Source: Undaria pinnatifida (Eukaryota > Sar > Phaeophyceae > Laminariales > Alariaceae). From it: a DNA stretch of 64,000 bases. Shown here one piece after another: positions 1 through 64,000 of the stretch; position 1 is the first letter of the stretch; each line of letters begins with the position of its first letter. The notes under the pieces are model-generated. The model was not told where the DNA came from. It worked only from the letters and a program-made list of their open reading frames with translations, and searched no databases. A program made the translations under genes and the position numbers. The stretch covers positions 2,761,501-2,825,500 of the forward strand of contig JABAKD010000002.1 of NCBI GenBank assembly GCA_012845835.1, in the 5' to 3' direction.

Positions 1-447
1 AAGTCGACCTCAAGCTACGTGACGATGCTGCCAAACGCGCCGATGAGCTTCAGGTCGGGGCTGCGAGGTCAGACTGCGATGTCCACCATGGAAGCGGAGC
101 TGGTCGCGTCCGCCCTGGCAATGAAGGAAGCAGTGTTTTACTTAAACATGCTGACGGAGCTTGGATTCCGTAAGGAGTTTACACCAATGCCTATGTACTG
201 CGACAACACGGTTACCCTACATGCACTGGGGAACCGGTCCTTCAGCTCGAGGACCAAGCACATCGCATTGCGCTTCTTCTTTATCCGAGAGCTAGTAACA
301 GAGGGGAGGGTGTCCATCCATTACGTCCCGACGGAGGACAACCTCGCCGACATCGGTACAAAGCACTTTAACAAGCACAGGTATATGGACCTCATCAACA
401 AGTTCGACGTCAACAAGTTCACCACCGTCAATATTAATGGAAAATGA
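1..447 (+). CDS. Ty1/copia retrotransposon polyprotein, RNase H C-terminus (partial)
   Basis: The frame is open from base 1 and ends at TGA 445-447, so this is the 3' end of a longer polyprotein cut by the window edge. The reading begins KSTSSYVTML, followed by STMEAELVASALAMKEAVF, MYCDN, SRTKHIALRFFFIRE and YVPTEDNLADIGTKH. These are the hallmark blocks of the RNase H domain that ends copia polyproteins: the acidic residue in the EAE block, the Asp in CDN, the TKHI helix and the final LADI.TK. RNase H removes the RNA strand during reverse transcription of the element. No frame damage is visible in this piece. An LTR follows 200 bp downstream, so orientation is plus. Integrase and reverse transcriptase would lie off the left edge. 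Family assignment is secure; whether the whole element is intact cannot be judged here. Confidence 0.93.
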   Translation, partial: KSTSSYVTMLPNAPMSFRSGLRGQTAMSTMEAELVASALAMKEAVFYLNMLTELGFRKEFTPMPMYCDNTVTLHALGNRSFSSRTKHIALRFFFIRELVTEGRVSIHYVPTEDNLADIGTKHFNKHRYMDLINKFDVNKFTTVNINGK

Positions 448-637
448 GTAACTTGTTTGTTTGATTCTGTCTGTTTGGAATTAGCTTACACTTTTGATTT
501 CTTTCGTAAGACTGAAGATTGTAGTTGGTTGTGTAGGAAACAATAAATATCATCACTTGGTTGAAACACGCAAGATACGCATTTTTTGCTTAAAATTATC
601 ATAATTAGTTTTTGTACAATTCAGAGCAACTTTCATT

Positions 638-646
638 GAGGAGGGG
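638..646 (+). promoter_or_regulatory. Polypurine tract before the copia 3' LTR
   Basis: GAGGAGGGG lies immediately upstream of the TGTTG that starts the LTR. This is the expected position and composition of the plus-strand priming site of an LTR retrotransposon. Confidence 0.7.
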
Positions 647-959
647 TGTTGTATGGAAATGTTAGCACATAGCCAGTATGAGTCAATGTTCAGTAGCACT
701 GCACTTGTACGTTGTAGATCATCGTAGATCTTCTATGTGTCGGTTGGTATGTAAAGTGCGTACGAATATGCGGAGGAGTTACTTCTGTAGGATTCTCTGT
801 TGCCTTGACGAGTAGCTCACTCTCTCGTGTGGATCCTTCTGGATCGGCTAGCATCGTAGCCATCCCCGTCATCTCCAGCACCCAGCCAACTCCTGGGCTC
901 CTGCATAGTCTGCGGTTTATGTGCGTGTGTTGGCCACATAAGCGCAAGTGTTTACAACA
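647..959 (+). mobile_element. 3' LTR of the copia element (313 bp)
   Basis: The segment starts TGTTGTA right after the polypurine tract and ends TACAACA, its exact inverted complement, giving the TG...CA ends of an LTR. Length suits a copia LTR. The five bases after it, ACTTT, are the predicted target duplication, but the 5' LTR is off the window so this cannot be confirmed. An alternative end near 1089 lacks the inverted ends. Confidence 0.7.
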
Positions 960-1247
960 ACTTTACATCTTCTTCTCAACACGGAAGCACTCGAGTCTTC
1001 CAGGCTATCCACTGCACAGTGTCACCAACCCGACTAGCGTCGGGGACACAGCCTCTCCGCCACCGTGCTGGGGCATACTACAATATCCATAATATTCCTC
1101 TCATTTCCGTCGTTTCTTGGTTTGAAGTTTTGATGCACCACACTCACTTGTTCAAAGCCTGCGCCCGACTCGAAAACGAGAACATCCCCTAGAGAGAGTT
1201 CAATTGTTCGTGTTGTCTATATTAGCCGGGAAATCTCTTGGTCTTTT

Positions 1248-1462
1248 ATGTTTTCTGAACGGCGGAGATTCTTAACCCAAAACGGTCGCATACAGACCAT
1301 TATTTGCCATTTTGTTTTCGTCGTGTACCTAGGCCATGAGATTTTTCATCCGTTATCTGTTTTTGCCGTTTCTCCAACTAAGTTTTTGTGAAAGGTATTG
1401 AGCTTCCAAATCGAGGAACCTCGGAAAAAACCTGGTAAACCTCTATCGTAGCACGGGGCTCA
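1248..1462 (+). repeat. Copy of the ACCTAGGCCATG short interspersed repeat
   Basis: Shares with segments near 52.0, 53.5 and 62.7 kb a start resembling TTTTCTGAA, a core GTGTACCTAGGCCATG, a T-rich middle, a GGTCTTT-like or GAGCTTCC-like block and a tail resembling CTATCGTAGCACG. Copies are diverged. No clear inverted ends or target duplication were found. This is the only copy outside the beta-helix gene. Confidence 0.6.
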
Positions 1463-1524
1463 TTCGGTCTTTCTGAATTTTCTCTCTCTGTATTCTTCAT
1501 TCCGAGAGCCATTCTGTTTTATTA

Positions 1525-2139
1525 GTGTACGTTGATTGCGTTATGCCATTCTACCATTGTTCTACTGTAGACTGTATGCCAGGCTCTCTCAAGTTCTGTT
1601 GGTCAGGTACCTTTCGACCGACAATGGCGTTCGGTGTCTGGCATTATGTGTCTAAAAAACCCGACACCGAGATGCTAGATAGGGTAGTCCCTGTTTACCT
1701 GTCTAGCGCAATCCAGCAGTCCGGGATAAAAAGCGCGATGCACGCCCAGGCGTTGAGTGTCCGGTCCGGCGTGCGACATATACAGCTGGACTATGCCAGT
1801 GCACAGAGCGCACACGCATAGTCTTTGGCCCGAGGGAGCATTTCAAAGAGCCTTGTGAGATGCCTGGGACTGATGAAGGCGTTTGTGGTCTGGCGTTACG
1901 TGTCCAGGAACCCCCCCCGCATCCTGGCCATCGCCTTCGACCAGTCTGGCTTGCAAAGCGCAATGTCTGCCCAGGCCGTGAGGGTTCGACATCAACTTTG
2001 GCCGTTACGGCTGGACTACGCCAATCCCTCAAGGGCAAGCATGGTGACCGGAGAGAGCGTTGCAGAGAGCCTAGAGGTAGACTGGACGGATTTCATCAAC
2101 GAGAGACACACATCTTACGAGACGCCGGCGTGCACGTAG
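1525..2139 (+). pseudogene. Tandemly duplicated coding-like segment interrupted by one stop codon
   Basis: I do not recognise the family. One frame is open from 1525 to 2139 except for a single TAG at 1819-1821. The two halves resemble each other at protein level. The first has MAFGVWHYVSKKP, then QQSGIKSAMHAQALSVR and LDYA. The second has KAFVVWRYVSRNP, then DQSGLQSAMSAQAVRVR and LDYA. The nucleotides align less well than the peptides, with an approximately 20-bp length difference in the middle. That suggests past protein-level constraint on a two-repeat protein, now cut by a stop. It could be a fragment of a transposon protein or a decayed host gene. No start context or introns could be defined. 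Confidence 0.4.
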
Positions 2140-4059
2140 CGCGCCTCCTCTGGTGCTACCGATTCAACAACTAGGATCCATCAGCGGCAAAACCATGGCC
2201 AACTCCGCCAGATTTCAAGCATGATGAAACACAACTTTATCGTGGTCCTTCAAAACCCTCCCGCGCCGTAGAGCGCGTACAAGATGGAAAGCGATGCCGT
2301 TCGCACCTTTGTCAAGGCGGTCCAAGAGCGGCCACCACAGAACAATCTTGTCATCGGTAGACGCAAGCAAGGCCGAGGAAGGCCGCGAGCTAGGCCGAGG
2401 AATCCTCTTCAGTTGCCGCCTTTGAACATTAACCGGCTTGGATGCCGGAGGGATATGAAGTCCGCTTTGATATCACGCGGGGGGATGCAAACCCGTGAGG
2501 ATGTCACGGGGGCAAGAGGGACCTGGCGCCGGGCAGAGAGTGCGAGCCCTGTAGAGAGGGAGCGGCCATAAGTAGACATGCCACGGCACCGAAACATTCA
2601 TGTCCTGCTCCGACGTGACTTATTACCGTGTTTAAGGGTAGCTGTGCCGAAGTATCTTGCCCTTCTAGCTAGGAGACCAGCATCGTTCCAGCAGAACAAT
2701 TCAGCACGGCCGAGTCACAGAGGAAGCGCACACGGTTTATAGGTATCGACCAGGCAGGTTGGGCATTCCCCAGGAAGAATTTTACGCGTTGTTCGACGCG
2801 ATGGCCTGAATGTTAGCAGCCGTGATCGTGGAGAAATACGAGCCAGTAGAAAACACCAAGTATGGTACTTGCATTTCCGCCCCAGGGACAGTAGTCCTTC
2901 TGGAAAACACTCCAGACCTAAGGCTTCGTCCGAGTGGCGTGTTTGCCCGGACCACCTCCTCACGATATCTTTGATGGATTCAGGCTGTGGGGGGTAAGCC
3001 CATCGGGTAGACCGGGACTTGCGGTCCCGAAGGAAAAAGTTGGTCGCAGTCTGTTGAAATAGTTGGTTGCAGTCGGTAATAGTCCGGAGCATTCATGGGT
3101 CTATGATACGATTGGTAAGTCGCCTCGAGTATTCGGGCGGATCCCGGTGAGTGTGTTGATTGCTGTAGGGGCCGGCGGAGTTAACTACTAACCGTTGGCA
3201 TTTTTGGAATAGCGTCCAGCCGTGGGGGGGAGGGTAGGGTCTGTTGTGAGGAAGCTCAGCAGTAAACGAAAAGGGGCTCACTATGGACGAGGGGCCCTTT
3301 TAGCAACGAACCCGGCCAGTAATGGAGATTGCGGAGAAAAGCGATTATACAATCCACACGGCTGCTCATCTCGTGTTCCCATCATCTGAAGACCTCGTCA
3401 TGATCTTGGTACGGGTTATACTAGATGTGCAAGATCTGTCATGCGGCTTTAGTCAAAAAGGAAGTTTTTTGTGAAATTACCATTGTGTAAATCACTAGAC
3501 AAAACCAAAGGCTTTCAACCGTCGCCGCGAAGACATGTGTGACGTTCCTGTCACACAGAGACGGAGAGAAGCCCTCAACGGTCGTGTATTGCGCGATAAG
3601 GGCACCTGACATAGCCCAAATCTCGCACCGGGGCATGTGATCTGACGCCCCGTCTCTGCCATATGGTTCCAAAGGCCAGGGGGCGCAGGAACACGCCGGC
3701 ACGTTGCAGCTTGGTGCATCCCAGGGTAGGGTTTGCTTTATTCGGGTCAAAGGTTAGTTACCGGTTGACCACCTCAAAGGTGCAATTTCTGGTTAAGCTA
3801 ATAGTTTTGCTAGCCTGTTTGTATGCGTTTTTAGGACTAGCTCACGGGAATGTCGGTCAGGTGCGCGAAATAACGACTCCTAAAATAATGTTTCGGGTGA
3901 CACGTTGGAGCTCCTCGAGTTTCGATGTCTGAAACTTCTGACTGTGCACCCCTACGGGAGTATGACTCAATTTGAACTTTGCTGGTAAACAAGGCGGATG
4001 AAAGAGGCTTCACAGGAATGGCCGCCGAAACGTAGGAACAAGGTCCGCGCTCGGTCTGG
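2140..4059. other. No recognisable gene
   Basis: Only short overlapping frames on both strands. A 95-codon plus frame at 2284-2571 is Arg/Gly-rich with no family motif. No tandem or inverted repeat of note. Confidence 0.5.
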
Positions 4060-4327
4060 ACCAAGGCTACGGTAGGGGGGGTACCCCCATTTTCACTGGT
4101 GTGTTTGAGCCACTCGCACGAGTGGCTCTGTACCCCACAGATGAAGGTGGTTTAGGCACTTGTTTCGGCGCAGCTTAGATCACATTTGCATTGCGAATTA
4201 ATTTCGCCAATGTAAAACATAAAGAATACGTAAAATCGCATAGGAACAAAGGGGGTACTCGCGCGAGTGACCCCTGGTCACTGAAATAAAAGGCCCAAAA
4301 GGGGACCCCCCTACCGTAGCCTAGGTC
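4060..4327 (+). mobile_element. 268-bp MITE, copy 1
   Basis: Begins ACCAAGGCTACGGTAGGGGG and ends with its inverted counterpart CCCCCCTACCGTAGCCTAGG plus TC. It is flanked by a direct 5-bp duplication TCTGG (4055-4059 and 4328-4332). No coding capacity. Two short palindromes, CTCGCACGAG and CTCGCGCGAG, lie inside. Copies 2 and 3 (11021-11288, 23470-23740) show the same ends and also 5-bp target duplications. Superfamily is not assigned: 5-bp duplications with these ends do not match a family I can name with confidence. Confidence 0.9.
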
Positions 4328-4751
4328 TCTGGTGGGAAAAAGCTGTTCTCCCTATAGCAGTCAGACGAGATGCAGGAAGAGATCGAACTGTTGGCCTTTG
4401 CGGGACAATGTTCGAAAGCTGACCTTCTGATGGGCAGGCAAATGCGTGTCCCTAGCTAAAACCGATGGCATGCTGGGTCTGTAACAGGTCTACCGCGCAC
4501 TAAAGACAGTCGTGAAGACATATAGTGGGGGCTTAGGCACATGCAAGGTATCGTTTATCGATTCCAAGGCTGTTTGTGGTTCACCTCCAATGACGTGGCG
4601 TCAGGACACGTCGCCGTTGCAGAAGAATATAGGACTAATACTGCTTCCAAGACGTGTAGGGTCAACTGCGGGAGTACGCGAGGTGGAGGTTCGGACTAAC
4701 GTTTCACGCATTTGCAAGTATGGTAGCAGCGTTGTATTTACATTAAGGATA
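4328..4751. other. No recognisable gene
   Basis: Unassigned DNA between the MITE and the 590-bp repeat. One 95-codon plus frame (4512-4799) has no recognisable motif. Confidence 0.4.
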
Positions 4752-5345
4752 TTAAAAACCGTAACTCGGGTTGTGGGGGGAAGAAAATCGAGAAAATAAT
4801 AACTTGGTTAATGTAGGGTGATGGCCCAGTGTGCGCGGGAAAGAAATCATAGTAGAATCCCATATGAAAAAATTGCACAATCGACCAGGCAGCCAGGACA
4901 CCAACACATTAAGGCACCCATCGTCTTCCTCAGGGCATCCCGGACACACCAGACGGCATCCACAACACTCAAGCACTCTCCCGAAGAGGCTTCCAGGTTC
5001 CTGGTGGACGCTCTGCGGGTTTGCCCACGGTAGTCAGGCTGACGCGTCATCAAGAGTGCCTGAAGCGGCGCAAATTTAGCTCTTTGCTACGAACACGTGA
5101 CAGTTTTGCTTGGCAAACAATTTTCAAACTCAGGAATTAAGCTCGTCTCACATTCTTTGGAGACCGACAAGCTGTGGCTCACACACAACCGCAACGCGCC
5201 ACAAATACGCCACCTACGCCAACGCCACAGGTGAGGAAAACTCTCCCGGCTCTACCCCTGGCCCGCCGCGAAACCTGTTCGCAGCCCACCAACAACAGCA
5301 GTAGAGTGGCCTTCCGGCGTTCTTGAATTTTTCGAGCAGCCTGCT
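4752..5345 (-). repeat. 590-bp dispersed repeat, copy 1
   Basis: Closely matches, in opposite orientation, the segment at 19205-19800 over its whole length, with scattered substitutions and small indels. The minus strand here and the plus strand there share an open stretch with peptides such as RASTRNLEASSGECLSV and RASTRNLAASSGECLSV. That may be residual coding sequence of a mobile element. No terminal inverted repeats were found. Confidence 0.75.
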
Positions 5346-7189
5346 CAAGAATCAAAAAGCCACACCCGTACATGAAAACCCGCGAACAGTTTGAATTTCA
5401 AAAGGTCGAATATCGGAAGACAGGACGACACCAAGCAAGGCAAACCAGAGACACCGTGCGCCCTCGTTCAGAGGAACAGCCTCACCCCGAGTACGATCAA
5501 TCGGAGCCGGGGTCGCCTACACGCGGCACGTCCTGCCCATTAGAGTGAACATCGTGTTCATCACATTGATCTGTGTGTCAGCTTCGACGGGGGAGATGTA
5601 GCAGTCTACGCCCTCGATGGCATGGCTGAAATGTTTTCGAAATTATCGTTGGGACTGAAGAGCTGAAGCATACGGCCTTCGTCGCCCAGGGTGGACATGC
5701 GCCCGCGGTTCACACGCGCCCCTATGCAAACCCCCTTTACTCTCACCATATACTCGGATCTTTCTTGGGAGGTCCTCTGCTTGCCCGGTGGCGCCGCTCT
5801 GTCGAGCACCATCAAGCGGCTTTAGCTCGGCGGCGCAAATATTCAAGCAGGCACCTCGTAGTTTTCCTAAACGAGAGCTTCCGCAACGTCATCCGCGTCC
5901 TCGATATATATGCATGAGAACGTGGCCGTCGACAGGAGCGACGCCATGGCACCATCATCACAGCAGTCTCTTGAGATGCACCACCTCCGCGCGACCTCCT
6001 TGAGTAGACGCGAAAACCAAACGCATGCCCATATTTTCTTCAAAATTCCAATATTTCGAATTTTCACGAACGAACTAGAAAAACCTGATTAATTTGCACC
6101 CAGTCGTTGAATAGACCACAAATCGACTAATCGCTGTCATTGGTCGTTATCCACCCAAAGCAGGAAGCGATTGGTCGATGATGTCACGCATTTAAAAAAC
6201 AACAAAAACTCAGTCGAATCCAAGGTGGAGGTCATGCCAGAGGCCTGTACATATGGTGTGCTCGGCGAGGGCGTGGGCGCCCACTGGCTGCGCTTTGTCT
6301 GTGTGAAGTGTGCCTATCTCACAGACATCTTGTGTTCGTAAGGTCCGCGCTTGCGCTCCAAATTGCTGTGACAAACCATATTTAATGCGGCCCTTGCTCG
6401 CTTTTCCCGAAAAAGCAAAAATTATCACTCCTGTACATCAAAAACACACAGTACCCCCTTGATCGCAGGCTGGGTAGTGTAGAACAGCGCTTTACCGTGT
6501 AGGGGGCTCGCACGGGTTGCGCCGTTCTGCTTGCGCCCTTTTGTCTGTACCCAGGGCTGTTGCCCCTCTTATTTACGCCGAGCCTGCTGATTGATCAATA
6601 GACTCTAGACTAGTCTATTTATCACAAAAATAATTCCGTCATCTTGAGTGCGTTGTTGGTAGGCGGATAGCATCTGGTATGCAGTTCGTCGGTATGTTGT
6701 CACATCGCCATAATGCACGTTGCTGTTCTTGTTCATCTACTCGAATGTCAGAAGGAAGTCTAGACGTTTGTTACGGCTGCTGCTGCTGTATACCGTGCAG
6801 TCTATGTTGCTACAATTCTCATTCTGCAGTCGGGCGACAGTATGAGATACAAGTAGCTGATACTCGACAGAGTGTAATAATCATTTATTTTACAAAACAA
6901 CAAACGGCTTTTTCTAACAGCGCTGGCTTCAGCAGCGTCAATGGTTCGACGAATGATGCCTCGATTTCGTGGTTCTGAGCCCCGGAGTAATAGCGCCGCC
7001 TTGAGCGGTTACAACCCGGGGGAGAGTGCAAACCCATTCTCTGTATCGAGCAATATTTTGTTTTTGGCATTCATTCGTCGTGCGCCGATTGCAAGAACTC
7101 AGACGAGCTAGGAGGATCCCTCTGTTGATGTTCTTCGTCGATATCCAGATACAGTAGACCTCCGTCGACCGAAAGCGGCTGTGGGTGGT
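5346..7189. other. No recognisable gene
   Basis: Short frames on both strands only. Nothing matches the repeat families seen elsewhere in the window. Confidence 0.4.
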
Positions 7190-8590
7190 GCTGGCACGTT
7201 TCCGCGTGTCCGTAACGATGTTGATCATTATTGGTCAGGTCCACGAAGACATGCGAGCTCGCGTGCGCACCGATAACGGTGAACACTATAAATGGCATGA
7301 CGTCACTTAGGGATTGCGGCAAGGATGCGTACTGTCGCCGCTTCTTCGCAAAATTTTTCTCGCCGCACAGCGACACATTCCGTTCGGCCAAGTTTCAGTG
7401 AGGACCCAGACATTTGAAGGGACTTGGTGCACCTCGAGGAGGACTTCGGGGAGGGCGGGTTGGATGTTGAACCACTGGCATGTGTACGTAGGTTAATCTG
7501 TGGTATGCTGCACGCCGACGATGCAGTCATTGTGTCCAAATCAACGAAAACCATTGCAAAGATGGGTGTCATTGTGACTGTTTTGGAATCAGCACATCTC
7601 ACCGTGCCCGAGACGAAGACGGAGACAATGCTGCTCTGCACACTCAACAAGGTTTTCCCGGCCCCACCGCTCGTTGTCGAAGCGGCGGGCCAGATATATA
7701 TATATAGACTACATATATATGCAGACCATGCATTTCTCTGTCTGGGCGCGGTCTTATCAATGCAAGCGCCGATATTATGCCATAAACTAACGACGGATCC
7801 AACTCGCGTGGGCATGCTACGATCGTTTCAAGCGGGACATTCTACGATTGTTTCAAGCGTGAGCTGTACGATATGGAAGATGCTTCGTTGATGTACTAAA
7901 TGTGCGCCTGAGAAGGACCGCGGTGATGGACACCCTGTTGTACGGGCGTGTGCCTCGGAATCTCGGCCATGGGCCCTTCGCTGACCTCCGAACGGCACGC
8001 TAAAACACCCTCCTAACGAGTATTGGCTTCCAGCGCCGACAACGCGTCCATCACCACATATGGACCGCCAAGACCGTCAACACAATGTGAGAGCGTCACG
8101 ACGACCAGTCGCCAAAGTCACCTCCTCTTTGCGGGAGCCGTAGAAAGGACGACAATTGAGCGGCTCATCCATTGCGTGATGTGCGGGACGATGGTTGGTA
8201 TGGGGACACCCCGAGACCAGGCCAACCAGAAAGGAACTTGGCCCAATCTCTAGCAGACGATAGCAAATCATTCAAAGCCACCGAGGGGTCAACGGACAAC
8301 CCCCCTTCATTGTGAGGTGTAAAGAGTGCGCTATGATCGAGGGCGGCTAAGAAGAGTGGAAACGGGTACCGGGGGGTCGTCGACCCGGCGGGCAGCTTCA
8401 TGATGAAATGGCACAAGACCAAGGCGGATAAGAGCTGGCAAATCCACGCCACAGTGGACGCCAAGAACAGTAACAAGGGGGAACTGGAGGGGGGGGGGGG
8501 GGGGGGCGTACCGGTACAGCTGTGGACGAACGCCGAATCTAAATTGTACATGGTGCGGCAAGGTACCGGATCGACAAAACGTGGATCATG
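7190..8590 (+). pseudogene. Decayed non-LTR (LINE) retrotransposon, reverse transcriptase C-terminal half
   Basis: Frame pieces carry reverse transcriptase blocks in order. LRQGCVLSPLL starts at 7314 and is the conserved block before the palm. MLHADDAVIVSKS starts at 7505 and is the YADD catalytic box with Tyr changed to His. Further downstream, pieces resembling LRTA...IGFQRRQR (about 7985-8045), LLFAGAVERTT (about 8129) and MKWHKTKADKSWQIHATVDA (8403 onward) follow the usual C-terminal thumb order of LINE polymerases. The blocks sit in different frames and stops intervene, so this is a pseudogene. It ends after a run of 18 or so G at about 8488. No endonuclease part or poly(A)-like tail was identified; it looks 5'-truncated, as is usual for LINEs. 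Confidence 0.75.
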
Positions 8591-9402
8591 TTCAGATACA
8601 GTAATACCCTAAACCCTGTTGTGAACGGTAGTGTTTTGCTTTGCTTGTATTCATCGAGTTTAACGGGCGGAACGCGAACGCGGCAGTAATGACTCTCACG
8701 TGCTTTCTTTCTTGCTTTGTTCATTATTATTGCTCACTTCTCTCTTCATTCCCTTGCCTTCCCTCCCCAATGGCCTTGTGCCGCTATCTTCCTCTTCTTC
8801 TATCTGTTTCGGCCGTGCAACAGTTAGCTGTGCCTGTTAATCAGTGCGTAGGTTGTTTCTCTTGCAGCCGTTCTGGCCTTCTTGCATCACATCCTTCAGA
8901 GCCCCTGGTGTCTTCTTTTTTAGTTTCCGTTTTTTTTCTTATGTAATAGTCTCGCTCGTTTTGTTGTGCTGTCGTGCCCCGTACGCCGGCATTTTGCTCT
9001 TGCTTAATGCTGATTAATCAGTCCTATTGTTTGGTTTACCCTGACTCACACGTACCTTGTATGTCTCTAGGGTGAATAACAAGCACGGACGCCAGGTGTA
9101 CTCAACACACAGAACAATCAATCTTCTCGTCATGCTGCCCGCTGAGCTGCAGTTTTTTTTTCATGATTCTGGGAAGTTTAGGAGTATGAACAAGAGGTAT
9201 TGTTGCAGAACGGAGCATCGCACAGAAGCAAACATCACGGCAGGGTATCAGTATACATGGCGGGGAGCCCACCGACCGGTTTCTACCATCGACACTGACA
9301 ACTGACTGGGTAGAGGCCGTTGTGCTGCTGCTGTGTGGGTGACTCCGGCGCGTTTTTCTGTCACTCTCGTCTGCTCAACTGCTGTTAATATTGTGCAACT
9401 AA
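8591..9402. other. No recognisable gene; T-rich stretch
   Basis: Pyrimidine-rich DNA (about 8690-8945) downstream of the LINE fragment, possibly its 3' untranslated region. A motif near 9068, TCTAGGGTGAATAACAAGCA, weakly resembles one at 28866. Confidence 0.4.
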
Positions 9403-9428
9403 GGGCCGTTCTTATCGGAGAGCTTTTT

Positions 9429-9608
9429 TTGTCCTAATTTTCCTAATTTTCCTAATTTTCCTAATTTTCCTAATTTTCCATATTTTGTCTCAAAATACGG
9501 AGGCGTTATGTCATAATTTAGGAAATTCTTCAGGCCCAAAAAATATGGAAAAGTTAACAATCACAAATTAGGAAATCCTGTCGTCGATTTCCTAATTTCG
9601 AAGGCAGT
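9429..9608. repeat. Subterminal CCTAATTTT minisatellite and inverted partners
   Basis: Five direct copies of CCTAATTTT (9433-9478) are followed by inverted partners such as AATTAGGAAAT. In Harbinger elements subterminal motifs are likely transposase binding sites. That function is inference here. Confidence 0.6.
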
Positions 9609-10018
9609 GCTCCCACAAGCGCCGTGGCTCAACGCTGGGACCATCGGGTAGCCTCAAACGTTGACCACTGTGGCCCAACATTATGGCCGACGGAAGGAAG
9701 CGGCCTGGACCTCCAGAGGATTCATCCTTGACTCGGACAAAGCAACGATCCATGAGCCTTCCCAACCTTCAAAACACGAGGCGCAGAAACCAAAGGCTAT
9801 CGCTGGTGTCCTCGTCGTGTTCGGCATGCTCCTGACAGCAGGAGCTACACTCTATGCTCCCAAGACACGGACGCCTATCTACGAGCCGCACGGTATAGCA
9901 TGGCCAGAGTTCAGAGAGAATCTACGTCGGCGCAAAGCTTTCCGCAGGACTGTTCGAATGTCTGAGGCGAGCTTCGTGAAGCTTCGTCCAGCTATCCAAA
10001 AGAACGAGGGCTTTGAAA

Positions 10019-10948
10019 GTGAGTATCATGTGATGTACCCTGGTATACGAGTACCTAGTTTGTCTTCGCATCCCAAGGCTGTACCCTCTGCAGCCCAGAT
10101 GCGTTGTAAGGCTCAGCACTCGCTTGGAGCATCTCCCATCTACCATACCCTCTGTATATGATAGCTTGTATGCCCGGTACGTTGCACGGCAACTCGTGCT
10201 GCTGCAAGGCGGTATGTACTCATGATCTAAAAACCACCTGTACATACGCAAGTAATAAAACATCAGCTGTGAGATGATCTTCCACAAAATCCCGGCCATA
10301 GAATACATGGTACGACTACGAGTACGTGCTACCTTCGAGTACGTGATACCGGCACCAGGTACCTGGTATACGAGTACGTAGTTTGTCTTCGCATCCCAAG
10401 GCTGTACCCTCTGCAGCCCAGATGCATTGTAAGGCTCAGCTCTCGCTTGGAGCATTTGCCATCTACCATCCCATCTGTACATGACAGTTTGTATGCCCGG
10501 TACGTTGCACGGCAACTCGTGCTGCTGCACAGAGTGCAAGGCGGTGTGTACTCATGAACAAAAACCACCTGTACAGAGTCTATACAAAGCAATAAAACAT
10601 CAGCTGTGAGATAGATCTTCCACAAAATCCTGGCACATGGAACGACTACGAGTACATGCTACTTACGAGTACGTGATACCGGCACCAGGTACCTGGTGTA
10701 TGAGTCCGTGGGTGAATCTTTCGTGGTTTACGGAGGGAGCTATGTGTCAGGGTTATGCCAGCTGTTCGTACATACAGTAGCACTGCAACAGCAGTAGTCG
10801 CGTTAGGCAATGCAACGGTAGTGCATTGCGGCAAGCAGAAGTGCGTTGCGGCAGGCACAGCAACGGGATGAGCAATGCTGCTGTACCGGATGGGTTGGAG
10901 CTCGGTCGAGGTGGACACCAACATTCTATCGTTTTTGCTCTTACCCAG
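10019..10948 (+). other. Transposase intron 1 holding a 325-bp tandem duplication
   Basis: Bounded by GTGAGT and CTCTTACCCAG. It contains two direct units at about 10035-10358 and 10359-10688, each starting near GTAC(C)CTGGTATACGAGTAC and each including CATCCCAAGGCTGTACCCTC and GTACGTTGCACGGCAACTCG. The start of a third unit follows at about 10689. Confidence 0.75.
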
Positions 10949-11020
10949 GACTGCGTTGCGCGAAGCATGGAGCTATCTAGGTGGAAATCCGGCTGGCGAT
11001 AGGCCTGCGAATGCTGGCGG

Positions 11021-11288
11021 ACCAAGGCTACGGTAGGGGGGGTACCCCCTTTTTCACTGGTGTGTTTGAGCCACTCGCACGAGTAGCTCTGTACCCTACG
11101 GATGAAGATGGTTTAGGCACTTGGTTTGGCGCAGCTTAGATCACCTTTGCATTGCGGATTGATTTCGTCAATGTAAAACATAAAGAAAACGTAAGATTGC
11201 ATAGGAACAAAGGGGTTACTCGCGCGAGTGACCCCTAGCCACTGAAATAAAAAGCCCAAAAAGGGACCCCCCTACCGTAGCCTGGGTC
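11021..11288 (+). mobile_element. 268-bp MITE, copy 2, nested in the transposase exon
   Basis: Same ends as copy 1 and exactly the same length. It is flanked by the 5-bp duplication GGCGG (11016-11020, 11289-11293). It interrupts the codons for the transposase block RMLAAGSYLD. With the MITE and one duplicate ignored, the frame is continuous across the site, which confirms both ends of the insertion. Confidence 0.93.
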
Positions 11289-12659
11289 GGCGGCGGGTTC
11301 CTACCTGGATATCGCACCGAGGTTTGGCATTTCACCGTCCACGGTTTTCACCATCATGGGAAAGATCGTCGACGCGATCAACAACACCCGTGAAGTCGGC
11401 CAGTTCTGTCTTTCCGCGGACAGACGAAAAGTGCCGATTTTTTGCCGCGGGATTCGAGGTGAGGGTACGTGTACTATTGATATATCAGCAACCTGTCACA
11501 GCAGCAGTAGTCTATGGCGTGGTTATGCAAGCTGTACGTAAGATATTGAATTCTATAGAGATGGTTTCCGAAGGCAGGCCTGCTTATTTCTTCGTGAGGA
11601 ACCTTGGTTCTGGCGTCCTGATGTGACCCCCTCTGAAGTACGCCTCCCCGGCCCTGTTCTTGTTCGTCCATATGTCAGGCCAAGAGCACCAACGGAATCT
11701 TCGATCATGTTGTGTCTGCCACAGATGATCTGTTGATCGAGATGAAAGCGCCACCTGCAAAGAGCACCTCCCACACCGTATCGTACTTCTCAGGCAGCAA
11801 GACGGGATTCGGCTTTAACGTACATGCGACGTGCGATGCCAACTATCGCTTCTGCAGCGTCTCGATTATCGCTCCGGGGGCTGCCAACGATTGGTCGGCG
11901 TGGACCCCATCTTCTGTGGCAAAGGCAACTATGCGCCTTCCAGACGGGTACCACATCACCGAGTGTGCGGCGTACCCAATCAGCGGCAAGTTGCTCACGC
12001 CGTACCCCGGGAAAAGCTTGCCATAGGACCAGGACACCTTCAACTTCTACCTGAGCCACCTGCGGGTGAAGATCGAACAGTCGTTCGGCATCCTCGTGTC
12101 AACGTGGGGCATTCTGTGGAGGCCCCTCAGTGTAGGGTTCGCAGGCCGGACTGACCTGATCGTCGCCCTCTTCCACCTGTAAAACTTCTGCCGACATGAG
12201 CAAACCAAAGTGGTCGCGTCGGAAGAAGACTACAAGACAGAAAAGGGGCGAATCCTACTGGCGACGGGCGGGGTTCTGCCGCTTGCGTGCAAGAGTGCGG
12301 TCCAACCGGCAGGCCCAGCCGCCAAACCCACGCGAAGCGGCGAAACTCCCACGCGAGCGGCCACCACTTCGCTCTTAGCCTACAACAGACAGTTTCGCCC
12401 GAAGGAGAATATTGTCAGGAACGCCTAGATTACTACGCGTTGTATAATGCGTAGGTAGAGAGTTTGTCGGCATCCGAGCGTTGTACGGCGGGGGCGATTG
12501 TGCGGTACAAGGAGGATGGGAATGGCGTGTGGAGGATGGGAGGTGGGCCGGAGTATAAGCTATTGGAGATGGACGTGATGGTCGTCAACGGGTGAGCGTT
12601 GGGCCAGAAAAAGGACGAGTGTCAACCGTGGTGATGAACGTCTGATGGCATGGCCTTTT

Positions 12660-14340
12660 CAATACTGAGGCGGAGGGGGGGGGGGGGGTTGATTGTTGGA
12701 TTCGACACGTGCATCTGACGGCGTGGTTTTTCTAATTCCAGGTGGTGAGTTCGAAGACAGCTGCCTATACCCCCCCCCCCCTCCCCCAGTTATTATTGTT
12801 TGTCGAGCGTCAGAAACAAAAGCCCCCCGCCCCCTATCGTGGTTTGTATATTATCGTGTAGATAATGGTGTGTTTTATCGTGAGAGCACCCCGGTGCAGC
12901 CGGCCACGGTTTTATTATTTTTAAATAGGAGTGCAGGGTGTTGGCCGTCGAACATCAGAAACGAACCCCCCCCCTTCTCTATTTTTCAAATCCTGCCTGA
13001 CGAAGCAGTGGAGGGTGTAAGTTTGGGGTTTGTCGTGAGAATACCACGGTGTAGATTGCCCCCTTCTTTTTTGTTTGAATAGGGGTGCAGGGAGTTATTT
13101 GTCCATCGTCCGTAACGAACCCATCCCCCGCCCTCGTTTTTTCCCTCCCAGTCTGGTGGAGCAGGGGAGGGTGTAATTTTGTGGCTTATCGTGAGAGTAC
13201 CACGGTGCAGCTGGCACCCGTTTCTTTTTTATAGGAGTCCAGGGTATTGGTTTTGGTCCCCCCCCCCCCCCCCGCCGTTTTTTCCTCCCAGTCCGGTCAA
13301 GCGGTGGAGGGTGTAATTTTGTGGTCTATCGTGAGAGTACCACGGTGCAGCTGGCCCCCGTTTTTTTTGTTTTGAAGAGGAGTCCAGGGTATTGGTCGTG
13401 GATCGTCGGAAACAAAGCCCACCCCTCTCGTTTTTTCCTCCCTGTCTGGTCAAGCAGTAGAGGGTGTAATTTTGTGCTTTATCGGGATAGTAGCACGGTG
13501 CAGCTGGCGCCCCCCTTTTTTTTTAAGAGGAGTCCAGGGTATTGGTTGTCGATCCCCGTCCCCCCCCACCCCGTTTTGTTCCTCCCAGTCTGGTCAAGCA
13601 GTGCAGGGTGTATTTTTGCGGTTTATCGTGATAGTACCACGGTGCAGCTGACGCCCCCCCGCTTTTTTTTTATGAGGAGTCCAGGGTATTGGTTGTCGAT
13701 CTCCCCCCCTCCTCCCATTTTTTTCCCCAGTCTGGTTAAGCAGTGGAGGGTGTAATTTTGTGGTTTATCGTGAGAGTACGCCGGTGCAGCTGCCTTCCCC
13801 TTTTTGTATATATAGCAATTCAAGGTATTGGTTGTCGATCGTCCGAAACGAAGCCCCCCCTTCCATTTTTTTATTTTCAGTCAGATGAAGCAGTGGAGGG
13901 TGTAAGTGTTTCTTTTTTCGTGAGAGTACCCTGGTGCAGCTGGCCCGTTTTTTTTTCAATAAGAGTGCGAGGTTTTGTTTGTCCATCGTCAGAAACGTAG
14001 CCCCCCCTCCCCTACCATTTCCCTCCGCGGGTCCATGGTCATACGACTTCGACCATGCACGATTTCAACCCCCGCCGCGCCCCCCCCCCCCTCCCTGCCC
14101 CTTTCGGTTTCCTCCCAGCCTCATAAACGAATGGAGTGTGTAATGTTACCTTTTGTCGCTGAAGGACCCCGGTAAAGCTGCCTCCTTGATTTTTTATAGG
14201 AGTGCCTGCGATTATCGAGCGTACGAATAGAAAGTGCTCTTTCCCCCAATATGGATGCGCCAGCAGTTTTTTTATACTATGATATATCGAGGGTACATAT
14301 TCGTTTCTTGTAAGAAAGAGGACGCCGGAGAACCTTCCGC
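12660..14340 (+). repeat. Minisatellite array, forward arm (about 9 units of 140-160 bp)
   Basis: Units share GTGGAGGGTGTAATTTTGTG, a TATCGTGAGAGTACCACGGT block, GCAGCTGGC, a C or T homopolymer, AGGAGTCCAGGGTATTGG and CCTCCCAGTC. The GCAGCTGG-like core recurs near 12890, 13050, 13200, 13340, 13494, 13637, 13780, 13928 and 14167. Poly-C and poly-T tracts vary in length between units. Long open frames here are by-products of the repeat. Confidence 0.88.
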
Positions 14341-14879
14341 CTACTCCTTGTTTTCCGTTATTCGTTTGCAACAGAGCAGTAGGTTGCCGAGCTTTTACCT
14401 GTAAGTACCCCTTTACCCGCGTTTTGTGCTACTCGGTTTTTGATGGAGAGCATGGTGTCGGATGCTTGCATAAGTATATTAAGCACGTGAAAATGAATAC
14501 GAGGGGTACTGATGGCGTCACTGGACCTGTTAAAATCTGCGTTTCACAGGATGTGTTTGCGATACGACGACGCATAGTAGTTACTGGAGATCGTAATAAA
14601 CATACTTCCGCGCCACGACGACCCAATCAACGACTTCATTAGGATTATGAGGGCTCCTGCATCGGATTCAGCCACGATATCTTCTGATTGAAACCCACAC
14701 GTGTCCCAAGCTGAAATGCATACGTTCCCGAGGGAAAAAAATATGATACTTGAGGGGCTTATTAGCCGATATATTACTGTGGTTTGATGGGACAACAAAC
14801 CAAGAGATGGAGTACTCTCGCTTGCCAATATCGAATACCCAGTATGCTCTATCAACCTGCACGTAAAAAATAAACACGT

Positions 14880-15600
14880 AGTGAGCTGGGGCCAGCTACA
14901 ACGGGGTACTCTCACAACGAAACTCAAAATTACACCCGCCACTGCTCAAGGAGACTGCGAGGAAAACAACCAGGGGCGAGGGGGGATGGGCTTCTGTTTT
15001 GACGCTCGGCAACAAAATAATCTTTACACCTACAAAAAAAAACAGGGGCCAGCTGCACCGTGGTATGCGCAAGACAAATCTCAAACTTGCACCCTCCACT
15101 GACCAGACTGGGCGGAAAAAAAACGGGGGGGGGGGGGGGGGGACGACGACAACTAATACCCTGGACTCCTACTAAAAAAAAGGGGGGCGGGGCGCCAGCT
15201 GCACCGTGGTACTATCACGATAAAGCGCAAAAATACACCCTCCACTGCTTGGCCAGACTGGGAGGAACAAAACGGGGTGGGGGGGGGGGGGGGATCGACT
15301 ATCCATCCCCTGGACTCCTTTTTAAACAAACCAAAACGGGGCCCAGCTGCACAAGAGTACTCTCACGATAAACCACAAAATTACACCCTCCACTGCTTGA
15401 CCAGACTGGGAGGAACAAAACCGGGTGTTGGGGGGGGGGGGGATCGACAACCAATACCCTGGACTCCTATGAAACATAAATGGGTGCCAGCTGCACCGTG
15501 GTACTCTCACGATAAGCCACAAAGTTTCACCCTCCACTGCTCCACCAGACTCGGAGGAAAAAAAAAGGGGGGAAGGGGGGGGGGTGGGAATCGACAACCA
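14880..15600 (-). repeat. Minisatellite array, inverted arm (about 5 units)
   Basis: The same unit as the 12.7-14.3 kb array on the opposite strand, with cores CCAGCTGCACCGTGGTAC near 14887, 15045, 15191, 15341 and 15485. A roughly 540-bp unrelated spacer (14340-14880) separates the arms, so the transcript or single strand could fold into a long stem. Confidence 0.88.
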
Positions 15601-16007
15601 ATGATTCTCGCCTTGAGCACGACAGGCGGGATTGAAAAAAGGTTCCCCGGTGCTTGTCGGAAACAATCGACTCCAGTACCAGCATACAACGGTGCTTCGA
15701 CCTCCGGGTGTTGATGGAGGACGCATCCTCCGCGACATCTTCCTTCCTGATGACGGCAAGCACATCAGACGCCTTGCACTGATTGCTTCCGTACCCCAAC
15801 GTAATGTTTTCGTCGACAGAGTATGACTTCCCCTTCATAGCCGCGCAAAGCGTAAGAACGACCCCCTCTGGGATAGTTTCTGACTGGACCGGTGTGCTCG
15901 CTTTGACTTGACCTGTGTTCAAAACGTAGCGAGCACCGGGGAAAGGCACAAACTTTAATCTCATGGACGTGTGGCGTAAAATCGGGCTGCGCACTCGAAC
16001 GAGTAGC
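15596..16007 (-). CDS. Candidate exon of a second Harbinger-element protein (unrecognised)
   Basis: On the minus strand a good acceptor, TCTACTGTTTCAG, precedes an open frame from 16007 to past 15600. It includes MRLKFVPFPGARYVL, ETIPEGVVLTLCAAMKGKSY, VDENITLGYGSNQCKASDVL and SKHRCMLVLESIVSD. Composition looks like a globular coding exon, unlike the adjacent minisatellite, into which it runs at its 3' end. Harbinger elements usually carry a second gene (often Myb/SANT-like), divergently oriented, and this position and strand fit. But I see no Myb motif and cannot assign a domain. An upstream exon may lie at about 16.8-17.1 kb on the same strand, where frames are rich in Ser, His and Gly. Confidence 0.4.
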
Positions 16008-17293
16008 CTGAAACAGTAGAGATAAAAAAACTGCGCTATGAAGCAGTATACTGGATTGCATCAGAACTGGAAGCGTATACTGGCAGACTGGACCAGTGCA
16101 ACACACCACCAGAAATATAATACCACCTGGCAATGTATACTGCGCATCCATACGACAATGTTAAGCGGAAGGAGCGCTAACCGATGACTACAGCAGTACC
16201 CAATTATATAATAGTAGACTATACACAAAGCAGTGTATATACTGTATAATGTGCTGTTAAAGTCCTGCGTATACCCATATATACCTAGTATACAGTACTG
16301 CTGTATACTGGTACCTGGTATACTGTACGCGACTTACGTCAAGAACTTGGGAGTTAATATTTTAAGAAAGAGCTTTGTTTAATAAGAAATTACGGCTAAG
16401 CGTTTGTGCTCAGGCAGGAACGCCACCGCAAATACTACCACCTAGTATATGATACCTCGTAGCCTTTAAAATCCTACGCTCAACGTTGAGATCACAATAA
16501 GCCGCGAGCCTGAGCCCAAATAGGAGTTTCTTACCTGCTCTCGCGTACTTCACGATGATGTCCATACAAATACAGCTGTAGTTTGTGTGCCCACTCACAG
16601 ATCACAGCTCTATATATCTTGCTGTACGTGCAAGATTCAAAAATATACGATTTCGTGTAGACTACTGCTGTAGAGTATGTGCAAAATTCAAAATTCAAAA
16701 ATGTACGAACTCGTACGACGAACAAGCTACGTGCAACATTTGAAAATGTTTGAACTTGTATGGACTTGATCCTCACCTTCATCACCATCAGCTGTTGTTG
16801 CTGCTGCTGCTGCTGTCCCGGAGCCCCACCCTCTCAGCACCGGCGTCCAAACACCTACCCTGGCATTCAGCAGCTGCCTCCTTCCCCTGTGTTTGGTGTC
16901 CCATCGAAGTGTTCGTGGGGCTGATGCTGTCTGTGGCCTCGGTGATTGACGCCACATCTACACAAGTGCTTCCCCTTGAAAATCCAGGCAACTTCGTTCG
17001 CACTGGGCCCGTCGTCCTTCCGTCGCTGCTGTCGCCGGATTGCAAGAATCTGCTTGGCCTGGGGCAATTCCTCTGCGGTCTTCCGGGATGTCGTTCATGC
17101 TTGCTGTGTGACGACGCGCGTGACTGCTGGTGTGGGTGGTGGTGGCGGTCTTGCTTTATGGCTCGGCTTTCAAAAATCAGGAAAAAAAAGACAAACAACC
17201 CCGCGCTCGATAATAATGCAGCCGTTTTTTCATGGAAATCCTGGAAAAAAAAGAGGAAATTTAGGAAATTCACGTCTCCGATAAGAACGGCCC
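16008..17293. other. Right part of the Harbinger element, AT-rich plus low-complexity coding-like DNA
   Basis: 16.1-16.75 kb is rich in TATAC and GTAC palindromic motifs. 16750-17373 is open on the plus strand over 207 codons and on the minus strand over 196 codons. Both have biased composition (a CTG run at about 16797-16815) and neither has a recognisable domain. Confidence 0.4.
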
Positions 17294-17296
17294 TAA

Positions 17297-17568
17297 CTGC
17301 TGTTGATGACGTGCTCAACTGCTGGGAACAAAACATAACGGTTTTTGAAGGATCTGATGATGATGATTTTTGATGCATGGGGAGAATATGGTTGGATTGG
17401 GTTTCATGCCAGAGCAGGGGTGAGACGGGACAGAGAAATATACAAAATGAAACGATTTAGAAGCACACACCTAGGACAGGTCATCGACGTACAGCAGCAG
17501 TAGATATTAAAAGGCAAGATCTGTATTCCCGGTCTTGTCGATCTTGTGTCAACCATCAATACATTACA
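17297..17568. other. No recognisable gene
   Basis: Short unassigned stretch between the Harbinger element and the 1.2-kb repeat. Confidence 0.4.
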
Positions 17569-18808
17569 TCTCCGTTCCCCCTTGCCGCCTCGGTAAGGCA
17601 TGCTGCGAAGCATGCCCTAGCAGGCTTGTAGCGAGAGTGGGGGGGTCTTTCTGGCGGGTGTAAGGCCGGACTCACCCTCAAGGAGTGATACCTCCTTGCT
17701 GCTGCGTGTGGCCGCGAGGCTTAGGCGTGGCGGTAGAGTTGGGTCGTACGTGGTGCGTTAGGCATGGTCACCTACGATTCGCGCGTCTTTTTAGGCAGCA
17801 GCGGCGGAGCAGCAATGCTTAATCGGGATACTCGTGCGAGGAGGCAGGCGCCACCACGAGCCACGCTACGGCACAGTCTCCGTTTGCGTGGAGGGAACTG
17901 CGCCGGCAGGAGGCTGGATTCGACGACGAAGGAGGAGGGCGACTGCGCCGTCGACGGGCGGGGAAGAGGCGGATTGAACTCTCCCTGAACGAGAATTTTG
18001 TTTTTCAGATCAGCACCGCAAACTTCGTGGATCATTTTTTAATTGAGTGTGAACGAGAGCAAGTGCGAAGGAGCTGGCCGAGTGAGCTAAGGCGATTAGG
18101 CGGCCATGGAGAACCACAGCAGGAGGACGGCACACGGAGACCCACGACCGGCACGCACATCATCATCATGAGAGCAGCGATCGTCTTTTTTTCAAGGGTT
18201 ATTTTTACGAGGCGCAGTAGTACAACATGTTACTTACGTCTCTGATTTTTGTAGAGTTTGTAGAACAGTTGTATACCCTTCATGGGGAACGACCCGCCGC
18301 AATTTTCAATTTTCAGGTACGGACGTCGTAGCTGCGCGGCAACGTGTCAAATACCTCGGGAAGGAGGGGCGATCATTGATATCTGTACGGTGGTTTTTGG
18401 TTCCATTGCTCTTGTTTCACTGCATGCCCGCGGGTCGTCACTCTGACAGCACTCCAGACAGCAGGCGCGTTCGTCTATACTCACGATTACCGTGCGGTTC
18501 GTACGGTGCAGGCAGCCCAACCGCTGTAGTTTGTAGCCGCGAGTTGGTTAGTTGTGGGGGCGGGGGAACTCTATGCTGTAGTTGAGTGGATACCCGCGGC
18601 CATGTGAGTTCAGTTGGCACATTTGACCTTTTCACTTGTGCGCCTTTTTCCGTATCGTGCGGTTTTAGGCGGGAAAGCGTAGTATTTCCCTGACGAATTT
18701 TGATTTCACTTGGTTTTTCGGATCTTCCTAGGGCTCCAGCACCTTTGTGTGACCACGGACTCTAGATGTTTGACACGAGTTAATGTGAGAAAACAACAAC
18801 AACATTGT
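17569..18808 (+). repeat. 1.2-kb dispersed repeat, copy A
   Basis: Near-full-length match to 21876-23110 (inverted) and 40594-41797 (direct). Shared landmarks include GGTCTTTCTGGCGGGTGTAA at one end and GTGACCACGGACTCTAGAT followed by TGTGAGAAAACAACAACAAC at the other. The (AAC)n tail suggests a retroposon-like 3' end. No protein family is recognised; frames are disrupted differently in each copy. Confidence 0.85.
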
Positions 18809-19204
18809 GAAACTCTCGAGTGTTTCCGTGAGCAGTCCTGGTCATCCGGGCGATATCTCGCGAGCTACAAACCTCCGGCTGGATCGTATAGCCGGAGACC
18901 AAGGACTGAATCTGTGCCATCCGCCTTGCAAGCCCGGAAGTGGCCGATACACCGATGGTGTAACATGGGAAACGGTTGCGCAAGCAGAACACAAGGCGGG
19001 TTTGAGAGGGTTACTCGAAACTTCAAAAAGGTGGAGGCCGGCTTCTTCAAGAGTGGAGACCGGCTGCCTCACGGGTGGAGACGGGCTGCTTCTGGGTGAA
19101 GAAAGATGCACAGTGTCTTCGGTCTGCCTTTCTTGGTGTCGTCATGTCCTCCGATCTCCGAGCTTCTGAAAATCAAACTGTTTTTGAGGGTTTTCACTTT
19201 TCGA
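18809..19204. repeat. Small unassigned segment with three 22-bp tandem units
   Basis: At about 19029-19098, GTGGAGRCCGGCTKC-type units repeat three times. The rest has no recognisable feature. Confidence 0.5.
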
Positions 19205-19800
19205 TTCACGAGCAGACTGGTAAAAAATTCAAAAACGCCGAAAAATAACTAACGGCTGCTGTTGGTGGGCTGCAAACAGGCTTTGCTGCGGGCCAGGGGT
19301 AGGGCCGGTAGAGTCTTCCGCACCTGTGGCGTTGGCGTGGGTAAAGCGCTTGTGGCGCGTTGTGGTTGTGTGTGAGCCACAGCTCGTCGGCCTCCAAAGA
19401 CCGTGATACGAGCCTTGTTTCTGAGTTTGAAAATTGTGTGCCCAGCAAAACTGTTACGTGTTCGTAACAAAGAGCTTAATTTTCGCTGCTTCGGGCACTC
19501 TTGATGACGCGTCAACCTGACTGGCTTAGGCAATCCCGCAGAGCGTCCACCAGGAACCTAGCAGCCTCTTCGGGAGAGTGCTTGAGTGTTGGGGATGCCG
19601 TCTGGTGTGGCCGGGATGCCCTGTGGAAGATGATGTGTGCCTCGACGTGTTGGTGTCCTGGCTGCCAAGTCTATTGTTCAACTTTTTTATACGGGATTCT
19701 ACTATGATTTTTTTCCCTCGCAAACTGGGCCATCACTTCACATTAACCAAGTTAATATTTTCTCGATTTTCCTCCCCCCACAGCCCAAGTTACGATTTTG
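19205..19800 (+). repeat. 590-bp dispersed repeat, copy 2
   Basis: Inverted relative to 4752-5345. The shared open stretch here encodes RASTRNLAASSGECLSV and a later RFSSPHSPSYDF segment (RFSSPHNPSYGF in copy 1). Function unknown. Confidence 0.75.
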
Positions 19801-20099
19801 AATCCTTAATGCAAGTAGCTTATGGGGTACGAGACAAGGCTGTAGAAAATTACCTCGTGATGTTAGCGGTCATCTACACCGAAAAACCCTAGAGGGGGAC
19901 ATGAAATGTACACCCAACAATGTGGCCATGATGTGCGCGATCGTCATGTTGGTGTTTACGCAGGCGCATTGTAAATCGTTGTGACGTATACTAGTTAATA
20001 TTTCATGTTTAATCTTATACTCCATCGCCTCAATACCCTTGGGGGGACACGGTTGTAGGCTTTCACCATAAAAAAAAGCGAGGAAAAGGCAAACGAAGA

Positions 20100-20117
20100 C
20101 AGTTGTTGTTGTTGTGG

Positions 20118-20151
<34 letters not shown>

Positions 20152-21400
20152 CGTTGTTGTTTCTTTTTCCTTCACTAGCATAATCAAGTCCTTGATCACT
20201 AGGGCTGGGTACTGAACCAGTACGTACTGCCAGTAGTACTAGTACTGGCAGTATCCTGATACTGGTAAACCGACCTGCCAGTACACCAGTACATTCGCAT
20301 ATAGACGAAGATCCCAATATACGCCTCAAGAACCAGCGGAAACCCATAGCTTCAGGCTGCCTGCTGAGAGGACGCAAAGAACACATCAACTGATGGACTG
20401 ATGATGGTGATCGACTTGGTTGCTTGCCGTCGTCTTTAGTACTCTTGTCAATCTATAGCTATCAATCTACTTTTTTTCCAATATACGCTGGGTTGAGTAT
20501 GTGTGACATGGAATGAGTGCTATCCATTCCAATTCATGCTTATGCATACGCTACGTCACCCATGATCATGGAGTATATGGGCGTTGCAAAGTTAAAAGAT
20601 TTGTGCTACATTCTACACATCCTCCATGTTGAAAATCGGTACATATTTGGGCGTTGAACTCGAATTTTAGTGCCGTTTTCCCCACAAAAGTGCCTCTGTC
20701 ATATGAGCCAAAATCACTAATTTTTTATGCTCTAGTGAAGCCAAATCGCGTAAAAATTCGCCTCCGGCGGGGCGCCTCCAGCGGGGCCCTCCGGGGGCGC
20801 CTCCGGCGAGGCCCCTTCAACAGCCGGGGGGGGGCGATGGTCGCGGCGCAGCCGCGACCGCGCGGCTTCGCCGCGCCACCAGTATACTGACTGGATCCAG
20901 TATACTGGCTGCTATCGCAGCCAGTATAACTTGTACTGGCGCTGCGCGCCAGTACCCAGCCCTATTGATCACTGAACAGGCTCCAGTCACTACTGTAGAA
21001 ATGAAGCATACCCCAGGGCATAACACAAGCAAACCAAACGGGAACACACATAGTCTAACATATTCGAAGCAGTTAATGCCTCCGGAAAATAAATACTCCG
21101 GAGTAAAAGGAGATGAAATCGGCAGTAAGCCTACGTACGCGCCCGGCCTATACTGGTACATACAATTAAATACATACGTCTCGATACTCGCGTCTGAAAA
21201 CCGACTTGTCAGCATCCCACGCGGAAAAGATTAGTACAAGTAGTACGTATGACTACGCATACGCACGACAGACTCAAATCAATTGGAAAATGAACGAAGA
21301 GAAAAGAAAAGCAAAGAAGAAAGAAAAAGAAAGGAAAGAAAATAAAACCATACAAGCAGATCCTAGGAACTTACTTAAGACAGCATTTGACTCATAGGGG
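20100..21400 (-). repeat. (GTT)n-ended dispersed repeat, copy 1, split by a hAT element
   Basis: Sequence at 20105-20199 plus 20973-21400 aligns with 40020-40590. Both have (GTT)n, then AATCAAGTCC, GGCTCMAGTCACT, TATGCCTCC, ATACGTCTC, a purine-rich AAAGAAAAG tract and CAGAYCCTAGGAACT. The intervening 20200-20964 is the hAT-type insertion. On the minus strand the GTT tract becomes an (AAC)n tail. Confidence 0.75.
20200..20964. mobile_element. 765-bp non-autonomous hAT-type element with 8-bp target duplication
   Basis: The left end TAGGGCTGGGTACTG is matched by the inverted right end CAGTACCCAGCCCTA (one internal difference). It is flanked by TTGATCAC at 20192-20199 and 20965-20972. Eight-base duplications and TAGGG/CAGGG ends are the hAT signature. 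The interior is rich in CCAGTA/TACTGG subterminal motifs and has a GC-rich stretch (20760-20880); no transposase. The related repeat at about 40062-40090 gives an empty site with GTGGTCAC in place of the duplication. Confidence 0.9.
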
Positions 21401-21875
21401 GTATCAAGTGCATCAATGACATTGGAGGAAGAACACAACGTGGCGAAGAAGTCCGGGCGGCTTTAAGAAAGCTTTTTGACGGCCATTAGGAGACCCACAA
21501 ACGCCAAGGCGTTGCGAGTCAAACCCAAACTTCGGTCTGTTGGGCACGACGCCTCCCCTTTCCCTTCGTACGACCTCCCCTTCCCCTCCTCTCCCCTCCC
21601 CTCCCCTCCCTGCCCCGCCCCCCTCCCACGGGCTGACTAGAGTTGCCGACGGTGGATGGCGCTGCCGCGGTGTTTGCGTGTCGTTCTGCAGCTCCCCAGA
21701 TCTCCGCGTCATGTCGTTTCTACATGAATACCGGTGCTCCCTCCGCGACCCGTCTCGCGAAAGTTCTACCGGCAAGTTGCGGAGCCTTTTGCCACCGTTC
21801 GAAGTTCATTTCAATGACCGACACATCCTCCTCCATACGCACGATCGAGTCCTTCTTGTTGTTGTTTGTTGTTTT
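21401..21875. other. No recognisable gene; CCCCT-rich tract
   Basis: Contains a CTCCCCTCC tract at about 21570-21625. The 120-codon minus frame across it is low complexity. Confidence 0.4.
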
Positions 21876-23110
21876 CTCACATTAACTCTTGTCAAACATC
21901 TAGAGTCCGTGGTCACACAAAGGTGCTGGAGCCATAGGAAGATCCGAAAATCCAAGTGAAATCAAAATTCGTCAAGAAAATACTACGCTTTCCCGCCTAA
22001 AAACGCACGACACGGAAAAAGGCGCACAAGTGAAAAGGTCAAATGTGCCAACTAAACTCACATGGCCGCGGGTATTCACTCAACTACAGCATAGAGTTCC
22101 CCCGTCCCCACAACTAACCAACTCGCGGCTACAAACTATAGCGGTTGGGCTGCCTGCACCGTACGAACCGCACGGTAATCGTGAGTACAGACGAACGCCC
22201 CTGCTGTCTGGAGTGCTGTCAGAGTGACGACCCGCGGGCATGCAGTGAAACAAGAGCAATGGAACCAAAAACCACCGTACAGATATCAATGATCGCCCCT
22301 CCTTCCCGAGGTATTTGACAGGTTGCAGCGCAGCTACGACGCCCGTGCCTGAAAATTGAAAATTGCGGCGGGTCGTTCCCCGTGAAGGGTATACAACTCT
22401 TCTACAAACTCTACAAAAATCAGAGACGTAAGTAACATGTTGTACTACTGCCTCGTAAAAATAACGCTAAAAAAAAAAGACGATCGCTGCTCTCATGATG
22501 ATGATGTGCGTGCCGGTCGTGGGTCTCCGTGTGCCGTCCTCCTGCTGTGGTTCTCCGTCGCCGCCTCATCGCCTTAGCTCAGTCGGCCAGCTCCTTCGCA
22601 CTTGCTCTCGTTCACACTCAATTCCTGTCGGTTCCCCTTCTCCCCCGTCCAAAAAAAACAAAATGCTCCACGCAGTTTGCGGTGCTGATCTGAAAAACAA
22701 AATTATCGTTTAGGGAGAGTTCAATCCGTCTCTTCCCCGCCCGTCGACGGCCAGTCGCCCTCCTCCTTATTCTTCGAATCCAGCCTCCTGCCGGCGCAGT
22801 TCCCTCCACGCAAACCGAGACTGCGCCGTAGCGTGGCTCGTGGTGGCGCCTGCCTCCGCGCACGAGCATCCCGATTAAGCATTGCTGCTCCGCCGCTGCT
22901 GCCTAAAACGACGCGCGAATCGTAGGTGACCATGCCTAACGCACCACGTACGACCCAACTCTACCGCCACGCCTAAGCCTCGCGGCCACACGCAGCAGCA
23001 AGGAGGTATCACTCCTTGAGGGTGAGTCCGGCCTTACACCCGCCAGAAAGACCCCCCCACTCTCGCTACAGGCCGCAGCATGCCGTACCGAGGCGGCAAG
23101 GGAGAACGAA
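21876..23110 (-). repeat. 1.2-kb dispersed repeat, copy B (inverted)
   Basis: Reverse-complement match of copy A, including the region outside copy C's left end (TTGCCGCCTCGGTA...GGCATGCTGC). Copies A and B are therefore longer at that end than C. The boundary with the LINE at 23.1 kb is approximate. Confidence 0.85.
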
Positions 23111-24600
23111 GTAGTATGATCCCCTGAGTAGACCTTACCCCCAACCAACTCCCCAAACGTCACCCTCCGTGGATGACGCTCTTCTCCCATACGTGCCACG
23201 AATCCCGCAAGCAATATCCTCCGTTTCCGCACTGCCGTCTCAATGCTCTCGGAAGCCCTCTCGGAAAACGCATCGGTTTACGAGAGGGTCTGGTCGGCGC
23301 GCTTCTGTTTCCGCCCGCCGGGTTATCAGCCGAGCATGGAATGATCAACCTGTCTTTGTCTATCATAGTCAGGTTTGTTCGGGCTGCACCTCACGCACCA
23401 GTAGTCTCGACCATGTCGGCTTTCAGCAACCGAACTTTTAACTGTAAGCGCACAACCGGGTTTCAATAGGACCCAGGCTACAGTAGGGGGGTCCCCTTTT
23501 GGGCCTTTTATTTCAGTGGCTAGGGGTCACTCGCGCGAGTAACCCTTTGTTCCTATGGAATCTTACGTTTTCTTTATGTTTTACATTAACGAAATCAATC
23601 AACAATGATGCAAAGGTGATCTAAGCTGCGCTAAACCAAGTGCCGAAACCATCTTCATCCGTAGGGCACAGAGCTACTCGTGCGAGTGGCTCAAGCACAC
23701 CAGTGGAACATGGGGGTACCCCCCCTACCGTAGCCTTGGTAATAGGTTTCCATCTTGTACCTCTGGACGCGCGTCGATACCCCCTGAAGATGCCACGGTA
23801 TCTCGACAGCAAGTTCCCTGTCTGCGCTGAGGGCCCCATCCTTGTACGCAAAATCGATCGTTTGCTTGTGTACCAGTCCGGCTGCTATGATTGTGAACGA
23901 CCACTTCCCCCCACAATAAGTGTACAGGCATATGACCCCCATTTTGGTGTCAGACACATCAATCCAGAGCGCCGAGCACGCAGTGGCGATCACCTTCATA
24001 GTTCTCTTCCGCGCGTCTGATCTGGTCTCGATACATGCCCACATCGTCAGCGTACAGGATGCCCCACAGCATCTGCACCTCCCCCTCCTGCTCCTATTCG
24101 TCGTCGTTCTCCTCCCTCCCGCCTGTCGACTTTGCGTGTGCGTGGGGTGCTCTTCTTCTCTTATACTCGATTTTTTCGTTGATGCTGTACCATGTTGTCC
24201 ATGTTGACTGCATCAGCGAGGAAGAATTTATCGGCGACACGCAGTACCGCCGTGACAAACATGTTGGAACACATCTTCCCCCCACCTTTCGTCCTGCAGG
24301 CACATTATATTTTTTTTCTTCGGAGACCTTCATCCTCCGCGCCGAACACGCCGTCACGATTGCCGTCATCATCCCCTCCAGCCGTTCTCATGATCGCGAT
24401 ACGTTGCCCGCATCATCAACGTCCAGCATACCTCACAACTTCTGCACCTCCTCCTCCTCCCCCGCCCCCCCCTCCCCCCCGCGGCCGTTGACGTGGCCTG
24501 TGCGTGGTGTACCGTTCTTTTCGCCTTTCTCCGTTTTTCGTTAGAGCTGTGCCATGTCGTCCACCATGGACGCATCAGCGAGTAATCATTTCGCTGCGAC
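23105..24600 (-). pseudogene. Decayed LINE reverse transcriptase, minus strand, split by a MITE
   Basis: On the minus strand LWGILYADDVGMYRDQI spans the YADD catalytic box at about 24041-24059. Downstream come the MKVSE/TKMG-type segment and YKQTIDFAYKDGALSADREL (frame-shifted pieces), then the MITE at 23470-23740. Beyond it are LLKADMVET, NKPDYDR and RKRRILLAGFVARMGEE (ending about 23100). This block order is that of the palm, thumb and C-terminus of LINE polymerases. A second, more decayed palm-like piece (MLDVDDAGNVSRS, about 24420-24435) lies upstream, implying a partial duplication. Frameshifts and stops make it non-functional. It is a different subfamily from the 7.2-8.6 kb LINE. Confidence 0.75.
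23470..23740 (-). mobile_element. MITE, copy 3 (271 bp, inverted)
   Basis: Inverted copy of the 268-bp family, beginning GACCCAGGCTACAGTAGGGG and ending CCCTACCGTAGCCTTGGT. It is flanked by AATAG at 23465-23469 and 23741-23745. It sits within the LINE reverse transcriptase pseudogene. Confidence 0.9.
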
Positions 24601-24779
24601 ACGCAGTACAACCGGTAACGGTTAGAGTTAAGCTTCTGGTCGGGTAGTCGACGTTAGGCAGCACGGCCGAAAACCTCTGAAGATCTACAACTATCAAGCT
24701 TACATTTGATCTCAGATACAAGTCGACCTCGAAAAATCTCTCTACCGATGTGCTCTCGCCTTGTGTTTGCGGCCATTGC

Positions 24780-25400
24780 GATATATTTGACCTAGCACCA
24801 CGCGTACAGCAAACCCCTACATCTATGGGACCTAAATTTGTGAAAACCCTTTTGCCCCCCCTCCGTCCCCACCCACCTCCTTGAACACTCCGCCCTCTCC
24901 ACACTGGTTGTACGGCTTGCAGGATATACAAAATATACTGGTGCATTCCTTCCAAAAAACCGTCAGATGTATCCCCTCAAAGGATTTTTAGATTTCCACG
25001 CAGATTTGAGTTGCCCCGGCCTGCCCCCCCACCCCCCTCTAACGCTCCTTCTTGTTCAAGCCTATTCCTGCACGCCCTTGATAACTCCGCCCTCCTCTCA
25101 ACGGTTACACGACTTACAGGATACACTTAATAAACTGATGAATTTCTTTCCACAGCTGCCAAATTTTGTGCCCCTCAGAAACGGGTTTTATAGTTCCCGC
25201 GCACGGAATGACTAACATCACCTCGTTGACCCTATTAGCTACGCTGTAGTTCCAACTAGAGTCGCCGACCTATATCCTCAATGAGGACACACAACCCGTA
25301 ATACGCGCGATCGGAGTATCACACACAGCTTGCAAAGATGAGTTTCGACAACATCTTCGATCTCAGGGCTCGCGTGTATTCATATTTTTTAGAATTTAGT
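24780..25400 (+). repeat. Composite repeat with ATGAGTTTCGAC module, copy 1
   Basis: Contains modules found again at 41.84-43.21 and 46.15-46.69 kb. The modules are ACCTAGCACCACGCGTA, CTCCGCCCTC plus a dyad-like CGACTTACAGGAT, CCCCTCAGAAACGGGTTTTA, GAGGACACACAACCCGTAAT, and GATGAGTTTCGAC followed by AATCTTCGATCTCA. The last module opens a conserved short frame, MSFD.IFDL. Confidence 0.75.
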
Positions 25401-25886
25401 TTCGACATATCCAACGTACGAGTATTAGACTAGTCTAGAGTTCTACGTTTTGAATTGCCCGAAGGTCCAATTTCATGCATTTTCCTGGAACCAGCTTGTT
25501 GCTATGACGCAATTCATGCCTCCGCCGACCGACTTCGGAAAAAATACAAAAAGTTGAAACCCGGTACTACACAATATACCTTGGGTACATGGCTTGTGGT
25601 GGCACCTGTGCATGATCTAGGGGCAATATTTTTTCCGCTTTCTGTGCAAATAGTAAAGTATCAAGTTCGCGGATATCCCGGTCGCGCTCAGGGCCCGCAT
25701 CTACCTGTAATACCAGATGTTTGGGAATTTATGTATCCGCATAACGATACCAGATGTCCCATTATTTGTTATAAGGCTCAGTTTAGGTAAGCTACTGGTA
25801 TTTATTTTTTATTTTTTTTCATCCTCTGGCGGATGTGGCAAAATCAAGCTCGATTGAGCTCACCACACTTTCACGTATTATATTTA
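25401..25886. other. No recognisable gene
   Basis: One 111-codon plus frame at 25455-25790 has no recognisable motif. The rest is AT-rich. Confidence 0.4.
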
Positions 25887-28475
25887 GAGCGATGACCGAA
25901 ATCGGGTACACCCGATTGACCTATGGCCGTTATCGGGTACCCCTTGAACACACAGTAGTCCTACAACGACTCAGGACGACATCTCATTAGTCGAAAGCAC
26001 ACCGCATCGGAACGCAGCCGCATGTCCATCGGGTGTGTACCCGATTATGGCTGAACAAGTCCTCGATATGTACCCGACTCGCATACAAGCCACCCGATTA
26101 TGGCCGGACTACTCGACCACCAGACAACACGCACCCACGCACGCGCAGCGGGCGCGAACTCGCGCCACGTCACGAGGCGGGGCATTGTTTGTTCTTTCGT
26201 CTCGGAGCTCTTTTTCCGGAGCTCTTTTTTGTGGACCTTGAAGTCGCAGTTAGGCCATTTCCTATGCAGTCGGATACCGCCAGTCGAAAACGGCCCTTTT
26301 CGACTGTACTTTTTTTTGACTGGATTCTTCCGGTCCTTCTTCTTATCGTCAGTCGAGCCGATTTCTTATTCTTATCGTCAGTCGAGCCGATTTTATAGTT
26401 TATGTGCTCTTCCTAGAGGCGGTTGGAGTGAGGGAGTACTGCTGTGGTACCGCAGTCGAAATCAGTTGGCAGCTCTGTGCTTCGCGCTTTCTTCGCGAGC
26501 AACGGCTCGACGAACCCTCGTCCCAGCGAGTTGGTGGCTTTGGGCTTAGCCGAAAGCCGCCAAAGCTACGTTCGTGGAGTTGCACTCAGCCGAGAGCCGC
26601 CAAAGCCACAGCAGCCGCAGCCGTTGTTGGCAGCATGGGATCGAGACCGCGCGCTGCTGCCGTCGTGTGATACACGCTGCTGGCGAGCAACACTAGGAAT
26701 GCGCCACGCTGACTTGCTGCGAGAAGCAACAGCTGGGATAGCGAAGCCAGCGTCAGCGCCTTGTATGATACTGCAGTGTGGAACCTGGTATGGGTGTGTG
26801 GCCGTGTGGCCGTGTGGGCGTGTGTTTGGTGGTGGGATGAGCGATGCGATCGGTTAAAAAAACACGTGAAAAACTTTTTCGACTGAGTTTTTCGACTGGT
26901 GGATCTAACTTTTTCCACTGGATCCGCCAGTCGGAATTCTCAGTCGAAAAAAGTTGAGTCGAAAAAGCCCTTTTTCGACTGCGTGAGACGGCGTTAGAAA
27001 GGTACAAGCACGACCCACAGAGCTTTTTCTGAAAACGGCGTCCCTGCAGGTCACCTGTTAGCGAGACCTAGAAAATCATGTGACTCAAATCATTTGGTCA
27101 AATTATTTCTCGGGGTGTGATGTGACAGGTGGCGGCAATACATTTCTCGGGCCCGCCACGCCACGAACATATCTCCCTGTGCCATGTGGAAAGGAGCATC
27201 TGAATCGTTAGCTTTTTTCGTGCCGTGTCCGTGCCTAGGTAGTCTGTGATCTATGTCTAAACCATCTGCATAGATGCGCTTCTGTGCCTTATATGTGGGG
27301 GTGCTAAGGCCATGTTTTTTGCAGTCGGATGTGTTTTCGACTGAAGCCCAAATCGAGCTTTCTTACGCAGTCGAAAAAGGGCTTTTTCGACTCAACTTTT
27401 TTCGACTGAGAATTCCGACTGGCGGATCCAGTGGAAAAAGTGAGATCCGCCAGTCGAAAAACTCGGTCGAAAAAGTTTTTCACGTGTTTTTTTAACCGAT
27501 CGCATCGCTCATCCCACCACCAAACACACGCCCACACGGCCACACGGCCACACACCCATACCAGGTTCCATACTGCAGTATCATACAAGGCGCTGACGCT
27601 GGCTTCGCTATCCCAGCTGTTGCTTCTCGCAGCAAGTCAGCGTGGCGCATTCCTTATGTTGCTCGCCAGCAGCGTGTGTCACACGACGGCAGCAGCGCGC
27701 GGTCTCGATCCCATGCTGCCAACAACGGCTGCGGCTGCTGTGGCTTTATCGGCTCTCGGCTGAGTGCAACTCCACGAACGTAGCTTTAACGGCTTTCGGC
27801 TAAGCCCAAAGCCACCAACTCGCTGGGACGAGGGTTCGTCGAGCCGTTGCTCGCGAAGAAAGCGCGAAGCACAGAGCTGCCAACCGATTTCGACTGCGGT
27901 ACCACAGCATTACTCCCTCACTCTAACCGCCTCTAGGAAGAGCACATAAACTATAAAATCGGCTCGACTGACGATAAGAATAAGAAATCGGCTCGACTGA
28001 CGATAAGAAGAAGGACCGGAAGAATCCAGTCAAAAAAAAGTACAGTCGAAAAGGGCCGTTTTCGACTGGCGGTATCCGACTGCATAAGAAATGGCCTAAC
28101 TGCGACTTCAAGGTCCACAAAAAAGACCTCCGGAAAAAGAGCTCCGGAAAAAAAGAGCTCCGAGACGAAAGAACAAACAATGCCCCGCCTCGTGACGTGG
28201 CGCGAGTTCGCGCCCGCTGCGCGTGCGTGTGTGCGTGTTGTCTGGTGGTCGAGTAGTCCGGCCATAATCGGGTGGCTTGTATGCGAGTCGGGTACATATC
28301 GAGGACTTGTTCAGCCATAATCGGGTACACACCCGATGGACATGCGGCTGCGTTCCGATGCGGTGTGCTTTCGACTAATGAGATGTCGTCCTGAGTCGTT
28401 GTGGGACTGTGTGTTCAAGGGGTACCCGATAACGGCCATTGGTCAATCGGGTGTACCCGATTTCGGCCATCGCTC
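25887..28475. mobile_element. 2.6-kb foldback element: two ~1.1-kb inverted arms
   Basis: The left arm (25887-26987) starts GAGCGATGACCGAAATCGGG. The right arm (27362-28475) ends with its inverted counterpart. The arms match almost base for base over 1.1 kb, with small indels and isolated substitutions, and flank a 374-bp spacer. Motifs GTCGAAAAA/TTTTTCGAC and CCGATTATGGC recur in the arms. No long intact gene is present; paired mirror frames are consequences of the palindrome. No convincing target duplication (ATTTA on the left, TTTTATTTA on the right is at best loose). The foldback class is structural, not sequence-based. Confidence 0.85.
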
Positions 28476-28614
28476 TTTTATTTAACTCATTTGCTTTACT
28501 TGTATTGTTAACTTGTAGAGTGGTACTTTATTTTATTTCATTTTATTATGTTTCTTTTCCGAGCTTTGGCTCTCCTTTGCGGTTGGGTTGTTTCTTCGAT
28601 TTCCCCTTCATTTT

Positions 28615-28725
28615 GTTTGTTTCATTTTTTTGTTTTATTTTTATCTTTGTTTTTATTTGTTTTCTTATTTTGTTTTTTCTTTTTTTTTTTTTGTTTTTGT
28701 TTTTGTTTTTGTTTATTTCGTATTT
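28615..28725 (+). repeat. T-rich low-complexity tract
   Basis: Runs of TTTTTG and TTTAT. All frames here are poly-Phe or poly-Lys artefacts. Confidence 0.8.
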
Positions 28726-28944
28726 CTCTCTTCCAATGTATTTCTGTTGCTGACGTATGTATGTTGTGCCTGTCGTACCCAGTACTAGGGCATGACATTG
28801 CGTTGTCGAATGCATTACGATGCATTATCTCTGTGTCGTGGCTTGTGACCACAGAGCTGATCTTTCTAGGGTGAAGAATCAGTACGGACACTGGGTGTGC
28901 TGGATGTCGACGAGTAGAAAAACGGTTTAATGTGAAGAACACAC

Positions 28945-29060
28945 ACACACACACACAGAGTGGTCAAACGGACTAATGTCCCACTATTCCTTAACAAATG
29001 ACGTCGTCGACAACTCATGTTTTTCTGGGTCGTGGGTTCGATTCCCACCATCCACATGTT
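28945..29060 (+). repeat. tRNA-like segment, possible SINE head, copy 1
   Basis: TGGTCAAACGGACTAAT resembles a box A region. GTGGGTTCGATTCCCAC forms a perfect 5-bp T-stem with a TTCGATT loop (box B). No matching 5' acceptor strand for the following CATCCAC is found, so it is not a complete tRNA gene. A (CA)n tract precedes it. Confidence 0.5.
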
Positions 29061-29254
29061 GTAGGTTATGATAATAAACCTCTTCAGGCTTTTCCTATGT
29101 CGAACTTTGAACAATACTCTCCCCGGTATCCCCAGGAATTGGAACCGCGTGGACGTTGACACGTTCGTCTGTACATCCGGCCGACCCGCTTTCCCGCCAT
29201 TTCAGGGAGGAGGGAGTGTTCTACAGCTTAGGTTGGGTAAGCTATTGATTGACC

Positions 29255-29365
29255 TTTTGCAAATGGTCAAACGGGCTAATACCCCTCTAGACTAATTCCT
29301 CCAAAAAGATCGGAAACATATTGACAAGTGATTTCACGCGCAGGTTCGTGTCCTGCCGACGACAC
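29255..29365 (+). repeat. tRNA-like segment, possible SINE head, copy 2
   Basis: ATGGTCAAACGGGCTAATAC matches the box A part of copy 1. GCAGGTTCGTGTCCTGC makes a perfect 5-bp T-stem with different paired bases. It diverges between the boxes. Confidence 0.5.
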
Positions 29366-29392
29366 GTCATTTGTGAAAGGATTAGATTAACG

Positions 29393-29600
29393 ACTGATTC
29401 TATGATAGCCCCCCCCAAAAGCAGCGATAGTTTCGTTGCTGCTCAATACGAAGAAGGATGCTATGAAAGGTCTATCTTCACATAATTTTTCGTTCGCGAA
29501 GAGCTATCGACCAATCAATGACGTCGGGGTGGCAAAGGGCACTGTATTTCGGGAGATGCGGCCGTGGGATGGTTTCAAAACCGGCGATTTTGTTGAAGAA
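29393..29600 (+). repeat. 208-bp dispersed repeat, copy 1
   Basis: Shares ACTGATTCTA.GAT..CCCCCC, ATGACGTCGGGRTGGCAA, GGGCACYGTATTTC and CCGGCGATT-like blocks with 47031-47240. Confidence 0.55.
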
Positions 29601-30040
29601 AAGTTGGGGGGACTACCGTAGAGTGACCCTGACCACTTGCGAAAAGTATACCAATACCCGCGTAACTTCTCAACAAACCTAAGCCTTATAACACGTTGCT
29701 AAATGATATTCGGACCAGGTTAGCGCTTAGTAGGTTTCTGGTCGTATTGCGACCCGGTCTCAGGTATACCTTCACGCATCGACATGCTTCAAATAATTCG
29801 TGTATGTTTTGAGGGCGCTGCATCATCATGGTTCATGGTGCATGGCCTGTTTTGTTGTCTCTGATATACTCCGGCATGGATATTTTCAGGCCAACCGAAA
29901 TGAGCATATACATTGCTGTGCGAGCTGTTATAAAGAGTATTCATGGTATCATGTGGGGGTCGAAACGACTGGATCGAATATTCAGGCAGACCAGATGAAA
30001 TAAACACCCCGAACGACGATCGAATGAATGCACGTCGACA
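29601..30040. other. No recognisable gene
   Basis: Unassigned DNA up to the GTT microsatellite. Confidence 0.4.
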
Positions 30041-30045
30041 TCACA

Positions 30046-30280
<235 letters not shown>

Positions 30281-30478
30281 TTTCTACATTAACCCTTTTA
30301 GAACCCACTAAAAAATCGTTAAAAAAATATCAAACCTAAAATTAAAAATAAATGAATGAAGCTCATTGGGGCAAAGTCGGGCCGCGTGCAGCGAAAGGAC
30401 CTGCGAAGCGCACGGCCAAACATAAATCGGCGAAACAAATTTTGTATAGAAAATAACTCCCCAAAACCTGGTTCCAGG

Positions 30479-30508
30479 TAATTTGTCCCCAGATCTGGGG
30501 ACAAATTA
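30479..30508. repeat. Perfect 30-bp palindrome
   Basis: The half-site TAATTTGTCCCCAGA is followed without spacer by its inverted complement. It lies 186 bp inside the left end of the TTAA-bounded element. Other hairpins nearby: CCTGG/CCAGG (30468) and CAAAAACCTC/GAGGTTTTTG (about 30555-30580). Confidence 0.9.
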
Positions 30509-30632
30509 GACTGGATAATAAAGTGCAAAGCGAACTTGGGTGGTCAAGGGGGGTCAAAAACCTCCAAACTGAGGTTTTTGCTGCTGTACGAGTACATGGC
30601 TCCAGTCTGTGTCTCTACACACCAGCACCACC

Positions 30633-30988
30633 ATGGCGCAGCAGGCATACCCCGACGTCGTTGCCCTCGAAGCCTTCGAGGACGCAGATGCTTCCGCTAT
30701 CCATCAGCAGCTGAAGCAAGTTGCTGAACACCATGCTCCCAGGACCAGGGAATTTGCGTTCGATGCCGCAACCGCGGTCGCCCGACGTGTTTGCTAGCAT
30801 CAGGAACACCCACAGGCATTGCCCGGTGGCTTGTCCTCAAAGGAGCGCAAGGCGGCTGCCAGCGCACACCCTGGGCTTTGCGGGGCCAGTTTGGCGGCTG
30901 TGATCGCGGGAATCTGCTTCGACGACGTATCGGCAACGGCAGAGCGCAGGGGCGTCCAGCACACCTACAACGTCATGTGTAACCAGGT
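30633..30988 (+). pseudogene. Coding-like frame with one stop, unrecognised protein
   Basis: ATG at 30633 sits in a CACCATGGCG context. The frame reads MAQQAYPDVVALEAFEDADA, HQQLKQVAEHHAPRTREFAF and FDAATAVARRVC, then hits TAG at 30795-30797. It continues in the same frame with LSSKERKAAASAHPG, CGASLAAVIAGICFDDVSAT and TYNVMCNQ, where a GTGCGTGT donor-like site follows. Composition is GC-rich and Ala-rich, unlike flanking AT-rich DNA. No family recognised. It lies inside the TTAA-bounded segment and may be part of that element. The stop could be a mutation, or the start of an intron I cannot place. Confidence 0.4.
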
Positions 30989-33549
30989 GCGTGTGTCCTT
31001 GAAATTTGTTTGCTTTTTGCTGCCTGCCGCCATCTGCGTGCTTGGAGACTTCAAAGCACTATGTTCCCGGGATCGAGTGAGATAGAACCGCGCGCAAGGA
31101 ACACCTGCTGCGGTAAAACTTAGGATGATTCAGGGTATGCCTATACTGCTGTAAGGGTTGGAAGTACCTGCTGTTGGCGCTGGTAGGGCGTCGTTCAAAG
31201 GCCCGGTGAAGGCTCCGCTCGACTCGTGCCACAACCTTCCATTTCACACCCTCACAGTCATGTCGAGTACTGCTGCTAGTATTTCCTTACTCTAATTCCA
31301 AGTGGTAGTGTATTCCCAGTCTAATTTCAAGTAGTTTGTCCACAGGAAAGAGGTTGCCCATCTTGTTTTCATGTACGAGTACAGTACGAGTAAGTATTAC
31401 TTGGTACATAATACCAGTACTTGAGTGTAGCTGCTTGAAAACGGGGACAAGCCTAGAAGGGGACCCATATACCCTAGTCGTACGTGTTGGTTGTACAGCA
31501 GCAGTGCAGTAGCACTGGCACCAAGCCGTAAAGGGTTACTTGTAGAACATGACTAGGCTCATGTCATAGTGCTCACTATGTCATTTTATATTATACAACT
31601 GGTGCTAGCGTCTCTGCCAGCTGCTGGACGTGATATCATAGTGATACGTGGAACAAGTTCAACAGCAGTACAGCAGTACTCGCACCTACCTGTATGACAC
31701 TATCAATACCTCTTGGTATTGATTTTATTTAGGACGGGGAGCTTTTTCTCGCGCATCGTAATAATAATGTATCACATATGAAAACTGTACACCAGGTACA
31801 CTGCTTAGACGAAGGATGCTGACAGCGTGGTACTGTTGCTGCCGTTGTGAGTAGAAGGGCCACTATGACGGAAGGCCCCAGGCATGATGTACCTATGCGT
31901 GAGTAGTTGTAACTACGAGTGGTACGTATCATAACTGGTATGATAATCGTGGTATCGTTGTACGTACATGCATACCAGGTACATACGTACACTTGTGCTG
32001 CCACAGACTACACAAGGCAGATATGTAACGACTGTTTTAATTTCATGTTTATGCACCAACAGATATTCACGACGATAGTTTCGCGCAATGCTGTACGTTT
32101 TCCATGTTGTACTCCTGTAGCGCGCAGTGCTGTAGTCGACCAAAACTCCACCTGGTAGTGGTGCAGAGTGCAGGCGTAGGTTATAGTTCCAAGTTCGCAC
32201 CAACCGCGAAATGGAGCAAACCTGATAGCACTTACCGGTACGGTACCTTGAGTTCTAAGTACCGTAGCAGAATGATGTAGGATTGCAGCAGTAGCAGTAG
32301 TCCACTAATATTACCGAAGTCTTGCAGCTATTCTCTTCAGAGGGTAAACTTGAGTGAAAACTAACGATTACAGCATCAACCACACGAAAGAGCCTAGCAA
32401 TGTAGGTTGTAGTATAATTCTGCATGGGCGTACAACAGTTGTCCAGAGCTGGGCGAGTAGCTGTATTTTGACGGCCACGGCAGTAGGCATATTGCTGGCA
32501 AGCGGTACGAGAGTGTTAATTTTACCACCCGTGTACATCGCATAGAAAGACCCCGCTCGCTAGTATTGTCGATGCGCCGGGCAGATACTCGCTCTTCGAA
32601 TACATGGCAAACTGACTGCTGACACGGCTGCCGTACCCCTCTTTTCCGTCGCTTGGCGCTCAGGCGTGCTTCGACGCGTCCAAGGAGCTAAACGCGTTTG
32701 GGGCTGGCGTGCAACTCGAGCGCAAGGAGTGCTCCGCCCAAGCTTGCTGAGCTCTTTTCCCTGGGAATGGGGTAGTGGACGAATGGGTGGGGATTGCCTT
32801 CAATTCGTAAAATTTCGGCTGACCCGTCGCGGTCAACGTTTTCTACGAAATGGATTATATTTGTATTTGCCGATGTCTTGTTATGGCTGTCCGCACGTCA
32901 AGTTGGTGGGGCGAGGAGGTTGGCAGTTACGGTATGCCGACAAAGGAAACTCAGTTGATGTGGCGATTGCTGCAAGCGCTGGCTTCTTTGTTAGCAATTG
33001 CGCGTCGTGTTGAATGAAGGTTTGACGCCGATTTACTGGAAATCCTACACAGTTTGCGTCTCGTCTTTGTTTGGACACCCAGTGTTCCATGACGCGCGGT
33101 GTTGGTTCATGATGAGCAATCGTACGGTGGTGTGGGCTGCGTTGTTATCATCCAACCTGCAATATGAACTCGCCGCGTGTTATTTTGGGCTCGATCGCCA
33201 CCTGCGGAATACAGGGTGGTTTTCCTCGCCGTGTTTTCCCTCAAGTAGCACCGATGCTTCGCATCAGTTTATTGAGAGAATCGCGAGGCGCATCGTGCTG
33301 TCGCTCTTGAAACTGGGGTGGGGTGGCGCTTGAGACGACGGATGAGGGGGGCTTATTTTATTTATAAGAAGAACCGTCTGCGGTTTGATTACTATGCGTT
33401 TTGACCCCGTGCCGGTGATGCGGACGCACGCACGCCAATTTTTTTCGACGGTTTCGAACGCCGCCGACCATTTGTTTATGTACTTGTTACATACACCACG
33501 AACTATTGTCTGACCGAAAATGCTGAGTGAGGTTCACGCGTCACAACGC
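30989..33549. other. No recognisable gene; TAC/GTA-rich DNA
   Basis: 31.3-32.3 kb is full of short GTACGAGTAC-like and TACGTAC palindromes, a style also seen in the Harbinger intron (10.0-10.7 kb) and at 35.5-37.4 kb. 32650-33330 has coding-like composition in pieces but no continuous frame or motif. Confidence 0.4.
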
Positions 33550-33681
33550 TGACGTCAAGTCTCTCCGTCGGTGCATAAGTGACCTGTCTTGTGACCGCGA
33601 CCCATACCCCTCACATGACGTCAAGTCTCTCTGTCGGTGCATAAGTGACCTGTCTTGTGACCGCGACCCATACCCCTCACA
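33550..33681 (+). repeat. 66-bp tandem duplication
   Basis: Two units starting TGACGTCAAGTCTCT at 33550 and 33616 and ending CCATACCCCTCACA, with a single C/T difference. Each unit contains a TGACGTCA-like palindrome. Confidence 0.95.
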
Positions 33682-34980
33682 TGTTGGCTACGCGTCACCT
33701 GCATTTTTTTTAGACGTAGCCGTCTTGCTCCTCTAAAAGACGTCGGGAGACATGTCAGTGTCAAGCTGTCTGCCAATGCATATCCAGCCGTCTAGACATA
33801 TATTCCTAACCTCCCTGGTAGAAAACAAATCATAATATGTGTGGAAACCCCTGATATTTTTTGTTTTTGTTCGGCTGTTTTACTCGTTTGATATGAGCTA
33901 ATTTGAGATCATCGATATTCTGCAAGTCAATTCCCATCTTTCTGCAGATCGGACTCGGAAACGTATCAAGATGCCTAAAACAGGAAAAACACACTAATTT
34001 ATACATCATTGTCAGGCGTTTTTGATAAAGCGGGGATTTTCGATACTGTCCCCTGATTTTTTCTGTCAAGGCTGTCTGTGAAGGTAGTTTCCTTCACGCT
34101 GTCTGTCAAGGGGTGAAAGTGCCGACATGCGACATATTTGCTCTAAAACGCCAGTTTTCAACTCAAAGTTTGACATGCTATGTGTTTGAGAAAGTGAGTC
34201 ATGTTCTCCGTATCCCTATATTAGTAGACACATGCTCTGCGTCACAGGAAGGGTCGAGTAGTTTTTTTATCACTCCCCTTCCTTGCAATTGAGTTGTACG
34301 AAACTGTCAATGTGTAACGGTGTCTAGGCCTACTCGTTGCGCACCCAAAAAATCGTTTCTCACGCTGGCGTATGAATAGCAAGTTAAATAATTTAACTTC
34401 ATAGGCATTTTGGGTGCTCCTCGTGCATCATTCCTGCATCGCTATCAACTGTAGCGGACATCGTGGTAATTAAAGTTCAAAACCTATCAAATGCTACCGC
34501 GCGAACACGCATTTTTTGTGATTAATCAGCCGATTGACATGTTTGGCGCTGTTCTAGGACTTGCAAACGAAGATTGTCTGCCTCCCAGGTAGTCCCCATA
34601 GCAAAGGCCGATACACAAAGGACAAGAAAAATTACATGTCTCCGTATGTTGATCCCACGAGTGAATATGAACTCACGTGCAACCCCTCGCACCACCTACG
34701 CACCATGCCGACAGTATTGAAAGCACAACCGCATCTGGCAAATGACACCATATCCTGACAGCAGCCAAACCTCGGTGCACTCAAAAACATTCCCCCCCCC
34801 CCACCCCCTCCACCCCTAATAGTCTCCTCCGGCCATGGACCCTCGTCGACATGTACGCCGATCAAGAACAGAAACGCCGACGACGCGCATTTTTCATCGC
34901 GTAGCACCTACTCTTCTAGATAAATCGGCAGGTTTATATCAACAGGGGACGCAGGGAGTCAGGCTTTGCAGAATTTGAGC
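33682..34980. other. No recognisable gene
   Basis: Includes a loose inverted pair, GCACCCAAAA (34340) and TTTTGGGTGC (34409), around AAGTTAAATAATTTAACTT. Otherwise unassigned. Confidence 0.4.
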
Positions 34981-35484
34981 TCAGGCCAGTCCTTGGGCGT
35001 GCCGTCCTAACGCCAACTTGCCGATGACATCCACAGTGAATCGGCCCAGGTTATTCTCGTCGAATCGCGGAAGAGATTTGAGCGTTGTTGGCGACGGTCG
35101 AAATTGCTCGGAGTAATCCGCCCCCTCCCTTCTTCGATGACATACGTCGTAGTCGAAACCTGTGCCCTCGCACTCGGAACGGCGGTAGTCTATGCTCTCG
35201 TCGCCTTCGTTGTCCCTGCCGTTGTACCCTTCCGCCCAATCCGCACCCTTTATTCCTGAGCCGAACCACCGGCGTTGGTCAATATCCTCTTTAGATGGCA
35301 TACCAGCTGATCCCTCCACACCCCCCTTCTTGCTTCCTATGGCCTCCCCGTCCTCGCCCCCCTTTTCGCCTCCCATACTGTCTTCCCTCTCGCCCCCCTT
35401 CTCGTCTCGTAAAATGTCGTCCCCCTCACCCCACCCCTCCCAATCTCTCCGCGACCGCCTCGTCGGCCTCTTCCCTTGCCTCAT
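34981..35484 (-). CDS. Hypothetical charged Gly/Glu/Arg-rich protein, 167 codons
   Basis: An uninterrupted minus-strand frame with ATG at 35484 and a stop at 34981. The N-terminal half is low complexity (KGGEREDSMGGEKGGEDGE) and probably disordered. The C-terminal half is more normal (FRPSPTTLKSLPRFDENN, GRFTVDVIGKLALGRHAQGL). No known domain is seen. Its plus-strand counterpart is a Pro/Ser-rich frame of about 104 codons that I think is the shadow. Inside the TTAA-bounded segment; could be element cargo or a chance frame in a purine-rich tract. Confidence 0.33.
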   Translation of the reverse strand: MRQGKRPTRRSRRDWEGWGEGDDILRDEKGGEREDSMGGEKGGEDGEAIGSKKGGVEGSAGMPSKEDIDQRRWFGSGIKGADWAEGYNGRDNEGDESIDYRRSECEGTGFDYDVCHRRREGADYSEQFRPSPTTLKSLPRFDENNLGRFTVDVIGKLALGRHAQGLA

Positions 35485-37366
35485 ATATTTTGTCTGTGGT
35501 TCATAAATAACGCGTTAGGGGTGCGGGAGATGTAAGTGTTAATATTTTGTAGATGTTAGTGCAGCGCAAGACTTCCAAAGTAGTGACTACATAGGCAACC
35601 TCCTGATCAACACGTGAAGAATGTTCTGCACTACGTCGTAGTCAGGCCTTTGTGCCTCTTTATACCTGACACGAGCACATTCGGTGTGTGCGCGTGACGA
35701 GGAAGGGCTATACTCGTCATTGTTGCGGAATTTGGTCGTGTTGAAACTGTTCCATTCCTCCTGCCGACTGAATGCTGCCAGCAATAACCCTTTGGATAGA
35801 TAAGATGTATTTTTCAAGACAGATGAAAAAATACCAGGATGTTACCACCAGGACAACTTTACCAAGGGCGATTTCGGTACGTCATAATTCTGCGCACTAC
35901 CACTACATATCCCATATGGAGGGGAATAAATTTGGCAATAGTGAAAAATCTTACTGTATATCGATGGCAATCTTACCCATATTAGGGTATTTATTGAAAA
36001 AAAATGTTTCAAATACGTCAGCTTTAAGTTCAATCAAATTAGTCTAGTCTAGTCTAATGGTTTATAAACAAATACTCGGAGTATCACGAACAAAATATAC
36101 AACAATACCAGCTGAGAAATACATTAGCTATCATACAGTACCGGCCTGCTCATAAGAAACCAGAAATCGGGCTCAGCCAACCACCGCCCCAACATACAGA
36201 AATCAGTGTGGCATTCGCCACCCAGGCTGGTCACTTCCTCAATCTTTTACAAATCGAAGGCTGACTTTCTTCAAAGGAGCTTTCTTATGAGCGGGCCGGT
36301 ACTGCGCTTCAGCTATTTTATAAAAACACAACCAACAAAATACGCCAGCTATGAGTTCGATCGATACTCATCTTTCGAATTTGCATGATGCCCTGGCCTC
36401 GCGTTTCTACACATGTTTGTCGTCTATCATACAACAGCGCCACGATCACATCTACAAGTAGGAACCACACCAGTAGTACAGGTAGGTGTAAACACAGGAT
36501 CACAATACTGAACGCAAAACTGCAAGGACCCTTTGCTATTATTATTAATATGAAATCGAGCTTTATGTTTCTGCCCATATCAATACAGCCCTACGAGGGT
36601 ATCTTCCTGGCGACTGATGACATGAAATGGCATCTCTACGACAACAGCACTCGCACAGTAGCACCATCACCCTATCTGCGCGTACAACCACACCAAGGGT
36701 AGGAACATCAGTGCGTGCTACGCAAGTACTTATACAAACAATAGCAGGGTACGCACAAGTACAAGCAACTTCTCGGTATGCCCACTCCTGTGTTTACACC
36801 CATGCATACAGTAGCAGTGATGAACAAATGACGCAAATATAAGGGACAGTTACTATTTATTATGATATGTAAATGTTCCTTACATTTACATTCATGGCAG
36901 TAGCTATAACTGCAACGCTGGCCAGAAGCCACGAGGCCGTCTAGAAGCTCTCTACACGTTTCTACACCACCACTGCTGGGTGCACACTACGAGGCCATCC
37001 CCCTGACAGCACCAGACACATTTGTACAACAACAGCACTCCTACCGCAGCATGAGCACGTACCGATTGACAACACCACCAGCTCATGTACTTGTACGACC
37101 ACACCGGATTTACGTACACGAGTACAAGCCAAAGAGTATGCCTACAAACATCAGAAAGAAGACTAAATTAGACAGAAATATAAAGATTGTTTAGAGAAAA
37201 TATAAAGATTGTAGCGCTCCTTACATTTCCGTTAGTAACTTTACAGCACTACTAGGGCATCCTACCACACTCTGTTGTACAGTAAATCACATTTTTCTAC
37301 AAAAACAGCAACAACAGCAGTAACACAGCAGCACAAGTACCTGCCGCTCACCACAGCACAAACGAC
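35485..37366. other. No recognisable gene
   Basis: AT-rich DNA with scattered CAGCAC, TACGAG and CACCACC motifs. No frame with a recognisable family. Confidence 0.4.
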
Positions 37367-37516
37367 TTGCCGCTCACAGCAGCACGACGACAACCTGCCA
37401 CTGACAGCACCGTCATCACATCTACACGTAAATCAACACCAATAGTACGAACAGCAGAACGCGCGACACACTGTACATGGAGAGTTGTCGCCGAGGGAAT
37501 GGAAAGTGTATTACGA

Positions 37517-37816
37517 TTACTCGTATGCATCATCTACTTTGCGCACCTGTCGGTCGTTCCCCAGTTTATCTGTTGCTTTCACCGTGAAAAAACGAGTTTT
37601 GCCAGCATTTCCTCCGCTTCTTGCGGCACCGCTTTCCCGCCGTCCCAGTTGACCAGTGCTCCCCAAAACCGCCTGAACGCATTCATCTACGATCTCAGCC
37701 CGGCAGTTCGCCAGTATGCAGCTTTCCGCATACGAGTTGTGTTGGGCCAGGGACACCGAATGGAGGGCGCAGTATCCGTTGGGGAGCGCTTGTTTGATCT
37801 CCAAGCCACCTTGCAA
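37517..37816 (-). CDS. Possible OTU-like peptidase fragment
   Basis: The minus-strand frame contains LPNGYCALHSVSL, which resembles the G-x-C-x-x-(H/R)-(S/A) catalytic Cys block of OTU-type cysteine peptidases. It is followed by CRAEIVDECVQAVL, similar to the helix after that block. The frame stays open upstream of 37816 without a clear ATG (CCERKDVHCGLAAISGAAF). I do not see the C-terminal catalytic His. The plus strand over the same region (37367-37927, 186 codons) is also open and coding-like (VGERLFDLQATLQECRTT, then a GTGTGTG donor-like site), so strand is uncertain. OTU domains do occur in transposon proteins, which would suit its place near the right end of the TTAA-bounded element. 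A weak call. Confidence 0.25.
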   Translation of the reverse strand: MQGGLEIKQALPNGYCALHSVSLAQHNSYAESCILANCRAEIVDECVQAVLGSTGQLGRRESGAARSGGNAGKTRFFTVKATDKLGNDRQVRKVDDAYE

Positions 37817-38489
37817 GAATGCCGCACCACTAATCGCCGCCAGACCACAATGTACATCCTTTCTCTCGCAGCAAGTTCCTGCCCCGTAGGACGGCCGAGT
37901 GTTCCAAGTCGCAGGTGTGTGTTGTGACTGTACCTAGCTCCTCCACGTCGTCCATGGTTCCTCCCTGGCGCCTCGTGGCTGCCTTGCGCTAGATGAGGAG
38001 TGTCTGCGGCGCCCTTACACGGGGAGTATCCCGAACCGACACGGCCGCACCACCACTCTTCGTGGCCCATCCTCATTGGTCGACTCTGCCGAGACTGTCA
38101 GTTTGTTCCCAGGATAGCTAATCGCCAAGAGATTACTACCCCTAGAATCGCACTCGAATTAGATACGTATTTTAAGTCCCTGACAAAGTCCAAGTGTTTT
38201 TGTTTTTTTTGGGGACAAAAAATGTCCCCAAAAGGTCGTCCAGTTCTAAAAGGGTTAACTCGCATTACTATCATGTCGGTGGTCACACCGTACCTGGATA
38301 CCAGGTGTTCATTTTTCCTAGAGTACTTCCTCTTCAAATTCTAACTTCTTCGTATACGTGTGAAACGTGTGATGGGACGAACACTGCTACGATTTATCCC
38401 GTGAACACGGACTCGATTATTATGCGTTAAATGTGAGAACAACAACCAGAGCAACAAATCTACACCTACGTATATACCAGCACCATACG

Positions 38490-38575
38490 GCAAACAACGA
38501 TCTTGTTATAAATTTCGACGAAATCTTCGATCTCACAGCTTGAGTGTATTTTCATTTTTTGTAATATTACATTCC
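38490..38575 (+). repeat. Fragment of the ATGAGTTTCGAC composite repeat
   Basis: TTTCGACGAAATCTTCGATC and TATTTTCATTTTTTGTAAT match the last module of the copies at 25.3, 42.6, 43.1 and 46.6 kb. TATAAAT at 38507 lies in it, 255 bp before the start codon of the downstream gene. Confidence 0.6.
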
Positions 38576-38761
38576 GAGTTTCTTGAGACGAAATATGAGA
38601 CTTCTCTGTCCCCTGATGGGTTCCTCACTCCACCAGCCTTACACTAAGCTGCGCGTGTCTTCGGACAAAAGCTGGGAGCTTCTCAGTCCCGGTGTGCTTC
38701 CCTTACCCCACTCCCTGATACCCTCGCGTTGGCGGGTGGCTTCAACGCAAGGCTGATGACG

Positions 38762-38929
38762 ATGTCGAAGAAACCAAGAACGAAGACAACTGTTGTTGTT
38801 GCGCTGTTTACGGCTCTGGTGTCGGCGCAGACGTTTGCACAAACGATATATAGCGTGGCTGACTGCACCGAGCTCGACGCCCTGCCGTCCATAACCACCG
38901 ATGCCGTCGTCGACTTCACTGCATCACCG
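38762..38929 (+). CDS. Exon 1 of the beta-helix gene: signal peptide and N-terminal module start
   Basis: ATG 38762 opens MSKKPRTKTTVVVALFTALV, a basic start and a hydrophobic core ending near SAQTFAQ. This is a textbook secretory signal with cleavage likely after the last Ala. The mature start continues TIYSVADCTELDALPSI and DAVVDFTASP and stops at a GTATGT donor in phase 0. The next in-phase exon starts ISCDSNTNFRV only 6.6 kb away. An upstream in-frame TTG at 38729 was not used because this ATG gives the better signal peptide. Confidence 0.82.
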
Positions 38930-41900
38930 GTATGTATTGTGTATTCGAGGAAAATTTCAAACTCAACACACGGTGGTAGAGATAGTGATATACCCTGTTA
39001 GTCGCCACTCCACAGGTCTGCCCCACCTTGGGACACTATCAAGCAGCGCGGATGAGATTTCCACAGCAGCAGCAGTACCAAATGTGGTAAAGCTGAAGTT
39101 GGGTTTTGATCAAAGTCCTGTTTGGTTGATCTCACGGCTGATTTTTTTATTTTTTTTTCTTGTTCACTACGTTCAGGGAGCCTGTGGGAATTGAGTTGTA
39201 GTTGTCACCGGTGTACTATATACGAGACACTGAGTTGGAAGCCGACTAGTGAACCGACAACACGAGCGGTGTTCCTGACATAGGACGTCCACGGTAACAG
39301 GAGTCAGGCACCCGTACCGACCTCTTTTTTCTGCTTTGCACTTGCTTGAAACAGGGCGACTTGTGCAGGGCATCGTAGGTTGCCGACGCCCATGCCTTCT
39401 ACATATTTTATTGCATGGCCACAAAGCTGCTGCTTCCCTTGGCAGACTGCGCGAAATATACCTCGGGACAAGGCAATCAATCTGGGGAAGGCGTAGGGTT
39501 AAGTACGGTGTACCGGTAGAGAATAGTACGGCATGCACGAGTACAACAGCAGTCTATATACATACTGGTACGACTAGTTTATGATGAAAGCGCTTGCCTC
39601 TCTAGGAGGCATCGGTACGGACGCTACGAATGCTCGCACATAGCTCTGATAATTTTAGATTGGTGGAAAGGTCAGTTTAATAAAAAAAACACACACTACA
39701 CACTTTTGTAGAACTCTGCTTCTAATTTTTCTTCATCAATTTTCTTCACACTTCTAGTTTCCAGCTTCTGGAAAAGCCACGATCACAGGTCGTCCCTTCT
39801 TCCCCCCCCCCCGGTTCTCGCCTTCAATTTTAATCGCGCATAGGGTTCAGCAATCCCACTGTTCGTCGATTTTTATCGAAGTGTTGCTAACCCATGCTCT
39901 GGCGCTTTCCGCAAGTCAATTTGTGAACAAGAAAATCGCTTCGAATTTATGCAAATATAAGTGTGGACTGGAGGGATTCGAACTGCGGAAACTGACCTAT
40001 ACCAGTCTCGAGGATGACCTGTTGTTGTTGTTGTTGTTGTTGTTCTCACATTGACTCGCAAAATCAAGTCCGTGGTCACAGGACAGGCTCAAGTCACTCT
40101 GGACTGAGGAGTACCAAAGGGTAAACCACAAACAACCCAAGGTGGTATACGCATGTATCACAGCTGACGCAATTTATGCCTCCACCAGGAACCTATAAAA
40201 GTGAAATCGGGAGTCACCCTACGATGTGCCAGGTCCATATCGGTGCATACGTCTCCTTACTCGCGCCTGGAAAAACCGACTATACGGCTTGCCACCCGAG
40301 GAAGACTACCACGAATATATTGCACGTAGCATCTACGCACGACAGATGCAAGTCAATTGAAAGAAAGAAACAAAGAACAAATAAGAAGAGGAAAGAAAAT
40401 AAATGAAAAGAAAAGAGAAGAAAGCAAAAAAAGAGAACGAAAAAGGACAGGAAAGAAAAGAAAAGACAAGAATAGCAAGAAAAGGCAAGATGAGAAGAGG
40501 AAGCTAGGAAAGGAAAAGAGGGAAAAAAAATCATACTAGCAGACCCTAGGAACTGACTAAAGACGGCATTGGGCTCGTACATAGATATCGTAAGGGGTCT
40601 TTCTGGCGGGTGTAAGGCCGGACTCACCCTCAAGGAGTGATACCTTCTTGCTGCTGCGTGTGGCCGCGAGGCGTAGGCGTGGCGGTAGAGTTGGGTCGTA
40701 CGTGGTGCGTTAGGCATGGTCACCTACGATTCGCGCGTCTTTTTAGGCAGCAGCGCCGGAGCAGCAATGCTTAATCGGGATGCTCGTGCGCGGAGGCAGG
40801 CGCCACCACGAGCCACGCTACGGCGCATTCTCGCTGTGCGTGGAGGGAACTGCGCCGGCAGGAGGCTGGATTCGACGACGAAGGAGGAGGGCGACTGGCC
40901 GTCGACGGGCGGGGAAGAGACGGATTGAACTCTCCCTGAACGAAAATTTTGTTTTTCAGATCAGCACCGCAAACTGCGTGGAGCATTTTTTTTTTTTTTT
41001 CGGACGGGGGAGAAGGGGAACCGACTGGAATTGAGTGTGAACGAGAGCAAGTGCGAAGGAGCTGGCCGACTGATCTAAGGCGATGAGGCGGCCACGGAGA
41101 ACCACAGCAGGAGGACGGCACACGGAGACCCACGACCGGCACGCACATCATCATCATGAGAGCAGCGATCGTCTTTTTTTCAAGGGTTATTTTTACGAGG
41201 CAGTAGTACAACATGTTATATACGTCACTGATTTTTGTAGAGTTTGTAGAAGAGTTGTATACCCTCCACTGGGAACGACCCGCCGCGATTTTCAATTTTC
41301 AGGCACGGGCGTCGTAGCTTCGCTGCACCCTGTCAAATAACTGGGGAAGGAGGTGCGATCATTGATATCTGTACTGTGTTTTTTGGTTCCATTGCTCTTG
41401 TTTCACTGCATGCCCGAGGGTCGTCACTCTGACAGCACTCCAGACAGCAGGCGCGTTCGTCTATACTCACGGTTACCGTGCGGTTCGTACGGTGCAGGCA
41501 GCCCAACCGCTGTAGTTTGTAGCCGCGAGTTGGTTAGTTGTGGCGACGGCGGAACTCTATGCTGTAGTTGAGTGGATACCCGCGGCCATATGAGTTCAGT
41601 TGGCACATTTGACCTTTTCACTTGTGCGCCTTCTTCCGTATCATGCGTTTTTAGGCGCGAAAGCGTAGTATTTCCCTGACGAATTTTGATTTCACTTGGT
41701 TTTTCGGATCTTCCTAAGGCTCCAGCACCTTTGTGTGACCACGGACTCTAGATTTTTGACAAGAGTTGATGTGAGAAAACAACAAACAACAACATCGTAA
41801 ACTGGTGCACTTTTTTTTTTTTTTTCCCCAAAACCGTTAGAGTTATCTACTTGAAAGGATTTATAGCTCCCACGCACAAATTGCCCGCCCTCCCCCCCCC

Positions 41901-44900
41901 CCCCCTCGTCCCCCCTCTCCTTCGCCTTCCCCCCCCCTACAACCCCGCTCGCTTTTGATCAAAACCAGTCCCCCACGTCCTTCAAAACTCCGCCCTCCCC
42001 TCACCGGTTATTCGACTTTCAGGATTCACTTGATAACGCCTCGTTATCGTTTCAGAGCCGTCCATACCACTGCTGCAATTCCCACCCACCCCCGTCCCCA
42101 ACGCCTCCTCCTTCCCCACCACCCGCACCATCGCCTAGACCTAGCACCACGCGTATAGCAAACCCCTACATCTATGCGACCTAAAGCCCCCCCCCCCCCG
42201 CCCCCGCCCTCCCCCGTCACATCCCCCTCCCCTCCCCCACAAGAAATATTTATCGTTTCCACACACAAGTTGACTTGCCCGACCCATCCCCTCTTCCCCC
42301 TCCCGCCCCCCTTTCGATCAAAATCAGGCCCCGACGTCCTTGAAAACTCCGCCCTCCCCTCACCGGATATTCGACGTACAGGATCGACTTGATAAACTGA
42401 TGCATTTCCTTCCACAGCTGTCAGATTTTGTCCCCCTCAGAAACGGGTCTTATAGCTTCCGCGCACAGAATGCCTAACATCACCCTGTTGACCGTGATAG
42501 CTACACTAAAGTTGCAAGGGGAGTCGCCGACCTATATCCTTAATGAGGACACACAACCCGTAAACGCGCGACCTGAGTATCACACCCAGCTTGCAAAGAT
42601 GAGTTTCGACAAAATATTCGATCTCACAGCTGGAGTGTATTTTCATTTTTATAATAAACGGATACATTTCCCCCAACAGCTGTTAGATTTTGTCCCCCTC
42701 AGAAACGGGTTTTATAGTTTCCGCGCACAGACTGACTAACATCACCCTGTTGACCCCGATGATGTAGAGAGTGCTGGGAGTGGACATAAGTGGAGAGGTA
42801 GAGCAAGTGGGCATACCAGGTATATTTTAAAAACACGCCGAAGCACAGCAATGAAGCTTGATGAAGTGCTTCAATTTCTGTGGCGAGGGAGGGTCCGTTT
42901 GTGTGACCGCAAGGACTGCAGCAAGACGATCTTGAGCGCTAACCCTAACATCAAATACTCCGAGTATATAGTTGCAAGGGGAGTCGCCGACCTATACGAT
43001 CCTTAATGAGGACACACAACCCGTAATACGCGCGATCGGAGTATCACACACAGCCTTCAAAGATGAGTTTCGACAAAATATTCGATATTACACCTGAAGT
43101 GTATTTTTATTTTTACAGTATATCACACACAGCTTGCGAAGACGAGTTTCGACAAAATCTTCGATCTCACCGCTGGAGTGTACTTCCATTTTTTGTATTA
43201 TACAGTCTCCATTTAGGGTCCGAAGATCTTCGCCATATTCAGCGCTAGATTACACACAACCGGAATGAAAAGTTTCAAAGCAAACACTTTTTCATAGACA
43301 CAAGAGGGAGAGGGCCAGGCGCCGCATCATCAATGGTGGTATCTCGACCATATATTTCTGTATTTTTCCAAAAGTTACCCTAGTTGTGATCCCCCGTCGA
43401 GCGTTGGAGAAAGATGACCTCGAATTTGCCGAAGAGTGTGTTATCTTTATCGGGTAGACAGCAAGAACCCTGGTTGCTTACGAAAGAGCGCGGTTTCTTA
43501 TATATTGCTCAACCAAGATATCATACCTGGTATCATGTAAGAGCCTTCAAAAGCCACGACGTCCCGATCCGGCCGAACAAAACTCGTTCAAGCGGGATGG
43601 TGGTTGGTGGCGTTGGACCTGCCCGAATGCCACCAAAGCTGCGTCGTTCGCAGCGTTGCACTCCACGGACGGCTGCTAAAGCTACACACAGTTATCGTAG
43701 CTGTTGCGGTGGAAGCTTTATCGATACTGCGCGCGCTGCTGAAATTTTCCATCGTAAAATACACGCTGCTGGCGGATGGGACTAGGGATTTAATACGCTG
43801 ACTGTTGGGGCGAGGAGAAGCAACAATGATAGACGTCACGCTATTATCGGTGATCTTGTAGAAGATACTACCGTACGATATAGATACCTGGTACCAGGGA
43901 TGAGGGTGCGGGCCTGCGTCCATTTTGGGGATGGAGTGTGCGATGCGACGGCGTCCCAAACGTTTTCGAACGAGCAACTTGACGAACGCTTCTAGGGGAA
44001 TTGACGACCTTTACAGACCCGATCGTCAGGGCGCTCTGTCGAAAACGTTTTGGGCAAAAAAACTATGTTTCGCTTGGGGACTGCCACTTCTTATATCGTC
44101 ATACCCGCGAGTCGCAAAAGGCCTTATCCGACTGATGTTTTCCCATCTGGTTCTTCCGGGCTTTCCTGTCGTCCGTAGAGTCTATTTAATATTTGTGTGC
44201 TCTTTCTGGAGGCAGCTGAGGTGAGGGAGTACCGCTGTACGGCAGTCGAAAATTGTTCGAAGCCCTGTGCTTCGACCGCTCACCGCGAGCATTTCATTCT
44301 TGCGGCGCGACGAATCTTCGTCCAAGCCGGTTGGTGGCGTCGTATACTAGGCCTCAAAACAGCCAAAGCTACATTCGTGGCGTGGCCCTCAGCCGGCAGC
44401 CACTAAACCTATTGCAAACGTAGATGAAATTAGCAAAATTACATCGATACCACGCGCTGCTGCCATCGTATGATACACGCTGCTCGCGGGCGGAGCTAGG
44501 AATGCGTCAAGCTGCCGTGAGGCGGGAAGCGGCCGCAGCGATAGCAGCTAAACCAGCGTCCGCGCTGTTTTTTCAAATACTGTGTAGTGCCTGGTATGGG
44601 TTGTGTGGGTATTTTTTTTGTTAGGCTTGTGGTGAAATGAGCGGCGTAGTGAGTTAAAATACACGTTTTCGACTGGCTTTCTCGACTGGCAGATCCAATC
44701 AAAAAAATCACATTTCGACTGGATTTGCCAGTGGAATCATTCAGGGGAAAAACACTGAGTGGTCGAAATAGCTTCTTTTCCACTGTGACACAAGCCCATT
44801 TTAGGCTTCCGTCGAAGAGGGCCTTTTTCCACAGACGGATCCGATTGTCTAAGTTCTCTTGTCCCGGTGTCTAAAAGTACTTTCGCGGTAAAGATCTTGA

Positions 44901-47900
44901 TCCGGTGTTTCGAATTACTTTCGCGGTCAAGCTAACCATATGTATTTCTATTGTTTCTTGCGATATCACGATATGTCCCTCCATGGTTTTAGCTGGCGTC
45001 GTCAGCACTAGACCATACATTATAGTCTATGTCCGTTGTTAGAACGAGTTACGGACCTACTCGCGCGTGTGGCATAAATTCAGTGACGACATGGCGTGTA
45101 CCCCCTCTGCCGTGACCTGGATCGCCCGTTTTTCATTTTTGCAGAAATTTACCCAGGTATACTGATTTCAAAGTAATTTGGCAGTTTTACACGAGCTGCT
45201 GGTTGTGTTCCAGGACACACCCAGCGTATTTCAGAGGGTTTCCACTCTATCTGAAGATATACATCATCCATTTTGACTGTAGCAGAGACAACTGCCTTTT
45301 TACCGTATGTCTTATTAGTAGTGGTCTGTTTGGGGACAAGGCACTTTTCGTCACAGATTTTGTGTCACAATGAAAAGAAGCCGTACCTCGTCAGCATGTA
45401 TTCCGGCTGCTTATGATCATATTTGTTTTTAGGCCACACCCTTCTGTCTTCAATATCTAAGGTATGCGTCAAACTGCTCCCGCCGCAATGTTTTTGCCGC
45501 CGTGCAGATCTCATGTGATAGCAACACAAACTTCAGGGTTACACAGGACAGCACGTTGGAGTTAACGTCATCTCTGGAGGAGTTGAAACTGGTTAACGTT
45601 CGCCTCAGTGTGGCTTCGGGCTCATCATTGGTGGTGTCTGCGCCAAACCTTGAGTGGCAAAGCGAGGAAACCAGAGAGGTACGTTTGGTTATGTATACGT
45701 AAAGCAGGCTGCACACAGATTAAGTTTCATTCGTTCACGGCAGTCAAGATAACTGGACTATTCTTGCGGCTGGCGACACCGACGTTGCATACAAACCTCT
45801 CTTAAGTTAATCATTCTCAGATCGATGCTGGTTGCGAGTTTTTGGTGAGCAATACGCAGCTCTACAAGTAGCCCGACGAACACGCAACTGACGTATGCCC
45901 GTGGTGACAACATGCCCTCGAAGAGAACACGGATACAAGGAGAGAGCAGCCTGCCTTGTACCTGGTACTCTGTTGAAGTACAGCTCTGACAGGGCAACTG
46001 GTAGTTGTGTTCGGTACCACGTCGGCCGGCACGCCAACAGTAAAAGTCGTCAAGTACACGTTCTGCAGCGAAGACCTACTTGACACCTGTGTGCTGTGCT
46101 GTATTCTGTTCTCGAAGAATCTACTGTTCAACGACTGTTGTGTTGCTGATGCTGCATAATGTATAGTTTCCACGCACAGATTGAGCTGCCCCACCCGCCC
46201 CACCTCCGCCCCAACACCCCCCCCTATGATAAACTGGTGCATACAAACCGTCAGGTTTATCCCCTTAAAGGGTTTAAAGATTGGACGCACAAATGCCCCC
46301 TCCCCCCCTCCCCCCCTCTAACCCCGCTCGCGTTTGATCAAAATCGGCCCCCACGTCCTTCAACTCCGCCCCCCCCTCACCGGTTATTCGACTTACAGGA
46401 TTCACTTGATAAACGGATACATATCCCTCCAAAGCTGTCGGATTTGGTTCCCCTCAGAAACGGGTATTATTGTTTCTGCGCACAGACTGACTAACATCAC
46501 CCTGTTGACCCTGATAGCTACACTGCTGTAGCTGTAAGGGGAATCGACGACCTAGATCCTTAATGAGGACACACAACCCGTAATACACGCGATCGGAGTA
46601 TCACACACAGCTTGCAAAGATGAGTTTCGACGAAATCTTCGATCTCACATCTGGAGTGTGTTTACATTTTTTATAATATACCTGGTATTGCTATAAAAAT
46701 ATATCTACCGCACTAAAGCGGTGTAAACAGCGATATAGGTATACTTGGAGAATCCGAAACAGCTGCGGGAAACGCCGAATCGTCACTATCAACGAATATG
46801 CAGGGCCGGTCGGCAGTCCCTCACCCTAAGTTCGGTACAGCCTGGCCCAAACAAACACGTCGAAACGAGGGGTTGACAGGCTGTGCTACCGTTGTATAGG
46901 CCTGACACACACCGGCATCATTGAAACAGACTACAGCAGTGTACGTTCAGCGGTAGTACTTGTGCTCACGACCACGTGGATCTGGCGGGCATGTAATGCA
47001 ACACTCGTAGGTACTAGAGTATACTACCATCTGACTGATTCTACGATCCCCCCCCCCATACAAGCGAAATTATTTAACGAACGTTTCATGGCTGTTAGAC
47101 ACGATAAATGCTTTGAAAAAAATGTTGTGATGTATTTTTAATTCGCAAGGGACGATGGAAAGATGACGTCGGGATGGCAAGGGGCACCGTATTTCCGGAG
47201 CTTGTTTCAACATCGGCGATTCAGTAAATTTAACGTTGGCGGGGCGACTGTCCAACGACGCGCCTTTAGGGCTGCAGAGGTGGAAGGAACTCGAACAAAA
47301 AAAAACCCAAGTGCAGCACGCGCATGTAAAAAACTGCCTGCGGGCCGTTGAGACTACAGCATCAGCAACACGACACCATCGGGGTCTCTGGGCTAGGGGA
47401 TGTGTCCAATTTAAAATTGTAAGGATCTGCGCGGCACGTGGCCAGCACGGTGACACTCCAACTGGCAAATTATGCGTCACTGGACGGTTGGGAATGCCTC
47501 AACCATCATGGTTTTAGCCTATACTTTGCCTGCGTAGTTCGTACAGCTACGTAATTGTGCCAGCGTCGAATCGCGTCGATTTCCAAAACCCTTCATCCAT
47601 CTCCCACGAGTCTTATCAACGAATACGCATCCATAATGATACTCACGATGCCAGTAGCCAGGGCGCACCGGCTGTCCCCTCTGTAATGCTGAGGAGCTTG
47701 TGTAATTGTTCTCGCTGGTTGCATTCCGGCATCGACCAGGATCGGGTTGGTGCTGCGCTGAGCGTATCCGGCGGGGGGACAGCTACGTTCAACGAGGATG
47801 TCACATTCACCGGGTGCTCCATTGCGGTAAGAGAACAAAATAATGTCCCCGCACTTCACTTACTTCCCTTGATGACAAATTTACGATATGCACGTCTCGA

Positions 47901-50900
47901 CATGCTTTGGCGCTTAGATTCCACGTGCGTGTCTGCCCAACCGTTGGTCTCTGTTTGCGATAAGATGTATGCCACGGGGTGTTTTGCTGTTCTTGTAAGT
48001 TTTGCGTGGCCATGTTGTTGATTCAGAAGAGCCATATGGTGCGCCCCGAGAAATGCTTTGTTTTGGAAAGCTTTTTCTGCTTGCTTGTTGGGATCGGACG
48101 TGCCACTTCTTGGCATATGCTTAGGCCTTATGGTTCGACAGGGATGGGTTGGGTATACCACGCAGTAAGTGCCTTATGAGGGACCGCGTAGTCAGCCTCT
48201 TAGAAACCTCGCGTCTGCCTCGGTGACATTAAACTAGCTGCAGGGGTACCTTTCGGACACAAGTGTTGTTCGAGGACCTTGTAGGGTATAACCAGCCACA
48301 GCTCCAAGGCTTGGCAAGGTGCGAATGGCATGCCGCACGAGCAAAACCAATGACCTCTCTGACGCCACCTCACCAAACCTGTTTCGTCAGGAACAACTAA
48401 ATACCGGGGAGAGCGGCGGAGCTGTCTTCAACAAGGGCACGATCGAGTTCATGAGCGACGCAATGTTCACCGGGACCACTGATGTTAGTATGCGCGTGCG
48501 GGGTTTGTTCGAACGCAGCTTCTTTGATCCAGTCGTGAATACAGGAGCATTCCGTTGAACTAACGCCTTACGCCGAGCAGGAAATATTCCACTTCACCGG
48601 TGTGCGAGTTGAGTTGGTCGAACCAGGGAACCTGGGCAATTCAATAGGGGGAAGGTTACACTCTGCGTTACGGAGTTCACGTTTATTTTTTTTGCGTCCT
48701 TCTCTACTTTTTGATGTTGCAATCCATTGTGTACTCGCCACCGCCGAGAGAACTGCTTGTTAGAGCATGAATGCCTTGCATACTGTGTTTCTGGCCGTAA
48801 AACAAACACCTCAGACAACCGTTGTATGTTGTCAGATATTAGTCCGCGGTATTGCTGTTGAACTAATCGGTTTCCTGAATCTCGTTTGGCCCTCGTTCGC
48901 CGCCCACACTTTCTCGATTTTGGCACTTGCTCAACATTCCCAGGGCGGAGCTATGTACAACTCCGGCAACGTGACGGTGAGCAAACCGCGTACGGTAGAC
49001 CAGAAATATTTGGAGAAGAGGCATGTCACGTATGGGGCGCTCTTCAACTGAGGGGACGCACACATATTCTTCGTAATAGTGTTTGTGCCCATATTTTGTC
49101 GATTCATACCTAGGCCATGCGGGTTTTGCGTGCGGAGCCTTCACCTGATGGCTTGGGATTTCATCAGCGTCGTTCAAAGTTCCCTGTCTTCGGCGTTGGC
49201 CTATTGCAAACATCTACTCTCCCAAGATGCCTAAGGGTTCCGGGCTAGGGGAGCGTTTTTTAGACCCGCAATGGTTGCCATGGGCTCGAGCAAAACAGTC
49301 ACGAACGTGGCACGTGATTACTGTACGTAAACATGTTTACACTGCGAATGCCGTAGTAGGGCTTCCAACATCAGTGCATGTGGCAGCTGGGCCGCAACGT
49401 TGGTCGAGAGAGATGGACTACGGTAGCGGGGTCACTTGAGCAAGTTTCATTGAGCAGTGCCCCGGGGCCAATCGCGCGAGTGGCTTCCCTCTTCCTTTGC
49501 GGCCTTAAGCTTTCGCGCCGTTCTATTCCTGCGACGACGACCCGCACTGGAACGATAATGTACGTTGCGCCAAACACATCATCTGGAGCTTTTTTTGCAG
49601 TTGAAGTACGGAGTCACTCGTGCGAGTGGCGAAACCGCGGGTTCGATACAGGCGGTGCCCCCCCTGCCGTAGCATTGATCGAGAATGCATATCTAAAGTA
49701 CTCGACGTGGTAGTTATTTTCCTACTAGGCTTTGCAACTGAAATCAATGCCAATAATTTATGTTTAACACCCACCGATTGAATCTTGTGTGGGTTTCTTG
49801 TTGCCGTTCCTTCCACGTGCAGTTCTCTGGGGACGCCATCTTCGAAGGCAACAAGAAATCGAACGTAAGCTGATTCTGAAGGCCGGTTCAAGATAAAGTG
49901 TTCAATACCCCCCTTATCCCCCCCCCCCCGAACGCCTCTCCAGTACTGCTGCATTTTGTCACAAAAATATCAGGGCCGGAACAAAATGACGAGAGTAGGT
50001 TACGCCCTCTATCGACAAAAAATTGAGTCGTATCGTTTGTTGTGAAGGTATGCGCGGTGTGGCCGATAGTACCGGTTACTGCAGGTGCACGCTGTCTCTG
50101 GCTCCGCAGTGCTCACTCCCACGAAGATTGCTTTATAGATGGTGACGCTATCTTCTGTATTTGGTCTTGGTCCCCGCCTGATGCCTTGTGAGAAGAAGGG
50201 ATCGGGGTGATCACGTTCAGACCGGCCGTAACACCTTCCGGGAAATAAAGGGATATTGCCGTAAATCGTAGCGCCAAAACTGGAGAGAAGGAGAACTATT
50301 ACACCCTGCCCGACCAATTTTCATGTGGCCGGCAACCAACAATTCCTGCCTCTGTATTGAGCATATGCCAGCCACAGCAACGTTTGTCGCGGGGACATGG
50401 CACAGCGAAATCCACCAAAAGCCGCAAATCGATGGCTAATGTGGCGTCCCGTTATTACACAGCCCGCATGTAATTATGTACGCCTGTACCGCCATTTTTC
50501 AAGCACCTATATTTTAATATAACTTTTTGTGTCACCAGGCCAATGGCGGCGAGTTGTTGAGCAAGTGCACGTCGCACGAAACCAACATCTCGGTTGCGCC
50601 CACTATGTTTGATGATTCGGTTTCTCGCTTCGTAGAGGCTTATCAAGCACAAGACTGTACAGGGATATATAAGCTCGACCGAATTATCTAGAACCCGGGG
50701 AGTTTTCAAGGAATGTCGACCATTTTCGGACATAAACTGGTTCATTGGGATTTGTCGGAATCGTAGATTGTCGACGATTTCCCTGTTGAGTATGGTTCAT
50801 AAAAGAGCGTTGCCCAGGCTTAGACATGACAATGTCCGGGCTAAATACAACAGCTGACCCCCCCCTCATACCGTCTGAATGAACGATACCCAATTCACAT

Positions 50901-53900
50901 TTAAAACCGTGCTTTTCTGGGCTTCGAGTGAAGGAAATATTGGCCGTGCAGTCGATTCTCCTAAATCAGGGCATTTGTGTGCGAATGATTTACGGCAACT
51001 TGGTATACGCCAGCTGGGGTCTGCGTTATTTGACTCCGTGGAAATTTGATCTGATGGACCAAAGAACAAGATGGCAGTAGATATTACTGTTCAATATGAC
51101 CAAGACACCGTTTCGAGTCAAACCCTGGTACACTCACTTCACACTTGTTCCCTACGCCGTGACCCACGCGTGTCGTTCTGTCTTGCTTTTTGTATGTTTC
51201 ATCAGACGTACGCCGGCCAGTCCAGTCCCCTATAAATGGTCAAGCCTTACCTGGGAAATTGCGTTTAGACGTGTCTTGCCATGTACCAGCCCTTACAGTA
51301 TATATCGCGATGCTTCAGCGTTAATCTTGATAAAAAAGTGAAACTATTATCGACTGTTGTTATCGCCTTTTCGCTTTTTGAGTAGTCACGAGTAGTTGTT
51401 GAAAACCTTTCTCCCTAATGCGACCGTTGACCCCACTAGGCGACTGATTGGCGGTCGCTCGTCGTTGTGAGCTGGCGAGGCATGTGCTTCATGTTTCAAT
51501 GCCATATTCTTCCTTCGTCCTGACAGTTGCTCCTGATGGAAAATTGTCGCTGTCGCAGTTGTTTCGTTTCGGCGGCGGTGGCATTTTAACGGAAGACGGA
51601 TTCATCACGTTCAAGAGTTCCGCAAGTTTCGTCGGAAACGAAGCAGAACAGTCTTACGGAGAGAACTCCGTTGGAATCGAGTACGACGGGGGGCAGGGAG
51701 GTGGCTTGCGTGTTGGAAACTATGACCGATTCGCCACCGTTGTGTTTGAGGGCCCATCCTTCTTCGTCGGCAACAAGGCCGCGGTGAGATAAGTCCCTGG
51801 TGTACCGCGTACGCTTTCTATACTCAAAGTGCGTGATGCTCACTAGCCTCGACCGCACGGGGGCGCCCTCTGATGCTTGGAAACGCCGAAAATTGGGACA
51901 CGTTGTTGTACGCTTAATGTTTGCGCAGTGTCTTGGTCCGAGTCGCGGTCGTCACACAGGCAGCGGTAGGGGTCGATAGAGGTAGAACTTTATGGCTATA
52001 TATTTTTCTGAATGGCGCGACTCCTCAAAACCCTAAATCATCGGACGTACACAAGAACATTTTCCTTTGCATGATTCTTGTTGTGTACCTCTCTAGGCCA
52101 TGGGGTTATCATTCTATACTCCAGCTTTATCTTGTCTCCAAATTATATTTTGGTGGCGGAGGTCTTTAAACCTCCACCTCAGAAAAGCCGTGGTGCACCT
52201 CTAACGTAGCACGCGTGACGAAAGAGATGCAGAACTTTTTCTCATAAGATTCCTCAATTTGGGAGATTGAAAAAATAAAAAAATAAAAATGAGAAGAATA
52301 ATGTAACTGCGGTAGAGTATTAAACCCCACGGGCCTAGGTATAGAACAAGAATCAAGGAAAACAAAAATTGACCATATCCGACGATTTTGGGACAAGGAG
52401 ACACGTCATTCATACTTTGTTTTAGACGAAAAGCGCCACCTCTGTCGTATCACCCGACTTTTAGTAGCACGGGGTCTCCTGCGCGCGCTACCCCCTTCGG
52501 CGCCTTTGCGGATATTTAGGTTCCGTGCATTTTTAAGTGGGCGACATGAGCGTTCAACGTGGAATTGTAAGCTACATTCCCCGTTGAAAAACAAGCCAAG
52601 TTAGGTTTGTCCGTGAGTTACAAAGCCACGTGTGCCACTTGTGTTCGAATGCTGACTACACGGTAGTGAAATTAGGAGTAGCTCTCCACGGAAGCGTTAG
52701 TCTTGTATCAACCATTGGCGATAGGGTTTGGAGGATGCCTTCAACGATAGACGGCAGCACCTTTCGGCAAAATAATCTATTTTCAGGACCGCCGGACTCC
52801 TTGCGCAAAATTCGTCAGAATGCTGGTGTTCATTTGTAACATGTGTTTGGGTTGTATCTAGGCCCTCGGGGGCAAAGACGTCGGGTGACGGCACCCTCCA
52901 CGCACTAAAACTAGTATGATAAGTTCCATCACCTTGACGGGTCCAAACTATACCGTCAACCGACATCTTTGCTCGTGGGGTCGTGCATCGAATTAGGATT
53001 TTGTTTTCCCACCATCAAAATGTGGGCGTGGAGCGTGTGTAGAGTTCCTCATGTCACACATCTCAGAAAGTGGTTGGTGCAACAATACCGTAGTATGTTA
53101 CATAAGGAGTATCCACGGTCTCCGGTAGGGCGATCTACCCCTGTTTACTGACCTGCAGGTACGACCCAGATTCGTAATTCCCCATTCGTCAATCGTGCAC
53201 GGTAAGCCGATTTCCGTCGGTTTTCATTCAATAGGATGGCGTTCCGAGGTTGATGCTCGACGAAATGGTTCTTTTTCAACCCCCACCCCTCTCCCATCCC
53301 GCTACCGCTCCATCGCCCTGTCTGGTGAATATCAATAGGAGGGAGCTGGTCTGTACTCCTACAGAGACGACCCATTACCTTCTAGTTCGGTCATTTTTGA
53401 AGGTCTCGCGACGTTCGAGGACAACGTGGCTACGGTGAGAGCGCCTTTCCTTTCTCTTTCCAAAGTGCGGTTGTTTTTGCATTTGCAATGAAACGCATGC
53501 TACGACAGAGGTATCACTTTTAGTGTGAACTGTTTTCTGAATGGGGCGGGCTACTTGATCAAAAATAGTCATAGAAAAAAGAAGATAATAGGCCGTTTTA
53601 TTTGGCATGATTCCCCTTGTGTACCTAGGCCATGGAGTTTTCATCCGTGGTTGCATTATTTTTTTGTCCAAAATCAGTGTTTGGGAGAGGTCTTTAGCTC
53701 CCAGATTGAGGAATCGCAAGAACAATAGCGGTGCGCCCCTATCGCAGCACGCGTCAAATGGCTTGGTTTTAGTGTGGGCAACATAACGACCGCTGTGTAT
53801 GCTGATACGCTGTTGCGACGTACTTGTTGATTCATGGAAGGCCCGGGCGACGGCTTGGGGGTCGCTGTTGGAGCGTTTTTTTTTTGGGTGGGTCGCGGGC

Positions 53901-56900
53901 TCACTCGCGCGGGTGGTCCCCCTGTTCCTTCGAGGTATTCACATTTCGTCTTGTTGCTTTTTTGGCCACATGACACCACCATGGACTGGTTAGCTACGCT
54001 CCGCCAACCTGATCGCCTGAGTCATTCTTAGTAGTGAGGTGCAGGATCGCTGAGGCGAGTGGCCCGAAGTGGGAAGCGAAAAAGAGGGCATGATTCTACA
54101 ATACCGTAGTGTTTTTCGGAAATATCAACATATGGCTGAGATTTGATGATGATGCCGTCATGACCGTGACAATTACGACAGCAGGTCCGCATCAGCATGA
54201 ACATAGCACTGTTGGTTTTTACTTCCCCTCAGCTTGTTGGCGACTGTCAACTACATGCCATAATGTCTTTATGGACGTGATTTCGCAGAAGCGATATAGG
54301 ATCCTCTCACCTTGCCCGGGCGTTTACTTTGCGCCGGATTTAATCATCGCGAGCATCAATAACCGTTGCATTTCTAGGCCATTCCCGAGCGATGCTTACC
54401 TAGCATAGTTGCGCCCCGCCGCGGCGTACTGGGAGACGGTGACCCGGCCATGGCTGGAATGGTTTCGTAAGCAGTCTTCCAGCCCAAAGAGGAGTGCCCA
54501 TCTGAAAACGTCTGTAATAGTTGATATATATCGAAGCATGCAGTTACCGTAAAGAGCGTCGCTGGAGGGGAAGTGATGTCCCACAGGAGGTCACAAAATT
54601 GTTCAGTGAGTTTTGTGCAATAAGTAGGCATGATTCTGCTTGCCAGCGCTTGCGTCAAAACTTCAGACATGTTTGGGGTTAGTTATCACTTGATAAGCAC
54701 AGCTCAATGTTTCAGTGTCTCCTGCAGTCGATCGCTGTTCGAGCAATTCCAAGCGTGATGGGTTCTTCGTCTCGAAAGTCGCTTGTTCTCGTCACGGCAC
54801 TAGCAATTGATGGTTTTGTGAAGTTTACGGTGTACCTCAGAAAAATATCAACATTTTCATTCGAACATTGTTGATCACGTTTTCTCCCGCAATCTGTGCT
54901 TACCGCAAACCTTGAACGTGCGTACCACAGTCCGTTGGCGACGCCTCCGGAGGGGGTGCCGTGGCAGTACGCGAAAGCAACGTGGCGTTCCAAGGAGGCA
55001 TTGTCGCCACTGGAAACGTTGCAAAGGATGGTGGCGTCCTCAAGCTGCTGTCGAGGTGAGATACGCAGCGTTGTCAACGCACCGATACTAGCGCGGCTAC
55101 AACCCTCATTGTTCAAGAGGCTACAACAAGAGGGTTACCCTCAGTTTTACCATGGGGTGTGAGGTATCATTTCATAATCGCACTATTGCCGCCTTACCTA
55201 ACCGACGAAAATGCTGTAGGCGAGTTCTTGGCGCACCATAGATTGCCATTACATTGCGCATTCAAGTGGAGTAGCTAAACAATCCCTGATTATTAAGAAG
55301 GCAAAAAAACAAGTGAGTCACTCGTGAGATCTACCCCGAGCAATTGGAGCAAAATACCACTAAACGCGTCTAGCCCACCGGAGCCACGGCAAATTGTTTC
55401 TCTTGAAACGACTGATAGTGCACACATTACGGATCAACCCCGGTATAACTGCATCTATTTTCTCGTGAAACTCTGTCGAACCCACCTGGCAGTTACGCCG
55501 TGATCAACATTGACGGCCCGGTGACGATGACCGGCAACGAGGCGCGCTACCAGGGCGGCGCCGTTTGGAACGCCGGGGTTATGACGATACCTCAGGACGC
55601 CGACATTTCCGGAAACACGGCCCCCTTGGTAAATACCCGTAACGCATTACGCGTCCTGCCGTGTTTGACGATAAGAATGCGTATTTCCGTCATCCACGGG
55701 TCGAAACGTATGCGCCTATCAGGCGAAACTCCAAAGGTTGTGCTTTGTCTGAATCATGTTACTGTTACCAAACCGCTAAAAACCATGTCGTGGCCCACAT
55801 CGATTCCCCACCTAATTTTCTTGCTGACCCTCTCCGGGTCAAACGAAACCCACTCAAAAGTGTCCGGGAATCAAGAACTTCGAAGACTGGGAACGGGATT
55901 TGCCCATTTATAGCAGAAGCTGGAGTGAACCGGACGGTTCTGTGGAGTTCACCGGTGGTGGGTCCACGTTTTCAGGCAGCTCCGTCGACCTATGTTATCT
56001 GGGGGAAAATGTCGGCACAGATCCGGACTTTCAGTTGACGATTGATGCCGATGCGGCCGATTGTGACGCGCTGTTTGGAGAAGGGACGACGCTAGGCGGT
56101 TACTCGGTTTTGACTTGGGACACAAGGGTGGTATCCGAGGTCAACTTTGCGGTCGGTTCAGGCGACACGTTCGACGTAACATGCGCCAACCAGTCGGTGA
56201 GTGCACACAAGGACGCACACGTGTGGCATGCGCTCAACTTCGTCAGTTCTCTCTCTCCTTCGTTGCCCAGACGATGGTTATTAACGTGGGGGGCATACGC
56301 TTGCGAAGAGCGGGAAGAGCGTGAACAAACTGCGTTAGCGTTTCGAACATTAAGCACATAGTGAGGAAGCACAAGCGCGGGGACATGACTGCATACCATT
56401 GACGACGAGAGACAAAATCGCACAGCATTGTAACAGACACACCGGCACCACGGTGTGCTGTTATCTTCTACCTCGTCAGATTATCTTTGTCACGGGAGGT
56501 GGCGACTTGACCATCACATCTTCGACCGACGAAATAGTGTTCTCCAACATCCGCTTCGAGATTGGCGGCTACTCCAACCTCTACTTCGACGTGGTAGACC
56601 TGACCATGACGGGCATCACAAGCTCGGTGAGAGGGATTCCACGTTGTGCAATTCGTACAAAAAATAGCGATACGTCTATGCTCTAATAATGTGCCCGGAT
56701 GCGTTCCGGGATGTTTTGGATTATATCTGGCAGTAGTGTGGGCAAAAGGAGAAACTAAATATTGTCGCGCTGGTTGATGATTTCAGCCGGAAACAACGGA
56801 AATCTTGAGTAAAAAAAAGAAAAAGTGATGCAGTACGCAGGGCTGTTCTCAGCAAGAGCTTGGGGTGTGTGAGTGCATGTGGCGTCCTGAGAAGTGCGTC

Positions 56901-59900
56901 GAGCGACATAGTTCGCAAGAAATTTGCTAAAGTTGCCCATTAGAATTAGTTTAGGCACGTCGACCGCATGCACGCCTCCCTCTTCCCAGCCATTCGTCCT
57001 AATCCAAGATGGGACAGGATTATATTTTCACTACATGGAACCTGTGACAACCACCATGCAGTGTTGCTTAATAGACGTAACCTGGATGGTACACGGGGTC
57101 TTTTTGTTTTTGTGTTTTATAAAGTGGTACCTGCCGAAAATCCTTCGCATATTCCTTGTGCGCGATGACTCGGCGAACTTGTGACGCAGCCGATCGGGGG
57201 CTCTACGCATGTGGACAAGGGTAGCTCCATGGAGTTCTGGGGGGACGTCAGCTTCCTCGGCAACACGCTCGCCTACCTCACGGACGCTGCCTGGGTGAGA
57301 TTCGAAGCATACGTGCTGGCGGTACCATTTCCAGAGATAGCGGCCTGTATGGTTGGGTTTGCCATCTACTGCAGCACCGTGTAATATGGTTTATGATACT
57401 AAACAAGCTGCCGCTGGCGACCACCACAATGGTTTAGTCCATCCCATCGTTCGCATACACCTGCTATTTTGACGTTGGGTATTTTATCAAGACATACGTT
57501 ACCTTGCCATACTCTCCGAGAGCACGAAACCGGCATTCTGAACAGTGCCACGATTGCCTTCTTTGAACTCACCAATATCTTGCGTCGTAACTTGGTTTGC
57601 GGTCGGAAAATGTAATCCGTCATCTTCGCACGGACAATCTAAATGCACTGCGTCACAAAATCCGCTCCGTCCGCAGAACGAGTACGGCGGAGCTTGCGTG
57701 TTTAACGCTGGGCTTGTCAAATTCCGCGGAACATCATACTTCAGATCCAACGGACAGTTCGAACTGGATGGGCTGTACTCATATAATCCGCCTGGTGGCG
57801 CGATCCTGAACGTCGGCGACATGGAGGTGAGTCGCTTGGCGGGGAATAGTATCGTCGTGCACCTAACCCATGTGTCGACATGCTGGTCCATGCGAACAGG
57901 AGACTGCCGTGAAGCGGTTTGTCACTGTTGGTAGCAGGAGCACCTATGAAGCGCATGCCTTATGTCTAGGGTAAAAACGATCTGCTGAGTTCCGCGTCGC
58001 ATTCGCAGATCGTCCTCTTACGGTGCCAGTGGGTGCCAACGCCGTCATGCTAGTGCATGCAAACAAGAGGCGGCCTTGCGAGATCTTATCACCTTCAGTA
58101 GCCAGAACGCCTAAGAAGCGCATGCCATATATCTGTGATAACAATGCTCATGCTGGATAACGTGTCGTTTTCTCGAAGCGTCCTCTTACGCTGCCGGTGG
58201 GTATGACAATGCAGGCCATCTTATCGACGACGTTTTTGTGTGTGACGCGTTCTTGTTGTAGTTCGAACGCAAATCGAAGTTCTGGTACAACTTCAACCTT
58301 CGCGGTGGCAACGGAGGCGGCATCGCCAACAGTGGACAACTTCAGTTTCACTACCGGACTGTCTGGCGCAAGTGAGCACGAAGCTTTGATATTCTTGGTG
58401 GGCAATTAAGATGGTACCACATGGCCATGAGATGGGCTGGTCGTAATCGGTAGGGCACTGCTGTGGACTGACGTACTCACACCGCACACTATATACCCTG
58501 TATTTTTTATGCTGAACGACAGCGTATCTCCCGAGCACGATCGCTCAAGGTTTTATTCCAGGTAATATCGTTCCACGTCGAATTCTCCGGTGTCAGAGGT
58601 TGAAGGTATCGCCAGACGTTCACACATGCTGTTGCGACCTGTATCTTGCGCCAAGAATCGATTGGGTCGCTGTTGTCAAAGTTGAAAATTGAACATGTTT
58701 TTGTAGATTGCATACTTGAGTTTCTGCATCTACTGCATATTAGGGGGACGAACACATTCGTCGTGAGGGTTGTGCCGTTTTCACATTAATCTATGCATGT
58801 GAGACGACAAACATGTTAACCCCGCCGCCTCAACCCCAGATATAGTGGTACATAGATTTCCGATATCATTACATTTCATCATTTCTGGCGACCTTAGTCC
58901 CTAGCTGACGTCTTCACATACTAAAATGTATACTCTCGCAAACGAACGGAAACGGTACGATAATGTAGGTAGAATAGCTGTGGTTGCGCAAACAAGAACC
59001 ACTACGGAGTGTTTGTTTACCACGTCTGCAGAATGCAACCTCGACTCATGTCCTTTCATGTATGGTAGCCGAACTTGAATGGAAGGTGGTTGACCTGCAG
59101 TGGCGGCGCATACTTCTTTCAACTGTGTCCAACCTACGTTCCGCCACCAACATGTCCTCCTTGGATTCATCCTCAACAACGCAGCAACCTTGTGGACGAC
59201 CGCAACGAGGAAGAAGGCCCGTCGATTTTCGGCGGACATGGGGCCGCCTTGTACAACTTTGGACCTGTCGCGACTACCCACTTCATGAGCAAGGCAACGT
59301 TCCGGGACAACACGGGCGGGTTTGTGAGTCCACTGTTTAGACCGCGCCCCGCAGTTTTGGTGTTGGCGACCGGGCTTCTTTCTCTTTGTGTTTGCGTAAC
59401 AACCGTTGTGAATCATAACGTGGCCGCCTGAGTAAACGAAAATCGGTCACACCCCGGGCAGCTAAGGAATTCGTACGCGGAGTACGTGGGACGAGTCATT
59501 CCACATTAGGGACGTGAAGCAGATTCTAAGAATTTTCTGAGCTCCTAACGTGGAGGGCTTAATATCTCACCATCACCCGAAACATGACCTCAAAGACACT
59601 TATTTACGAAACCAGACCACCGCTTGCAGGCGCTAGTCCTAAGACGGATATAGTGGTGAAGTTACAAAACTAACCGTCACTAACCGTTAGGGCCACACCG
59701 GAGGAGTTCCACCCCCCGGCAAGAAACGCTTGCCTAGAAAGTGCAACACCCCAACCCCGAGATGACTTGTTCATCGTAAACGTCTCTGTTGGAAGGCCCG
59801 TTTTTGTTTTATCAGTCTTCCATATGCACGCGAGCGATATTTTTCGCCATCAAATATGAATGCATCTCAACTCTCTGTTCGTTTGTGGTGACTCGGTTTT

Positions 59901-62900
59901 CAGCGAGGTGCTGCTGTGGCCGCCAACGGAGACCGCGGCGGCTCAGACTCAACTGCTGAGAACGCCAACAAGATCACCTTCGGGCACAAGACGTACTTCA
60001 AAGACAACGGCTTTGACGTGCGTATACTTCCTTGGCTCGAGCAAACAGCAGAGGGTTGGTGGGGACGACATGTCCGCTTGGTTGGGCTTCAACATGTATC
60101 AGTAACGTCAAGTACAGTGCGAAATTGGTCCGTCAAACCACATTGAGTTTCGGCGACATTTACGTTTCCTCACATGCTACGCTGTGGGACCTCTGAATGA
60201 ATAGCGTTCAGTATGGCCACAGTAGTGACAATTTTACTTTGAACTTTACCACACAGTAACAGCTCCATAGGCGCCTTTCAGGGAGTGAGCTTTTACGTGT
60301 TGTTGATCCGATGCTGAATTGTTAACTTTTGTTACCTCCGGAACATTGAAATTAGTGCTTCGCCTGGTTGTCAATATTCCGGAACAATGCTTCGGTAGCG
60401 GGGTTATGTTGTTTTACCCCCTTTTGACCACACTTCGTTTTTTCATTGGCTCGATGTCACTCGCGCAAGTGACCCCCCTGTTCCTTGCGGCCACAGGGGT
60501 TCTTTCGTGCTGCTGTTTTAACATTCTCGATATTGATACGAAAAGGGATGGTTAGCTACGCTGCAAGAAAAAAATGGCCGAACGTTCATTTTGTCAGTGA
60601 GGTATAGTCACTCTTCCGAGTATGGCATGGCATGGCATGATAGCTCAGGCCCGGTGATGGAAATTGGGGGTACCCCCCTACCGTAGCCCTGATCCCCGGT
60701 ATGATGGTTGAACAAACCCCAGGCACCGGTAGGGGGTTACGTTGTTGCGGGGTCGTGTTCTGCGTTGCGCGGGGTCACTCCCGCGAGTAAACCCTCTTTT
60801 CCTCGAGTGTCTTACGTCTTCTTGACGTTTTAGCTTGACGAAATCAAGCCGCAATAGAATCGTTATCTTCGATGCGCCATAATAATCGCCTATGATGGCA
60901 TGATAGCATGATGGCATGATAGTGACCCCCCCCTCTACTGCCTCTAAATCCGCACGGCGCCGAGACAAGGTGCTTTAAGGAAATCGGATGAAAGCCTGCT
61001 CGTTGCACACCCAAAGATGTATTACGAAATGAGAAAAAGAAAATCACGACCAGTGACATGTTTGAAGGCCATGGTGCTCGATACGGGCTACATTTACATT
61101 GCTCAGCGGTGATTAAATGCGCATTGACCTTTCTTCGTCTCAGCGGTGCGAACACGGCATAAACATTTCCCCGTGTAGAACATACAGATGTTAATTTTAA
61201 CGCATACAAGATGCGAGTTGACGAGGGTCGTACTGACTGGAGTCTGAATCGTTCCGGACCGCTAGGATACTCGCCCGGACAACGGCGGCGCCGGATTGTG
61301 GGTTTTCAAAAACGCGACGGTCGAGTTCGAGGACAGGGTCGTGTTCAGGTTGGTCTCGTTCCGGATATTATTCGAAGAGTATGTTAAACCTGGTGTCACG
61401 TGTTACGTAGGTGTAGTCATAGAGCCGTCAACATGCTTTGGCAGCCGAAGAAATGTTTTATAGTCTGACTAGCAACGTTTGATTATCGTCACGTCGTAAT
61501 GTTTGCGGAGATACAGAATATGCCATCAGCAGAGATCATCACTTTTTCTTCCTGTCTTCCGTTGATATTTTTTTGCATCTTTCGCACGCTACACTGGTTT
61601 AAACCATGAGCGCTTGAGTCATCCGAACAGCTGATTTTTCTGAGTTATCATTAAGGGTTCAATATGTCACACGACACGACTTTGAAGGCGTTCCCCCGCT
61701 GAAGCCGATTAACACTTCTTGGCGCTACGGTATTTCTTTAATAGATGACCTCGTCAAGTTTTCATACTTTCCGATAGTGCCGCAATGGTTGAGGAGCTCA
61801 ACCGGTCAGAAGCGTTTGGATAAAAACGTACAACCCATACCCTTGCGATGATTCGTTTGCATGTTCTTCGCACGAAAGGACTTCGAACCTAACATTTGCC
61901 TGTGATAATTGCTTCTATTGAGCCCATGGCGTTTCAAGGTGCTCGCTCGATCGATTCTTCGTGTGTTATAATAAACAGAAATCCATTGTTCTAATATTTC
62001 GTGGGTTAGCACAAAATCAACCTGTATATCACCGTAGCGGATATAGGCTTTACCTCTTTTAAAAAAGTCAACCTGACATGGACTACCAACCAGCACCTCC
62101 CCGGGCTGCCCCTTGTGGTCAGCCCGTGCACATGGCGATGAGATAGAGATATCTACTAAGTCGTACACCTATCACTTACAAACGAGAGACACCCACCGCG
62201 CAAGAGCGATCAGCCTTTGTTGTTCCAAGGGTTTTCGCTGAGATGCCTTCTCCACCAAATTTGTTGCCGATGAACACAGGACCACGACCCGATGTAGCGA
62301 AACACGGTTGCGAGCGCAATCTACTGTAGTATCATCGCACAAGGGATAGCGATGTGGTGATGCTCTATCAAAATGTTCGGAAGATTCTTTGAGTATTTGG
62401 CCTTCACATCTTCGTTCTTACTCTGTTTCGGCGGCAGGCGGAACGAGGGCGCCAACGGCGGTGCCATCATTAACGGTGGCGGTTTCATCAAGTTTGCGGC
62501 CGCCGATCTCGTTAGTATGATCGACAACGTTGCCCTGGAAACGGTGAGTCGTTCTGATCATTTCTTCGCTTGAGCTGTTGGTCGTGATGATGCTTAAAGG
62601 CAACTGTACAGTGAGGGGGTGGCATGTGGCAAGGGTTTGGCGTTTCTCGTTGCTCGCTTAACCAGGGGGGTAAGACGCGTGCGACGAGAGACGTAGCATT
62701 TTTCGCCTGAAATTGTTCGTGGATGGTGGTCCTGAACTCAATATCGTCTAGAATAAAACGTCATTTTTGTTTTTCATGATTCTCGCTGTGTACCTAGGCC
62801 ATGGGATGTTTCGTCCGATGCAGTTTTTTTTTTTTTTTCAAGTAAGTTGTGTGGAGACGTCTTATTCGCCCAAGTTGAGGATTCTCAGAGAAAAAAAGGG

Positions 62901-63332
62901 TGCATTACTATCGTACCACGCGTCTGTACTCGAGTTCATCAAAACCAACCCCAGTGTTTATCATCAACTATTGTGCTCTCAAAGCCTCCTTCGTTCTGGT
63001 GCTAGTCTATACCTCTAGAATGCGAATAGTTGGCACCCTCCATAGTATCGCCCCCTGCACAAGCCGGTTTCGAAGACACAGCACTCGTGGGCATCCCAAC
63101 TCGTTGTGACCTCCATCATGAATGTGGTTCGCTGGTGTTTCGCCCACAGTGCCCCGACATCAAGAACTACGACACAGAAACCCACTCTCATGAGGACGGC
63201 TTCGGCGACATCGACGATCCAACAGGGGAGTGCGGGTCGTCAGGCGACCTCTGCACCTGGTTCGAAGGCGAAGTCACAATCGGCAGTGCTGACCCCATCG
63301 TGGGAGAGACGCCTGATATTTGCGAGTTTTGA
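38762..63332 (+). CDS. Secreted beta-helix / polymorphic-outer-membrane-like repeat protein, 20-exon gene
   Basis: Model exons: 38762-38929, 45508-45678, 47740-47826, 48391-48483, 48944-48976, 49823-49864, 51559-51783, 53339-53434, 54931-55055, 55493-55628, 55861-56196, 56480-56626, 57190-57294, 57677-57826, 58262-58371, 59101-59323, 59904-60017, 61266-61348, 62438-62543, 63030-63332. All introns are GT-AG, donors mostly GTGAGN or GTAAGN. Phase agrees at every junction (16 phase 0, three phase 2). About 950 residues. Residues 1-27 form a signal peptide. Many exons encode one or two coils with a Gly-Gly-Ala/Gly turn and a VxFxG or ATFxxN strand, as in right-handed beta-helix proteins. No membrane anchor is seen. 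It is probably an extracellular or wall protein; Ectocarpus has large families of this type, some annotated as imm-upregulated (from memory, unverified). Least certain: starts of exons 7, 11 and 20. Confidence 0.8.
40020..40590 (-). repeat. (GTT)n-ended dispersed repeat, copy 2 (unsplit)
   Basis: Matches 20105-20199 plus 20973-21400 and lacks the hAT element. Nine GTT units at 40019-40044 are the inverted (AAC)n tail. A purine-rich AAAGAAAAG tract runs from 40360 to 40535. Confidence 0.75.
40594..41797 (+). repeat. 1.2-kb dispersed repeat, copy C
   Basis: Direct orientation, adjoining the preceding repeat. It starts at GGGGTCTTTCTGGCGGGTGT and ends in TGTGAGAAAACAACAAACAA. It is shorter than A and B at the left end. 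Confidence 0.85.
41840..43210 (+). repeat. Composite repeat with ATGAGTTTCGAC modules, copy 2 (tandem)
   Basis: Several tandem modules; the MSFDKIFD-type frame starts at 42599 and 43063 and a decayed one lies at about 43140. Poly-C tracts recur at 41890, 42187 and 42270. Confidence 0.75.
43590..44830 (+). repeat. Diverged, tandem relatives of the foldback-element arm
   Basis: Two direct, degraded copies of arm sequence (about 43590-43990 and 44080-44830). Matches include GAGGGAGTACYGCTG, CGCAGTCGAAA-like, GTTGGTGGC and ATACACGCTGCTSGCG, and a TTTTCGACTGG stretch at 44665-44730. The copies are much more diverged than the two arms at 25.9-28.5 kb are from each other. Confidence 0.6.
45050..45122. 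repeat. Remnant of a 268-bp-MITE relative
   Basis: GTACCCCCTCTGCCGTGACC at 45098 matches one MITE end, with CTACTCGCGCGTGTGGC upstream. Confidence 0.4.
45508..45678 (+). CDS. Exon 2 of the beta-helix gene: N-terminal capping module
   Basis: 57 codons, phase 0 at both ends. Reads ISCDSNTNFRVTQDSTLELT, SSLEELKLVNVRLSV and SGSSLVVSAPNLEW. The alternation of small and hydrophobic residues suits beta strands. The same pattern recurs in exon 12 (56480-56626), with VTGGGDLTITSS and EIVFSNIRFEI aligned to it. Confidence 0.8.
46150..46690 (+). repeat. Composite repeat with ATGAGTTTCGAC module, copy 3
   Basis: In intron 2 of the beta-helix gene. Ends with GATGAGTTTCGACGAAATCT and TTACATTTTTTATAATAT. 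Confidence 0.75.
47031..47240 (+). repeat. 208-bp dispersed repeat, copy 2
   Basis: Partner of 29393-29600; in intron 2 of the beta-helix gene. Confidence 0.55.
47740..49864 (+). CDS. Exons 3-6 of the beta-helix gene: short coil exons
   Basis: Exon 3 (47740-47826) gives ALSVSGGGTATFNEDVTFTG. Exon 4 (48391-48483) gives ESGGAVFNKGTIEFMSDAMF. Exon 5 (48944-48976) gives only GGAMYNSGNVT. Exon 6 (49823-49864) gives FSGDAIFEGNKKSN. All begin and end in phase 0. Joined, they read as regular coils of about 25-30 residues. Exons 5 and 6 together make a single coil. Confidence 0.8.
49414..49680. mobile_element. Degenerate relative of the 268-bp MITE (267 bp)
   Basis: Starts near GACTACGGTAGCGGGGTCAC and ends CCCCCCCTGCCGTAGC, with an internal CTCGTGCGAG palindrome. 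Length matches the family. In intron 5 of the beta-helix gene. Confidence 0.65.
51559..51783 (+). CDS. Exon 7 of the beta-helix gene: long two-coil exon
   Basis: 75 codons, phase 0, from a GTCGCAG acceptor to GCG|GTGAGA. Contains GGGGILTEDGFITFKSSASF, VGNEAEQSYGENSVGIEYDG and VVFEGPSFFVGNKAA. The first four residues (LFRF) fit the coil pattern poorly, so the true acceptor could be slightly downstream. Confidence 0.75.
52000..52215 (+). repeat. ACCTAGGCCATG repeat, copy in intron 7
   Basis: TTTTCTGAATGGCG, GTGTACCTCTCTAGGCCATG, GGAGGTCTTTAAACCTCC and ACGTAGCACGCG match the family. The core here has a 3-base insertion. Confidence 0.65.
53339..53434 (+). CDS. Exon 8 of the beta-helix gene
   Basis: 32 codons after ATATCAATAG, phase 0: EGAGLYSYRDDPLPSSSVIF then EGLATFEDNVAT, then GTGAGA. 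Confidence 0.72.
53520..53755 (+). repeat. ACCTAGGCCATG repeat, copy in intron 8
   Basis: GTTTTCTGAATGGGGCG, TTGTGTACCTAGGCCATG, GAGAGGTCTTTAGCTCCCAG and CCTATCGCAGCACGCG. Confidence 0.65.
53850..54090. repeat. Degenerate MITE relative in intron 8
   Basis: GGCTCACTCGCGCGGGTGGT and CCCCTGTTCCTTCGAGG match the 49.4 and 60.4 kb relatives. The ends are eroded. Confidence 0.45.
54931..55628 (+). CDS. Exons 9 and 10 of the beta-helix gene, joined in phase 2
   Basis: Exon 9 (54931-55055) reads SVGDASGGGAVAVRESNVAF and DGGVLKLLS and ends after two bases of a codon. Exon 10 (55493-55628) supplies the third base and continues YAVINIDGPVTMTGNEARYQ and GGAVWNAGVMTI. The matched split codon (Ser) is good evidence for the junction. 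Confidence 0.82.
55861..56626 (+). CDS. Exons 11 and 12: second copy of the N-terminal-type module
   Basis: Exon 11 (to 56196) contains SVDLCYLGENVGTDPDFQLT, ADAADCDALFGEGTTLGGYS and FAVGSGDTFDVTCANQS. Exon 12 (56480-56626) contains FVTGGGDLTITSSTDEIVFS and NIRFEIGGYSNLYFDVVDL. Order and phase mirror exons 1-2. The start of exon 11 is uncertain: 55861 gives phase 0, whereas the nearer AG at 55916 gives the wrong phase. Confidence 0.72.
57190..57826 (+). CDS. Exons 13 and 14 of the beta-helix gene
   Basis: Exon 13 (57190-57294): PIGGSTHVDKGSSMEFWGDV and SFLGNTLAYLTDAAW. Exon 14 (57677-57826): NEYGGACVFNAGLVKFRGTS and NPPGGAILNVGDME. Phase 0 throughout, GTGAGA and GTGAGT donors. Confidence 0.8.
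58262..60017 (+). CDS. Exons 15-17 of the beta-helix gene
   Basis: Exon 15 (58262-58371) ends RTVWR plus AA; exon 16 (59101-59323) adds T to make Asn and continues GGAYFFQLCPTYVPPPTCPP, restoring the NGG turn across the junction. Exon 16 also has a Pro/Cys-rich insert, then FGGHGAALYNFGPVATTHFM. Exon 17 (59904-60017) reads RGAAVAANGDRGGSDSTAEN and KITFGHKTYFKDNGFD. Confidence 0.82.
60385..60694. mobile_element. Degenerate MITE relative in intron 17
   Basis: CTTCGGTAGCGGGGTTATG at one end and GGGGGTACCCCCCTACCGTA at the other, with CACTCGCGCAAGTG inside. A short ATGGCATGGC repeat is present. Confidence 0.6.
60715..60935. repeat. Second MITE-like fragment in intron 17
   Basis: CACCGGTAGGGGGTTACG, GGGGTCACTCCCGCGAGTAA and a TTGACGAAATCAAGCCGCAA segment resembling the MITE interior. 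Ends in GATGGCATGATAG repeats. Confidence 0.5.
61266..62543 (+). CDS. Exons 18 and 19 of the beta-helix gene, joined in phase 2
   Basis: Exon 18 (61266-61348): DTRPDNGGAGLWVFKNATVE then FEDRVVF plus AG. Exon 19 (62438-62543): G completes Arg, then RNEGANGGAIINGGGFIKF and DNVALET. The pair reads as two regular coils. Confidence 0.82.
62700..62930 (+). repeat. ACCTAGGCCATG repeat, copy in intron 19
   Basis: CATGATTCTCGCTGTGTACC, TAGGCCATGGGATG, a poly-T middle, GAGACGTCTTATTCG and TATCGTACCACGCG. Confidence 0.65.
63030..63332 (+). CDS. Exon 20 of the beta-helix gene: C-terminus
   Basis: Ends at TGA 63330-63332. Reads GIPTRCDLHHECGSLVFRPQ, ETHSHEDGFGDIDDPTGECG and SSGDLCTWFEGEVTIGSADP, then ETPDICEF. 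Cys- and acid-rich, with no hydrophobic tail, so secreted rather than anchored. The acceptor is the least sure: GCGAATAG at 63029 gives phase 0 but a poor pyrimidine tract. Confidence 0.68.
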   Translation: MAPSIVSPPAQAGFEDTALVGIPTRCDLHHECGSLVFRPQCPDIKNYDTETHSHEDGFGDIDDPTGECGSSGDLCTWFEGEVTIGSADPIVGETPDICEF

Positions 63333-64000
63333 ACCGGTGCATCTTTTGCAACGTGCATGGAGAAACGCTGCAAGGAGTCATAAACGACTGTCGGTCATGT
63401 TCAGGTTGCGTTCAGTTTCATATGCCGGATGGTTGCGAGTGGGCACGCTTTTTTTGTGGAGAGATTCAGCACTGGGTTTGGCTGCCTCGGCTGAGACATT
63501 TGTGACTGAGAGGCTGGAGCCGTTCTATCACGTGTGGTTGCTTAGAAGTATGTAGCGAATGCGCGGCGGCCAAACGGAGTGGGATCGGAGCTTCAAGATG
63601 ACCGACCTGGGGGGTTACATTTCGTTTGAATTATCCATTTTCTTCTTCGCGTACCATGGGAACGCTGTGACTGGAATCACCCGGATATTACCGGCTTGTA
63701 GGGCAATCGTCGGACGTGTACGTGCCAAAGAATCGTTCGTACGCTATCATGTGACGAAAACGGCGTGTGCCGCGCATGAACGCTTAGGGCTGATGGCATG
63801 TGTCATAGAACATGCACCACACCTGTGATAAGATTGACTGGCCATCTCAGCATGTATCATGTTGTGGCGGGCTGTAAGATTCGCCAGAGAAAAAAAAAAG
63901 AAGGTGTATGTGGTATCTTGTTTGATTCAATGGCCCGGGCGTACCGGGAGAATTTTTTTCGTTCCTACCGCCACGCGGGGGAACAAAACGACAGCCTTGT
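63333..64000. other. Downstream of the beta-helix gene; nothing identified
   Basis: Open plus frames continue (63106-63555 and 63559-63828) but show neither coils nor splice-consistent phase. Probably 3' untranslated or intergenic. Confidence 0.4.

Follow-up and report, generated by a model that had tools for sequence, protein, structure and literature searches.

Does a gene in which many exons encode one or two coils of a repeat protein, and most introns are of a single phase, serve for the production of variable proteins, or does it preserve the history of the protein itself? The question is raised by a gene (hereafter W) lying in the 64,000-nucleotide stretch of the Undaria pinnatifida genome analyzed in this work (the window). 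The original prediction regarded it as a secreted beta-helix gene whose exons could easily be shuffled, gained, lost or skipped. The comparison of W with its paralogues suggests a different scenario, in which the gene reads as the record of an ancient coil duplication and not as a machine for making variable proteins.

Gene Model and Exon Organization

The predicted gene spans positions 38756-63332 of the forward strand, where 20 exons separated by 19 GT-AG introns are joined into a single stop-free protein of 884 amino acids. The twenty-exon structure proposed from the sequence of the window was borne out, since the exon set, as established by comparison with six paralogues of the same genome (P2, P3, P4, P5, P6 and P7), was recovered in them with the exception of three exons; on this comparative basis, we consider the model confirmed. 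The start is placed slightly further upstream: the first ATG is at 38756, and 38762 corresponds to the next in-frame ATG. The stop is at 63332. Exon borders were picked by hand, guided by the conservation with the paralogues, and two further exon candidates (48581-48616 and about 50539) were discarded, being without conservation in P2 or P3.

The predicted protein opens with a segment resembling a signal peptide and contains about 17 coils of the kind known from chlamydial Pmp proteins (GGA...FxxN), together with two caps that contain Cys. It is arranged in two domains, A (E2-E11) and B (E12-E20), with all exons on the forward strand. E1 (38756..38929) carries the start codon, the signal-peptide-like segment and the beginning of the N-cap, and ends in phase 0. 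The N-terminal part of domain A is encoded by E2 (45508..45678), which is homologous to E12 (similarity E 1.8e-6). Coils 1 and 2 correspond to E3 (47740..47826) and E4 (48391..48483), respectively, both conserved in the paralogues, while coil 3 is split between E5 (48944..48976; first half) and E6 (49823..49864; second half), which measure 33 and 42 nt, respectively, in all seven copies. Coils 4 and 5 share E7 (51559..51783), also conserved in the paralogues, and coil 6 lies in E8 (53339..53434), whose loop is longer than in the P4-P7 equivalents. E9 (54931..55055; phase 0 in, 2 out) embeds coil 7 and the start of coil 8, the remainder of which is found with coil 9 in E10 (55493..55628; phase 2 in, 0 out). 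The domain is closed by E11 (55861..56196), coding for the cap CPGIKN, which resembles that of E20, and for the linker to domain B. This second domain begins with its N-terminal part in E12 (56480..56626), followed by coil 10 (E13, 57190..57294), by coil 11 and the first half of coil 12 (E14, 57677..57826, with a GC donor in P2 and P3) and by the rest of coil 12 with coil 13 (E15, 58262..58371; phase 0 in, 2 out). Coils 14, 15, 16 and 17 are encoded by E16 (59185..59323; phase 2 in, 0 out), E17 (59904..60017), E18 (61266..61348; phase 0 in, 2 out) and E19 (62438..62543; phase 2 in, 0 out), respectively, and E20 (63150..63332) embeds the C-terminal Cys-containing cap CPDIKN and the stop codon.

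A Colinear Paralogue Family

Over the seven copies (W plus six paralogues), 137 of the 140 possible exons were located, always in the same order. Concerning the remaining three, E2 of P3 falls inside a run of 5,000 N, at the edge of which its last 7 bases align; E1 of P4, the only copy for which this exon is missing, was not found in the 10.9 kb upstream; and E20 of P7, of which no more than CPDIEN is visible close to where the available sequence ends, lies outside the modelled set. The joined exons are without stop in all seven copies, and the stop follows ...ICEF in E20 of W, P2, P3, P4, P5 and P6 (E20 of P7 being left unmodelled). The paralogue search enforced AG/GT borders, open frames and the phases of W, so that in the paralogues these features are partly due to construction; the tblastn positions and the near-equal lengths are less dependent on such constraints.

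For 135 of the 137 modelled exons, the best match is the exon bearing the same number in another copy. Moreover, 968 of the 969 exon-like matches fall in modelled exons and the remaining one lies on the opposite strand, so that, in the sequence examined, a search by similarity disclosed no spare coil exon. The comparison of paralogues for exon gain and loss, which started from the exons of W, returned a constant exon number and order across the seven copies, and no reordering of repeat exons was seen. The exon order thus looks fixed over the family rather than shuffled.

Domain Duplication and Intron Phase

The alignment of the profiles of domains A and B covers 339 columns (27% identity, E 3.3e-25), which shows that W consists of two homologous domains. 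Five intron pairs are exact or one residue off between them (E2/3-E12/13, E5/6-E14/15, E7/8-E16/17, E8/9-E17/18 and E10/11-E19/20). Introns E3/4 and E13/14 have the same phase and are 6-7 columns from each other within a single inter-coil loop; introns E9/10 and E18/19 fall at an alignment gap, both in phase 2.

Phase 0 was observed in 16 of the 19 introns (p 0.0022 versus an assumed background of 50%), and in 10 of 12 when the positions common to both domains are counted once (p 0.019, same assumed background); no published intron-phase background for brown algae was found in literature listings. Of 13 cases, 8 place the intron between coils, where 27% of the residues lie (p 0.009), and five of eight do so if counted once over both domains (p 0.038), with coil borders drawn by eye when the exons were already known. 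Since five intron positions agree within one residue between the domains, the regular phase pattern is partly inherited from the duplication of the domain en bloc. This case shows that a tidy phase pattern can represent inheritance, and not selection for exon shuffling. As for the idea that single exons might be skipped without frame damage, it holds for the phase-symmetric exons (12 of the 18 internal ones) and fails for E9, E10, E15, E16, E18 and E19, which are 0/2 or 2/0.

Based on these data, we consider it likely that W belongs to a small nuclear family encoding secreted proteins, each built of two right-handed beta-helix domains that resemble the chlamydial Pmp passenger, and that this family arose through the duplication of coils, of a domain and of genes. 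According to this model, the duplication of coils would have given rise to one multi-exon domain, which would then have been duplicated as a whole, introns included, into domains A and B; afterwards, the gene would have been copied to at least seven loci. From then on, the exon order has remained constant, with substitutions and codon-size loop indels occurring within exons under purifying selection, and the stretch of the cap/linker exon E11 has been homogenized via gene conversion. W represents a checkable case of a long repeat protein grown by coil duplication and then by whole-domain duplication in an independently multicellular lineage.

Selection and Gene Conversion

In all of the nine pairs measured out of the 21 possible, whole-gene dN/dS ranges from 0.14 to 0.31 (0.26-0.29 in the four pairs including W), and no exon exhibits dN > dS between W and P2. 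At the whole-gene scale, these ratios indicate purifying selection on the coding sequence. In the comparisons with W, E7 shows above-average divergence from both P2 (p 0.0019) and P3 (p 0.0004).

The sole clear exchange is a gene-conversion tract of about 390 bp over E11 (55814..56200, approximate borders, forward strand), which W has in common with the P2/P3 lineage. Among codons for the same residue, 1 of 105 (W versus P2) and 0 of 107 (W versus P3) differ in this exon, compared with 24% and 23%, respectively, over the whole gene. A 1.1-kb stretch of intron 1, 92% like intron 1 of P2, was rejected as a second tract because it is a dispersed repeat, other copies of which are present in the window at 17642-18804 and 21857-23055 (92% and 95% like the intron 1 stretch). 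Low dS values between W and P2 were also observed for E15 (0.09) and E13 (0.18); conversion is not claimed for either, as E15 (p 0.0096 versus P2) is no outlier versus P3 and E13 is no outlier at all.

Fold, Secretion and Possible Function

The beta-helix fold is suggested by sequence motifs. The Pmp core pattern GGA[ILV]-x(14,18)-FxxN, taken from PMC11166332, occurs with at most one mismatch 7-8 times per protein in all seven copies, versus shuffle means of 0.17-0.31; in its strict form, it is found in three of the seven and is absent from W. FxxN alone occurs 10 times in W, a count that the highest-scoring of 1,000 shuffles also reaches. Of five copies scanned with the Pmp family PF02415, four have a match when E values up to 10 are admitted (the best being E 1.7e-4), with W scoring below the cut-off (E 6.9; 7.7 bits versus 20.6), and a genome search with the same family gave no match at E 0.001 among the 150 of 196 candidates scored. 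Neither the sequence search (E up to 1) nor the profile search (E up to 5) disclosed a relative in the PDB, and two short peptide patterns, scanned once against each collection, led to no confirmed bacterial, archaeal or viral relative. AlphaFold models of single exons are of low confidence (E7, all-beta, pLDDT 56.9; E11, pLDDT 40.4); a Foldseek comparison of the E7 model with the PDB gave no match at E 0.001, a result that is meaningless at that model confidence.

All six copies with E1 carry a hydrophobic N-terminal stretch, even though in P7, by a crude hydropathy measure, another stretch is more hydrophobic (1.39 at the start versus 1.51 at residue 456). The protein is probably secreted. 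The description of W as a repeat protein of beta-helix style, probably secreted and encoded mostly by phase-0 exons, of which many correspond to one or two coils, is supported, whereas its use for variable proteins through exon shuffling is not. Its most likely role is that of a rigid scaffold outside the cell, or of an adhesion protein, in the cell wall or on the surface, in which the Cys-containing caps would close each helix and the exposed loops would make contacts. We give this role an even chance; it is a guess from the fold, because the protein revealed neither a sugar-binding nor a membrane feature. As neither Pfam nor NCBIfam has a model that scored the W protein at E up to 1, its family is a candidate for unexplained kelp proteins of the matrix or the surface; a limited survey of the open literature (titles and abstract openings) revealed no recognizable publication on it.

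Alternative Explanations

Alternative splicing of symmetric coil exons, or their shuffling from copy to copy, might yield many surface variants, as proposed for the LRR exons of ROCO genes in brown algae. The dominance of phase 0 and the symmetry of two thirds of the internal exons fit this idea, for which PMC11378527 offers a precedent in brown algae (72-bp phase-2 LRR exons, several splice forms and four positively selected sites). We find it rather unlikely for W, however, in view of the invariant exon number and order, the lack of a spare coil exon among the 969 matches, a dN/dS far below 1 and a phase-0 excess that falls to 10/12 after allowing for the domain duplication.

Parallel beta-helices are frequent among carbohydrate-active enzymes, and a protein probably secreted into a polysaccharide matrix might be one of them, e.g., a lyase or epimerase with wall polysaccharides as its substrate. 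Nevertheless, no enzyme match emerged from Pfam, NCBIfam or the PDB, and of the 241 columns that do not vary in five copies, 134 hold Gly, Asn, Phe or Ala, as predicted for coil residues, so we judge an enzymatic activity quite improbable. It is more doubtful still that some copies, perhaps W itself, are in decay and yield no protein. An in-frame stop does interrupt an E17-like piece of a related stretch on C56, and the GC donor of E14 in P2 and P3 and the missing E1 of P4 might be viewed in the same way; yet W retains all 20 exons and reads through 884 codons without a stop, and dN/dS in the four pairs including it is 0.26-0.29. The duplication of coils, of a domain and of genes thus remains the explanation that we prefer.

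Comparison with Known Systems

As in the passenger domain of the chlamydial Pmp proteins (PF02415), each coil of W has a GGA(I,L,V)-like turn separated by 14-18 residues from an FxxN-like turn, and the coils form a long stack. Unlike Pmp, W is eukaryotic, is split into 20 exons and consists of two domains with Cys-containing caps, and its PF02415 score is weak or none. No autotransporter barrel was recognized past the last cap, where the protein comprises 60 residues from the start of CPDIKN to its end, and no autotransporter model matched W at E up to 1. One may imagine the family as the eukaryotic multi-exon counterpart of the bacterial Pmp adhesins, with coil exons spliced in varied combinations according to tissue or attack, caps like E11 kept uniform by conversion and variation confined to coils, but we hold this to be very improbable.

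For the ROCO genes of brown algae, PMC11378527, in which Zambounis 2012 is cited, reports one LRR per exon, uniform 72-bp phase-2 units, shuffling, splice forms and positive selection. W resembles them, so far as they are described there, in its repeat-coding exons, in the introns of one dominant phase and in the brown algal host, and differs in that its exons range from 33 to 336 nt, their order is fixed and selection is purifying. By description, and not by sequence, W can also be likened to the wall adhesins of Candida glabrata, which, according to the title of PMC8746771, are eukaryotic, wall-associated beta-helix proteins.

Gene Structure and Distribution of the Copies

The gene under study (W, positions 38756-63332 of the forward strand of the window) lies in a stretch whose GC content is 45-55% per 2 kb, a value of 50.14% being given in the description of the published Undaria pinnatifida assembly (PMC7058681). 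Its 20 exons (E1-E20), derived from exon-by-exon matches and from the inspection of the exon borders in the copies, are separated by 19 GT-AG introns and join to 2,655 nt (stop codon included) encoding 884 amino acids; the twenty-exon gene of the original prediction is thus confirmed, with borders guided by the copies.

A 40-amino-acid piece of E10 matched seven places in the genome searched (511,146,479 bases, 68 contigs), that is, W and six paralogues (P2-P7). P2 and P3 are located on the same contig as W (C26), the three genes spanning about 225 kb; P4, P5, and P6 lie at 0.50-0.66 Mb of this contig and P7 on another one (C33). The search for paralogous exons, which required AG/GT borders, the phases of W, and no stop codon, placed 117 further exons, giving 137 out of 140 across the seven copies. 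The 129 introns with both ends placed (median length 929 nt, range 232-8984) start with GT in 127 cases and with GC in two, and all end with AG, which is partly so by construction. The donor of E14 (57827) is GT in W and GC in both P2 and P3, where it was assigned by hand, the search itself having picked a later GT. The joined proteins of the seven copies (777-887 aa) are stop-free, with P3, P4, and P7 each one exon short.

Using a domain piece of P7 as a query, 30 matches were obtained at E up to 0.1, the seven loci included; the family thus has at least this size. A P7-like relative with E15-E17-like pieces (C56:3380870-3381641, minus strand, L037) carries an in-frame stop in the E17-like piece and is probably a decaying copy; weaker matches fall on C61 and C23.

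Part of intron 1 of W (40594-41794) consists of a dispersed repeat, approximately 1.2 kb long, with 92% likeness to a copy at 17642-18804 and 95% to one at 21857-23055; intron 1 of P2 holds another copy, and the two intronic copies are probably independent insertions. The window also contains a long trinucleotide run (29999-30292; frames poly-Leu, poly-Cys, and poly-Val, other strand poly-Asn and poly-Thr) and, at its start, an open frame (1-447) presumably resembling the terminal part of a polyprotein of the copia type (RNase H-like).

Origin of the Exon Pattern

Domain A (E2-E11) and domain B (E12-E20) show homology over 339 alignment columns (hhalign probability 99.7, E 3.3e-25); six copies entered the profile of each domain, of which five were used, so that the diversity is low. 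Comparisons of individual exons are in line with this (E2-E12, E 1.8e-6; E3-E13, 0.009; E20-E11, 0.011), and similarity also exists among other coil exons, such as E14-E7 (E 6.4e-5). When the introns are projected onto the A-B alignment, five pairs coincide or are a single residue off; introns E3/4 and E13/14 are 6-7 columns apart within an inter-coil loop, E9/10 and E18/19 (both phase 2) lie at an alignment gap, E1/2 and E11/12 are, as judged by eye, about seven residues apart, and no counterpart in the other domain exists for E4/5, E6/7, and E15/16. Since intron positions match between the domains, the regular phase pattern of W is, in part, one pattern that was copied; phase 0 is found in 10 out of 12 positions once the seven shared ones are counted singly. 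At C29:1663678-1664127 (L036:1669-2187; E 3e-13 to P7), another match of the P7 search, about five GGA...FxxN coils run in one open frame without introns, which suggests that one coil per exon is not required for this repeat.

It had been proposed that the phase-symmetrical coil exons are a design for variable proteins via exon shuffling or alternative splicing. For the genomic exons of this one genome, as distinct from RNA splicing, five tests (order, exon identity, clade, spare exons, and selection) say no to a shuffling device. Exon order is colinear among the copies, and 135 of 137 exons have, as their best match elsewhere in the family, an exon carrying the same number; the exceptions are E4 and E5, both in P7, a divergent copy. 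In 111 of 118 tests, even the most distant copy of the same clade was nearer than every copy of the other clade, the seven exceptions (in E5, E6, E8, and E14) having small margins. No spare coil exon was detected by similarity, 968 of 969 exon-like matches (E up to 0.05, in the sequence searched) falling inside modelled exons and the remaining one on the opposite strand. The dN/dS ratio was 0.14-0.31 in nine measured pairs out of 21 possible. The lengths of E4, E8, E11, and E17 separate the two main clades by whole codons, and that of E1 varies, likewise by whole codons, within clades.

Exchange Between Copies

The capping exon E11 is nearly free of silent differences: 24% of same-residue codons differ between W and P2 gene-wide, versus 1/105 in E11 (p 1.2e-11), and 0/107 codons of E11 differ between W and P3 (p 6.8e-13). 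Only in these two pairs, out of 21, did the longest identical run exceed all 5,000 permutations (next lowest p, 0.046 for P4-P5, uncorrected for 21 tests). The high identity covers about 55814-56200, ending shortly past E11. Within the other clade, E11 shows no unusual degree of conservation (dS 0.47 vs 0.32 gene-wide for P4-P6, 0.15 vs 0.20 for P5-P6), which speaks against a special constraint on this exon. Since the duplication that separated P2 from P3 is recent (dS 0.038), both tracts probably derive from a single exchange event. Silent differences in E7 (51559-51783) are above the gene average (W-P2, 21/48 same-residue codons, p 0.0019; W-P3, 22/48, p 0.0004).

The Encoded Protein

The architecture of W is far more certain than its function. 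Domain A holds nine of the approximately 17 coils counted and domain B the other eight, with coil borders set by eye; four of the 12 cysteines lie in E11 and four in E20, and three N-glycosylation sequons are present. The most hydrophobic 15-residue stretch starts at residue 13. Considering the probable signal peptide, the stacked-coil repeat, the capping cysteines, and the lack of an enzyme match, an extracellular scaffold or adhesion role may be put on an equal footing with all the alternatives together.

The protein matched nothing in Pfam, NCBIfam, or PDB at E up to 1, a search of PDB chains with a profile of five copies gave no hit up to E 5, and single-exon structure models were poor; for these reasons the beta-helix fold, even though well motivated by the repeat, is considered putative. 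GGA[ILV] occurs five times in W versus 0.23 in shuffles, and FxxN 10 times versus 3.65, the best of 1,000 shuffles equalling 10. A stronger test than either motif alone is the combined core pattern of the chlamydial polymorphic membrane proteins (Pmps), which is absent from W without mismatch and occurs eight times, versus 0.29 in shuffles, with up to one mismatch. In Pmps, for which a beta-helix is predicted, this core pattern is described as marking its coils (PMC11166332).
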